From Arthonia radiata (Eukaryota > Ascomycota > Arthoniomycetes > Arthoniales > Arthoniaceae), in NCBI GenBank assembly GCA_002989075.1, contig PSQN01000003.1, positions 2,670,340-2,734,339 of the forward strand: a stretch of DNA of 64,000 bases, given 5' to 3'. Shown piece by piece: positions 1-64,000 of this stretch. Under the pieces are notes generated by a model. It was not told the origin of the DNA. It searched no databases and was given only the letters and a program-made list of their open reading frames with translations. The translations under genes and the position numbers were made by a program. Within the stretch, counting starts at the first letter, position 1; the number at the start of each line of letters is the position of its first letter.

Positions 1-162
1 ATCAAGAACTTCCAATGGGGTATGCCGAGAGCGGTGACGCCCCAGAAGCAGAAAACGTACTGTGCGCTGAGCAAGAGTTACACGAGCAAGGCGAACCGCT
101 ACAGGAAGCGGAGCGCGCATTTGAAGAGACATGCAAAGGGGAGTATTCATCGTCGGCGGTAG
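1..162 (+). CDS. 3' end of an unknown basic protein
   Basis: Frame 1 is open from the first base to a TAG at 160-162 and gives 53 residues. The tail is rich in Lys, Arg and His and ends in three arginines. The start and any upstream exons lie outside the window. I do not recognise the family. The basic tail could be a nuclear localisation or nucleic-acid-binding tail, but this is only inference from composition. The reading is supported by the lack of stops and by the following intergenic sequence being closed in all frames over long stretches. Confidence 0.5.
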   Translation: MKNFQWGMPRAVTPQKQKTYCALSKSYTSKANRYRKRSAHLKRHAKGSIHRRR

Positions 163-647
163 GGATTGGATGGCTGACTGATGTTTAGTGAATATACTTG
201 CGTACAATGTGTTTTCATATTACTACTTGTATTCTTGTTTCAGAGGAGACGGGAGGCATACGCAATGCTAGTGTCATTGCCTTCAGAATAGAAGATGGAG
301 TGAAGTCTCAAACACAAACTCAATTTGCCTTCAATCAACATACGACGTGCGTTCCTAGCATCGTGCAATGTTCGTAAATTCTTTCTGCTTTCCTTCCTAC
401 TCTTGGCGTGTCTTTGAATTGCCTAGCGCCTTATGCCCCAGCGCCCATAGGGATAACGCTAGACGCCTGGCCCATGAAAAAGGGCGTGATGGTATCATAC
501 GCCGAAATATTTGTTCAAATGAAAGAGGAAGATTAGATGACAATGTGCATACACGATGGAAGGAATGTCTGATGAAAACTAGATAATGAGCGACAAGCGT
601 CCACAGATGAGGACTATACCTACCTCAGACGTAAATCGCCACCAACC
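163..647. other. intergenic, convergent 3' ends
   Basis: No gene seen. The stretch lies between the end of the partial plus-strand gene and the stop of the minus-strand GH5 gene, so it should hold two 3' untranslated regions. Short open frames here have no recognisable features. Confidence 0.5.
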
Positions 648-2196
648 CTACAAACTCGACACACCACTCTGCTTCAAGGCGCTCGGGCCAGGAACCAACG
701 GCTGCACAACCTTCTGCCAAACCGTCTCATACAAGCCCGGGCCACCATCAGCGGGCGAGGTCCCTGGCTCCAGGCTGCCAATCTGCTGCTTGGTCCCACC
801 TGCATCGGCTCCACAGCAAGCTGGCGCCGCCTTCCACATTGGACCCGCGGCCCACATCGCCCAGCCAATGTACTCGGGCGTTTTGTTCAGGTAGGTGAGG
901 ATGTCTGTGAGATATTTGTCACAATCAGCATTGTTGGCGCCGCCCGTCTCGGAGACGAAGGCCTTCTTCTTGTTGGTTTGCAGCCAGCTTGTTAGCTCGC
1001 TGAGTCTCTCAGGGCCGGGCTGCGTGCACGCTTGCTTGCTGCCGCCGAAGCCGTCGTCGAGGTATTCGTGGATGTCGATGGCGGTGTTGCTGATGGGGTC
1101 GGTGAGGTCGTTGAAGTGGTCTGAGTTGGGCTCGTCTGAGGCGAGTGTCAGCGTTCAAAAAGGTCTTGACGAGGGGAGCTAGACGTACATTGCTTGTCGC
1201 CTGTCTTCTCGGTCCAAGACTGCGCCTTGTGGTCAGTACAGCAGCCTCATGAGTCCGAACAAAAGACATTGTCGTTACGTACATGGCCGCCGGTGTAGCC
1301 GTTGCCAGGCGCGAGGATGAGATTTTTTGAGCCCGAGGCACGGATGCCAGCGATGGCTGCATTGTCATTTTTGACTATGAGCGCAGTGTCCATATCGTGC
1401 GGTTCGTTCTGGAAGTGCGTCGTTAGCTTGCTACGCTACAAGAGACTTCGATGGAGCTCTTAATCCGTGCGTAACAAAGTCATTTTCTTGCAGACGAAGA
1501 GGACAACTCAGACTTTGCATCGAGCAGGGGTAGAATCTAGACGTATGAGGAGACAGAACTAACCATGATCCCAAATATAACATAGTCGTTGCCCTTGAAG
1601 CGCCCCGCAAGTTCCTGCCAGAAGTCTTGGAAAGCTTGAGTGGTTGCAGCACCTGAATCGCTAGACCCAATAACTGGGCCTGATGTAGGCTGGTTGGATG
1701 GATCGCCATATCGCATGTAGTTATGAGGATTGATAATGGCGTATTTTTCTACCGGTGAAAGGGATATGTCAGTTCCTGTCCAGCAGGGCCGCGAGTTGTG
1801 CCGACACTTCGAAGCTTACTGTTCGTCACAGTGATGTGATTGATCGCATCCGCGTATTGTTTGAAGTACTACGACAGTCAGCCTCACGAGCCTGAAAGAA
1901 TTTAAGGTCGCGGTGTGTCGACGTACAGTCTCGTCGAAAGTCTTCCCCAACCCCGTTGCTTTTGGGCACATTCGCTCAAGCAAAAAGCCCACACGAAATA
2001 CGTTGATGTTGTTCTTCGTGGCGAAGGTGTCTACGGTGGATGGATTGATGAAATCATAATCGGTGCCCTGTTTGCCTGGCAGAACGCTGCTGCCAAATTC
2101 ACCACCGGCTTCATTCACACCAGCATATTTGACAGCACATAGTGAGTGAGATGCGAATAGAAGGGATGCAGTAAAGACTGTCTTTAAGAATGACAT
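648..2196 (-). CDS. secreted GH5 endo-beta-1,4-glucanase
   Basis: Predicted to hydrolyse internal beta-1,4 bonds of cellulose outside the cell. Six exons on the minus strand fit GT-AG rules and keep frame: 2196-1927, 1868-1820, 1748-1564, 1408-1283, 1219-1189, 1135-648, giving 382 residues. Residues 1-20 (MSFLKTVFTASLLFASHSLC) look like a signal peptide. The mature part starts with the KYAGVNEAGGEFG block common in fungal GH5 cellulases. The acid/base Glu is E170 in the IMNEPH motif, which is split by an intron between M and N. The nucleophile is E283 in SETGG. The C-terminal WAMWAAGPMW block is also typical. There is no carbohydrate-binding module or Ser/Thr linker, so it is a bare catalytic domain. 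All catalytic residues are present and the gene looks intact. Subfamily 5 is likely but not proven. Confidence 0.9.
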
Positions 2197-3032
2197 TGTT
2201 GAGCGATTGGATGCACAATGAAGGAGAGAAGTTCTCTAGTAGAAAAGATGCGACCTCTCATACTGGAGGCGGGGGAAATTCTTCATTTTATAATCTATCG
2301 GGTGTTGAGAACTGTCCTGGCGTCCCTTACTCAAGCGGTTTCCGAGACGGACGTAGCGAGGACCACGCAGTTAGCGAGGTTGATGATGAAAGCAGGAGGC
2401 ATTTGACTCGGATACAGTGAATTAGCTGATCGCTACAACATGGCCTATATCGAAAGCATCCATCGTAAGCATCTTGCCGCTGTGATATCGTCAATACTAC
2501 CGTCTCACAGGGAAGTATAGGAGTTGGGTGGCGGTCGCGACTAGCCAAGAGAGGTTGTCCTTAGCGACGAATGTTTGGGAGATCTTTCCATGATGTTGTG
2601 CCGCGTGGAAGGGGCGAACGGAGAAGACTACGCCTTCAGAACCATACAAGGCCCCATGGAGAGCATACCTGCCTTGGTGGGATGAAACACATCCGGCAAG
2701 TGCTTGACTCTTGATGTTGTTGGTAGAAGGGGCTGCGCTACAACGCGACAAGGCTGTGATGTTGTCATCATTCGGTATTGAAAGATGATCGTCTCGAGCC
2801 GGTACTCTCGATATCTTGAGACGTGCCCTTTGAGGAAAATGATGCACGTAGGAAGCAGACGTTAGGAGTCAATGCTGTCGCAAGGTCAGGATCATGTGAC
2901 TGCGGTTGGCCCAGCAGGGGCTAGTAGCCCCCGGATGGGCGGCAAGCGAACCTGATGCCTAGCCAGCCCTCTCACTTCAAATCGCCCATTCTCAATCTCG
3001 GGCTGCACTCCATGCACATTCATCCACCCAAG
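2197..3032. other. divergent intergenic region, GH5 and EMC10 promoters
   Basis: This 836 bp stretch separates two divergent starts and should hold both promoters. Open frames at 2327-2548 and 2497-2847 on the minus strand show no domain, signal or splice logic. I see only the candidate TATA and CreA-like hexamers listed separately. Confidence 0.5.
2263..2292 (-). promoter_or_regulatory. candidate TATA box and paired CreA-like hexamers upstream of GH5
   Basis: On the minus strand TATAAAA occurs at 2292-2286, about 90 bp before the GH5 ATG. Two abutting hexamers that fit the CreA consensus SYGGRG lie at 2263-2268 (CTGGAG) and 2269-2274 (GCGGGG), read on the plus strand. Carbon catabolite repression of cellulases by CreA is established in filamentous fungi. 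That these particular sites work is inference, and single hexamers are frequent by chance. Confidence 0.3.
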
Positions 3033-3734
3033 ATGTGGCTCACGACCCTCCTCTTCGCCGCGCTGGCGCTCGCCGCCCACCCCTCAAGCGTCACAGTCTG
3101 GAGCTGGCCCCTCTCCTCCGCCTCCCCCGCACCCCTCGCAACAATCTCCTACGACCCTCTCACCCTCAACACCTCCACCACAGCGTACACTCCTCCCACC
3201 CTTCCAGTCTCCGCATCTCCCAAAGACCTCGTCCGCGTCGGCCTCTACGACCCCAAGGCCGGCGCAAAAAGCTGGTCCGGCACCGCCACCTCCGCCGCGT
3301 CCTTCGACCCCAAGGCCCAGCATCAGATCTCACTGACGCTCGCGCGCGACGGGACACCCATCTCTGTCTCCTTCCACGCCTTCATCGAGGACATTGATCC
3401 GCGCGAAGAGCGCCGGCGTGCGAAACGAGAGGAGAGGCAGCGCAAGCGTGAGGAGGAGCTGGCTGCCAAAGGAAAGCAGCCTAAGTCTAAGGCAGGCCGG
3501 GCGAAGCAGAACAAGGGAGACTCAGGTGCCAACAGAGAGCAGCCCATGGTTGAGATCGTGCGGACGAAGGAGGGGAAGCGGCCGGTGCTGAATAAGCCCG
3601 TGGTGGTGGACGCGACGGGCAAGGTGGAGGGCAAGGACGAAAAGTCGTTCCTGCAGAAATACTGGTGGGCGATTGCTATCTTCTTTGTGCTGCAGTTCGT
3701 GGTGGGCGCCCCGGCAGGAGGAGAAGAGAAGTGA
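3033..3734 (+). CDS. EMC10: ER membrane protein complex subunit 10
   Basis: Subunit of the EMC, which inserts transmembrane segments into the ER membrane. The chosen start at 3033 gives a clean signal peptide (MWLTTLLFAALALAAHPSSV). An in-frame ATG at 2955 would add 26 residues ahead of it and is less likely. The protein is 233 residues from this start. A luminal beta-rich region is followed by a very charged stretch of Lys/Arg/Glu at about residues 125-170. The end reads KSFLQKYW, then a single hydrophobic segment, then GAP and a short Gly/Glu tail. Human EMC10 has the closely similar KSFFAKYW, a hydrophobic segment and SGAPD at its end, which is the main reason for the call. There are no introns. 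It is divergent from the GH5 gene. Confidence 0.8.
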   Translation: MWLTTLLFAALALAAHPSSVTVWSWPLSSASPAPLATISYDPLTLNTSTTAYTPPTLPVSASPKDLVRVGLYDPKAGAKSWSGTATSAASFDPKAQHQISLTLARDGTPISVSFHAFIEDIDPREERRRAKREERQRKREEELAAKGKQPKSKAGRAKQNKGDSGANREQPMVEIVRTKEGKRPVLNKPVVVDATGKVEGKDEKSFLQKYWWAIAIFFVLQFVVGAPAGGEEK

Positions 3735-4229
3735 GCAGGCCAAAGGATCCGAGGGAGGAAAGGAGAGCCTTCCGTATGGAGAACGATCGGCAAGATTCGC
3801 AACGCGGCGACGGTTGTATGGGTGACTTGCGGCCTTCCGGAAAGACATGCCCTGTAACGTGGTCCACAAAGATAGGCCTCAACTACTCGAGCCGTCGCGT
3901 CGCGTCGCATCCAGCCGTCAACCATTGAAGATGGTTGCCACGCGCTTTGCAGCACCACGATGAATGACTTCAGCTCCCCAGAATCAACATTTGGGAGAAT
4001 CCACGGGAGACCACAGAGTAGACGGTGCGCAGCACGAGTAGTAGGACGGGGAGATATCGCGAAATCAGGAAAGCTGCTATCGTTCCATCGAGGGCCGTTA
4101 AGATCATGTTCTATGTCCATACTTTTCCCACTGTACCAATCTGCACCGATCTCAAGCATCCTCAGCGCACCTCAAGCCCTCTACCAGTCATACTCTACCA
4201 GCGTAAGCTACACAGCTCGCATTTACCGC
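3735..4229. other. intergenic, convergent 3' ends
   Basis: No gene supported. The frames at 3960-4577 plus and 3323-4159 minus overlap real genes in other frames and have no recognisable content. A short cgtcg repeat occurs near 3893-3910. Confidence 0.45.
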
Positions 4230-6300
4230 TCATTTGCTCCATCCCGAGATGGCCTCGTTCACACTCTTCCGCCACTCTTGCTGCTGGTTGCACTGCTGCA
4301 AGAAGACTTTGTACTTCGCCAGCAGCAGCTGCTTCTCCACAGGGTCTTTGGTGGGGTGCACCGCCTTGCCCGGCTTGCTCATACGGTCCATGATGTTCCA
4401 CAGAGGCTCACTCTTGCCCTCCTTGTCCACGCTTGCCGCCTTGACAGCCAACATAGCAGCACCGTGCACCACGGCTGCAGTTACATATCGTGGGATGAGC
4501 ACAGGCATGTCGCAAGCTGTGGCCATGAGTTGCATCAAGATCTCATTCTGACACTGGCTGCCAGACATGAAAACTGATGAGATCTGGTGACCGCTGTCGT
4601 TCATCGTGTCAATAATTTGACGCGTCTGCAGAGCGATTGACTCCATGGCGCCGTAGTAGTACAACGCGAGACCGCTGACGCTCTTGTCGGATGACAAGCC
4701 AGTCACGGAGCCCACCATGGTGGGATCAGCGACCGGCGATCGGTTGCCGAACAAGTCGCCGTAAAAGAAGAAGTGTCGTCCAAGCCATGGTACGGATGGG
4801 CCATTCTGTTCGTCTTTCATCTCCAACAGCTTCTCATTGAGATATGTGTATATGTTAGCGTTGTAGGATTCGGCAATGGAGAGTGCTTCCTGGTGCGCTG
4901 GATGGGTTTCGATGACATGCTTAAGCATCTCTCCAGTAGCCGACTGACCACCCTCAGCAAGCCAGTAGTCGGGAATCAAGACATCCTTGTATGGACCCCA
5001 CACGCCATTGACGAAGACTGGTTTGGGCGACATGCAGATATGGCAAGTGGACGTGCCAGCAACAGCTGCTAAGCGTGTGAAAGCTTGGGAGACGTGGTTC
5101 TTAGCAGCCTCAGGATTGACCTCTTGATCAGTTAGCTTGACTTTTGCGCCGACAGTGCCAACCCAGCCGGCATAGGCATCGATGACGCCTGAGCCGACTG
5201 CAATGCCGGCAGGCAGACCCATGTCTTGAGCAGCCCTCTCGCTCAGGGTGCCAGCCAAGTCACCAGCAGATTGGTATTCGCCGTTCTGTGAGCACAGTCA
5301 GTCGTCGTTCACGTATCAAGATCTGAGAGAAACTCACCACGCCCTCAAGGCCTCCCAACCGCTCGAAGTTGTTTTCGCAAAGGTCATCAAGGCCAATGGT
5401 CTTGAGGAAGTCCTCCTGCCATCCAGTCTTGCTGCCATCCACGCCGATCGGCACATAGCCCTGCTTGCAGACCACGCTGCAGTTGCTACGCTTCTCGTTA
5501 CCAGTAGCCATGTGCGTCAGAGCGTCAGTCAGGTCGTAGAACTTGCATCGAGCGAACTGCTCCGGGGTCATATGGTTCTTGAGCCAGAGAATCTTGGGTA
5601 TTTCCATCTCGATGGACATTGTCCCTCCCACGTATCGTAAAAGATTGTGGTTGGTCGCGTTGATCTTGTTGGTCTCTTCGATGGGACGGTGATCCAGCCA
5701 GAGGACAACGTTGCGGTCTTCACCATCTCTGTTGCTGAAGTCCGGCCCGGTGACGCTCTGAGGTTGGTCGGTGTCCTGCGTGAAGACGGCGAGGGAGCAA
5801 GTGGCGTCAAATGCTATGCCACGGATGGTTGCGGGGTCGATGCTGTGCTGGTCCATGGCCGTGTGGATGGACCGGCAGATGCAGCGCCACATGTCGGAGG
5901 TGGATTGCTCCTGTAGGATTTCATGTTAGCCTGCAATGTGGTTTAAAGCGCTTTCAGCGCATGCACTATTTCTCAGATGCCTTGAAAGAAGCCGACAAGA
6001 TTGCTGGGGTTATCTTAGGGACCAGCGATCTGCCCTCTCTCCGCTTGACGGCGGAGTAGCGGTTTCTAAAGCAGTACTTACATAGTAGCCAGTCTGTGGT
6101 TGCCAGAGCTGGATGTTTTCTGAAGCGAGGCCAACGATGTCGCCATTGTCATTGATGATGGCAGCTCTCGCGCTACCTGTGCCAACGTCGATGCCGATGT
6201 AGTGGTTGATGTGTGGTCGGAGCTCATTATGAGGATCAGTAGAGAGCTGTCGGCGAGGTTGTAGGGAGTGTTGACGGAAGGGTAGGTGCGGTGAATTCAT
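4230..6300 (-). CDS. FGGY-family carbohydrate kinase, probable D-ribulokinase
   Basis: Predicted cytosolic kinase that phosphorylates a pentulose such as D-ribulose, like human FGGY and yeast YDR109C. Three exons on the minus strand keep frame: 6300-6082, 5910-5338, 5285-4230, giving 615 residues. The N-terminal FGGY domain starts with the phosphate-binding YIGIDVGTGSARAAI at about residue 34. FDATCSLAVF and VLWLDHRP follow. The C-terminal domain has GSGVIDAYAGWVGTVGA and FMSGSQCQNEILMQLMA, matching the ATPase fold of the carbohydrate kinase family. The length fits the larger YDR109C-type members rather than glycerol or xylulose kinases of about 500-550 residues. Intron 1 is 171 nt and intron 2 is 52 nt. 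Substrate assignment is by family only. Confidence 0.88.
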
Positions 6301-6718
6301 TTTGAGGGAGGCTGAAGCTCTAAAACAATAGGGCTGTTGGTATTGTGAGACAACGCGAGCTTTTTAGGAAGAGGATGGGGTCAAAGTTGTGGGGACGCGA
6401 GTAAGAGGATGACAAGACCGGTGAGATCGAAGCTTGGGACGAGATGACAACTGGGGAAGGGGTCAAGCTTATGATCTGGGCAGATTCGGGATGAGAAGAG
6501 GACAACACTCACTTTGCAACGGGCAGAGTCGGCAGGTCGTCGTCGACGGCACAACAGGCCAGCTCAGCAACAACAATTATTTTGTGACCTTTGGCCCCCA
6601 CTATCGAGAAATGCCCCTCCCGGCGCCGTCGTGCCGTAGCTGCCGCGCACCCCATACCGCCTCGGGCCTAGTTTGACGCCTGTTCCTGGACCGCGAAAAG
6701 GACGCCCAAGCTCCTGGG
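6301..6718. other. divergent intergenic region
   Basis: Shared upstream region of the kinase (minus) and the metallophosphoesterase (plus). I see no coding potential and no clear regulatory motif. Confidence 0.45.
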
Positions 6719-7774
6719 ATGAGCTCTCTATCGTGGAGCGACATCCTCGACGATGTGCGCGAAGAAACCAGCGAGATTTTCCAACATATCACGGACGGGA
6801 TGAACCGCATCATCGACCATTTCGCCCCACCACCCTCTTCTCCATTCCTCGCTCCTAGCCCGCTTCATAACCTTCTCACGCAGCCGACGTCCTTCCTTGC
6901 TCGTCTCCTCTACGCCCTACTACTCTCCCTCCGCTCCTCGCCTTCGCCTTCAAGTCCTGCAATTCGCGTCATCTGCATCTCAGACACCCATACGCAGACG
7001 AAGAAAATACCAGCCGGGGATCTGCTCATCCACGCGGGTGATCTCTGCAATGTCGGCAGTCCGGCGGAGCTCAATGCACAGATCGAATGGCTAGATTCAC
7101 TTCCGCACAGGTACAAGGTAGTCATTGCGGGCAACCACGACGCTTTTTTAGATCCGAGAAGTCGGCGCACCTTGTCAAAACAAGATCAGTCTGGAAGCAT
7201 TGACTGGAAAGGGGTGCAATATCTCCAGCATAGCACGACCACGCTCGCGTTTCCTAGCCGCACTCTGAAGATCTACGGCGCACCTCAGATTCCTGCATTA
7301 GGCGGCGCAGAGCACGCCTTTCAATACGCTCGAGGTCAAGACGCTTGGACGGAGACGATGCCGAGAGACGCTGACATTGTCATCACACATACACCGCCCA
7401 AATGGCACCGCGATCTGCAGGCTGGGCTCGGATGCGAGTGGCTGCTGAAAGAGATCGGACGTGTTAGACCCAGATTGCATGTTTGTGCGCACATTCACGA
7501 TGACCGTGGCGTTGATGTGTTGTGGTGGAATGGTGCACAACGAGCATATGAACGCGTTAGAGAGCGGGGAGATTGGGAAGAAACTTGGTGCATCATCGAT
7601 CCACGAAATTGGCTTGATATGGGGTTGATGATTGCTAGCGTCTTCAAAGCGGTCGTCTGGCGAGCTGTGTGGGGTGGCAGAGAGAAGGCTAGAGGAACAA
7701 TTTGTGTGAACGCTGCGCTGATAAAGAACAGCACGGGAAAGCTCGACAATGAGCCGGTCATCGCTTGCGTTTGA
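6719..7774 (+). CDS. calcineurin-like metallophosphoesterase, MPPED1/2-type
   Basis: Single exon of 351 residues. The metallophosphatase motifs appear in order: D-x-H in ISDTHT (D89, H91), GD in HAGDL (107-108), GNHD (138-141), H in THTPP (223-227), and AHIH (257-260). These ligands bind two metal ions in the family. The order and spacing match the small MPPED/239AB group rather than Ser/Thr phosphatases. The last motif is normally GHxH and here starts with Ala, keeping both histidines. Residues 60-75 are hydrophobic and could be a membrane anchor or a buried helix. The region after 285 is not conserved in my reading. The substrate is unknown; rat MPPED2 acts weakly on cyclic nucleotides, and nothing here shows that for this protein. 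Confidence 0.85.
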   Translation: MSSLSWSDILDDVREETSEIFQHITDGMNRIIDHFAPPPSSPFLAPSPLHNLLTQPTSFLARLLYALLLSLRSSPSPSSPAIRVICISDTHTQTKKIPAGDLLIHAGDLCNVGSPAELNAQIEWLDSLPHRYKVVIAGNHDAFLDPRSRRTLSKQDQSGSIDWKGVQYLQHSTTTLAFPSRTLKIYGAPQIPALGGAEHAFQYARGQDAWTETMPRDADIVITHTPPKWHRDLQAGLGCEWLLKEIGRVRPRLHVCAHIHDDRGVDVLWWNGAQRAYERVRERGDWEETWCIIDPRNWLDMGLMIASVFKAVVWRAVWGGREKARGTICVNAALIKNSTGKLDNEPVIACV

Positions 7775-7800
7775 GGTCTGATCAACTCATCCTAAAAGTT

Positions 7801-8961
7801 CTACTCGAATCTGGGAAGCAGTCCAGCCTTCCTGAACATATCGAAGGTATTCAGCCAGGTCTCATTTGGATCATCCTCTTCATCAAATCCAGCTGCCTTT
7901 GTTTTGTCCATTGAAAGCTGGCGATCAAAGTCCATATGGAATCCATACCCATCCAAGTGGCCAGGTAAATGCACCAGGTCGCATTGGAATCCGCGATCTT
8001 GCAATACATGACCGTGCTTCTTGATGTACTCGCCTGGTTTCAGCTCCTGCTGTGGCCGCGATGCCGGACCTACACCGTTGAGTCCAAACGCACTGGCGAT
8101 CACTGGCCATCGCTCAGCATGAGATGTTGGCTTCACCCGATCTGCGACATTGAACAGCTGCCCTCCGGTCTTCTCGGGGCTCAAGCTTGCCCAGATCGCT
8201 TGTCGTGCGATCTTCTTGGAGGAAGCTTCATTGAATAGCGCGTTATACCCTTTCTCCGTGCCTGGATAGCAAACTTCTGCTCCTTCGCCTTCCACTAGCC
8301 GGTAACAGCTGAGCCAGGTCGCCCAGTGGCCCGCCAGACTCCACCCGGATCCATTGGGCGCGAAGCCGATGATGGCGTCCATAATCATCTCGGCCCACGT
8401 CCACTGCTTGCCAGCCGAAAGACGGGTCAGGACGTCACGCATGCCGTAGTAAGGTATCATCTCACCCAACTCACCAGGCAGACATGGGACATCTTCTTTC
8501 AAAGGTGCTTCAAAATACCCGCCGGGCTTGTATACGCCGTAAGCCATCGAGCCACCTGGGTAAGTGACGAATCTGAGGGATCGCGTAAGGCTCTCAACGG
8601 CTAGAATCGCACGCTCGAGCATTTCGATATTGATCCTGGCTTCCTCCACGAGGCCAAGCGAAGATGCTTGGTGGGCGAAGAAGAAGACGTGTGTCACAGT
8701 GTCAACGCTCTCAACCTTTGTCGCTAGTGACTTTGCAAGATCTTCTGGTGTCGCCACGCTGAGGTTGATGCCATGGATCAGGTTCAGCTGGGGACGCTCG
8801 GGCGATGGCTTCGGCCAGAATGACTTGGAGAGTTCAAGGGGACGATTCGTCAACGCTGTGACTCTTTCGAAGACGTTTGCCTTGGGATAGTTAAGGAGTA
8901 GCTGATTGACGACTGCCCAACCATTAAGACCAGAGGCGCCGAACACGAGTGCGTGTGCCAT
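7801..8961 (-). CDS. PRISE-type short-chain dehydrogenase/reductase
   Basis: NAD(P)-dependent reductase of the extended SDR superfamily, 386 residues in one exon. The nucleotide-binding motif GASGLNG lies at residues 8-14. A second conserved block, VTYPGGSMAYGVY, is followed by PYYGMRDVL, the place of the active-site Tyr in progesterone 5-beta-reductase/iridoid synthase-like proteins. Fungal members (SirQ-like) occur in both primary and secondary metabolism. No biosynthetic genes surround it, so its substrate cannot be inferred. It ends 26 bp from the convergent metallophosphoesterase, so their 3' ends nearly touch. Its upstream side faces the transposon block 350 bp away. Confidence 0.8.
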   Translation of the reverse strand: MAHALVFGASGLNGWAVVNQLLLNYPKANVFERVTALTNRPLELSKSFWPKPSPERPQLNLIHGINLSVATPEDLAKSLATKVESVDTVTHVFFFAHQASSLGLVEEARINIEMLERAILAVESLTRSLRFVTYPGGSMAYGVYKPGGYFEAPLKEDVPCLPGELGEMIPYYGMRDVLTRLSAGKQWTWAEMIMDAIIGFAPNGSGWSLAGHWATWLSCYRLVEGEGAEVCYPGTEKGYNALFNEASSKKIARQAIWASLSPEKTGGQLFNVADRVKPTSHAERWPVIASAFGLNGVGPASRPQQELKPGEYIKKHGHVLQDRGFQCDLVHLPGHLDGYGFHMDFDRQLSMDKTKAAGFDEEDDPNETWLNTFDMFRKAGLLPRFE

Positions 8962-9308
8962 GCTTGCCCTTGAGTTGAAGTTTCCAGAGACAGGGCAGTA
9001 TTTGAGTGATAAGGTCGCTTCTCAGTACAGTTGTGAGACTGGGGCCATCAAAGGCTTGTCCATCTACATTTGTACCCGGCTCTGCGACAGGCGAAGCTCA
9101 TAAGTATCTTCTATTCGTGAATTCACGCCAGTGCTTGCATGTCCGACTACAGTGACTCATGCCCTTGTACGGAGTAAGGCTTGAAAGCATTTACTGGATG
9201 CGGAAGCCTATTCGCATGATGAACACACGATGAGTGCATCAAGCTGCGAAGATGCTGTGTGACTCTTGACAGCCCTATCGCTGGGAAGATCACGGGAATA
9301 TTACAATA
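8962..9308. other. intergenic flank up to the transposon insertion site
   Basis: Promoter side of the reductase. The TA at 9307-9308 is the left copy of the transposon target duplication. Base composition is that of normal host DNA, with no obvious RIP leakage. Confidence 0.5.
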
Positions 9309-9477
9309 CCCGTACCCTCCGCGCTCAGCCCTATTGGGCACAAATTCCTGCGCTAAACCGCTTCGGAATTTCTCATTTGTCGGGTACTAGCATAAGCTAG
9401 TACCCGACGCATACCCGAAATGGTCGCATACCCGAGATCGATTCCATATATTTTACCTACACGCCGCAAAGAGCTTC
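9309..9477. repeat. left terminal inverted repeat, 169 bp
   Basis: Matches the reverse complement of 33557-33725 over the full 169 bp with only about four or five differences. It starts CCCGTACCCTCCGCG. Inside is a perfect palindrome at 9379-9408 with 13 bp arms and an ATAA spacer. Two 11 bp direct repeats CGCATACCCGA lie at 9408-9418 and 9425-9435. The repeated TACCCG core is a candidate transposase-binding site. Confidence 0.92.
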
Positions 9478-9818
9478 CTAAAATTGAATAATTGACTCTC
9501 CGATCGATAGTTGAGGCTCAGAGCGCGCTTTTGACTTCCCTTTTTGGCTATTTGTGCGTTTTTTGGTACGCACAACTTCCTTTTCGGTCTCAGCAGCATC
9601 CCGATTCTTTACCATCTTTCTTAAAGAGGTAGCTGAAATAACGCCACCCTTCTGCATTTGGCGCCCATCTCCTTTCTTGCGTTTAAGCTCCTCGCGCCGA
9701 CGCGCCTCTGATTGGATAGAATCAAGATCCTCCTGAACTAGGTCTCTTTCAGTAATCACACGCTCTCCGATATGCGCAAGCTGCCCCATTCTTATCCAAA
9801 AAGGGGCTAGTTCCGGGC
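9478..9818 (-). pseudogene. Fot/pogo transposase, C-terminal part
   Basis: This is the last 341 bp of the transposase frame. It is open from 9789 to the stop at 9478-9480 and encodes a charged tail with many Lys, Arg and Glu. It reads straight on from the piece ending at 26004 once the Copia insertion and its 5 bp duplication are removed. The tail is poorly conserved in the family, so its identity rests on continuity with the upstream pieces and on its position against the repeat. Confidence 0.7.
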
Positions 9819-10001
9819 TGTCAGAAGTTGATGAGATCCTTTCGATTCAACTGCAAACGAAGCTCGAACTGGACTATATGTGCGTGCCAAGACCTGTGTC
9901 TGTATCAGGTATCGTGGCATGCCAAGCCCGCTCCAGGAGTCCAAAGCTAGTGCATGAAAGTTGAGACTGAACCAGGACTTCAGCGTCTATAATTTCTGAC
10001 A
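9819..10001. repeat. Copia-1 LTR (left copy, 183 bp)
   Basis: Starts TGTCAGAAGTTGATGAG and ends ATTTCTGACA, so it has the TG...CA ends of LTRs. It aligns over its full length with 25816-25998. This copy looks nearly free of RIP, unlike its partner. Confidence 0.9.
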
Positions 10002-13000
10002 CACCCCCTCAGGATCAACCATGCCGACGACGGTGGCGACATCCCAACAAACGAGATGCTCCTAACAAACTACATAAGGTTGTTCTTCTGATTATCTTCC
10101 GTACGGGGAGCTAGGTCTTATCCAAATCGGACTATTATTGCCTACGTAATTACTTACCTGTCGATAATATATTAAGATACCGTCGAAAGATACCTAGAAT
10201 ATCGATAAAAAGTATCGATCCTAGGCATACTTTTGACTCTCTAGTTTTAGTACAGCGTACTAAGTCTATATTAAGAGTCTTGGGCCCGTACCATACTAAG
10301 TTGTTAAACGAACCTTCGATGCTTAACTAGACTAAGAGTCTTTATTAAGCTATCCGCAATATTATCGATAGTAGGAACATATTTAACTGCAATATAACTC
10401 TAAAGCAACTACTCCCTATAGAAATACCAGCGCACTTCGATGTGCTTAGTCCCCTTATAATGCTCTAAATTCTTAGCAAGAGCGATTGTACTAGTATTGT
10501 CCTCCTTAATTACTATAGACGTTACGTTAATACAGTTAAACTTCTTAATTAGACGTAAGACCCAGAGAGCCTCCTACGTATAAATCGTTAACGCTACTAA
10601 CTTAGCCTCAGTTAAGCTTAAAGTTACAATTCTCTGTAGTCCGAACTACTACGTAACGGGGCCCTTTACCTTAGTTCCAACGGTAAAGACGTAACCTAAG
10701 TGTAAGCAGCGATTCTTCTTATTGTCTTTATAAGCAGAATCGCTCTATTCTAACATACCGATGTTCTCTAAGATATTTACCTTAAAGTTGAAAGTAATGC
10801 TAATATCCAATGTACCCTTTATATACCGGTATACTAACTTTAGTTCTACTATATATTGCTCCGTAGAATTAGCTATAAACCGACAAAGCTTAGCAATCTC
10901 GCAGGCAAAGTCCGGTTAGGTAATTATAGCGGCATACATTAAGAATTTGCTTGTACGCTGATACTATACTAGTAGGTCCGTTAAAGTCTAATATCTGTTA
11001 AAAGGAGGATTAAGCTATATACCCTCTAGCAGTAGCGAGGCTCTAGAGCTACAGTTGTCTATATCTAATTCTACTAGTATTCGCTTTAGATATACTTTCT
11101 GACTTAGCTTTACCTTGCAGCGAGACCTATTTTGCTCTATCTTAATATTTAAGAAGTATTTTAACTTACTTAAGTCCTTTATCTTATAGCTGCGGGTTAG
11201 AATCTTCTTAACCTTATTTACCTTACGTCGTAATAGTGCCGCAACTAGAAAGTCGTTAACGTAGATCAAAATTTAGGTCTTTCCTTTAAAGAATAGATAA
11301 TAGTCTATCTTTAAATAAACAAATCTCTGTCGAGTAAGGGTTCTAGCGGCATCTTGATACTACTTATATATAGACTGCTTTAAGCCGTACAGCGTACGGG
11401 AGAGAAGCTACTTTATACCTAGATACGGTGGTATTACCCTCTTAGACGGTTTTATTTAAATTTCTACGTTATCGGGAAGATAGAGATTTAGAAATACAGT
11501 TACGGCATCTATTTAATTATACTTAAGGTTTAGTACTGCGACTAGAGTTATAAAGATATAGAACGTGTTAGTCTTTATTACGGCTATAAACGTCTTATTA
11601 AAGCTACCTTTGTTCTAGAGAAATTCCTTTGCTACTATACGTGCCTCGTACCGTACAACTATACCGCAATCGTTAGTCTTTAGATTGAATACCTACTTAG
11701 TGGCGAGGACCCTTGCACCCTTTAGCGGATATCTCCAGTAAAATATCTTGTTAGCTTTCTGCGATTCGATCTCCTTAGCCATTATCTTTCCTTAATTGTC
11801 TAAATCTATCTTTATAGCTTTCTTATACGTCTTAAAAGCATATAGTTAATTTAAGTCTGCTATAGCGGTAGCGAATACCTTAGCAAACCGCTTCTCTGCG
11901 GATATAGTAAAAGCAAAGGTTAAACCAGAAAAGAATCCTAGTAGCCTACGTAATGTAGGTAAAGGGCTTGATAGCAAGTCGAAACGAATCGAATTTTAAT
12001 TTAAATTTGGATACTTAATCGGTATGTACGTACAATAGTAAGCTTCTAGCGAACTAGACGAAGGCGTACACAGAGTACTCGCTTCGTTGTTGTTGTTACT
12101 AAAGTACTTCCTATCTAGATAGTCGTTGTAGTTAATCCTCCTACTACTAATACTCTCTAGAACATCGCTCGGATTATAAACTAGAAGAGACGGAGACAAC
12201 GGTAGTATATCTAGATTAGCAATCGGCGTTAATAGTAATACTAGCTTTGCTCTACGAAGTATTCTAAACTAACTATATAAATTGCCTAACTCGCTTGTAC
12301 GCTCCTCCGCTAATATCTTCTTTACTAACTTCGGTACCCGTATATCCTCTAGTTCTTCTATATTAAGACGCTAACGGATACAATTATTGCTATTAATGTT
12401 AGAAGCACCGCTACTATTATCGAAGCTAGCTAGACTACTGCCTTATAAGCTAAATTTACCGATATTATTATACGAACGCAGGAAGGGTTAACTAAAAGTT
12501 AAGTCTTCCGGATCGAGATAAGGGACTAAAGGCTCTACCTTATAATTCTTAGCGTTTAGATTCTTAAGGTCATTTACTTGCTTAAGAATATCCGCAACCG
12601 TTTTAAAGCGAGATTTATTAAATTAAACATAAGAGATCTTTATTACCCCCTTACGCGTTAGAACGAGTATATAATAAGTAGTTCTGCTACTATTAGTAGC
12701 GTACCCTACTATCTTATTAATATAGGCCCTCGAGTTAAACTTCCTAGGGATACGGCGAGCAACGGGGACAGTAATATATACTGTATAACTAAAAGCTCGT
12801 AAATAAGAGATATTTAGCGGTACACGCTTCTTCTATAAAGCCTTATTAACGGCTTAATATAGAGTCTTGCTATTAAGCGCTACCGTAGCCGTACGGTTAA
12901 GAATATAGATAGCTGTACTGTAGGCTTCGTTCCAATACTTCTGCGGCACTTTGCTACCGATAAGCATTAAACGAGCTATATTGTAAATAATTCTGTTCGT

Positions 13001-13915
13001 TCGCTCCGTAACTCTGTATTTACCTAGCGTATAGGAAGGTAAGTAATATACCTAAATACCCTTACTCAGGCAATATTCCTGAAGCGAACTAAACTCAGTA
13101 CTGTTGTTAATCTTAATGCCCTTAATCTTCTAATTTAATTGCTTATTATAAAGCATCTTAAACGTCTTAAACGTAGATAAGACAGTATTACCTGTTTTAC
13201 CGTCAAGCTTTTAAAAGTACCGCGCACAGCAACAGTCGTCTGTTATATTTAAGGTAGTATTACTGTTGTTGGCAATCGCCTTCGGCGTAATAAGACCAAC
13301 GAGGTTAAGGTATAGGAGATCTAAAAACTTATTGTGTCTATCTTAGAGTATCTTACCGTTATAGTAGATAGCCTTGCCTTGTATACAAGCGCTGTAGTTA
13401 TAATTAAGCTTAAGAATGCTGTTACCTAAGCTAGTAACCTGCTTAGCGGTCTTCTATAAGTAATCGTAGGATATATACCCGAAGCGTACGTACTACGTCT
13501 TAGAAGATACGCTTAAAGCCGTACTACCGTCGATAAGGTCTAAGACCTAGTAGCGACTAGTATTAATTAGTCTTATAAGCTTATTGTTACTGTTTGTTCG
13601 TATAATCTTGTTTTCTTCTATATATACGCTAAAGCTATGCTTAGATAACTTATAGCTTAATAGCAAATTAACGAACAAACTAGAGAGATACAGTACGTTT
13701 ATAAGCTTTAAGTCGACAATGTCCTTATTAGTCTTCTACGTCTTCATATAGACTATACCTCGCTTAGTTATATTTGTAGTACCTTTAACGGTATAAACTA
13801 CGACCTAGCAAGGCTCTAGGTCGGTAAACGTACCTAGATTATTGTATATATGGTCGGATGCTCTAGAGTCTGCAAGCCAATCTGTGCCTAACCGAGTAGC
13901 GAGTCTAGTAGTAAG

Positions 13916-14137
13916 TATTGTAAGAGATAGCGGATATTGTCGCTCGATTGCTACTACTACTAATCTTACTATTCTACTGCGTCTAGGAGTCTACTTATAT
14001 ACCCTGCTGTAGCCAGCTAGCTTCTACTATACTAGGTATCTCTCTGCCACTGTCTTACCCTATTTATAGGTAGTTGCCGAGAAGGCTCCGGTCTAGGTTC
14101 TATTTGCTATCTATTAGCTAAGAGAGTATTTACAATA
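13916..14137. repeat. Copia-2 LTR (left copy, 222 bp)
   Basis: Aligns end to end with 24207-24428. The consensus ends are TGTTGTAAGAG and TTTACAACA, which are inverted relative to each other as usual for LTRs. Confidence 0.9.
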
Positions 14138-17100
14138 CTCCCTCTACTTCCTTAGCGGCTACCCTCTTCCGATACCTAAGCCCTATCTAGGCTGCATTCG
14201 CTGCATACTTCGGCGCAGGTAGTAGCTTGGTTAGGTAGTTAGCAGCTATATCCTTTGTAGGTATATACTGTACCTCAATCTTACTGTTCTCGGTAAGTTC
14301 CCTAATATAGTATATACTAACGTCGATATACTTAGTCTGAGCATAGAACTCGGGATTCTTAACTAGAGCAATCGCGCTCTAATTGTCTTCGTATAGTAGT
14401 AACGGCTGTACTACTAGGCTCCCCCGACCTAGTTGCTCTAGTAAGTTCTAAACTTAGACGACCTCTTTACTGGCATAAGCGAGAGCTCTATATTTAGCTT
14501 TAGTTGTCGATATTAAGGTACTCCGCTGAAGCCTGCTACTCTAAGATATAGCTCCCCCGGCTAATATATAAATATACCCTATTGTCGAACGTCTACTGCT
14601 ATCTACTGCGTAGTCTGCATCTAAATAGTAGTAAAGCTACTTAGATGCCGAACTTATACCGATTCTGTATCGGATACTATATACTAAGGTTCTATAGAGG
14701 TACTATAGCTCCTTCTGTGCTACAGCAGCGTGCTTGCCTGCTGAATTGTAACAATATTAACTAAGCATTTGAGTTACAAACGCAATGTCTGGCCTGCTTA
14801 CTCGTACAAGCTAATTTAGCTTATTAATTAGTATCTAATATTGCTCTATATCAGCTAACGGCTCCCTTTCCTAGATTAAGGTTAAATTTGTATACCTCTT
14901 TACTAGTATATTTACCTCCTTAGGGCTTTAGACATACTCTACCAGCAGCTCCTAGATATAGTACGCTTAATCGAGTTAAATTATCTGTTTACTGCGGTCT
15001 CGTTAGATTCTAATTCCTAGGATCGTACTAACCTCGTTAAGGTCCTATATCTAATATTCTTGCTTTAGAAGCTCCTTTATGCGAACAACCTCTTGTAGAT
15101 TAGATACTACAATTAGCATGTCGTCGACGTATAAGGCGACAATTGTGCGTCTTTTCTTGTCGACCTAAATGCTTTGCTCTGCGGATAAGCTACAAAACCC
15201 AATTTTCTCGAAAAATCGCCCAATCTTTTAATTCCAGACCCGACCTAACTGTTTAAGCCCTGGTAGTCCTTTTCGAAGCTTTAAGACCTTACCCTCTAGT
15301 ATATCTATGTCTCCTAGGGTCTATAGGTAGACGTTCTTGTCTAGTTCCCCTAGCAAGTAGGCGGACACTATATTTATTTAATGTACCTCTAGGTCTTCTA
15401 CTACAGCTACTGCTAGCAACACTCGCAAGGACTCTATACGTACGACCGGCGAGAAAGTCTTAAAGAAATCGACCCCTGGCTGCTAACTAAAACCTCTTAC
15501 TACTAGCTTAGCTTTATACTTGTCGACCTGACCATTGGGCAGGAGCTTTATCTTAAATATTTACTTAGTGTCGACTAGGTTTGTACGATCGCTAGGGTGG
15601 TCGACAACTTCCTAAGTCTAGTTTCTGTATAGCGACTAGACCTAATTCTAGATTACTAGGCCTTAGAACCGCTTGTTCTTTAAGCTAATTGCTTTCTAAT
15701 AGTTCTTTGGTATAGAACCGGCTCTTAGAGGGGCATAGTCGACTTTCAGCGCTTTTTAAAGCTGTTCCGCTTCTTCTCCGTACGCTGTGTCTTCGTACCG
15801 TTGTAGTAGTCGAGTAGCGCGCCCTAATCGCCTAGCAATCGGGCCCGGTTTAGAGTCTTCTTAGCTACTAGGTGTTAACGATAGTATACTTCCCCTGCTA
15901 CCAGCAAACGTCTCTTGAAAAGCCTTAATCGCCTCCCTAGTAGTACGTTCTTGCTACTCTCTAGTAGCTCTAAGTTGTAGCGTCTCCTGTCTAAGGTCTA
16001 GGTCCTTAAATACGTCGATATATTGCTTAGTATAGGGCCTAAATAGCTGACCTCCTTTTACTAATTTATTAAATCGCACTAAGCTGGCGAGTCGTACAAT
16101 CTTTATACGAGGGTCTAGAATCCGGTACTGTCTAGTTGTCTCTATATAGCTTACAAAGACTCCTTAGGCTACTATAGGCTCTAGCTTGTTAGTACGGCGC
16201 TCCTTAGGGGTTTGGCTGTATGCAACGCAGCCAAATACTCGTAGATACCCGAGACTAGGCTTTCTACCCATCTAGAGCTTCTCTGAGCACTACTTCCCCG
16301 GCCGGGGAGTCCAATTCTTAAGGTAGGCGGCTACGTGTACCGCTTTACCCCAGAGCTTCTTTAATAGATCTACTGCAACTAGCATACTTCTAGCAGTTAT
16401 AATTAGTGTACGATTTAAGCGCTTAGCAACGCCGTTTTACTTAGACGTATATAGTACTAAGAGTTTAATTTGCACACTCTGCTTCTGCAAGTCTCTTATT
16501 AGGGCCTTAAACTCTGCTACATTATTGAGCCGTATAGCCTACAGCTGGCAGCCACTCTACTGCTTAGCTTGCTGCCTTTAAGCTCGAAATGTCCTCTGTA
16601 GGGTATATTAAACTTCTTTAAGAAAGATTTAGAACTTTCTTGTATAATCGTTAGTTATTGTTAGCATATGTTGCTTACCTTCTAGCGTCTAATGCTTAAA
16701 AGGATTCTAATAGTCTATATGCACCCGCTTAAGCTTCTTCTAAGCTCTTTCTGCTAGCTTCTTGCTAACAATTTGTACGGCTTTCGTTAGTTTGTACGTC
16801 TCGTAGGCCTTAACCGGCCTAATCTCTGCTAATATACCCTGTTTACCGCCTACAGCAAGCTACTACATCTTTTGCTCTCTTAAATATCCTAGTCTACGGT
16901 ACTAAAGCCGCGATGCTATATTTTGAGCAATACTTACGTTTATTGTCTTAATTTGCTTTATACAAAGTATATACGCCTTCCTATAGCGTTCCGCAGTTGC
17001 GACCTATTTTCTGTTCTTCCTAAGGCTTACCTTCTGCCTTATAAATCCGAACAACATTCCTCGATTAGCCAGCTAGCTGATAGACAGCAAGTTGTATCTA

Positions 17101-18116
17101 ATCTAGAGTATATAGATTGCACCTACAATCTTCGTACGAATACCGCCGATTCGTACCTCAATCGTATCCGTTCCGGGCGCTTCTAAGATCTGTCCGTTAG
17201 CGATCCTAATCTCCCCTTAATAGGGGGCATAGTCGATAAAAAGGCTCTTATCGAACGTTATATGCTGTGTGCAGCTCAAATCGAGTACCTACTCGTTTGA
17301 ATCCTGCTAATATAGCAGCCCTGCTATAGTTACTATAGCTATTCAAGCCGCGTTAGCTTCTTCTCTAGGCTCCTGCCTAGAGGCCCGGCACTCTAACTGG
17401 TAGTGCCCTTTCTAATAACATTTAAAGCATTCAATGTTACCTTTATTAAACCTTCTCTGAGGCTGTCGCTGCTCCCCCTAGCGCTGCTGCTTCCTCACAG
17501 CAAATCTGGCCAGTTTCTAACCTCCCTAATCCTTTAGTGAGAGCTTAACTTCTTTGAGACGCTGTATAACCTTATAATAGGACATTAAGGCTATTTCTAC
17601 TGCCCTTAGGGCTAATACCGTCGTCTAGTAGGCCTCTGGCAGGCTTCGTACGAATACAGCCTTCTTAGCTGCATCTAACGAGCGTTTATCCGGCCTCGCA
17701 GCAGCAATCTGCAGCTGTAGTCGGGATAACTTGCTAGTACTAGTATTAAGTATGCCTACCTACTAAAACTTATGAAACTCGGATAGCAGGCGCTGTACCC
17801 GCTCTTCGCTGGGTACCTGGTAGATTGTACGAAGCTTGTCGAGAGCCTGTTTTAGTAACCGAAGCCCTAGTAGGTAAGTACGTTGCTCCTTATTAACAGT
17901 TAATTTAATAATAGCTAACGCTCGTACCGAGTTCTTCCTCTAAGTCTTCTTGTTCTTTCTAAGGCCGCTGGTAGACACCTCTACGTACTTCTAAAGACCT
18001 TTACCTTCTAGTACGTCCTGCAGCACATCAACCTATTTAAGGAAGTTAGCGTCGCCTAGCACAGAGACCTTAGAGAAGCTCTTCTTATAGGATTCTTCTA
18101 TCTTATTCGTACGGAG

Positions 18117-18390
18117 TGTTACGGAACTACCTTAGATCAACCAACTACCGCCTTTGGAAGCTATTGACACGCCTACCGTATTAGGAAGACTGTTCTTTGC
18201 TACCAATCAATTGCCAGTTCACCTTCTCCCAGCTTTACCTCCGGTTGCCTAGGCAAAAGGTAAAGGCTTGGCAAACCGCTCTAACTAACTAAATAGTAGT
18301 TCTGGTTTCCTAGATAGTTGTTCTGTAGCTTTGAAATTCTATCTGTTCCTCTGTGCAGTTAATAAGTTGTTCTCGATATCGCCCGTAATA
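18117..18390. repeat. Gypsy 5' LTR (274 bp)
   Basis: Starts TGTTACGGAACTACC and ends near GCCCGTAA. It aligns over its full length with 23842-24115. Confidence 0.9.
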
Positions 18391-21300
18391 TTATTCCAAA
18401 GCTCTACCTCTTTTACCTATATGTACGTAGTAGACATTAGTAGTGTTAATATTTACTAAAGACTGTTGTACTGCACCTAATAAACCCGTCGAACTATTTA
18501 AGCATTCTTTGGCAAGATACAACTAACAGACGCTGAGCGAGGCAGTTAGTAGAAATCGAACCGAATTAAATTAACTTTGCAGAATAGATTCCGCTGTAGT
18601 AAAAAGTATTGTTAACCCTACCCAAGCACGAAGCTTTAATAGTTATATACCTACTATACGAGATAGCACCCCGAGAATCGTTACTAAACCGTCTAGTTAG
18701 TAATAATAATACTAATACGCAATTCTACAGAGACATTAGGAGCTACGCGACAGACGATAATATAATTAATCTAATAACGACCCGGCCGGAGGACTTCTCC
18801 GTATTTTGGGTAGAATTTTACGCCGAATATACCGATACTTAAGCTCAATTACGTAAGCTCTAGACTAAAGAGGACGAGCGCCGAAATCGTCGTTAGAATG
18901 TTAATCTCTAAACAATTAGAAAGAGTCGCAAAGAGACTACTAAGGAGACGCCTGCGTTAGATTAGATTAGTAATAAAGAGAAATCTAAGAAGATGCCCGA
19001 CCCTCCTATTTTCGCTGGCGGGGCCTTACAAGAGCTTAAGTTATAGATACGTCGTATAAAGAATAAGATGCACATTAACGCTAATTACTATTCGTTAAAC
19101 AAAGCTAAAGTAGCTTATATTCTATTACGCCTAGATAGAACCGCCGCTTAGTACGTAGAACCTTACTTAAACTGAGTCGAAGAGACTATACTGGAGGACG
19201 TCTACTAGGCGTTAGAGAACCGGTACGGAGATCTATTTTAAGAAGAAACTGCTCGCAAGGACTACCGCAATCTACGCTAAGGACAGAAAAAATTGTCTAA
19301 GTTTCTTGTCTAGTTCTACGAACACGTAATTAAAGTTAATATCGATAAATTAACTTAGCTATACGACTTACGGGACAAAATTAATATTCTCTTTAAGAAA
19401 GCTACGCTGCTGTATAAGCTTAAGACTGTCGCTAATTATATTAAGGAACTCTAATTCGCCGACCAAAATATTTAGCAGATTAATAAGGCGAAGTCTCGAG
19501 TAAACGCAGTTAAGGAGAATAACTCTTAACTAAATCGATCTCTATAGTCGCGGACAAACTTAGCTCTAGCAGGAACTAGAACTCCTACCGCTGCCGTCGA
19601 GCTCTTAACTACTCTAGTAGCACGTTAATTAACTTTAAGCACGAACCCTTTTTAACGAAACGTAGAAGATATTACTTGCTATAAGTATTAGAAGAAGGGC
19701 TATTACTAGAGGAACTACCCTCTTAAGAAGACTCTAGCACCGGAATAGGGAAACGCGTAGCCCTCTACGAAGTTTAGTTAGAGCGGCTAGCACTAGGCAG
19801 CAGTTAGGCTTTAGAGAAGGTTAACAAACTCTACTCTCTACCTCTAGAGCTGGTTAACATCGAAAATAATATAAAGATATAGGACGACCCGTTTATTTAG
19901 ATATAGCTGTTGATAGCTAGCAACTAAAACTAAACTCCGCTTAAGTTCTTAGCGATAATAGACATAGGTTGCTAGATCGCTGCCGTTATAGATTACCGCC
20001 TTACAGAGAAGATTTACTAAACGTTTAAGATTAGCTTAGTAAAGCTAAATAAACTAATTACTATCTAAAGATTCGAAGGACAGCCGGGAAAGACTATTAA
20101 AAAGGGACTATTCGTGTCGGTACAGGTACAAGACTACTGAATCCCGCGTACGTTGTTCTACGTTATCTAGCTAAGAACGCAAAAGATCTTGTTAGGGAAA
20201 CGCTAGTTAGAAACGTACTCTGTGTCGATAGACTGTAAGAAAGGACTATTAAAATTTAGAAACGATTGTAAGTACAAGTAGAAGCCGGTATAGAATTAGT
20301 TAACGATACCTAAATCTCTATTCGACTTAAGGCTAGCCCAAATCGATCCGAATCTATCTCGGAACGGCCGAATTATAGAAGATAAGCGGCCCTTACCGTT
20401 AGTAAAGGTAACAATACTAAAGAGGTTCGAGGCTAACTAGCAGGTTCAACCTTAAATACCGATTAGCCCCGCTAAAACGAGCTCGATTAATTAAGGACAA
20501 GGAGCGTCGGTTGCCGCGGAAGGTGCTTAGAAGGCCTTCTTTGAGAAAGAGATATATAAGGAACCTAAGTTGCGACTTAAAAAGCGACAGGATACCTCTA
20601 TACTCGGAAGCCTCTAGCAGATTAACTTTGTAGGTACAGCTCCGTTTCGATACCTAGCAAAGTAGAAGAACGCCAAAGTATTTTCTATAACTATAAAGAA
20701 CATTGAATCCTATCAGAAAAAAGACTAAGAAACGATTAATCTAAAATTAAAGCTACTTAAAGAGTTCTAAGAGTTTTTAAATATATTTAATAAGAACGGC
20801 GCGGACAAGCTATTACCTTACCGACTACAAGACTTAAAGATAAAGCTAAAGTCTAGCTCCAAATTACCTTATTAAGAACCCTTAAGGAGGATATTAACAG
20901 AAGAGGCTAGTCTTATTAAAGACTACGTACGGTTAAACCTCGCTAAACAGTATATCTCGCCTAGCGACTTTTATTACAGCTCTTCGATCCTGTTTGTTCG
21001 TAAACTAGGAGGTAGACTCTATTTATATATTAATTACCGAAGACTAAACGTAGTTACTCAGAGAGACTTCTATCCGCTTCTATTAATTAAGGAAACTCTA
21101 GTAAGGGTTACTAAAGTATAGTAGTTCTCGAAGCTTAATATCCGTTAGGCCTTTTATCAACTAAAAATAGCTTTAGAAGAAGATTCGAACCTTACGACTT
21201 TCGCTACCCGCCTTGAAAACTATAAGTACAACGTAGTTCTGTTTGACCTGTATAATGCTTCTTCGGCCTTCTAACGATTTATAAACGATTTCTTTTTGAA

Positions 21301-23841
21301 TATACTTAACAAGTACGTATCAATTTATCTAGACGATATACTTATCTTTAGTAAGTTAAAGAAGAAACACAAGGAATATATTTAACAGGTCTTATTACGG
21401 CTAAGGTTAATCGGTCTATACGCAGACATTAAGAAGTACGAGTTCTACAAGCAAGAGGTTAAGTATTTGGGCCTAGTTATTACGTTAATTGGAACCAAAA
21501 TAGACCTTAAAAAGGTTTAAGCGATTAAAGACTAGGAGAGACTTCAGTAAGGTAATATTACTACTGTACGGCGGTTTCTAGAGTTTTATAACTACTATCG
21601 ACAATTTATCTAGAACTTTAGTAAAATAGCTTGCCCGCTAAACAGCCTAACGAAGAAGAATAGCGGACCGTAAGACAATAGCTGCGATAAAGCCTTCGAG
21701 CACCTTAAAGAGAAAGTTAGTAAGGAACCAGTTATAACGCACTTTTGTCCAAACAAGCAATTATTTATAAAATATAATTCTTTAGATTTGGTAGCGGTAG
21801 GTATTTTGTCGCAACTTAACGACGATAGCTAACTAAGACTAGTAGCCTACTAGTTCTTGAGCCTTAACCCCGCGGAGCTAAACTACGCTATCTATAATAA
21901 GGAATTATTGGCGATCGTTAAGTCTTTTAAAATATTCTGACTGGAGCTATAGTCTGTGTCTACTAACAAGCTAACCTAAATTCTTACCGATTATTAAGCA
22001 TTAAAGTACTTTATATCGACTAAGTAACTAACCCGACGATAAGCCCAATAAGCCGAGTTCCTCTCAGCATTTAATTTTAAAATTACGTACCGTAGAGAGA
22101 CGGCGAACGGGAAGGCAGACGCTTTAATAAGAAGAGCCCCGGGCTTAAGAGTAAAAGAAGATTCTAATATATTTTAAACGTTGTTGCCTGCTAGCAAACT
22201 GTCTATAAAGGTTCAAGAAGACTATTAAGTATGCCTAATTAATACGGAAGACAAGGCCGAACCCCTAGCGGTACTTAAAGAATTGGTAAAAGAAGCGAAT
22301 ACTAAAGACAAAGCCTTTAGTCGTATCTATAAAGCCCTAGCTAAGTATAAAGAAGACAATCTAATCGATAGAAACGTTAAAGGCTATTATCTACTACTAT
22401 ACTTAAATATTGATAAACTACTATTAATACAAGAACGCTTAGTAGTGCCTAGTTTCTATGTTACTAAAGTAATTAACAAGATACATTCTTTAATAGAAAC
22501 AGAACACATAGAAGTTAGAAACACAATTTATTAGCTCGCTAGACACTACTAGTTTCCCTAACTATTAAGAAAGATAAAGTAGTTTGTCAATAATTACTAT
22601 ATCTATAGGAGGACTAAGCTAAGGAACGAGAAGCTAGCAGGGCTTCTTTAGCCGTTGCCGGCCTCCGAGAGGCCTAACTTAGACTATACTATAAATTTTA
22701 TTACCGACCTACCGAAGTTTAGACTAAACAAAGACAATGCTATCTTAGTGCTAGTTAACAGATTAGCGAAGCTAAAAATATTCCTCTTTTATAAGTTTAA
22801 ACTTAGCGAAACGGATACCGAATCGATAGCGAACCTAATTTACTGGAACGTATAGTATAAACAAGGACTCTCGAGGTCCCTAACGTCTAACCGGGATTTA
22901 CGGTTTACCAGCGTAGTTTAGAGACACTTAATAAAGCGCTTAGAAGTAAATATTAAGCTTGCAACCACTTACTACCTTTAGACCGATAGCTAGTTCGAGA
23001 TCTCTTATCGAGGCATAGAGGTGCACCTAAGAATATTTATAAATTACTATTAAGACGACTAGTACGACAAGCTTCCCGCGGCCGAGTTTGCGGCAAATGC
23101 TACGGTGTCTGAAACAACCAAAATATTACTATTTAGTATAATCTACGGATATAAACCCTAAATAAGCTTCGAACCTACAACGAAACCTGTTAATTAGGAC
23201 TAAACTGCCTATAAGAGGGTTTAATCGGATAAAGCAGAGGCTGTAAGCAACCGTTTCTAGAAATTGTAGAAAGAAGGAAAATTAAATATAAAATAAGCTT
23301 AACTTAAGATAACGGAGTAGGTCAATAAACAGAGGTCTGATACAACCTTCGAAGTTAGAGACAAAGTATAGCTATTAACTAAGAATATTCGAACGGAGCG
23401 ACTATCGAAGAAGCTAGATTATAAGTATATTGGACTATACGCAATTATATACCGCCGAGGAAATACCTATATACTAGACCTTCTAGATTCAATAGAAATC
23501 TATAAAACATTTAATTCCTCGATGTTGTTAAGAGACCCTAACGAGCCTTTAGAAGGCTAGAAGTACTTCGACCTAGAGCCTATCGTAATTAACAATAACA
23601 ACGAATAGGTCGTTAAAGACATTATTAATGTACAGAAAAGTTAAAAACGAATCTAGGCCCGCGCAAAATAGTACGGCTACGACGAAGACCGGAAATAGTA
23701 CCTAATTAAAGACTTTAAACACGCTTAGGATCTACTAGAGAGCTTTTATAAGAAATACTCGAGCAAGCTAAGACCTAGGTAGTTGAAACCCTCTGTTATC
23801 TCGCTGGTTGAGGGTAACTAGCTTCTTAAAGGGAGGGATAG

Positions 23842-24115
23842 TATTACGGAACTACCTTAGATCAACCAACTACCGCCTTTAGAAGCTATTAACACGCCTA
23901 CCGTATTAGAAAGACTATTCTTTGCTACTAATTAATTGCCAGTTTACTTTCTTCTAGCTTTACCTCCGGTTGCCTAGGCAAAAGGTAAAGGCTTAGCAAA
24001 CCGCTCTAACTAACTAAATAGCAGTTCTAGTTTTCTAGATAGTTGTTCTGTAGCTTTAGAATTCTATCTGTTCCTCTGTGCAGTTAATAAGTTGTTCTTA
24101 ACATCGCCCGTAACA
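23842..24115. repeat. Gypsy 3' LTR (274 bp)
   Basis: Partner of 18117-18390, ending CGCCCGTAACA, followed by the target duplication. Differences between the pair are largely RIP-type transitions. Confidence 0.9.
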
Positions 24116-24193
24116 CAGAGGGGGGTAGAACTAGAGTAAGAAAACGAATAGATAATAGTAGATAAGAAACAACGACGGCAGTAAGGCGTTAAA

Positions 24194-24206
24194 CCGAGCT
24201 TATAAC
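24194..24206 (-). other. Copia-2 primer-binding site candidate
   Basis: Directly next to the 5' LTR, the minus strand reads GTTATAAGCTCGG. This resembles the complement of the anticodon arm of initiator tRNA-Met, the primer region used by Drosophila copia and yeast Ty5. Confidence 0.55.
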
Positions 24207-24428
24207 TGTTGTAAGAGATAGCGAATATTGTCGCTCGATTACTACTACTACTAACCTTACTATTCTGCTGCGCCTAGGAGTCTACTTATATACTCTACTG
24301 TAGCCAGCTAGCTTCTACTATACTAGGTATCTCTCTGCCACTGTCTTACCCTATTTATAGGTAGTTGCCGAGAAGGCTCCGGTCTAGGCTCTATTTGCTA
24401 CCTATTAGCTAAGAGAGTATTTATAATA
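24207..24428. repeat. Copia-2 LTR (right copy, 222 bp)
   Basis: Partner of 13916-14137, followed by the target duplication GTAAG at 24429-24433. It is the 5' LTR in the element's own orientation. Confidence 0.9.
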
Positions 24429-25801
24429 GTAAGGTATATAGCAAAATTCTATTTAGTAAACGTATTACGTGTCTTATCTAGTTCAGTAGACGGTACTATA
24501 TCGTCGACGGCGTCAATAAACGTAGCAATTGCGCTAGTATCGCTACCGCGACGTCCCCTCTTCTTAAAGATATTACCCTTGCTAAGGTCGATATTAATAA
24601 ACTTATCTACCTTTTTATACGGCTTCTAACCCTCGGAAGCGTCTTTAGGGTAAGTATAGCGACAGGTATTCTCTTTATAACTAACTATCTAGTATACGTT
24701 ATACTTCTTTCTCTTACTATTACTACGGCTACTACCGTTACTACTGCCGCCGCCACTAGACTTCTTTTTGTCGTTCTTCTTGGTATCGGTAGCTAGGCCG
24801 GCGGCATCCGTAGTGCTCGCCTTCTTCGACTTAACGATTCGAAATTCTTCGATCACCTCTTTAAACAAATCGTAAATATTAATTGTTAATAAGTCTTCTA
24901 GTGCGTTATACTGGCTACGCTTAGTAGTAACCTACTGTTTATATCCTTTAACGTCGCTTATATTGTTTAAGAAGATAACGACTTTAGCTTCGTTACTAAG
25001 GATTTTAAGCTTGTCTCTAGCCTTCAATCTATTAATCTTGTTTATTATCGACTTAAACTTAATATAATACTACTCTACGTCTTTATAAGTCTTCGGCGTT
25101 AGCACTAGCAGTTGCTAAATTGTATCGTAGGTCTCCGTATAGCTAGTCTTTATATATCTCTTTAAGTAGTTCTACTTATTTATAGTATAATTAAATTTAT
25201 TGTTATTTAGGTTCTACTTAATAGCGTTAATAAGGTTGTTAAGGATATATAGAGACGCCTTTGCCTCCTTATTGTCTTACTTGTCTCTTTTCTGCCGCTT
25301 CTCTTTCTTAATAGCACCGATATCGCCGATATTAGGTTCTAGTAGGTACTTATTACGTAAGCTATCCTTAATACTAATAACAAACTTCTAGAGTTCTGTA
25401 GCTTTTAGAAGATTCTTTATGTTCTGCTACTACTACTAATAGTTTTCTAAGCTATTAAGGGCTTTAAACTTAATATTCTGCTTAAGGTTCGATATGTTGT
25501 ACTGACTCTAATGTTTGCGGAATTATTTTAAAGTCAATTCTTATCCAATTTTAGTAAAATTAACAACGATAGGCTTCTTTTTAATAGGCAAATAGCTTGC
25601 ACTATACCGGCAAAGGATTACAGTGCGTTTTAAATAAAAATTCTAATAATATTGTGTTAATGCGCTATAGCACCTAGCGTCAAAATGGTTGCTGTATACA
25701 AACAACTTCGTTGTAGCAGAATATACTTAATTCTTATTAGAATTTAGTAGGAACTTCTGCAATCGAATCGCGTAATTGCAATAAAGCTACAGATGTGCAA
25801 T

Positions 25802-25815
25802 TCGGGCTTATAACC
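25802..25815 (-). other. Copia-1 primer-binding site candidate
   Basis: The minus strand reads GGTTATAAGCCCGA directly next to the 5' LTR. It is identical to the site of Copia-3 and close to the complement of the initiator tRNA-Met anticodon arm. Confidence 0.65.
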
Positions 25816-25998
25816 TGTCAGAAGTTAATAAGATCCTTTTAATTCAACTGTAAACGAAGCTCGAACTGGACTATATATGCGTACCAAGACCTATATCTGT
25901 ATTAGGTATCGTAGCATGCCCAGCCCGCTCTAGGAGTCTAAAGCTAGTACATAAAAGTTGAGACTGAACTAGAACTTCAGCGTCCATAATTTCTAACA
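25816..25998. repeat. Copia-1 LTR (right copy, 183 bp)
   Basis: Same length and order as 9819-10001, but carrying many C-to-T and G-to-A type differences. In the minus orientation of the element this is the 5' LTR, with the primer-binding site beside it at 25802-25815. Confidence 0.9.
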
Positions 25999-26003
25999 TA
26001 GAC

Positions 26004-26438
26004 AAGCTTAAAGCTCTTTACCTTCTTGCGCGATCTTATTAACAAACCGGCGATACAATCTTCCTGTTCGGGAAGTTGTAGGCGGCTCTTTACCTTGTAG
26101 AGTAGCTTCCCTAGATATTTTATCCAAATCGGGTATCTGTTTAAGCACTTTATTGGCGTTCAATGGCTAGATTCCTGTCTTTTCGAAGCCTGAGCGTATA
26201 GTTGCCTCTTTAAATATATTCTTGCGTATCTCAGGAAGCCTATCTAGAAAGTCTGTCTTCCTAAACTTTAATGCACCGCTTCAAACTGCCCGATTAAGCT
26301 TCTGCTTATAGTAGTGCTTCTCGATTTAGAAAACTAATACATCGAGCGGCTGTATAAGGTGCGTTATATGCGCCGGGAACGCAAAAAGTTTAATCTTGTA
26401 ATCTTCTACGTACTAAACGAAATTGGCAGTTACTTAAC
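26004..26438 (-). pseudogene. Fot/pogo transposase, middle part
   Basis: The minus strand carries the conserved Fot1/pogo block around the last catalytic acidic residue, with HLIQPLDVLVF, followed by KHYYKQKLNRAV and the IWPLNA-like block typical of Fot1-type DDE proteins. A further 48 bp of the same frame lie at 26643-26690, beyond a solo LTR. Several in-frame TAG/TAA codons replace expected Gln and Trp codons, which fits RIP. Confidence 0.82.
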
Positions 26439-26637
26439 TGTTAGAACACTACTAGTGCCAGTATCATAGAATTGCGTATATTCTTTCTAATCTAGAAGAC
26501 GTTCGGTGCTTAATACAAGATTGAGCTAAGACTCCGGCTATCGAACATCCTAACACTATGTAGCTTGTATAGCACTAACAAGACGTATCATAAAAGTTGA
26601 GACTGCACCTAGGAAACATAGACGCAGATTTTCGATA
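26439..26637 (-). repeat. solo LTR of the Copia-3 family (199 bp)
   Basis: Same 199 bp sequence as the Copia-3 LTRs but in reverse orientation. An exact 5 bp duplication TTAAC flanks it (26434-26438 and 26638-26642). No internal part is present, so it is a separate insertion reduced to one LTR by recombination. It interrupts the Fot/pogo transposase. Confidence 0.9.
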
Positions 26638-26690
26638 TTAACCTTTAAACCTATCTAAAAGAAGTAATCGATACGTACCTCGTTGCCTCT

Positions 26691-26827
26691 TGTTATAAAC
26701 CTGTCCTAGGCCCTCCGAGCGCTGGGCCTCCGAGCGCTTGGCGCATCATTGCAATTTCCGACCAACGTTCTCGACACATCTCAACCGTACTATTGCCCCT
26801 AGCTTTTCTGTTTCTAGTTCAGCGCAT
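26691..26827. repeat. left half of an unassigned LTR-like segment
   Basis: This 137 bp starts TGTTATAAACC and is not part of the transposase frame. It holds a 12 bp direct repeat CCTCCGAGCGCT at 26712-26723 and 26727-26738. Its GC content is higher than that of the surrounding sequence. It is cut by Copia-3 and continues at 32387. Confidence 0.45.
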
Positions 26828-27026
26828 TGTCGGAAATCTGCGTTCATGTTTTCTGGGTGCAGTCTCAACTTTTATAACACGTCTTGTTGGTGCTATACAA
26901 GCTACATAGTGTTAGGATGTTCGATAGCCGGAGTCTTGGCTCGACCTTATGTTAAGCACCGGACGTCTTCTAGATTAGGAAGAATATACGCAATTCTATA
27001 ACACTAGCACTAGCAGTGTTCTAACA
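26828..27026. repeat. Copia-3 5' LTR (199 bp)
   Basis: Starts TGTCGGAAATCTGCG and ends GTGTTCTAACA. Pairs with 32183-32381 and with the two solo LTRs of the same family. Confidence 0.92.
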
Positions 27027-27040
27027 GGTTATAAGCCCGA
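27027..27040 (+). other. Copia-3 primer-binding site candidate
   Basis: GGTTATAAGCCCGA follows the 5' LTR directly. It resembles the complement of the initiator tRNA-Met anticodon arm and is identical to the site of Copia-1. Confidence 0.65.
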
Positions 27041-30000
27041 ATCGCGTATCTGTAGTATCAATGCAATTACGTAGTCATTATTTAGTTATCAGTACAAGAT
27101 TCTGCTAAGAATTAAGCAGTTAACTGCTTATCAAAGTTGTGAGCAAACTGAAGCATTCCTGTACTAAGTTTAGTAGCGCAAACAACAATACTAACGTATT
27201 GTCTGCCCGTACTTGTCGATATTGGTCTAAGACTTTGTGTAGTACTACTGTAAGGTCTAGTATATCGAAAGAGCTTAGATTTATTACGAACGAACAAAAA
27301 TTAGTTACACAGTAAAGTCTAAGAGGTTAAGTAGTAATAGTAGCCGTTGACTAGTTACTACGATAGTAGACCTTAAGCAAGATATTAAGTTTAAGCATCT
27401 TATAGGCTTAAAGAACTATATAGACTAGAAGAGCAACATTAAGAACTTACTTAAAGCAACAAGTCTCTAGAAGTTTGTCGTCTAGATTAGTTTAAGAGCT
27501 CGTACTGTACGCCCTTTAGACTCTTATTAAGAAATAACTCTTACTAAGTTTAGAGCTTAAATAGAACTACAAGAGGATTAAAATGCAAAGAAAGTAAAGG
27601 CGTCGCTCTATATACTTAATAACGTTACGATTAAGATTAAGAGAACTCTAAACAACGATAAGTATAAGCATACAAGCGATAAGTAAGAATACCTTAAGAG
27701 ATATAAGAAGACGGGCTATACTAAGACGTACAACGTTGCATACTAGTTTCTAACGCTATTAGTAAGTAAGTACAAGGATATAGAGAACTACTATATTAAG
27801 TTTAAGACTTAGATAAACCGTTTTAATAGACTTACTATACTAGGCGCGTAGAAGCATTTAAGTTACTAAATAAAGGTTATTATGTTTCTACAGAGTATAT
27901 TAGACGTTAAAGGCTTTAACTAGTAGGCGTTATATAAGCGAAGTAAGTATTAAGCTCTACTAAATTTCTTAACTATTAAGTTAAGTAGACTGTTTAAAGA
28001 AGTAATAGAGGAGCAGCGGATTATTAAGTTAAAGAGGTTCTATAGCACTATAGACGCTATAGACCTAGCTATTAACAATAATAATAATACTAAGAGCAAG
28101 TACTTAGTATGTAGTAATTACCGTTATTAGGAATCTAACTGTTTCTACGCTTATCTAGAGAAGACTCTAGAGAACTAGAAGCCTACTAGACAAGTTAGAA
28201 AGTTTAGAGGTGCTAATTTTACAAAAGGCAATACCTTTAAGAAAGGAAACGGTTCTAGGAAAAGTAGCCTAAGTAGAGGTACTAGGAGCAATAACCGCCG
28301 TAGTAATAATACTAAGGTAGTAGCTACGTATCTTACTACTAGCTTAACTACTTAGACATTAGCTAACTAGCTAGCTAACTTAGGCGCCTTAAACTATATA
28401 TACAACGACTTAAGAATATTTAGAAACGTTAAAAATTGCTTAATTACGGTATATACTGTAAAGGGCACTATACAGGTAACTAAGCGTGGTCGAGTTAACG
28501 TTAGGGCGTACAAGTCTAATAGTAACGTTGTTACCCTATAGCTATATAATGTACTATACCTTCTAAGCCTGTTTATTAATCTCCTGTTAAGTTATAAGAT
28601 AGCTGAATACAGCCTAAGTATATATATTACAGAGAATCGGGTTGTCTATACTAATACAATAGATAAGATAGTCGCTCTAATTAATACTAAAAGACATTAG
28701 CTACTAAATTTTATAGACACTACTGCTATTAGACTGTCTGTGTCGTTAGAAGTTTAGTACTTACGTTTTAGGTATACCTCGTACGACTACATTTAGAAGA
28801 CTGCTAAGCAAGTTAGCGGTATCGACTATAGTATTAGTAAGCCTTAACACAACTATAACGCCTATGCTCAAGGTAAGGCGGTACATTCTAACAGTTATAT
28901 ACCTTAGAAGCGGTATAACGAGTATATAGAGCAGCTCTATCTTAATTTAGTAGGGCTCATTACCCCAGTATCTGCCAATAGAGGGTACAATATAAGCTTA
29001 AATATAACAGATAACGTAACTCGTGCTCGATATTGTCGTTTATTAAACAGTAAATTTAGAGCCGACATATTAAATAGCTTTAAGTTCTTTTAAAGCTTAC
29101 TTATACGCTAATTGTCTGTTAACATTAAGAGTATTAAGATTGACCGCGGTATTAAGTTTATACTACTTATCGACTACTGTTATCGAGCTGGGATCCGCGT
29201 TTATACGGTACTAGCCTACACGTCTACAAAGAACAGAGTCGCGGAGCGCACTAACGGGCTAATTTATAATATAGTGCGTACAATGCTTGTTAGCGGCAAG
29301 GTCCTGCAGGAATATTGAGATAAAGTATATTGTGCTGCAATATATATACTTAACCGGACTACGACAAAGGCTCTAAATAGCAAGACTCTATATTAAACTG
29401 TTAACGAGGCGATCGGGCAAGGTAACAGACTAGCTTTAGACGTATCTTACTTACGCGCGTTTAGCTATACCGTATATATAACGGTCCCTAACGTACGTTG
29501 TATACGCAGTAAGTTTGTAACTAGGGCATATATAGGCAAAATAGTTAGTTACGCGATAAATAGTAGTCAATATACTTACCGGATATTAGTTCTAACGTGT
29601 AGAGGGGTAATAGAGATCTCTTACGTTTAGTTCGATAAGACACGCTTTAAGACTATTAAGAATATTCTGTCTAATTTAGCTAACCTAGAGAACGCTGACA
29701 CCGATAACGAGAATAGAAAGGCCTATACGCCGCTTTAGCCTCGCTTAGATCCCGTTAATTTAACGTTTAGTTAGCCGTTTAGTAACGTTAAAGACTTTGT
29801 ATTGTATAATAGCGAGGAGCCTAAGCCTGACTCTAAGCCTAAATCTAAGTGAGTTTGTATTCAATTTAATACCGAGGAGCCGCCTAACAAAGGTAAAGCT
29901 AAGAAGTTAGCAGATAAGATATCGCTAGCTAAATAGAAGCAAGCACGGTAGTCGCTACTAGACTAGTTTAAGCAGCCTTAGTAGTAGAAGTATTAGCAGG

Positions 30001-32182
30001 AGCCTAGGCTCAACGAGCATAACTTAGCTAACATCTTAGGTAATATAAGTATAAGCGTTAAAGACCTTAATAAGCGCGATAGACGCTATTATAGCGTAAC
30101 GCTAAGGTTCTTAGCGCAATTTACTCTAATACGTAGAGTAGTTGTTAACCTACGTACTCTATTTAATATTGCGACTGGCCGTAGACTAGCTATTAAGGAG
30201 CTAGTAACGCCGTTAACTAGGGAAGCTAAACACTAATACAGAGGTATAAGTAAAGTAAATTACTCTAATTTAAATAAGACAGTAACTAGTATAGTAGAGA
30301 ACGACTTATAGAATCTGCTCTTACCTTTATCTAACTACAGCTATATTTCTAGTACGTTTATTAAGCTGTCTACGGTATCTAGCTTCGCTAAGGTATTTAC
30401 CGCCGCTATTAATAATAGCAGTTACTAGCCGCTAGAGTCTAAGACTTATAAGCAGGCGATATAGCTTAACTAGAACCGCTAGAGCAAGGCAATTGCTAAA
30501 GAGCTTGGTAGTTAGCAGTAGAACGACACGTTTACTTAGAGATACCTATTAAAAGGAAAGAAGACGCTTCTAATAAAATAGGTATTTAAGCTAAAAGTTA
30601 ATAACAAGGGCGAGGTTGTTCGGTATAAGGCACGCGTAGTAGCAAAGGGCTTTGTATAAAAGTAAGACATCGATTTTAATAAGACCTTTATTATAGTCGC
30701 TAAGACTAACACGTTTCGGCTATTTATAGTATTAGTCGCTACTAATAACCTTAAGTACGACTAAATAGATATAGTAACGGCTTTTCTAAACCCTTTCCTT
30801 TTTAACGACGTTAAGTTATAGATAGAACCGCCGGAAGGGGTATAACCGCCGGAGACGGGCATAAAATAGAAGCTAAACTATACGCTATACGGGCTTAAGC
30901 AGTTAGCTTAGAAGTAGTATAAAGATACTATACGTACGTTAGTTAGCTAAAGCTTTAACCGCTTAGAGTATAACTACTACCTGTTCTTCCGCAGCAGCGT
31001 TTAGATACTTATCTACGTTAACGACTTTCTAATTGCTGCCCTAAATTATAAACTTATAAATAAGACTAAGAAGAAGCTAAGTAGCTGCTATAAGATAAAA
31101 GATATAGGCGAGCTACAATACTTCCTAAGTATTAAAGTTAAGCGCAATCGGGCGCTATAGAAGCTTAAGCTAAGTTAGAGAGCTTATTTTAAGCGCATAC
31201 TAAGTAAGCTGAGTATATCTAATTATAAGCCCCGAAACATACCGTTAAGCGAGAACATTAAGGTACTACCGCCGCCACAGGACTATTAGTCGTCAGCTAA
31301 ATTGCTGAGTTAATATTAGCGAGCCTACGGCTTTCTTATATACGCAGCGATAATTATTCGGTCGGATATTACCTTAGCGGTTACTAAGCTGTATCGCTAT
31401 ATATCTAACCTAACCGAACAGTACTACCTAAAGACTAAGTAGGTACTCCGCTACATTAAGGGGACACTTAATAAAGGCGTAAAGTTTAACTTTAGGGGTA
31501 ACGCTAAGAGAAACATTAGTATCGTTAAATAGAGTAATTTAGCCTTTACTAACGGAGTAGGCCGCCGCTCGTATTTAGAATACGTATTTACTGTTAAAAA
31601 TACTAAGAAAGCTCTAGTTACCTAGTATCCGGCGCTATAGCGTATCGTAACGCTTAGCACTACCAAAGCCGAATTGGTTGCTCTAACCGTAGCTACGTAG
31701 GAAGCCGTCTAGCTAAAGCGTCTGTTTAGTAAGTTTAGAGCATCAATAATAGGCCTCATTAAGATTATAAAGTTAATAGAGAACAACATAAGTACAATTA
31801 GCCTCAGCAAAAACTCTAAGTATTATAAAGCTACTAAGCACATTAAGGTACGTTAGTATTAGTACTAGAAGTAGTAGCTAAACGGCAATATCAATATTAC
31901 CTATATCGCGACAGCTAAGAATAGGGCCGATAGTTTTACTAAGGTTTTAGACGCTTAAAAGCACGTCTTATTCTTGTAGCAGTTAAATATAGACTAAGGG
32001 CTTCAGCTAGCTAGAATTCGATATCGATAGCAAAGCTATATTTGCTTAAGTCTGAGTTAAACTTAACGAGATCTAGTTCCGAATAAGCAGGTAAATATAG
32101 TAAAAGGCCTTAGAGTGTTAAATTGCTAGTAACAGGTAAGTTTAATTATCGACGTCGTCGAGAAGGTTGCTACTAGAGAGTG

Positions 32183-32381
32183 TATCAAAAATCTGCGTCT
32201 ATGTTTCCTAAGTATAGTCTTAACTTTTATAATACGTCTTGTTAGTGCTATACAAGCTATATAGTGTTAGAATGTTCGATAGCCGGAGTCTTGGCTCGAC
32301 CTTATGTTAAGCACCAGACGTCTTCTAGATTAGAAAGAATACACGCAATTCTATAATACTAGCACTAGTAGTGTTCTAACA
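32183..32381. repeat. Copia-3 3' LTR (199 bp)
   Basis: Same length as the 5' LTR and differing mainly by RIP-type transitions. Followed by the target duplication CACAT. Confidence 0.9.
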
Positions 32382-32386
32382 CACAT

Positions 32387-32513
32387 CTATTAGGTAATTT
32401 AGATCCTCTTGATATATATAGGGGCATCGCCCGACCTCTTGTTCTTGTTCTATATCTAATCCTCTTTGTATCTACAATTGAATAGAGCTCTTGGTATTGC
32501 GTCTCTGCTGTCA
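32387..32513. repeat. right half of an unassigned LTR-like segment
   Basis: Continuation of 26691-26827 on the other side of Copia-3, ending CTGCTGTCA. The two halves sum to about 264 bp with TG...CA ends and a TATATATA-containing stretch, as in LTRs. No clean 5 bp duplication flanks it, and no second copy is present in the window. Confidence 0.4.
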
Positions 32514-32516
32514 TTA

Positions 32517-33551
32517 GTTCGCCCTCTTATACCTCTTTGAGCTAGCTGTATTAAAGTACTTAATGTATTGAAGCATAATCTCGTCGTTTGCGTAACCCGA
32601 TTTAGAAAGTGCAAGCATCGTTTTACCTCCTATACTTGTTCGGGCCCAATAAGCTTAGTGCACAGCGCCTAGAATTACTACAATTGAATCAAGCTTCGAT
32701 CCAGCTACAGATATTGTCTCGATTAGGGTAACAAGTGTTCGATTAAGCTGGCTTAGAGCTACTACTTTAGATTGATTGCGTCGTACAACAACCCAATTAT
32801 TCGCTCCAATCCCAATTCGAAAGCCTGCTTGGTCGATATTCTAGATATTATGCGGGTCGATCGCGTGTTCTTGTATTAGCTCGCCGAGCTCCTAATACCA
32901 CTTTCGGATAGTATCTCTGTTTTAAGCAAGATATCGGGCCATTTCTATTGGTTTCTGGCGCGCTAGCTTATACTGTGGGTGTCGCGCTAGCCATCTTTGG
33001 CACCAGACAGGTGAGACGCGTAGAGGAGGTTTAGGTGAATCTGTAGCTTGAGATCGCGCTAGTATCGAATTGGCCGCAGAAACGATTAATCGACTGTCGG
33101 AAATCTGCGTCCATGTTTCCTGGGTGCAGTCTCAACTTTCATGACACGTCTTGTCGGTGCTACACGAGCTACATAGTGTCAGGATGTTCGATAGCCGGAG
33201 TCTTGGCTCGACCTTGTGTCAAGCACCGGATGTCTTCCAGATTAGGAAGAACACACGCAATTCTATGACACTGGCACCAGCAGTGTTCTGACATCGACGC
33301 GTCGGTGCGAGGTATATTGCGCCAAGACGATCAATATAGCTACACAGAGCTCCGTCTTGGGCAAATGTAAGCTTTGTAGACGCGTTTCGACGCGTCCAGA
33401 GCGATCCTCGCCCGTGGTACCTTGCATAAAGTGTAGAGTACGGGATCTCGTAATCGCGAGCTAGCTGCTTTAGGTCGATATGCTTCCTTTTTTACACCTT
33501 CTGGAGGATCTCCTGGATCTTGAGCTCCTGTTCAGGTAGTTTTGCAGCCAT
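32517..33551 (-). pseudogene. Fot/pogo transposase, N-terminal part
   Basis: Starts with an ATG at 33551. Residues of about 10-55 form a psq-type helix-turn-helix (KIQEILQKV, then QLARDYEIPYSTLYARYHG). A CENP-B-type second helix-turn-helix follows, with RWLARHPQYKLARQKPIEMA. The first DDE block is NIDQAGFRIGIGANNWVV, and GYANDEIMLQYIKYF follows. This order is that of Fot1/pogo transposases (HTH_psq, HTH_Tnp_Tc5, DDE_1). The frame holds a few TAA/TAG codons and is interrupted by a solo LTR at 33095-33293. Confidence 0.85.
33095..33293 (+). repeat. solo LTR of the Copia-3 family (199 bp), nearly RIP-free
   Basis: Full 199 bp with ends TGTCGGAAAT and GTGTTCTGACA, and an exact 5 bp duplication TCGAC at 33090-33094 and 33294-33298. 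It keeps more C and G than the other three copies and probably lies closest to the source sequence. Confidence 0.92.
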
Positions 33552-33556
33552 ACTTA

Positions 33557-33725
33557 GAAGCTCTTTGCAGCGTGTAGGTAAAATATATGGAATCGATCTC
33601 GGGTATGCGACCATTTCGGGTATGCGTCGGGTACTAGCTTATGCTAGTACCCGACAAATGAGGTATTCCGAAGCGGTTTAGCGCAGGAATTTGTGCCCGA
33701 TAGGGCTGAGCGCGGAGGGTACGGG
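33557..33725. repeat. right terminal inverted repeat, 169 bp
   Basis: Inverted partner of 9309-9477. The matching palindrome lies at 33626-33655. The repeat ends GGAGGGTACGGG and is followed by the TA target duplication at 33726-33727. Both repeats have normal GC content and look free of RIP. Confidence 0.92.
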
Positions 33726-34131
33726 TAATGAACCCTCCCAGACTCCTTTTCCTTCTGGCGTAGCGCCCGTCATTGTGGCGCAGTCGTGTGGCTGGTGTGG
33801 CAGGGTCCTAATCGCAATAGGGCGAGTATCACTCTTGCCAACTCTGTACCATCCCAAATATTCATCTTTATTCTCGCATAGGCAGCAGTCAGCTTCTATT
33901 GCAAACACCGTCACCGGATCACTATTTACGATTGCATCGCGGTCACCAAAGGCTATCAGCGCGTGCAAAATTACATTGCAAAGCTTCACCTGCACTCATC
34001 CACTACTTCCTTCGTTTCACATCACATCCCCAGCTCTCGATTGACAAAGCCTTCCCCGACCATCAAGGCAGGCACATCAGTCACACGCATACATCTCTCG
34101 TCACATCTCTCGTCACATCTCTTGCTGCAAC
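33726..34131. other. intergenic, transposon flank and E2 promoter
   Basis: About 400 bp between the transposon end and the E2 start codon, with host-like composition. Overlapping frames on both strands here have no recognisable content. The 5' leader repeat is listed separately. Confidence 0.5.
34091..34122. repeat. short tandem repeat in the E2 5' leader
   Basis: ACATCTCTCGTC occurs at 34091-34102 and 34103-34114, followed by a partial third unit ending at 34122, ten bases before the ATG. It is pyrimidine rich, as many fungal 5' leaders are. Confidence 0.6.
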
Positions 34132-34711
34132 ATGGCGTCCGGCGGTCAGAAACGCATTTCCAAGGTTGGTCTGCACGCACTTTATGGGAGAAGCAGTCGC
34201 TCACTCAACATCAAACACAGGAGCTCCAAGACTGCACCAGCAACCCGCCGAAAGGCACTCGGGTGCAGCTTGCCGACGAGTCTGACCTTTACAAGTGGGA
34301 GATCCACGTCGATGGACCCGAAAAGTCACCATACGAGGTATGCTCACCGGCGCTGAGTTCGATAACAAAGCACCAATACTGACACCGAGCAACCAGGGCG
34401 GCCACTTCAAGCTGCTCCTTACGCTACCGACCGAATACCCCTTCAAGCCTCCCGTCATACAATTCCAGACAAAGATCTACCACATGAACGTCAGCAACGA
34501 CGACAAGGGCTCCATGTGCCTGGGCATGCTGCGCTCCGACAACTGGAAGCCGCCGAACAAGATCTATGCCGTGCTGGAGATGGTGCGCAACCTGCTGTAC
34601 GAGCCCAACCCGGACGACGCCGTGGAGCCGGCCATCGCGGACGAGTTCAAGAACCAGCGCGAGGAGTACGAGAAGAAGGTCCGGGACTGGGTGAAGAAGT
34701 ACGCGAAGTGA
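34132..34711 (+). CDS. ubiquitin-conjugating enzyme E2, UBE2L3-like
   Basis: Carries ubiquitin as a thioester and passes it to E3 ligases. Three exons keep frame: 34132-34164, 34221-34337, 34397-34711, giving 154 residues, the same length as human UBE2L3. The UBC fold is complete: YKWEIHVDGPEKSPYEGG, LPTEYPFKPP, then the catalytic Cys91 in GSMCLGMLRSDNWKPP. The NWKP block after the cysteine points to the UBE2L3 group rather than UBE2D. The HPN motif that precedes the catalytic cysteine reads HMN here (residues 79-81), keeping the His and the Asn that supports catalysis but losing the proline. The gene looks intact otherwise. The transposon ends 406 bp upstream. Confidence 0.9.
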
Positions 34712-35118
34712 TTCGGTGGTCGCGAGCATCTTATGGGCATTTCACCGGCGTTGGAAGCACTTTGATGAATCTACGCGGCATGGACGGGGAGCATGGCGAT
34801 GGCGCATAGTGTAGAGATTTGCATTATGGCGTCTCCTACAAACGGTCTGGTGCGCTCCACAGCCTCCAGCAGACCGTCGATAGACTGCTGGAATGATCAA
34901 GGCTTGAGTAGCGATGCAGATTCCGAGTTCCAGTATTCGGAAGCCTGATTCGGAACCGTTAGCTGGTCTCGGAGTGTCTGCTCCGACGCATCCACCGAAC
35001 GGCATTTCAGAAATAGACACTCTATCAACATGGCTGTTTCATTCTCCGTTCTTTGCACTATCTTCTTAACGAACGGAAACACTGACTTCAAACCACCAGC
35101 AACGCTAATCTCTCCACC
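34712..35118. other. intergenic between E2 and GNAT genes
   Basis: Holds the E2 3' region and the GNAT promoter. The long minus-strand frame at 34897-35511 is a shadow of the GNAT gene. Nothing else is seen. Confidence 0.45.
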
Positions 35119-35796
35119 ATGAACCAGGTCGTCGTCTACGATCCGGACAGGCATGCCCACCTCGTCCAGGCCGTCGTCGACATCCACATCGCCTGCACGC
35201 TCGAGAACCCCACGACAATCGCCAATTTCGCCCCGCCCTACACATCGGAGAAGAAGCAGCTCATGCACGAATACTGGACCGAGCGGTTCGTGCAGGCAGG
35301 GCCAGGCGGCACCGACGATATCATCTTGTCGTTCAGTAAAGACGGTAATGGCGTCGATCAGCTCTCGGGCTACGTGATCCTGCATAAACCCGTCACGGAG
35401 TCGGGTCCGTTCCGAGGGAATGTGCAGAAGCTCTTCGTCTCCCCAGAGTTCCGTAGGCAAGGCATCGCGAGAGAGTTGATGACGAAGCTGGAAGAGGTTG
35501 CGTGGCAGCATGGCCGGACGATGCTGGTGAGTGCGGAAGCGACGGTTGAGGATTAGCTAACGGAGCGTTGCAGGCGTTGGCGACGGCGAAACCGAGTCCA
35601 GCGAGGAGTATGTACCCGAAGTTTGGGTATATTGAGGTTGGTCTGGCGGGTGTGTTTGCCCGGATGTCTAAGCTGATGACGATGTTCACAGTACGGTGGG
35701 ATCCCAGAGTACGTATTGAATCCTGCGACCGGCGAGCGAATGGATGAGCTTGCGTTCTATAAAGATCTGAGAGTCGCTCGAAGAGACGGTGGATAG
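35119..35796 (+). CDS. GNAT-family N-acetyltransferase
   Basis: Predicted acetyl-CoA-dependent acetyltransferase. Three exons keep frame: 35119-35526, 35574-35636, 35692-35796, giving 191 residues. The acetyl-CoA-binding motif A reads VQKLFVSPEFRRQGIARELM at about residues 109-128, with the Q/R-x-x-G-x-A signature. The second exon supplies SMYPKFGYIE, the usual C-terminal beta strand with the Tyr that acts as general acid in many members. The third exon ends with LAFYKDL. Introns are 47 and 55 nt. The substrate is unknown; this single-domain form resembles bacterial-type small-molecule acetyltransferases more than histone acetyltransferases. Confidence 0.85.
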
Positions 35797-36152
35797 GTGG
35801 GGATCGTGCTGGCCACCGCGCGAGGGTAAGGAGAGCCGGAGGTGCTATGGACCTTTGCCTCCCAATTGCCTTGGCGTTACCGACAGACGTAGAACGCTGG
35901 AGCTCGTCGCCGCTGAGCATGCATATTTAGAATTCACAACTGTGATACATTTACATAAATTGCTGTCCCGACCTAGCTTTCACCAAATCGAGGACGGCTG
36001 GCTATAGTCACAATCAATCCAATGGACTGTAGGCGCTCATCTCGCGTAAGAGTCGATGTCTGTCGTGTTGTGCTACTCGTTGATGACAGGAACTATGAGC
36101 GGTTTGGAGGCTTTTGGGGTATCTGATAGGGATGAGTATTATTAGTCAGTGC
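35797..36152. other. intergenic, convergent 3' ends
   Basis: Lies between the stops of the GNAT gene and the BTB-like gene. No gene or motif seen. Confidence 0.45.
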
Positions 36153-38328
36153 TTAAGTTTCGTCGTAACGCCGTGTCACTTGAATTGATCCAGGGCGTTG
36201 TTGATTTCGCTCCGTGGTTTCTATCCAGTGAAGATTGTGCCGTAACTTGTTGTCGAAAGTAGCCGATGGTGTTGATGACTCCGAGTGCTGCAGTGCTGTC
36301 TTGCGACGCGACTCGCGTTCCTCAACAACAGTTTGCGCCAGATTTACCACAGCGTCCGGTCCAAGCTTATCAGCAAGGAAGGGATGCTCCAGGAAATGTT
36401 TTAGAAGTACGAATGGAAGGGTGAAGAGAACGCTCGACAGGATTTGGCTTGCCGGATCAGACGTTGTTCCCTCCTCATCTTCCAATTGCATCTCACCGAA
36501 GCGAATGTGAGCCAAGTGTGATGTTGAACGCGTGTGACTGCGCTCGACTTCGGCAGGAAGCCGCGCGCACATCGTAAATTGTGGGACCTTGCGGTCAAAC
36601 CTGAAATTAGGACCTACGCACGCGAAGAGAAAGCGGAAGATGTTGCGCAGCAAGCCGTCACTGTAAATACCGTAGGTTGCACCTGCTGGTGTCGACGGTT
36701 GTCTGCCTCGTGCGTTCTCCGATGATGACTTGCTGCTGATGTTCATCTCGCTAAAACCATGCGCGGAAAGCCAGGAAGCAGCTATGCCACCGTCAATGGC
36801 AAACGCCAGAGCCCGGTCAATGTTCTCTAGATTGAGGAAGTGAGTGGCGAGATCGGCGCCGCATGAGATTATCTCATCAATCTCCATGAAATGGCCGGAT
36901 GCTGCGTAGGACAGAGCAAATTTCATGCATTCTTGGGGCGACCTGAGGCCTAGCACTTCAGTAACGAAGGGCGGGTCGGGTAAAGTACCCGTATAGAGAC
37001 GCTCGATGGCCTTTGTCAAAGCCCTGGTGTCAGTCAGAAAATTATCTGAGATAACTACGGTCATTTGCTTGTTGGAGAGGCGCGTATCCATAATCATGTT
37101 ATCTTGTTTCAGAAGTAGTCGAAACTTCGGACTTCTTGCAAGAATAACGGCATGAGCAGGTAAGTTAATAGGTGTGAACATCGATTGCGCATGAGAGATC
37201 GTGAGAGAATAGTCTGCGAATGCACTACTGCCATATTGCTCGTACAGATAGGCAGCGGCCATGAGAGCCATCTTTGGATCGGGCTGTGAAAAGTGCCTTG
37301 CAGAAGAGGCCGAAGGTCGGTTCGCTTGAGACTGAACCTGAGAGTGAGGAACGAGTAAGGGATCGGGCAGCGTGGTGTTGATAAAGGCACCATGACCAGA
37401 TCTCATCGTTGTTGGGAAGACGACGCCTTGAGCACTGCTGGGCTGGCTAGCGTAGGTGACAGACGGATGCTGCGGTGTGAATTGGGGTATGCCGTGTGAG
37501 GGATGACTTTGAACGGGTATATTCTCGGCTCTTCCCAGAAGACCATGACTTTGCTGTTCTTGTAACGGGTGGCCGTGACCTCCACTTTGCTTGTCATCGC
37601 CAAAGTCTTGTGAGGAGTGCGGAAAATGCGTGAATGGAGGCGGAGCCATCGAGCCGGGAGGTTGGGAGCTGTGTCCGTTGGGCATGAAAGGGGGTGCATC
37701 AGGATGTGGAGGTACCGTTGAATGTGAGAAATGGGCACCCGTTGCGAGTTGTGTGCCATTCATAGTTGGCGGAGAGGGATCCGAAGGTTCAGCGTCACTG
37801 CCAAAGACTGGACGTAGTGCAGCGTTCTTTAATGGGTGAGAGTGGTTTGAGAATTGGTTGTTGGAGGCCGTTGAGCGCGCCGATGGAGTTTCGGAGGTTG
37901 TCTCGACTGAACTGGAACTCTGTGTCTGACCAGATTGACCAGCGTGGAATTGGTTGGTTTCATCTGGGGAAGTTATTGATAAGATTATCTTGCGAGACCG
38001 GTATGCTCCTGTCTAATTCGACAGCGCATGCAACCCGTCTACCACAGGAGATGTACTCACCAGAAGTTTCTTCGCTCACCGGCAACGATGTCGTGGCGGC
38101 CCGGGAGCCATCTTTCACAACCACCTCATTAGCAACAGCACCAGCACCAGGTTGAATGATGGCATGTGGTGATTGGGCAGTGGAGGCGTGTGAAGCTGCC
38201 TCGTCTGTACGGAAATTGTTTCGCTCAAGAGAGCGGCGTGAACGTGCTTCTAGGGCGAGTGGTATCGCTGGCACGACGCGGGAGCTGGAAGCCCGATGGT
38301 GAGCTTTCGCTCCATCGGTGGCCGACAT
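36153..38328 (-). CDS. BTB/POZ-like domain protein of unknown function
   Basis: Two exons on the minus strand, 38328-38061 and 37963-36153, separated by a 97 nt intron, encode 692 residues. The first 310 residues are low complexity, rich in Ser, Pro, His and Gln and probably disordered. At about residues 335-440 the sequence has a BTB-like core: ADYSLTIS, then LPAHAVILARSPKFRLLL, VVISDNFL and a LYTGTLPD strand-turn, as in BTB proteins where a hydrophobic strand precedes the HxxxL/A-R-S-F helix. The C-terminal half is a helical region of the kind seen in Pezizomycotina BTB-like proteins. No kelch, MATH or zinc finger is seen. A link to Cul3 would be inference only. Divergent from the coiled-coil gene across 291 bp. 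Confidence 0.72.
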
Positions 38329-38619
38329 GATCGCTTCAGCATTGCGACATGAAGCTGTCGACTACGGGTTGTCAAAACTAGACCATGGCGTACGTTGTGC
38401 AAGTAAGGACAGCAAATTGGGAGACCAGAATGAAATTCAATGATCTGCAAAGCTTGGCTCCGTCATCCGAAGTTTCCCCTTTTTGGGCTTAGCGCTACGG
38501 TTAGTGCCGAATGTTGTCTGTAGCAACGCCATCACGTGGCAATGTAAACAAAACCAGCTTGAAACCGCAAAGTAAGGAAGCTGCAATATTAATTTAAAAG
38601 TGCGCACATTCACTTCGCC

Positions 38620-40653
38620 ATGGCACTACCTTTGTCACCGCGATCTGAGAGCACGCTCAACATTTTCTCTCAGCCCACTAGGCTCGATCCCGTCCTGAAG
38701 TCGCCGGCGCGGTCTCCCAGACGAACCGCCCCTTCTGAGGACGCCATGTCAATGGCCGATAGCGTGACGAGCTCACCATTCCAGACTGAGGTGGGAACAG
38801 ATGTTGGACAGGAAAATCGTTACGCAACTACATCACCAGTGGGTGCCTTCAAAGGAAGTCCCACTAAGATGCAGAACTCCAGCTTTGCTATCTACGAAGA
38901 CAACAGAGCTCTCACACCGCCGCTGCCTCCGTCTGATATCATGTCCTCCGCTCATAGCTTTCTCTCGAGTCTCAGCTCTACAGCCTCGCCTAGTAAAGTA
39001 CCGCTGCCGCCTAGCTCTCCGCTCAAAGAGTTTCCAGACGAGCCAACGCCAATGCGCCATTCGCGCCGGAAGAAAGAACACGATACTTTCCATATGATGG
39101 AAGATATGGACACAAAGTCTGTCGCAAGTGACGACACAGGCTTTACGGCGTTCTCTGCCATACCTGACATGACACTGTTCGCAAAGATGGGCGACCGGAC
39201 GCCAGGCCGTAGTGGACGAAGTCCCAGAAAAGAGGAGCCAACACCGAGCTCGCGCACATTCATGACATCTGCTACATCTCGGCGTAATCGTGCTGGGTCA
39301 CCGACGCCGCAAGCAGGACGTAGGAAAGAGAGTGGGGATACGACGAATCTGCTGCTTGACTTTACACAACAGTTTGAAAGCACGCCTGGAGGTCGAAACT
39401 CCCCTAGGAAGATGAACACTGAGCCGAACCTTCTACACCATATCAACAATCAACGCAAGCCTTCTCCAACGAAAGGTGGGCCGCATACGCCCAGCCGGAG
39501 AAACATGCTTAACCTGCTCGATTTTGACCTCCCACCGCAACCCACACCGCGCTCCATCCCCACCGTGACTGTGCGCGAGCTCGAGTCACTGAAGTCCCAA
39601 TACCATTCCGAAATTTCATCACTCAAAGCGACCCTCAGCGGTCGCGATGCCGAAGTCACCAGTCTCAAGAGGGCAGTCGGCGACGCTGAACGCCGTGTTG
39701 GTGAAGCTGACGAGGAACTCCGCGACCAACGCAGCGCCCGCGAACATGCAGAGCATCAAAAGGACGAATGGGAGAAGAAAGGCAAAGAAGTCGAGACGGC
39801 GTTACGCAAATTTAAGGATGAATTTATCGCCGAAGAGAAAGAAAAGGAAGACCTCTTGCAGAAGCTCGATGAGGCGACGCGTGCGCGAGACGAGGCTGAA
39901 TTGCGAGCAGGTGAGGCCACGCGGAATGCAGCTGTCGCGCAAAGCGAGTTCGACGGTCGATCTAGCAATCCAGACGCGCTGGAGGCTATCGTGGCCCAGC
40001 GCGTAGCAGCGCAGCTCGACGAGAAAATGGAAAATCTAGCCCGGGACCTGCATCAGGTTTACAAGAAGAAGCACGAGTCCAAAGTTGCGAGCTTGAAGAA
40101 GAACTATGAGATCCGTGCCGACAAACGGTGCGCCGAGCTTCAAACCCAGATCGACGAGCTGAGCAAGCAGAACGACGAGCTCCAAGGGGTCCGCGAGTCG
40201 AGTTTGTCAATAGAAATGCCAAACGCAGCCAAGACGGCGGCTTTGACAGAAGAGTCGAAGCGCTTGCTGGAGGAGCGAAATGCGCAGCTGCAGGCTCTTG
40301 AAGCGACCATTGCTGGATTGAGGGAGGAGATGAGCACTGTCCGGCGCGGACACAACGCTCTTTTGCAAGACTTGGAGCAGGAGCGGATTGAGAAAGGCGA
40401 GCTCGTGGCTGCTGTGGATGAGATGCTGGCCTTGCAAGCGGAGGCGCCGCCAGGCACACCGCAACGAACGGCGATTGTCGAAGATTTCAGGAAGAGCATT
40501 AGTGGCGCAAGTAGGCCAGGCAGTGCTTTGGGAATCAGCTCGCTTCGTGCGCCCAGCACGAGTGGGCTGCGTGGGCCGACAGCGTTGCCAGGGAGAGGAT
40601 CTGGGAAGAGCGCGATGAGAAGTAACATTGAAAGGATGGGCGGTGGGCGATGA
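38620..40653 (+). CDS. Ser/Pro-rich coiled-coil protein
   Basis: Single exon of 677 residues. Residues 1-310 are rich in Ser, Pro and Thr with many SP/TP sites (SPARSPRR, PSSPLKEF, TPGRSGRSPRK), the pattern of a CDK or MAPK substrate. Residues of about 318-607 form a long coiled coil with heptads of Leu, Glu, Lys and Arg, ending near VDEMLALQAE. The last 70 residues are Gly/Ser/Arg rich. The layout resembles fungal spindle-pole, septation or microtubule-associated scaffolds, but no defining domain is visible and I do not assign a name. The start at 38620 lies 20 residues before the first SP cluster and has a good context (gccATGG). Confidence 0.7.
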   Translation: MALPLSPRSESTLNIFSQPTRLDPVLKSPARSPRRTAPSEDAMSMADSVTSSPFQTEVGTDVGQENRYATTSPVGAFKGSPTKMQNSSFAIYEDNRALTPPLPPSDIMSSAHSFLSSLSSTASPSKVPLPPSSPLKEFPDEPTPMRHSRRKKEHDTFHMMEDMDTKSVASDDTGFTAFSAIPDMTLFAKMGDRTPGRSGRSPRKEEPTPSSRTFMTSATSRRNRAGSPTPQAGRRKESGDTTNLLLDFTQQFESTPGGRNSPRKMNTEPNLLHHINNQRKPSPTKGGPHTPSRRNMLNLLDFDLPPQPTPRSIPTVTVRELESLKSQYHSEISSLKATLSGRDAEVTSLKRAVGDAERRVGEADEELRDQRSAREHAEHQKDEWEKKGKEVETALRKFKDEFIAEEKEKEDLLQKLDEATRARDEAELRAGEATRNAAVAQSEFDGRSSNPDALEAIVAQRVAAQLDEKMENLARDLHQVYKKKHESKVASLKKNYEIRADKRCAELQTQIDELSKQNDELQGVRESSLSIEMPNAAKTAALTEESKRLLEERNAQLQALEATIAGLREEMSTVRRGHNALLQDLEQERIEKGELVAAVDEMLALQAEAPPGTPQRTAIVEDFRKSISGASRPGSALGISSLRAPSTSGLRGPTALPGRGSGKSAMRSNIERMGGGR

Positions 40654-40777
40654 GCTCTTCTAATTGCTTTCGCTGTTGAAGGGTTGTGTACAGAGCGATA
40701 AAACATGGACCTCTTCGAGAACATCAGCATCTATTCCGCGCTTACCTTGCCACGAGCATATCCTACAATATCCATTG

Positions 40778-42565
40778 TCACAATTCATGATCGCCCATCT
40801 TCTCCTTTGCGTCTTTCTTACTTCCGGCAGGCGCCTCGCACACGGCCGGCGTCCCCACCTCCAGGCGATAAACGCACTTCTCCTCCTCCATTACCTTCCA
40901 GACCTCTTCTTCCTCAGCACAAGCCATGATGACTGTGCTACTCCTGCTCGGCCCCTGCCAGCACCCACCTCCACCTTCATGTCTCGCTGCTAGCCTTGTT
41001 CCTACTCCCAGCCCCTTGCCCTCAGGCGTCACATCTTCGTCAACGGTCACGTTCTTAAAATGATTGAACCGCCCAATGTTGTGGTTCATGCCGCCTTTCT
41101 TCGGCTTTTGCGTCACTTGGCCCATCCAGCACAGTTCGTAAGTATATTCACCACTGTCGCCAGAGATGCAGCGGTCTTTCACCGTGCGGAAGACGTCGTC
41201 AGGGCCAAAGTCCGCGGACAGCGATTCTTCATGCTCGCTCTTCTTCCTGCGGGCGGATACGAGGTCATTCTGCGCGTTCTGCAGCGTCGTCCGCGCGTCC
41301 TTGAGGGGTTGTGATTCGGGTGGGGTGGAAGGGGATGAGGGTTTATCGGCTAGAACACCGTTTTGCACAAGAAACGTTCGGAGTGAACGCAACTGTCCGT
41401 CGATGTACTCTTGAACGAAAGACGGAAGATACTGCTCGAATGCGAAAAGCGTTTCGAGATCGCCTGGAGTGTCGTCCGGGGCTTCAAAATCAGCCCAGGG
41501 TATGCCGTGGTCTGTCGCAGAGAGAAGGTCAGCCGCGTCCCGCTCTGAGGCGTCTGTATTAGATGGTTTGCCTCGATTCGTGTAGTCGTCGAAGGCGCTA
41601 ACGGCGTTCTTCAGTCCCTGGTCGTTGAGATCCGGGGCGTGGTCTGTCTTGAGCTTGGCAAGAATCTGCTCGAGTTCAACAACGCGTGCGGACTCATCTT
41701 CGCGGCGTTGTTTAAGATACTCCAGCGACGTCTTCCATTGGGCGAGCTTCTCCTTTGCCAGACCAGCGAGAACTCCGGCCTTTCCTGCGGAGGGCTGCTT
41801 GCGGATGATGCGAGACTTCTCTTCTTTCTCGAGCTGGTCCTTCCGCTTCTCGTAGTCGGCAACGGCGCGTTCTTGATTTTGAATGACTTGGTCTGTGTCA
41901 CGTATGTAGTCGCGAAGCTCGGTGCGCTTCTTCGCTGCTTCGGTGACGAGCTCAAGTCGCTTCTTTGCACCGGCTGTGAGACTCAGCTGGCGCCTGTCGT
42001 CTGCTTTCCGCCAATCTGCGCCAATTTCCTTGCATCTGTCTCGACACGTGCCTGGGGCCTCATCTGAGCCATCACAGCAGAGGTCGTAGTCACATATGCC
42101 GTCTCCCACGCTCGTGAAAGGAAGGTAAGAAGGGTTGTGGTGCTTGTTCTTGCAGTAGAAGCCGGGAAGGGCTAAGGTCGCATTTGCGGCTGGGTTGGCT
42201 GGAGGCGCGGGTGGATATGAACGGTATGATAGATGAGCGCAGGCCGGCGTACCCGGCTCGTCGGAGCCGTCTGGACAATCGCAGTAGTTGTCGTTGATCT
42301 GGGAGACGGGGATCGAGGTTGAAGGGTTGAAGATGCCTGGGGTGGCTTGTGAGCGAAGGCAGCGCGTGAACGAATATGCGCACACATACAGGCGAATCGA
42401 TTCGCGTCTTTGTAGTACCTTGCATCTGGAGGGTTAAAATCAGCGAGCGTGGAGGAAGACGTCGCTGGGTGCCTCACAATCAGGCCCTACGCCTTTGGGC
42501 CTTGGAGACTCGGCAGCAAGCACATAAGGAGTGGCAGCAGCGATTACTGCAATCACGAGAAACAT
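40778..42565 (-). CDS. GTB1: glucosidase II beta subunit (PRKCSH-like)
   Basis: Regulatory subunit of ER glucosidase II, which trims glucose from N-glycans; its MRH domain binds mannose. Three exons keep frame: 42565-42478, 42425-42390, 42336-40778, giving 560 residues. A signal peptide (MFLVIAVIAAATPYVLA) precedes the SPRPKGVGPD motif. Two cysteine-rich LDLa-like repeats follow, with NYCDCPDGSDEPGTPAC and CDYDLCCDGSDEAPGTC. A long acidic coiled coil fills about residues 130-300. The MRH domain lies near 415-540, with YTYELCWMGQVTQ. The protein ends DHEL, an ER-retrieval signal variant of HDEL. Start and both introns are supported by restoring the conserved RYYKDANRFACIFNPS run. Confidence 0.93.
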
Positions 42566-42859
42566 ATTGCTCCCAGTACAGACATTAAAAGCGAGACACT
42601 GAAGAAGAGGTGAGCGAAAGCCTCGTTGCCCTCCACTTGGCTGACGAGTGAGCTGTTCGCATGTGCATGCAATGGTCTGACCATGGTGAATTGTCATGTG
42701 ATTTGTAGGGCTAATCACGTGGCCAGGTGTGTGTGTCAACCCTTCGTAAGCGCCGCACTCACCATCTTGCATGCTTCATCTACTGGCCTCCTTTGACGTC
42801 CATTGGGTATCGAGCGTTACGCAGAGTTTATTATTACATTATCTGGCGCCGAGAACAAA

Positions 42860-44281
42860 TCATCCTGTCTCATCGCTGTGTTCCAGTATCCATTTCGGTT
42901 CGCAAGGCTCCATGCTGTCCTGGAATTGCCTCACGCGATCCTGCATCCATCCCGACACGATACCCTCCTGCGAAGCATCGTCAACATCCACTTTGTGTCC
43001 TAGACGGATATCTCGACCGAGTCGGCAGCGTCCCTGCACATACGAGAACTGCACGCACTCCTCCCGTTCTTGACACAGCTGCTGGCACAGTTGCGAGCTC
43101 GTATAGGCCATCGCGACTTGTTCCGAGGCGCTGGAGGTCTGCTCAGTGATTTCTTCATCTCTACTGAGGTTGTCCCAGTTCATTGTCATACCACTGCCAT
43201 CGTGAACGACCGGGGCAACCAGCTTTTGGAAGACATCCTTGTGTTTCAGTGGTCGCGAGACGTTTGCGCTGCTGCTTGCTAGCCAATCTTGCTCTAGCTG
43301 CCACATGTTAGAGATGGCATCAATACCCATGTGGTGCTGACTGATGACTGGAAAACACCATTGTCTTTCTGTGTAGTCGAGCGTGGCGGGTGTCTCTCCT
43401 TGCAGCATCGGCCAAGACTTCAGGATGGTGACCTTGGCATCATCCATCAGTGTCGCGACAATGCTGTCACCGCAACAGTCCTTGGCAATGATCTCGTGGT
43501 AGTGATGGGGATCCGCATCCATAACTTCGACGGCTGCGACGAGCGCCTTTCGACTCAAAATGAACCCTGCGCCTCCGTGGGCAAAAACATGTCCCTCGAA
43601 GTATGCTTGCCCACCAATGTACCACGGGAGGCTGCTATCGAGCTTTGACAGCCATTGAAGTAAGTTTGACCAGACGATGTGTGTATCCGCCTCCATGAAG
43701 AAGTACCAGCGAGCGTCGTGTTTCTCAGCTTTTTGAAGTAACGGCAAGAACTTCCACTTGTCGAGCTTCCAGCCGGGAGAGTCCTCTTTCTTGACGTCGC
43801 GAGACGCTTGTAATGCTTTGCTGATCTCCTCTCTCTGACCACGGCTGTACTTTTGCAGCGCACGGTAGGCTTCGAATTCAGGATACTTCTCACGAACGGA
43901 GTCAGGCAGATCCTTGAGCGCGTCGTGTATTGTGTGGCCTGCGACCGTTTCTTCTAGATCTGAATAAATCTCGAAACGAGGCACGCATTGTAACGTGTGC
44001 TTCAGATGGGTGGGAACCTTCATTCCGGCCTCTCCAGCGCCCGTCTTGAGGACGACGAATACGTCCTCTGCACCTGGAAGGCCGTCGCAGGGGTGTTTCC
44101 CGGCAGTTGCATTCTGCTGTCCTACTGACCACGCAGTAACCCGAGAAGGCGGTTGTATGTAGAATAGAATCAGCAATAGCGTAAGTAACACTGCAATCGC
44201 AAAATGTAGGTGTGCTGTATTTGCCTGTGTCGGGCGGGCTGAGAGCATGTTGCGGTTGCGCAAGGGGATTTTTGCCAGCAT
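42860..44281 (-). CDS. GT31-like glycosyltransferase with C-terminal PAN/apple-like region
   Basis: Single exon of 473 residues. A short cytoplasmic tail and one hydrophobic segment (about residues 26-42) make it a type II Golgi membrane protein. The catalytic part holds RWYFFMEADTHIVW, with the metal-binding DxD-type motif as EADTH, then WYIGGQAYFEGHVFAHGGAGFILSRKAL cut at its conserved glycines, and CCGDSIVA. These fit the fungal C1GalT-like/DUF604 branch of GT31. At about residues 395-435, CQQLCQEREECVQFSY is followed by another Cys, a PAN/apple-like pattern seen in many fungal members. It lies downstream of the GT69 gene and upstream of glucosidase II beta, all on the minus strand. The acceptor is unknown. 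Confidence 0.85.
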   Translation of the reverse strand: MLAKIPLRNRNMLSARPTQANTAHLHFAIAVLLTLLLILFYIQPPSRVTAWSVGQQNATAGKHPCDGLPGAEDVFVVLKTGAGEAGMKVPTHLKHTLQCVPRFEIYSDLEETVAGHTIHDALKDLPDSVREKYPEFEAYRALQKYSRGQREEISKALQASRDVKKEDSPGWKLDKWKFLPLLQKAEKHDARWYFFMEADTHIVWSNLLQWLSKLDSSLPWYIGGQAYFEGHVFAHGGAGFILSRKALVAAVEVMDADPHHYHEIIAKDCCGDSIVATLMDDAKVTILKSWPMLQGETPATLDYTERQWCFPVISQHHMGIDAISNMWQLEQDWLASSSANVSRPLKHKDVFQKLVAPVVHDGSGMTMNWDNLSRDEEITEQTSSASEQVAMAYTSSQLCQQLCQEREECVQFSYVQGRCRLGRDIRLGHKVDVDDASQEGIVSGWMQDRVRQFQDSMEPCEPKWILEHSDETG

Positions 44282-44636
44282 TTTTTTCGAGACGGAGATC
44301 AGAACAGAAGAGTGTCGACATGAGCGCTTATTAAAGCAAAGTTATTTCCTTCAGAATCCGAAACGTTCGAAGCGCCGGCTTATACTATAGTTCGGCGGCT
44401 ATCTGCCACTTGGTGGGCACACCCCCTATGAGGTCGCATGTGATGGCCCTAGCGTTCATACGTACGAAACGAGCTACGCTGTGCCTCATGCCAACATACT
44501 CTGGTAAAGGGCCGAGAAGCAATAAGGCTAATTCAGATACACGGCGCTTAGTATACTACACAATGATGCGCACTTCCACTCTCACTGCCGCTCCTTCTCG
44601 CATTCACCATAGAGAACATTGCAGACAGCGCCGAAC
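44282..44636. other. divergent intergenic region
   Basis: Upstream of the GT31-like gene (minus) and of the membrane-anchored protein (plus). It may contain an undetected first exon of the latter with a signal peptide, which I could not place with confidence. Confidence 0.4.
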
Positions 44637-45679
44637 ATGTCGCCGACCACGCTGCGCTCTCCCAGTCACGATAACATACATGCACCTCATCGATCTAGGG
44701 ACGTACTTGGACAGCCGGGACCTACCTTTCCAGATGGCTCTTTTGTGTTCCCGTCTACATTCGGCTTGGAATTTGCTTCTGGCTCCTATCTCAACGCCTC
44801 TTGGGCCAGCAAGTATACGAACATGAACCTCTGGCTATCGCAGTACCACAACGACACATTTGCAACGTCTATTGCCAGTAAGTGCAACATGACACTCCCG
44901 CAAATGTTGGCTGACGAGTGAGCGCAGCTTCAATCACGTACAGCTGGTTCAATTGGGAAATCGTGATGCCGATGGGTATCGCAAACTATTCTGACCCCTT
45001 CCACTTCCATCTCGTCGACGCTGCGGGGAATCTTGATGACCAAGCGACGGGAGGCATCTGGAGCACCGGCTTCTTTATCCGCGAAGATAGAGATGCGTCA
45101 CCGTCTCCGTCCCAGGCTTTGGGAGGGGCCTCAATTGTAGGCACGGTAACAGTGACAAGCGCAGGGCCAAGCGCAGCAACGAGCGCAGCTAATAGTGACA
45201 TTATCGGTCCAACGACTGCCACGTCCAGTCTCGGTGCCACGACCGCGCCGACCAGTCTGGCTTCTCCGATCTCAATGTCTGTCGTTTCAAGTCAGGCTTC
45301 GTCGATGGCGTCAAGCTCGCCATCCTCAGCCAGCACGTCGTCGCCACCAGCAAGCGCCGACGACTCACTCAGCATGACAGCAAAAGCTGGGATCGGTGTC
45401 GGCGCCGCAATTGGAGCGCTGATCCTCGTTGCAATAGCGGCAGGCTTTCTCTTTCTTGCACGGCGAACGCGACGCCACAGGGAGGGTCCGCGAGACATGA
45501 ATACTCACCATCTTGAAGTGATGCCGCCCAGGTACGACTGGAAAGAGGTCGTACCAGGCACTGGAGTCAGCACAGGTCAGCGCTTGTCGAGAAAGCCGCT
45601 CACGCCCCGTACGCCTCAGGAACTGCCGGCGTTTATCGATGGGCTGGGAGAGCTGCCGGAGCGTCGGCGGCGTAATTGA
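44637..45679 (+). CDS. Ser/Thr-rich membrane-anchored protein, 5' end uncertain
   Basis: Two exons, 44637-44877 and 44928-45679, joined by a 50 nt GT-AG intron that keeps frame and gives 330 residues. The folded part runs from PTFPDGSFVFP to GIWSTGFFI and resembles the N-terminal beta domain of fungal cell-surface proteins with NxS/T sites (SYLNASW, YHNDTF, NYSDPF). A Ser/Thr/Ala/Pro-rich stalk follows from about residue 135 to 230. One transmembrane helix (about 235-257) is followed by RRTRR and a short cytoplasmic tail. Such layouts occur in fungal wall sensors, but no WSC or Mid2 signature is seen. A signal peptide would be expected and is missing with this start, so an upstream exon is likely. 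Confidence 0.65.
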
Positions 45680-46775
45680 GATCGTCTCGTGTTCAGGGGC
45701 GTTCTGTGGGCGCTTATTTGTATGGCACGATGCATGCACTGTCACGAGTGGTACTGTAGTGTTGTAATTGAGCCTCTCATTCGTTGATGTAAATATAGTA
45801 CTCGACGACGGACTTCTGATGAACCTCGAAGAGACTTTTGAGTACGAACAAGCACGGCCGCCTTTTCAGCTCCTTCTGCCACATCCAATGAGACCGTTGG
45901 AGTCGTGGAAGTATTGAGGGAGAGGTCGCATCGAACCGCAGCTGACGCTTGCTGCAGGATCTAAGCGCTGTGACGCCATGCTGTGCCTCAAGCGCGCATG
46001 AAGTCAGCTGCAAGATCCACGTCCTCACCGAGAACGCTCCATTATGACTCGAAAGTGTTGTTACCTACTGATGGGCCCCTCTGCAGATTGCTGGGATACT
46101 TCAACATGAGCAGTCTCAAACACAGCTTGTTTAAGGTCCTCATCGAAGCCCATGAGCACGCCCTTTAGTAATGTAGGTCCAGAGCCTTCCCAGGCAACGT
46201 GAGACTAGTGCTTCGGATTACAGTACTGACAGCGGCGCGGCATTGGAAGTAAGGCCTCCTACAACGTGACTGCATTGGAAAACCCCCTCTCAGACACAGA
46301 GACGACTAAGAAGGCTTCTGCGCAGAAAGTAGTCAACATGAACTTCCGCTGGCGATGCCGAGGTTGATCGTGGCGTATGTGCTTCGCCCGCTCGAGGAGC
46401 ACTCCTTGTCACTGAGCCCAGCGTGACACAGCAGCTTTCAAAGCAAGTGCAGCGAAAAAAGTTTGCGTTCTTCATGTTTGGTCTCTTCCCTCTCTTAGAA
46501 AAATCCGCGGCCGCTGTGAGCAAGCATCTACGTTTAGGACAGGTCGTAGCGGATCTCGAGCTGAACCTTGCACCCTTGATCCAATTCCCCGCTGTACAGC
46601 TGTAGACGTTGCGCATCTTTCTTCTGAGCAAACCATCTTGGTCTGAAGTGCTTCAAGCGTGGTTGAGGCGACCAAAGCGGACAACCATGACCTGAACAAA
46701 GAGTCTGCACTGCATTAGAGAGGTAGGGGTGATCGAATGGCCTTTTTGGATCGAGTCTCGCCACTGCGGCCGTAC
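45680..46775. other. intergenic, convergent 3' ends, 1.1 kb
   Basis: No supported gene. The minus frame at 46534-46815 overlaps the GT69 stop and has no recognisable content. Other frames are short. I see no repeat or RNA gene. Confidence 0.45.
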
Positions 46776-48419
46776 TTATAATGGCGCAAACAAGCTGCCG
46801 GGGGCTGGAAACCACTCAAAAGTTCGCTCGCCATTGTCATGCGCAGCTGCGAGATCTTTTTTCATAATGGCCATTTCTCTCATACCACAGGATCCCCCTG
46901 GCTCAGCAAGCTCTACCCTATCATGATAGCGCCCGCGCTTCTCGTAATTAGGAGCGTCAGGCTCGTCTTCGTTCCAAACCCTGTGGCGCACTTCTCTCCC
47001 AGCCACGTCGCTTCTGCGCTCACTTTCGTACGGGTAAAGTGATCGGCGGGTGAGAAGGTCCTGCAGAAGGACGAATCCTCTCTCAAAGCGGCGTACGGTA
47101 GATAATCGTCGGAATGTCTTCTCTTCGTAAGCAACTCGGACATATGGGTTCATGTAGATGCCAGTATCCGCAGAGTGCGGACGCTCTTTCCTGAGACGGT
47201 CTGAAACATCGGCGTGGATGAGACAACACTCTGACGCATCCCACCATTGCTCATTGACGGAGCGAAAGCGTATTGGGTCCGTGGTGTGGCTCTCTTGAAA
47301 CCACCGAGCATTGAACGCGACCATCCCGCCCCAGCAACTCTGCATGGGTACTGCGTCACTGCCGGCTAGAACCGCTGCACGGCTTTGACCGGACCCCCTT
47401 CTCGAGAACCAGGGAAACACTCTGAAGCCAGGCCCGTAGCCAAGGCCAAAGCCTTCGGCGTCGCGAGTTGCGTAGTTATCGTAGAAATTCGTTGTTGAGA
47501 CGAAGTCGACGGCGCATGCTCCTTCGTACTGTGGCCTGCCGCTTTCAGCGTTGGTCGAGAACAACAGCTGGGCGGCGTCGACAGGATCGAAGAGGATGTC
47601 ATTCAGGAACAGGATGCGGTCAAAGGACCCGGGTGCAGCGCGGAAGCCGGGGGATAAAGCTGCTTGTGTGGACAACACAGCATCCAGCGGCTTCAGTGCC
47701 CGGTTTCGCACTCGTGACAAGTATTCGATGCGCTTCACTCCGCTCGTGTGGACTGCAGTAGGGTGAGGGACCGTAGGCATGGACGATATATTGAGGTGTG
47801 CGCCGGTAACAATGGATCGGTCACCTGTGCGCGTTAATGGTGAAATATTATAGCATCCCAACCACTTCTAGGCTTGCTTACACCGAAGGGTGTCATTGAG
47901 CGCGGTCAACGCCTCGACGGTGTCGTTTCCGCTATCGTTTTCATATATGCTGACGAACACGTTTCCTGGTCCCAGAAGGTCCACCAAATCTCTCAGCGAC
48001 TGACCCCACGACTCTTGTATTAAGCGGGCGTCTACGATATTGGCGGCGATGAACATCTTCTCATTGTTGATGTTCGCTCGGCCGGGGGTTGACGAAGCCG
48101 ACACCGCCTCTTGCAATCGTCCATATCTCGACGGGGGAGACGTGTAGGCAGGGAAGAATAGCGCTAAGGCCACTGAAAGAACGAGCAAGAGAATTGGGAG
48201 AGAGCAACAAAGCAACACAAATATTTGGAAAGCTCGAAAGATCCGTGAGCGCTTGAACAGACGATGAAATGAAGGATGTCCTAATGCAGGTGGCTTCTCT
48301 GAGAGGTCAGGCCAGCGTTCACTAAATGAGGAGATGCGATCACCATGTCTTTTGCGGACCGGTAGGAAAGGCTCGCGCTCATCGGACTCATGCATGGTCG
48401 AATCGCTTGCAGTGGGCAT
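46776..48419 (-). CDS. GT69 CAP59-type alpha-1,3-mannosyltransferase-like protein
   Basis: Two exons, 48419-47882 and 47824-46776, joined across a 57 nt intron, encode 528 residues. A cytoplasmic N-terminus of about 60 residues is followed by a hydrophobic segment (about 65-90), giving type II Golgi topology. The catalytic part shows the family's blocks: FIAANIVDARLI, then FVSIYENDSGNDTVEAL, RIEYLSRVRNRALKPL, and FDRILFLNDILFDPVDAAQLL with the acidic residues. SCWGGMVAFNARWF and WWDASECCLIHADV follow, then GIYMNPYVRVAY. Relatives include Cryptococcus Cmt1 (capsule-related alpha-1,3-mannosyltransferase) and Cap59. The acceptor in this fungus is unknown. The intron join restores an LRCDRSIVTG run at the exon junction. 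Confidence 0.88.
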
Positions 48420-49926
48420 CAGCAGCGGTACGACCGCTCAATAATTGGCAAACAGTCATAAGAGACAGAGTTGAGAATGAACACTGGCATCAACATTCGC
48501 TGAAAGGAATAGGGAATGAACCAGGGCGTTGCGTCCACTGCGAGCTTACCCGCGGCTCAATCTCGTGTCGCAGATCAGTGTTAATGCCACGAGGTCATCC
48601 CGCTTGATCCCGGTCAAATGAAGGATTTTACGCTGCCTACATCTGTCTCGTATAGCACCGCCCCGATCGCTGAAACCAGAGGCTCAGGAGACAACCGGCC
48701 CTGTTGCCCAAGCCAGCTTTGAGAACTACGACAGGGATGCCAGCTTGTAGGCGAAGGGCAAGACTCCCATGCGCGTGCTTTATTTGGTTGATGCACTAAC
48801 CGTGGAAAATGTGGAACACGGACGAACCACGGAGGTTCGCTTCACCATGCTTGAAGGGTCGCCGTTGGGGGCCATAACATGTTCAGATCGTCCTCCGGAG
48901 TCTGCACAGGCTTAGCTGTCAGGCATCAACATCGCGCCCCCAGGCAAGGCAAGGGTCGCGGCGTATGGAATACGAGGGGCGGGTGGTTACTCCGGATGCA
49001 CACGGCTACGCGAACAGTAGAGGTTGTTTTACATGTTTTAGTGAGAGGAGGCTATTGCCCGGGATGCCAGCCCTTTGAAGTGCAAGAGAACGGTCAACGG
49101 TGATAACAATCCATTGCTGTTCATGCGCAGATGCTGCATTGCCCAGTGCGAAATTGTCGTCCATTGCTGGCGCTAGATGAGGACAGAGTCTTGACGCTCT
49201 GCTAAAATTATCATGACACCTTCATACGGGAAATCATGCTGACAGCTGCGGCATGTTGATCTGACACAGCATCGCCACCTGCACGGCATATTCATCTCCT
49301 TCATCGCCTCTTTTCTCGTCTCACACTTTCACGACCCAATTTCGATGCTGCCTTTGCGCACTACAGCGTCTTTGCTTGGTGTCGTGCTTCTCCAAGCTTG
49401 ATCTATCAATTCACGACTCACCCTGCTGGCATACGCATTGCGCTGAGAAGACCTAATCGTGGGCGGGCCGCATGCACATGCATCGCCTGCTCCTCCACCT
49501 GCACGCATGAGTTGCGTGCTTTCCCATGACTAGATGCTTCACTGTCCGTGACAAATCTCATTCAGCAGTCAACAACAACCCTAAAGCTTATGTAGCTGTA
49601 CCTAAACACCATATCTATTCTCTATCGCTTAAGAAGCGTCCATCAACACCATTGTTTGTGAGCTGCAGAGCACATGACAAATACCGAGTCGAGGCGTACG
49701 TCGAATCCAAACCCAAAGGAGCAACAGGCGATGCTTGAGTCCGTCAATGAGGTTCAAATGCTCGAACAGCGCTATTACATAGCAACGCCTTCCTTCAGCT
49801 CTGATCTGGAAACCATCACGCCCGACGGTCTATCCTATCCAAACTTGCCAGCTGACTTGTGTGCCAAAAAACCTAGTAGTAGATGTGTATCGCTCTCACG
49901 TCGCCATATAGCCTTCCAGTCCAGCC
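48420..49926. other. 1.5 kb gene-free stretch
   Basis: Upstream of the GT69 gene and downstream of the next minus-strand gene. Only short frames without recognisable features are present. Composition is host-like with no RIP. It may hold a long promoter or an unrecognised noncoding transcript, but nothing in the sequence shows it. Confidence 0.4.
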
Positions 49927-50499
49927 CTAGTCAATTGCGATCCTGCGTCCAGTATTGGGCTTGGGACATTTCTTCATCATATGCTTCCTCTTGATCTGCG
50001 CTCGGCGGTCCTGGAACCAATGCACGGCGAAATTGTCCGTGAGTAGCGACCGCTTCTTCTTGGGCTCGGCGGCACCGTCGATTTGAGTTACGTCGTCGAC
50101 GCTGTGCTGGTGTTTTGACTTGCGGCGCGTCGAGCTGAGAGTGGCTGTCGAGGCTCTTCGTTGCACGCCGTTGGTTTTGGCGTTGACGTTGGCGTTGGCG
50201 TTACAGTCATGCTGTAATTGATCCACATTGGTAACGTAATATTTGGGCTCAGGCAGTGAGGGTAAGACGTTTGGTATGATTGTTGAAGTACCACCAGGAG
50301 GGCTGTGGCCACGTGTGCTCGAATGCAGCAAGACATCTCCGTTACCGATTGAGGAATCCGTGTTCGTGCGTGAGTAGTTACCGGCGTGAGTCTTGGTCCC
50401 GGCTTCGAAGCGGAGTTTGGGGACTCTCGGTGGTGTCCAATCTCCCCTGATATCGGCCTCGCCGCTGGTGTATCCGTCATAGTAGTAGTGGGCGGACAT
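49927..50499 (-). CDS. small basic protein with a homeodomain-helix-like C-terminus
   Basis: The first in-frame ATG at 50499 gives 190 residues. The open frame extends upstream to 50679 without another ATG, so a 5' exon may be missing. The N-terminal part is polar and rich in Tyr, Ser and Thr (HYYYDGYTSGEADIRGDW). An Asn/Ala repeat (NANANVNAK) and a basic stretch follow. At residues 161-173, WFQDRRAQIKRKH resembles the recognition helix of homeodomains (WFQNRRAK), with the key Asn replaced by Asp. The two preceding helices of a homeodomain are not evident. It could be a remnant, a split gene or chance. I do not assign a function. Confidence 0.45.
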   Translation of the reverse strand: MSAHYYYDGYTSGEADIRGDWTPPRVPKLRFEAGTKTHAGNYSRTNTDSSIGNGDVLLHSSTRGHSPPGGTSTIIPNVLPSLPEPKYYVTNVDQLQHDCNANANVNAKTNGVQRRASTATLSSTRRKSKHQHSVDDVTQIDGAAEPKKKRSLLTDNFAVHWFQDRRAQIKRKHMMKKCPKPNTGRRIAID

Positions 50500-51071
50500 G
50501 TTTGGAGCGTGCTGGTTTTGGAATTTGTACTTGGTGAATGGGCCCGATCTGCTGGTTGTGCTGTCCTGAGCCACGAAAGCCTCTGGCCTTGTGTGGTAAC
50601 GCCTCGACCAATATTTGAATGTATGTGGGCTGCAAGCTGGAGAGAGCCATTGCAGCCAGAGGAGGGCGTGTCTATACACTGGATGTCAAAGCACGTCTGA
50701 GCGTGCGAGGGTTTGAGCGCATATATTCAGAGAGAGAACCATAGTATGCCTTGGCAAAGATGAGACGAGCGCTCAGACTTCCCTGACGACAGAAAAGCAT
50801 CATCGTAAGTTTGCGTGACTTACCACGGAAGACGCCTTTTGCAAACCAGCATCTTCAATCTTTAGAAGCAATGGTGAGGCGCTTTGAGGCGCTGCAAGTT
50901 TTCATCAGGCCTGGCAGGTGCTCGTAGGGACGAAGACCGGTGCTGCACAGACGTGTGGCTGCACAAGAGCAGCAACGATGCCGGGTATCTGTACACTTCC
51001 GATGGTGAATTCTATACTTGCCTGCAAATGCCCGATTCTCGGACCTGAAAAGCGCTTGCTGAAAGCGACGT
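50500..51071. other. intergenic
   Basis: Between the mL50 stop and the small basic protein, both on the minus strand. It may contain the upstream exon of the latter. No other feature seen. Confidence 0.4.
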
Positions 51072-52628
51072 TTATGACCTATGCGCTGGTCGTAGTCTCT
51101 GCAATCCACCAGTTCCACCCATACCAGTCACCGGCAAGCCTCGCTCTTTCAGCGTCCGCTCGATGACCTTCCACCGGCCTAATTGCTTTTCTCTGTCAAT
51201 CGGGGTGTGCCGCCGACCAAACACCTGTACATTCTTCAGCCCTTCCAAGAGGCCGATGCTACCAGCTTTCTCATGTTCCAGAGGTCCAATGACGTCGTTC
51301 CCAGTCAGTAAAGGCTCGATTTCGTCGAGCACCCTGGGCTTCGTAGTACTCAACGGATTTTGTGCTGCGAAGTCTGTCCCGACCATGTTCTCGTACGTGG
51401 TAGTAGGTGCTTGTACGACTTTCAGCAAATGCTGGTGGAGAGACGAGAGTGACTGTGTGTTGTTGAGAAGGTGAGAAGGAAACGTATGTCCCGTGAGCTG
51501 AGTCAAACGACGAGCAATCTAGAAATTTGTCAGTGGCAGTAGTCCGTGTCCCATAAAGAGAATGCTTACTGCAAACTTGATGTCGGGATCGCCAATATCG
51601 ACGTGCTTCCAGTACCCCCCTATCCGTCTCAGCGCAGCTTGGGGAGATGCTTGACTCTCACGCCCGTTTTCCTCGCTCGCTCGAACATCCGTGCCCTCCT
51701 CAGCTATGGTGACTTCTTCAAGCTCTTCGTCATCCATCTCGTCCAGAAATGTCCGACGCGTAGAACGCGGATCAATCTGCTCGCTGAGTGCTTCTCTTAT
51801 ACCCTCGGTAGGAAACTTCAACACCACACCGGAGCCATGCTCATTGGGTTCAATGATGACCTCATGCGCGACGCCTTGCATTTCCTTCAAGTCTTGAGGT
51901 GCAGCCGCCCGCAACCTTTTGGGATTTCTGCCAATGCTGTGTGCGTACCATACTTCCACAGCAGCTCTGTGGACTGCCAAGGACAACAGTGTTGGACTTG
52001 TGACTCTCTGCTTCGGTATGAAACTTCGAAAAGTCTTCGTAGGCCTTTCCCCCGCACCAACATCCCACTCTTTCTCTCCTCCCACAACTTCTAGACCCTC
52101 CCAGCGTAGAGCTGGCACATACTGACGATGAGAAGGCGCCTCGTCAACGGCTTGCTGAAAGCGCTCGCGCTCTTCCATGGCAGTCCGTCGCTCGTATTCG
52201 CGTACATCCTCGTCCATTTCCGCCGCGTTCTCTCCACCGACCATGACGAGGTCTTCGTCCATTCCATTTCTTCTTGCTGCGGGTGACGATGCAGGCTCCT
52301 CGACAGCTGGTCTGGGACGGCTTTCGCCAGTGTAGGGGTCGTCAGCTCCGGGTGGAGTGCCTTTCCAGAGCTTTCCGCGTATGCTTTCCAGTGCTTTGTC
52401 ACGCGCTAACAATGTCTTTTGGGTGGCTGAGAGGTTCTCGCGACGGGTACGTTCGGAATTTGTAACCCTATTGCTTGGCTCCTCCTGACGAGCTCGGCAT
52501 GAAGTAAACGAACGGTGCTGGCAGAACAGACATACGCCAGATATCTCGGTCTGATCAGACCACCGTTGTCGGAGAAGACGCGCATTGCGTGCTACCGTTG
52601 ATCGATGCATGGCTCCTGAAAATATCAT
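51072..52628 (-). CDS. mitochondrial large ribosomal subunit protein mL50
   Basis: Structural protein of the mitochondrial ribosome. Two exons, 52628-51570 and 51518-51072, joined across a 51 nt intron, encode 501 residues. A second ATG at 52610 would also give an Arg-rich presequence (MHRSTVARNARLLRQRW) suited to mitochondrial import. The middle is acidic and disordered. The core lies at about residues 315-475, across the intron, with GYWKHVDIGDPDIKFA followed by IARRLTQLTGHTFPSHLLN, matching the L50 family. The end has RWKVIERTLKERGLPVTG, typical of the fungal members. It is divergent from Dim1 across 339 bp. Confidence 0.82.
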
Positions 52629-52967
52629 ATATCAATTTCAAGATGGAAGAATCTCAAAGCAACTAGGAAGCGGAGGACTGTACTTTAGGAGGCTGAGGAA
52701 TTCAATAAGGACTAGCGCGCATTTTAGCCTTATTCTCGCCGTGCTTCTCGCATGTTTCTCTTCGACATCAGGTTGCGAAAATTAGACTATCCATCAATGA
52801 GAAATTGCTCTCACGATGTGCATACCTTGCTAATCTCCACCACCGTCATACAAAGCTCAAAACCGGATCTAGGAATCCATGCATAGAAGGCCATTGTTTG
52901 GTCGACAGAAGCATCGACTGTTGGAGAAAGTGAATGCTATCTATCAGCGTCCCTCGTCTTCGTCGTA
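52629..52967. other. bidirectional promoter region of mL50 and Dim1
   Basis: 339 bp between two divergent start codons, one gene for mitochondrial and one for cytosolic ribosome production. No clear motif was recognised. Confidence 0.45.
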
Positions 52968-54262
<1,295 letters not shown>

Positions 54263-54509
54263 TGGATTGCAGAGCAGACTTTGTCCGTTCGAAGGACGTT
54301 GTGTGTTAATACCATATATTGCGAAGCTCGCGAACTTGACTATATGTGATGGCCTCGTTAGACTCGATACGATACAAAGGAGTAGCGTGGTGGTTATTTG
54401 CTGGTCGCCGCTGCTACCCTTGGTCATTAGTCCAAACCCTCTAAATGAGCCCCCCGAAAGCCCCCCGAAAAGCGAGCTTGACAGAGACAGATAGGGGCTG
54501 AAGCCGCCG

Positions 54510-54545
<36 letters not shown>

Positions 54546-55285
54546 AATCACTCCATCATCTAAGAGCCGCTAGTCACACCTCACTCCAACTATCTTTCAT
54601 CCACGGCCGTTCTTCGCCCTCCGCTCTCTGTCGCATTGCAGATGAAGAATTCCCCAGCCTTGTATGAAGCACTGCCACACTCGCCCGCCCGCTCTTGCTG
54701 AAAATTCTATCACTCGATGCTTCGTCTGAGCCGATCTGGGGCGAGATCCATGCGCTCGCGATACTCTTTCTGTGCTTCCATTGCACCAACTTTCACGCTG
54801 CATGGCCAGGTGCGCGGCTTCACGGCACACGTCTAACACAGGCTCTGCAAATGGCGTTTGAGTCGAGGTAAATCTTGCCGCCGAGCTGCAGCTGCAGCCG
54901 TCCCTCGTACCGGAATAGTCACTCCTGCCGGCAACTCAGCCGAGTCTTCCGCTTCCCTGAAGATTATTATTGACTTGATAGGTATGCGATCCCAAAACCT
55001 GTCCACCTAAGTTGACGATGTGGTATGCTGCTAGTTTCCTCTTTTCCACCTGGTAATGAGAATCAGCGTTAGCACGTAAGGGCTACCATTAGACAGATGC
55101 GGCGTGAGCTGAATGCATGCACTTGGCGCCTATCTCGCAACTTACGAGCATCGCTTGCTTCATCGTCATCTCTCAAGTGGCCCTACTGACACACGTGGGA
55201 AACGTGCTGGTATCTCTCGCTGGTCTCTCCACAGCTTCGTCGCGTGTTGCTGCGGACCTCGAGCAGATCGCATAGGTCCTCTGCA
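54263..55285. other. 1 kb gene-free stretch with a poly-C tract
   Basis: Between Dim1 and the thioester-reductase-like gene. Apart from the C homopolymer nothing is recognised. I looked for tRNA and for remnants of an adenylation or carrier domain and found none. Confidence 0.45.
54510..54543. repeat. poly-C homopolymer, 34 bp
   Basis: An unbroken run of 34 C follows AAGCCGCCG. C/G homopolymers of this length are rare in fungal genomes, and the exact length may be a sequencing or assembly estimate. Confidence 0.9.
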
Positions 55286-56671
55286 ATGGCCACCCGCACC
55301 TTTTTCACTAGACGCACATCCAGGACACAAACGCCCTGTTCCGATCATCCCAGCTCCATGGCCATCTCAATGCACAACTCCAAATCCTTTCCCTCACCAA
55401 ATCCTGCCGATATCACACCGTCGCAGCGCTCGACTATCCTTCTGACAGGGTCCACCGGCAATCTCGGGGCACATATCCTCGACCTTCTCCTTTGCGACCC
55501 GAAAGTCAGTAGAGTTTACTGCTTCAACAGATCGGCCAATGCTCGAGAACGCCAGATCAAGACGCAGGCAGACCGTGGCTTCGATACCGCTCTACCAGAG
55601 GACAGAGTCTCCTTCCTAAGAGCTGATTTTGGCGCGCCTTATCTTGGACTACAAAAAGAGATCTACGACGGCTTAAGGCGCGAGGTTGACATTGTCATTC
55701 ACAACGCCTGGCCTGTCGACTTCAATCGCTCCTTCCAGTCTTTCACGCCGCACATTGAGGGCGTGAAGTCCTTTATTGAATTCGCAACGCCACCTACTGC
55801 TTCTTCCGAATCGGTCCACGTGGAGAAGCAGGTGAAGCTGCTATTCATCAGCAGCATAGGGGTCGCAACCGCTTGGGCTACTTCAGCTCCAACCAGCCGC
55901 TCGAAGATCCCAGAGGAAGAGCTGACGGAATGGAAGATCGCGAGAACGGGCTATGGGCAATCAAAGCTGGTATGCGAGCGGCTACTAGCTCATGCGAGTC
56001 GCACGATTGGCATTCCAACGAGCATCGTGCGAGTTGGGCAGCTGGCAGGACCGGTGAGTGAGCCGAGTGCGAGTCGAAGTTGCTGGCCTGTACAGGAGTG
56101 GTTGCCGAGCCTGATTCTGAGCTGTGGTGCGCTAGGTGCGCTGCCTGCGACGCTGGGGCCGGCGGAGAGTGCCGATTGGGTGCCTGTGGATATTTGTGCA
56201 CATGTGGTCGGTGACCTGGCTGGTGAACTGGCCGCACGTCGACTGGAAGCAACGCGTAACGGTGTCAAGGGCAAAGCTGTGAAGGAAGCGAGATTCTTTC
56301 ACATCATCAACCCTCAGCCTGTTCAATACGCACATCTCTTGCCTACCATTCGAGCATTCTTTCCAGCTGAGACAAAAGTCGTGAGATTCAAAGATTGGGT
56401 CGACTTGCTGAGGGAAAGGAGAGGCAATGTGGAAGACGTTGCGGCCGCGAAGCTGCTGGACTGGTTCGAGAATCTGCAGGACAAGGCGATCAGATTTCCG
56501 GATGCCAGAAGCCCCGTTTACGAAACTAAGGGGACCGTGGCTGTGAGCCCGACATTGAGAGATCTGCGAGGCGTGAGTAAGGAGTGGATGTCTCTATGGA
56601 TGCGGCAATGGGGATTCGGGGAGACAAGTCGAGATTCCGCACGAAGTACACAGGTCAGCGCTCAGCTGTGA
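55286..56671 (+). CDS. stand-alone thioester-reductase-like extended SDR
   Basis: NAD(P)H-dependent reductase domain (NAD_binding_4, male-sterility type). The first ATG in the open frame is at 55286 and gives 461 residues; a second ATG at 55358 gives 437. The Rossmann motif is LLTGSTGNLGAHILDLLL. NAWPVDFNRSFQSF, LLFISSIGVATAW and the catalytic YGQSKLVCERLL (Y-x-x-x-K) follow. VRVGQLAGP and DWVPVDICAHVV are also typical. Such domains normally sit at the C-terminus of NRPS, PKS or NRPS-like enzymes after an adenylation and a carrier domain, and release the product as an aldehyde. Neither partner is present here. It may act alone in trans, or be the remnant of a larger gene. The frame is intact. 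Confidence 0.82.
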   Translation: MATRTFFTRRTSRTQTPCSDHPSSMAISMHNSKSFPSPNPADITPSQRSTILLTGSTGNLGAHILDLLLCDPKVSRVYCFNRSANARERQIKTQADRGFDTALPEDRVSFLRADFGAPYLGLQKEIYDGLRREVDIVIHNAWPVDFNRSFQSFTPHIEGVKSFIEFATPPTASSESVHVEKQVKLLFISSIGVATAWATSAPTSRSKIPEEELTEWKIARTGYGQSKLVCERLLAHASRTIGIPTSIVRVGQLAGPVSEPSASRSCWPVQEWLPSLILSCGALGALPATLGPAESADWVPVDICAHVVGDLAGELAARRLEATRNGVKGKAVKEARFFHIINPQPVQYAHLLPTIRAFFPAETKVVRFKDWVDLLRERRGNVEDVAAAKLLDWFENLQDKAIRFPDARSPVYETKGTVAVSPTLRDLRGVSKEWMSLWMRQWGFGETSRDSARSTQVSAQL

Positions 56672-56752
56672 AGGGATAATCGCGACTCTTCCCAGCGCTT
56701 TGCACGCTCAGAGCTTTAGAAGCAGTCATACATGGGCTTTGCTATACACTAC

Positions 56753-58248
56753 TCAGGCATTGAAGTCACACACGATCCGTCCAGCGACCTCACCCTTCCG
56801 CAGCTTTTGTATGCCCTCTGGCAGTCTTGCAAGAGGCCACACCTCACAGATGGGCTGCAACGCGCCACGCTTGGCAAAGTCGAACGTCCTGTCAATATCG
56901 TGCATGGAAGCCACAATTGTCCCTTTGATTGTGAGGTTCTTCAGGCAAAACTGTGTCGGGTGTGCTCCGAGCAGGAACTCGCTGGCCGGTGCTGATTAAC
57001 GCCATTAGCAACAGTCGCCCTCTCTTCATCCCGTATAAAAGGAACTTACGCAGGCCAATGCACATGATAATAGCTCCCACTCGATCTCCTGCAAGACTCA
57101 CGGCAGTCTTGTAAGCTTGCGGCGCAGTAATGAACACGCCATGTGCGCCGACACCCCCTGTCACCTTCTTCACCGCTTCCGCCAGCCCGTCGCCGGCGTC
57201 TTTGAAGTCCACGAAAGCCTCAGCGCCCATCCTTTTCGACAACGCCTCCTTGTCTGAGCCCGTGTCAATGACGATAGGCCGGAACCCCATCGCCTTGGCC
57301 AGCTGCACGCCTTGCGTCCCCACACCCCCACCGCCGCCCGGGAAGCACGCAAAGTCCCCCGGCTTGAGCTGGGACTCTTTGAGCGAGCGGTAAATGGTGC
57401 TGGCCGAGCACATGATGGGACCCGCAATCTCATCCGGGATGCCGTCCGGGATCGGCTGCGTGTAGCGCGCGGGCGAGACGACGTACTGCTGGTAGGAGCC
57501 CGTGTGCGAGAGCCCCGTCCAGGCGACCTTGGCGCAATAGCACTCTTTGTCGGACCAGCAGAGCTCGCACGCGCCGCAGGTGTCCATGATGGGCTTGATG
57601 CCGGCGCGGTCGCCGACTTTGAAGTTGGTGACGTTCGCGCCGGTCTTGACGACCACGCCGGCGCCTTCGTGGCCGGGGCTGCGGACGCCTGGTGGTGGTT
57701 AGTCTGACCTTTTGGTGTGATGGCAATACTTGATACGTTGCGGTGATGTTCTGACTGGAGTGCGCTAATCTTTCGAGGCTGGAAAGGATGGGTTGCTTGC
57801 CCTAGGTTCTCACTTGTGCATTGCAAAAGACTGCTTGACCGGGATAGTGGTACTACTCTTGTCGCTGGCCACGATCAATGTGAACCTACCGTAATTTGTG
57901 CATATCATTCCTGGTCCTAGGTCACCGCACATGAAGTGAATGTCTGAGCCGCACAAGCCCGTCTTGTTGAGCTTGAGCAACACATCATTCGGACCCGGCT
58001 CTGGCACCTACAGCATGGATCTTAGTTTGGGTTGAGCGGTCTTCTCAAGCGTCCGCTACTGGTCTGCATTGGTGTCTTCTATCCGTTGATACTCAATTCA
58101 AGAACGCCGGAACTCAGAAGCAGAAGTATGAAGGCTGCAGACATACCGGGACCATCTCAATCTTCATGGTGAAGTCGGGTCCTGCATTCTCCACTACTGC
58201 TGCTTTGCACTCTTTCGGGATATCGTATTGAGCTGCGTCGTGGCTCAT
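56753..58248 (-). CDS. zinc-dependent alcohol dehydrogenase
   Basis: Medium-chain dehydrogenase, probably oxidising or reducing alcohols and aldehydes with NAD(H). Four exons keep frame: 58248-58147, 58007-57890, 57688-57050, 56991-56753, giving 365 residues. The catalytic zinc ligands are Cys in [10 protein letters not shown] and His in [11 protein letters not shown]. The structural zinc site is the four-Cys block in [19 protein letters not shown]. The coenzyme motif is [18 protein letters not shown]. The end, [10 protein letters not shown], is typical. The second intron is about 200 nt, long for this window, and could hide a small exon. There are no premature stops. It follows Utp21 on the same strand by 165 bp. 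Confidence 0.88.
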
Positions 58249-58412
58249 ACTGATCGGATTGGCTGAGGCTGCTTTGTGTGTACTGCGAGGGTGCGAGGTG
58301 GTGGAACAGCACAATCCAATGTCGTCGTCCTCGAGGATATATTCAATTAGCTGTCCGTAAGCTCGTACTCTAGTACCTACTCGTAAGCTCATATCGTATA
58401 TCATACCCCGCA

Positions 58413-61400
58413 TCACCGAGCACTTCGCAGGAAGCCTACGACGCCAGCGCAGTACCCCGCCAGTGCGTCCAATCTCTCCGCTTCTCTCTTTTGTTCCTGT
58501 CTCCACGTCCTCAAAGCTTCAACGAGCCTGCCACAGTCAGACCTGACTTCAGAATTGTCTTCTTCATGAGCTGCTAATGCCTCGGTATCCTCAGCAATGA
58601 CGTCTCCATGTATTCTCAAGAACACGGCCATCCATGCTTGAACAAGCTCATAGTCTTGTCGCTGCTTCAGCTTGTCTGTCAAGGCTTCCACAAAAGTGAT
58701 CAGGTCATCGTACGGCGGTGCGGACTCGAGTGAGCGTATTTCAAGGTCAGCCGCGGACGGAGAAAGCGTCTTGAGATGTTCTGTAATATGGTCGTGATAA
58801 CCGTTCTGCCTTGCATCACGTAAAAAGCGGACAAAGCGGCTCCGATTGGACTCACGGTCCATTTTCAGGATGCGTGAGTTGGCTACCGCCTCTTTGCTCT
58901 TATCATTCGCCGCTTTGCCATCTGTTGGAACCAGCGTCATGTCGTCGCCAGGTTTGGAGCCTTGCTGCAGAGAAGGCAGAAAGAAAGGCGCTTTCTCGGG
59001 CGCTTTGGGTGGCTCGATGGGCTTGTTGCGCTCTCGAATCTGATCGAGGTGTAGTAGGTTCTGCCAGCGCGTACGTGGTACCAAGCTGAGAGTCTCTACG
59101 GATGCGCTGAGTTGGTCTACCACAGGGAGTGGATCTAACCCCTCGTCGTCATCGTCTCCGCTCGGAGTCTGTTCCTCGTCTATTGCCGTCGCGACGACGC
59201 CTTGGCCGCCTTCACCAGACGCCGCGGGAGCCGACACTATTGCGATCTCCGCTTTAGTGATTGCTCGCGTGGGCACGTGCTTGAAAAGTGTACGATTCGT
59301 CCAGAGGTCGATACCTACGCTGTCTTCGTATGCAGTAGCTAGGTACTCTCCGGTCGCTGACATTGATAGGGCTGTGCATGGACTTGGCAGACGCATAGCA
59401 TCGATCAAATGGCCTGTTGGCAGATCCCAGACGCGAATCACAGCATCTGATGTCGCAGCGAGGATCCAGCGGCCATCATTGGAGAACACCCAATCATTGA
59501 CAGGAGCCGTGAGACCCGAAAGCTCCCGAATGACCCTGTATGTCTCAACGTCAACGATTCTGATGACCTGGTCACCGCAAGAGATTGCCAAGAGATTGCT
59601 CTGCCGGTGAAGCTTGAAGCCTTTGATAGAGGTGTAGGCAGACCAGTCTAGCTCATGGAGTAGTCGACCAGTCATGAAGTCCCAAAACTTCACGATACCA
59701 TCAGCGCTGCAGCTGATGACGTTGCGGTTGAGACTGTCGATTTCAACACCTGTCACAGGTGCTTGATGCTTGCCCGTTCCTCTCGCAAACTGCTCTTTCA
59801 CTTTACCGTGAGACATGACCTGTCTAGCCTTGTCTTGATCTAGGCGTTGCGCTTGCGCTTTTGTAAGCTTTGTCGGAAAACGTTGCCGATGCATGCCTGA
59901 TTGCAAATTGTACATGTCAATACTTCCCCCACTCGACCCGACGATGGCGAAGGTGCCGCAAGGTGATACGACGACGCTGCGGACTTCAGTACCGTCCCCC
60001 GTCTCGAGCAGCCATCTACCAGCTCGCTTTCGACCCCACAGCCACGTGCGTGCGAAGCGATCGCCTTTGTGGCCTGTGACAACGCTCTCCCACCCAGTCA
60101 TGTTCGGGTCTGTTGCAGTCGATTTACCTTTCATCTGCTTTGCACTCGCCCAGATGGTCTTGTTGCCTGGCATTGAGCCTATGCCGCCATCTCGGTTCAT
60201 TGAGCATGACATGCATGTAATTTCGGGCGCTTTCAAGCGCTCACTCTCTCCACGACTGTCGATATTGTTCATCATGCCTAGTTTCTTCGCTTTTGACTTC
60301 ACCGATCCTTGACTGAGCTCAGTGCTCTGACCATCGCGTCGAAGGCTCCAGCCCCAGGCACTGCGATCTTTGCTCGAGCTGAAGAGCCACTTCCCAGCTG
60401 AGTCGCACCCATCTGCGTCGGTCGGCAAGAAGCTCAGAGTAGTGATGGGCGCTGCATGCCCACTGCGAGCATGTAACGGACGGGGCAGAGGTGAGAAGGG
60501 CGTCTGGTCGAATATCCATGTTTTTAATGAGTTGTCCGCCCCACTCGTGACAAGCACTGCTTGACTGGCAAGGAACTCGATCTTGCTGATGCCGTCTTCT
60601 CCTGCATCTGACGTCGTGTGTGCGCCTCGGAGAGTTGCCGCTCGTCTTCCGCCATCATTCAAATCCCAGAGCTGTACGTTGCCGCTGTTATAGGATGCTG
60701 TAGCCATAATCCCAGCTTGCTGACCGTCGGGACCTGCACCAAGGTCGTCAGTGCGGAACGAGATTGATGTGATGGGCGACTGTCCGCCATGACCTGCGTT
60801 CAATCTCAGAGTTTCCATGTCCGCCCTAACATCATGTATCATGAGTGGGCCATTAGCATAGGCAATGGCTAGCAACGATAGCGCAGGTGTCGACTCAAGC
60901 GCACTGACGGGACCCAGATCGGAGGACGACGGAGCGATACAGTAGACGAGTTTTCCGGACGCAACGTTCCAGATTTCCACGCTGCCGTCTTCTCGTCCAG
61001 CAAACAGCTTGTTAGTGAATGTCGGCATGGTCGCTATCCCGCCGGTCAGCACGTTTCCTCGCCCGCCCGGTGTTTGTAACGTCGTGTGATGTTGGTATGT
61101 CGCAGAGCTCCACACTTCGATCTTGGTGGTGCAGCACCCAATGATCCATGAGCCATATACTGCAATCTGAACCACGTCTTCATCCAGATCTACCGGGAGC
61201 GTGAACTCTCCCACCTTCTTGCCCCGCTTGTATATCCATAGCCCGCGAGAGCTGCCTGCTGACGTCGCTGTCCAGGCAGCAAGCAAGCGGTCCTCCCATG
61301 TCGCAGTGGCTGTAATAGGGCCCGGCGTTTGCGGACGCGTGAGGAAGACGAGGTTCAATCCTTTGCGGAGATCATAAGTTTGTAGCGTCTGGCCAACAGA

Positions 61401-61657
61401 GGTTGTTATGTGGAACGTAGTCTTGCCGAGTGACTGCGCGGTGAAAGGAACGGCGGTAGGGGACACTAGGCCAATAGTCTGGGCAAGAGCAGTCAATGTC
61501 CGTTACATTTTCGGCCACTGAGGGGACTTACGCGGAAAGGCGCAAAGATGCGCGAGGACGAGCTGGGCCTCGAGACTTTGGAAGAGGTTGCGATGACTTT
61601 CTGTCGCTTCGTCGGTCGATTGTAGTCGTCATGTTGGGAGATGATGGGCCCTGCCAT
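58413..61657 (-). CDS. UTP21: SSU processome subunit Utp21 (WDR36 homologue)
   Basis: UtpB subcomplex member needed for early 18S pre-rRNA processing in the nucleolus. Exon 1 at 61657-61532 supplies MAGPIISQHDDYNRPTKRQK and SRIFAPFR. After a 53 nt intron, exon 2 at 61478-58413 continues with TIGLVSPTAVPF. The total is 1,063 residues. The N-terminal junction SRIFAPFRTIGLVS is strongly conserved in Utp21 and fixes the start. Two WD40 propellers cover about residues 60-740 with many WD or WD-like ends (VQLWDLN, VKFWDFM, VRVWDLP). The C-terminal Utp21 domain follows from about 830, including LKMDRESNRSRFVRFL and LVQAWMAVFLRIHGD. The gene is complete and divergent from the Vip1 gene. Confidence 0.94.
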
Positions 61658-61998
61658 CGTGTGTGCGTATGTGTAAGAAATTTGACAAGACAGATCTGAG
61701 AGCGCTCTCTCGGCCGAATGCGAAAGCGAGCGTCAAGTCCGGTCTCCGCCACCACCAGCAACCTTCAGGATCATTATTTATTTTCTTGTTACGGTACAGT
61801 CGCGAAACTGTAGCAAGCCACGTGCTCTTGCAGATTGTAGATGCGAGCAAAGTGATGTCAGATCATCATGAAGTCAAATGCTCCATCACTCGTCTATCTA
61901 CTTCTTTCATCACCAGGATTTCCCTCCACTTTTCTCCCCGGCTCGCTCAAAGATAGTGCCCGCTTGTTGAACCACACACTTCCCTCCTTGCAACAATA
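61658..61998. other. bidirectional promoter region of Utp21 and Vip1
   Basis: 341 bp between two divergent starts. The part before the Vip1 ATG is pyrimidine rich. No specific motif was recognised. Confidence 0.45.
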
Positions 61999-64000
61999 AT
62001 GTCTGTTCCACCCAAACCCTCAAGCGACACCCTAGCTACTTCCTCTTCCTCTCATCGCCTTTCTTCTGCTACTTCCTCGTCCTTGCCAAATCGCAAAAGC
62101 TCCTCTGCTCTGCCCACCACTTCCAGCGCTTCTCCTCCTCGCACCCATATTTCACCCCCAGCTCCTATTCCTGTACCGTGGCAGAATTATCGTAGCCAAC
62201 TCGTAAGAAGGCTCTCCAGAGATAGTGGCGCATCTTCTGGCGATATATCTCCAGCAAGAGCCAGTGATCCAGAAAAGCACACTGCAGCATCACAAGACAG
62301 CACAGGCGCAAAGAGGACGACCAGTCGTCCGGCAAACGTCGAACCAGCTGCAAGCATCCGCCGGGCTTCATACACTGCCGCAATCTTCCGGCAACTGGAG
62401 GAGGCTGGCATGTCCAACGGTGCCACTGATGGCCAACAGTGGGGCCCGGGGAATACACAAGGTGGGAGCTCTGGTCGCCGAAGCGATAAACACCAGCGCT
62501 GAGATTGTCATACACGGAGCGCCACCAATGCTGACGATCCTGCCCATCTAGGCCCAACCACTGCTACCTCCTCCGTTACCGTCTCTGCAGGCCAAAACAT
62601 GGGCCCTGGTTCAACGTCTGCACATAACCTGGCCTTCAACAACGGCAGTAACAATGCACAGCCCTCCACACTAAACTCATCAGCCGCAGGATCTCGAAGG
62701 CCGTCACGAAGTAGAGCTTCAGGTACCAGAATAGTCCATGGTCGGCGCCAATCCAACGCCAGTCCCGGCAGTGAGCGCAGCAATCAGAACACAGATGATG
62801 GTAAGAACGCGGAGAATCGAAAGGCTCCATTGGGCATCCTAGGAGTTTGTGCTCTTGACTCCAAAGCGCGGAGCAAGCCCTCGCGCAACATTCTTAACAG
62901 AATCAATGCGAACAACGAGTTCGAAGTCATAATCTTTGGTGACAAGGTCATTCTAGACGAAGAGCCCAAAGACTGGCCAATTTGCGACTATCTTATAGCA
63001 TTCTTCTCGGAGGGGTTCCCCCTCGACAAGGCAATCGAATACACGAGGCTGCGTAAACCTTTCAGCGTGAACGATCTTCCAATGCAGATGGTGTTGTGGG
63101 ACCGCAGATTGTGCCTGCACATCCTTGATAGATTCGAGGTCGCTACCCCTCAGCGTGTTGAGGTAACTAGAGATGGCGGTCCGTGTATCAGCTCGCCAGA
63201 CATGGCACGCCATATCTACGATCGGACGGGCCTACGGCTTCCTGGTCCATCAGATGGAACAGGCGGTGGAGCTTCAGCAACGCAGTCAGTCACTATGCTT
63301 GATGATGATTCACTGTGCGTTGATGGTAAAGTCCTAAAGAAGCCGTTTGTCGAGAAGCCTGTCAGTGGTGAAGATCACAACATTCGCATCTATTACTCGT
63401 CTGATGTAGGTGGCGGTGGGAGACGGTTGTTTCGGAAAATTAACAATAAAAGCTCTGATGCCGATGAGACGCTCAATGTGCCGCGATCTGTTACGGATTC
63501 GAGTAGTAGCTACATCTACGAATCGTTCCTAAGCACAGCAAATCATGAGGATGTGAAAGCTTACACCGTGGGACCCGGTTTCTGCCACGCGGAAACGCGG
63601 AAGTCACCGGTCGTTGACGGCATCGTCAAACGAAACACACACGGCAAAGAGATGCGCTACATGACCAGTCTTACACGCGACGAAGCGATCATGGCTTCCA
63701 GAATCTCGGAAGCGTTTGGGCAGAGAATTTGCGGGTTCGACCTTTTGCGGGTTGGCAACAAGAGCTTCGTCATTGACGTCAATGGCTGGAGTTTCGTGAA
63801 AGACAATAACGAATATTACGACAGATGTGCTCGCATTCTCAAGGATCTATTCGTCGAGGAGAAGCAGCGAAGAGAAGGCCGGGTGGCATTGACGGAAGGC
63901 GAGTCCGGATCGATGCCAGGTTCACCAGGGGCCCAAGCCTCCGCCACACATTTCCAACGCATGAAGTCCATACTCAAATCGCCCAGTATGTCTCGTTTGC
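61999..64000 (+). CDS. VIP1: diphosphoinositol pentakisphosphate kinase (PPIP5K/Vip1/Asp1), 5' part
   Basis: Bifunctional inositol pyrophosphate kinase/phosphatase; the kinase adds a pyrophosphate to the 1-position of IP6 or 5-IP7. Exon 1 is 61999-62461. The intron ends at 62551, or in frame at 62590. Exon 2 then stays open to the window end, so the phosphatase half is outside. Residues 1-250 are Ser-rich and disordered. The PPIP5K N-terminal domain starts at [20 protein letters not shown] and continues with [20 protein letters not shown]. The ATP-grasp kinase follows with [46 protein letters not shown] and [26 protein letters not shown] holds the metal-binding Asp and Asn. All kinase motifs seen are intact. 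Confidence 0.93.

Follow-up and report, generated by a model that had tools for sequence, protein, structure and literature searches.

The window analyzed here, a 64,000-bp stretch of the Arthonia radiata contig PSQN01000003.1, contained a segment of approximately 24 kb, situated between fungal genes, in which no stop-to-stop frame of at least 150 amino acids was present (positions 9309 to 33725). A preliminary description had read this segment as a nested stack of transposons. That observation was confirmed, and its interpretation, one Fot element at the base and everything else added by insertion, was supported: the block was a single Fot/pogo-type DNA transposon, a jumping gene of about 2 kb, split by four direct LTR-element insertions (Table 1). 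The depth of four layers claimed for the path from Fot through Copia-1 and Copia-2 to Gypsy was right, and a second path led from Fot through solo LTR C to Copia-3. Both 1-kb flanks of the island were single-copy when its own genome was searched. Its left-hand neighbor was a PRISE-domain gene (7801-9021), and the next gene on the other side lay to the right of 33.8 kb.

Table 1. Components of the nested island in the order of the DNA, with the target duplications of the inserts
Feature	Position	Strand	Details	Target duplication (left/right copy)
TA target duplication of Fot, left	9307..9308	.	TA again at 33726-33727	
Fot fragment 1 (Fot 1-510, orientation of the C1 copy)	9309..9818	-	Left TIR 9309-9477 and transposase C-terminal tail; gap-free, 81-86% identity to four uninterrupted copies	
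Copia-1	9819..25998	-	LTRs 9819-10001 and 25816-25998; 5,662 bp without insert	CGGGC/TAGAC (9814-9818, 25999-26003), 2/5 letters, all three differences transitions
Copia-2, inside Copia-1	13916..24428	-	LTRs 13916-14137 and 24207-24428; 4,509 bp without insert	GTAAG/GTAAG, exact
Gypsy, inside Copia-2	18117..24115	+	LTRs 18117-18390 and 23842-24115; 5,999 bp	CGGAG/CAGAG, 4/5 letters
Fot fragment 2 (Fot 511-945)	26004..26438	-	DDE_1 part; profile match and alignment	
Solo LTR B, Copia-3 family, inverted	26439..26637	-	199 bp; repeat search, duplication	TTAAC/TTAAC (26434-26438, 26638-26642), exact
Fot fragment 3 (Fot 946-993)	26643..26690	-	Alignment to uninterrupted copies	
Solo LTR C, interrupted by Copia-3	26691..32531	+	137 + 145 = 282 bp; genome matches, duplication	CCTCT/CCTCT (26686-26690, 32532-32536), exact
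Copia-3, inside solo LTR C	26828..32381	+	LTRs 26828-27026 and 32183-32381; 5,554 bp	CGCAT/CACAT (26823-26827, 32382-32386), 4/5 letters
Fot fragment 4 (Fot 994-1551)	32537..33094	-	HTH_Tnp_Tc5 (CENP-B type); profile match and alignment	
Solo LTR D, Copia-3 family	33095..33293	+	199 bp; repeat search, duplication	TCGAC/TCGAC (33090-33094, 33294-33298), exact
Fot fragment 5 (Fot 1552-1978)	33299..33725	-	HTH_psq and right TIR 33557-33725; profile match and alignment	
TA target duplication of Fot, right	33726..33727	.	Pairs with TA at 9307-9308	

The ends of the island aligned as terminal inverted repeats of 169 bp, identical at 165 of 169 positions (97.6%), with TA on each side, as had been proposed; TA also lay on both sides of four uninterrupted Fot copies in the same genome. 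The five Fot fragments fitted positions 1 to 1978 of each of these copies without gaps and at 81 to 92% identity. With every insert subtracted together with one 5-bp duplication, the base element was complete (1,978 of 1,978 bp) and equal in length to the four uninterrupted copies; the 1,998 bp given earlier was 20 bp too long. The predicted domain order was recovered on the minus strand from separate fragments, namely, HTH_psq (PF05225; E = 2.4e-5), HTH_Tnp_Tc5 (PF03221; E = 1.1e-4), and DDE_1 (PF03184; E = 2.9e-5), followed by an unmatched tail. Each score was slightly above its own curated cutoff, the DDE_1 match covered only profile positions 98 to 176 of 177, and the transposase frames were broken. 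The TA target, the inverted ends, the length of about 2 kb, and the combination of psq and CENP-B/Tc5 helix-turn-helix domains with DDE_1 are those of Fot1/pogo elements of the Tc1/mariner superfamily. Fot1 itself has shorter inverted ends, unlike the 169-bp ends found here.

Each of the four proposed LTR pairs could be aligned, with identities of 89.1% (Copia-1), 89.9% (Copia-3), 92.3% (Gypsy), and 95.0% (Copia-2). RVT_2 was found in Copia-1 at 11015-11272 on the minus strand (E = 2.5e-10), and a Copia-2 piece at 14190-14378, also on the minus strand, was similar to Copia-1 in one tblastn row (E = 9.7e-11). Frame pieces of Copia-3 matched Copia-1 in 22 tblastn rows, for which a noise level was provided by weak cross-rows between Copia-3 and Gypsy, one each way (E = 0.002 and 0.008); the SH3_retrovirus match in Copia-3 (29397-29630; E = 7.5e-5) was below its curated cutoff. 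In Gypsy, the 81-amino-acid piece at 20876-21121 had no Pfam hit, and its match to 4ol8, the reverse transcriptase of Ty3, was weak (E = 0.0075). The nesting of Copia-3 in an LTR-like piece stood, with that piece now identified as a solo LTR of 282 bp belonging to its own family; the left half of this LTR had 24 genome matches, including five pairs 6.63 to 6.64 kb apart. In total, the Copia-3 family contributed three insertions to the island.

The 5-bp duplications claimed for the inserts were exact in four of the seven cases and agreed in four of five letters for Gypsy and Copia-3, but that of Copia-1 was decayed, with only two letters in agreement; the register there was set from the gap-free Fot coordinates. 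For a random pair of 5-mers from the island, the chance of a full match was 0.0018 and that of at least four matching letters was 0.022, values to be read with the insert boundaries set by eye and hence some freedom in the matching. At the places of the four direct insertions, the uninterrupted Fot copies carried a single target (TGGGT or TAGGT; TTGCC or TTGTC; CCGCT; TCGAC). The uninterrupted paralogues and the duplications supported the reading that all sequence between the Fot ends is explained by insertion, and the order of insertion was partly readable because nesting shows which element sits inside which. The anatomy of the stack, its nesting order, duplications, base length, and transition bias were all established.

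Repeat-induced point mutation (RIP) is a process of the sexual cycle that acts via enzymes of the RID/DIM-2 type. Over 878 bp, the four LTR pairs differed by 71 transitions and 1 transversion, and a CpA/TpA context was present on both sides in 47 of the 71 transitions, although in only 5 of the 11 of Copia-2. Among the 128 500-bp segments of the window, 47 were RIP-positive, forming one unbroken run (10001-33500), and the remaining 81 were negative. The second RIP index was computed as (CpA+TpG)/(ApC+GpT), which we take to be its form; PMC2621366 prints another. In that RIPCAL paper, the index thresholds are 0.89 and 1.03, and the long elements of the island, with TpA/ApT above 0.89, a low second index, and a GC content of 0.35 to 0.43, resembled the Copia and Gypsy elements degraded by RIP in filamentous ascomycetes that are scored there. 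Unlike those elements, short pieces of the island escaped: no RIP-like composition was seen in Fot fragment 1 (510 bp), in solo LTR D, or in either half of solo LTR C, whereas the 199-bp solo LTR B had one. RIP was probably the agent of the mutations.

LTR identity and nesting order disagreed, with Gypsy less self-similar than the Copia-2 element that contains it, and the ends of Fot, the oldest element, resembled each other more closely than did the LTR pairs of the inserts that came later. Such a mismatch is what uneven RIP would produce, but it means that the order gains no confirmation from identity. Because the LTR-pair differences were nearly all transitions in DNA of RIP-type composition, LTR identity is no clock for the stack, and dating by it was rejected. 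Also rejected was the idea that the inserts had sheltered the window copy by dividing it into segments below the length on which RIP acts. Sites with T/A where most other copies have C/G, summed over four segments, numbered 72 in the window copy; 93, 34, and 113 in the LTR-interrupted copies C10, C3, and C5; 51, 68, 36, and 81 in the uninterrupted copies C1, C2, C9a, and C9b; and 10 and 117 in C13 and C15, a comparison that is not like for like, since the window copy and C15 come from a different subfamily and the segments used for C3, C5, C10, C13, and C15 were incomplete.

The genome contained at least 10 near-copies of Fot, four of which, including that in the window, carried stacks of 19 to 31 kb. 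The other three (C10, C3, and C5), whose depth was read from repeats alone, had different inserts at different sites (898-906 in C10; 1049-1053 and 746-750 in C3; 250-255 and 866-871 in C5), and their contents were largely unlike those of the window stack. Altogether, by our reading, there were nine direct insertions over the four stacked copies, one of which, a 505-bp insert at C5, may not be an LTR element; beyond the window, only C3 and C5 added direct inserts of the families studied. In the C5 stack, a run of 3,411 N separated two blocks of 1,394 bp that were 100% identical, an arrangement resembling a gap whose ends had been duplicated; the N may also represent sequence that was withheld. 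Neither a second copy of the island's arrangement nor any sign that the island had moved as a unit was found in the genome or among the other Fot stacks.

Taken as a whole, the island is very probably explained best by a Fot insertion, followed by nested LTR elements and then by decay through RIP. A Fot/pogo transposon of the Tc1/mariner superfamily would have entered a TA in intergenic DNA and later received four direct LTR insertions, each with a 5-bp duplication: Copia-1, two elements of the Copia-3 family now seen as solo LTRs, and one, likewise solo, of a family of about 6.9 kb. Next, Copia-2 would have entered Copia-1 and Gypsy would have entered Copia-2, with Copia-3 inserting into the solo LTR. 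The three direct inserts reduced to single LTRs have the form expected from LTR-LTR recombination, which was presumably their origin. RIP would then have turned C into T in the repeats, disrupting their reading frames and reducing the GC content of the long elements. Growth of the stack may reflect the small cost of insertion into already dead repeat DNA, where new copies would survive; survival, not targeting, is the probable cause of the nesting.

A loaded Fot could alternatively have transposed or been duplicated from elsewhere as one composite, with transposase supplied by another copy. Both Fot ends are present and nearly identical, and C5, C10, and C3 likewise have Fot ends lying far apart, but the different insert positions and largely different contents of those stacks, the lack of a second copy in the searches described above, and the single-copy flanks led us to reject this highly improbable origin. 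Collapsed or misjoined repeats might also mimic nesting, as the N run between identical blocks at C5 may illustrate; for the window, such an artefact is scarcely credible, given that the inserts have their own duplications and register, that the base length is exact, and that a repeat search of 8500-34500 returned no identical block like that at C5.

Active targeting, with Fot copies as a preferred landing pad and not just tolerated ground, would account for the stacks on four of ten near-copies, their nine direct insertions, and the three Copia-3 family insertions within one island. The insertion points are nevertheless scattered (about 252, 510, 748, 868, 902, 945, 993, 1051, and 1551), with none in common. 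Furthermore, outside the window the Copia-3 family is found mainly in RIP-like DNA: of its outer 500-bp flanks, 23 of 30 were RIP-positive, with one of these, in the duplicated block at C5, entering the count twice. Tolerance or a preference for heterochromatin would predict such surroundings. The island was also picked for being dense, and no statistical claim of targeting is drawn. We therefore consider targeting unlikely and retain stepwise insertion into tolerated DNA.

Comparable structures have been described in Mycosphaerella graminicola (Zymoseptoria tritici). The report on them (PMC4522978) lists 78 nested transposable element clusters of 7.5 to 63 kb, 33 of them over 20 kb, with LTR elements as the main invaders, duplications of 4 to 5 bp, a drop in GC, and a CpA-to-TpA bias. 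One cluster on chromosome 9, with base 242 and written (49 (263 (623))), equals the window island in its four-layer depth, and the base is a DNA transposon or unclassified in eight clusters of >20 kb whose duplications were verified. Because equal size and depth are already published there (PMC4522978), the window structure is less unusual than first thought. The M. graminicola bases are mostly LTR elements, whereas the base in the window is a Fot element open to nucleotide-by-nucleotide comparison with four uninterrupted copies.

The island shows a familiar type of structure in unusually clean form, with its junctions resolved and its base checked to the base pair, and it warns against dating stacks of this sort by LTR identity in genomes with active RIP. 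It is possible, if rather doubtful, that the Fot family seeds gene-free islands, four of the ten near-copies having independently grown into 19- to 31-kb stacks at different sites. If true, a short DNA transposon would decide where LTR islands later arise, either as a target or by silencing the DNA around it. With four stacks grown in parallel, this one Fot family offers a small natural sample for distinguishing targeted from tolerated insertion.

The island at 9309-33725 was bounded by inverted repeats (9309-9477 and 33557-33725) that were identical at 165 of 169 positions and bordered by TA, as the preliminary description had proposed for a single Fot/pogo-type transposon (Fot). Five fragments of this element, corresponding to Fot positions 1-510, 511-945, 946-993, 994-1551, and 1552-1978, aligned without gaps and at 81-92% identity to four uninterrupted near-copies elsewhere in the genome (C1, C2, C9a, and C9b), each measuring 1,978 bp between flanking TA dinucleotides. 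The fragments likewise totaled 1,978 bp; the base length of 1,998 bp first put forward was a small counting error. Scanned separately, they gave, in minus-strand order, HTH_psq, HTH_Tnp_Tc5, part of DDE_1, and an unmatched tail, which bears out the claimed order of psq HTH, CENP-B HTH, DDE, and C-tail, with DDE_1 partial. They represent a Fot/pogo transposase interrupted by stops. Each end repeat also contained a near-perfect 30-bp palindrome (9379-9408, mirrored in 33626-33655), and TACCC[GT]/CGGGTA words occurred five times in the left end repeat (at 9313, 9381, 9401, 9412, and 9429); these words may be transposase binding sites.

Elements of the island, with RIP (repeat-induced point mutation) indices
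Feature	Position	Placement	RIP indices	Remarks
Fot, first 510 bp	9309-9818		0.88, 1.26	Not RIP-like; adjacent long elements RIP-like
Copia-1	9819-25998	Direct, Fot 510		
Copia-2	13916-24428	Nested in Copia-1		
Gypsy	18117-24115	Nested in Copia-2		
Solo LTR B	26439-26637, inverted	Direct, Fot 945	1.41, 0.81	Copia-3 LTR family; 199 bp, deeper inside island; RIP-like
Solo LTR C	26691-32531	Direct, Fot 993	1.0, 1.15 and 1.0, 1.2 (halves)	282-bp solo LTR; halves not RIP-like
Copia-3	26828-32381	Nested in solo LTR C		
Solo LTR D	33095-33293	Direct, Fot 1551	0.60, 1.16	Copia-3 LTR family; not RIP-like; adjacent long elements RIP-like

The proposed nesting of Gypsy within Copia-2 within Copia-1 was resolved inside Fot, and the layout of solo LTRs and Copia-3 to the right also stood, except that the "LTR-like piece" around Copia-3 was itself a solo LTR (C), the left half of which had 24 genome matches, including five pairs spaced 6.63-6.64 kb. 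The expected 5-bp duplications were exact at four of the seven inserts and agreed in at least four of five letters at six, the chance for a random pair of island 5-mers being 0.0018 and 0.022, respectively; insert boundaries were set by eye, which leaves some freedom in these matches. Solo LTR C was flanked by CCTCT on both sides, a placement that yields the 1,978-bp base; the Fot overlap at this junction was also visible in the BLAST alignment. The exception was Copia-1 (CGGGC/TAGAC, in a register based on the gap-free Fot coordinates), with three differences, all transitions. C1, C2, C9a, and C9b had a single target at each of the four direct-insertion places.

Among the family labels, RVT_2 was detected in Copia-1 (E 2.5e-10). 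Frame pieces of the other two Copia elements matched Copia-1 by tblastn, in 22 rows for Copia-3 and in a single strong one (E 9.7e-11) for Copia-2. Stray matches linking Copia-3 with Gypsy went as low as E 0.002. The Gypsy label is the least secure, because its single reverse-transcriptase piece matched the Ty3 enzyme weakly (E 0.0075) and gave no hit in a Pfam search.

The four LTR pairs (878 bp) differed by 71 transitions and 1 transversion, and 47 of the 71 transitions were in CpA/TpA context, with only 5 of 11 for Copia-2. With thresholds of 0.89 and 1.03, as given in PMC2621366, and the second index computed as (CpA+TpG)/(ApC+GpT), a form other than the one printed there, 47 of 128 500-bp windows were RIP-positive, forming a single run (10001-33500); the other 81, including three containing island ends, were negative. 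LTR identity was out of step with nesting order, and the ends of Fot, the oldest element, were 97.6% identical, above every LTR pair, so sequence identity does not serve to date the insertions here.

RIP-like surroundings are the rule for the Copia-3 LTR family. Thirty of 37 genome matches were taken for flank analysis, and of their 60 sides, 23 lay in element interiors, 1 at a gap, 28 in outer RIP-positive DNA, and 8 in outer RIP-negative DNA. Without the window's six, 23 of 30 outer sides were RIP-positive, one C5 flank being counted twice.

As genome queries, the left Fot end returned at least 39 matches, many of them other ends, and the inner piece 32532-33094 at least 26, comprising at least 10 near-copies (82-100%, including the window's), at least 15 more distant matches (69-79%), and a 58-bp part of the C3 copy. 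Among the matches listed, the 10 near-copies included four uninterrupted, four with stacks, and two broken by another Fot-like element. The other three copies with stacks spanned 19.0 kb (C5), 24.7 kb (C10), and 31.1 kb (C3), with inserts at Fot positions different from the window's and from mostly different families; a Copia-1-family element was found in C3 and a Copia-3-family element in C5. By our reading of the repeat pattern, each of these stacks appears three layers deep including Fot, which would make the window's stack deeper than any of the other three. Within the C5 stack, in a RIP-mutated region (C5:1347199-1353398), 3,411 N lay between two 100% identical 1,394-bp blocks; this resembles a gap in the assembly whose ends were duplicated, or may be a withheld stretch.

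The copy at C13:431785-435855 contained a different Fot-like element (70-76% similar) inside its end repeat, and that at C15:428888-430939 was broken at Fot 73 by another Fot-like element, represented by one of its ends. These interruptions fell at two different TA steps of the end-repeat palindrome, and Fot-in-Fot insertion therefore seems to have occurred twice in the same 30 bp. The C15 copy (428888-430793), which had none of the four window insertions, was the closest relative of the window Fot among the copies compared (90-95% per piece); by transversions, the two formed a subfamily separate from the other eight near-copies.

The island lies in a 33.5-Mb genome of 16 contigs (window at G000:C9:2670340-2734339), between flanks with a GC of 0.54 and open genes, including Utp21, glucosidase II beta, and Fungal_TACC; GC was 0.33-0.45 in 1-kb windows from 10001 to 33000. 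The genome's size and these flanking genes point to a fungus. About 0.35 kb separates the Fot end from the first ATG of a minus-strand PRISE-domain frame (7801-9021), with Fot on the upstream side, and the island may therefore occupy its promoter region.

A total of 78 clusters of nested elements, 7.5-63 kb long and in 33 cases above 20 kb, have been described in Mycosphaerella graminicola. Some of these have a DNA transposon or an unclassified element as their base, and one, written (49 (263 (623))) on base 242, reaches four levels (PMC4522978). In Coccidioides, nested elements are reported as 9-13% of all elements (PMC5872316). The island belongs to this already known kind of cluster and is of value for its cleanness and because one Fot family carries four such stacks in parallel.
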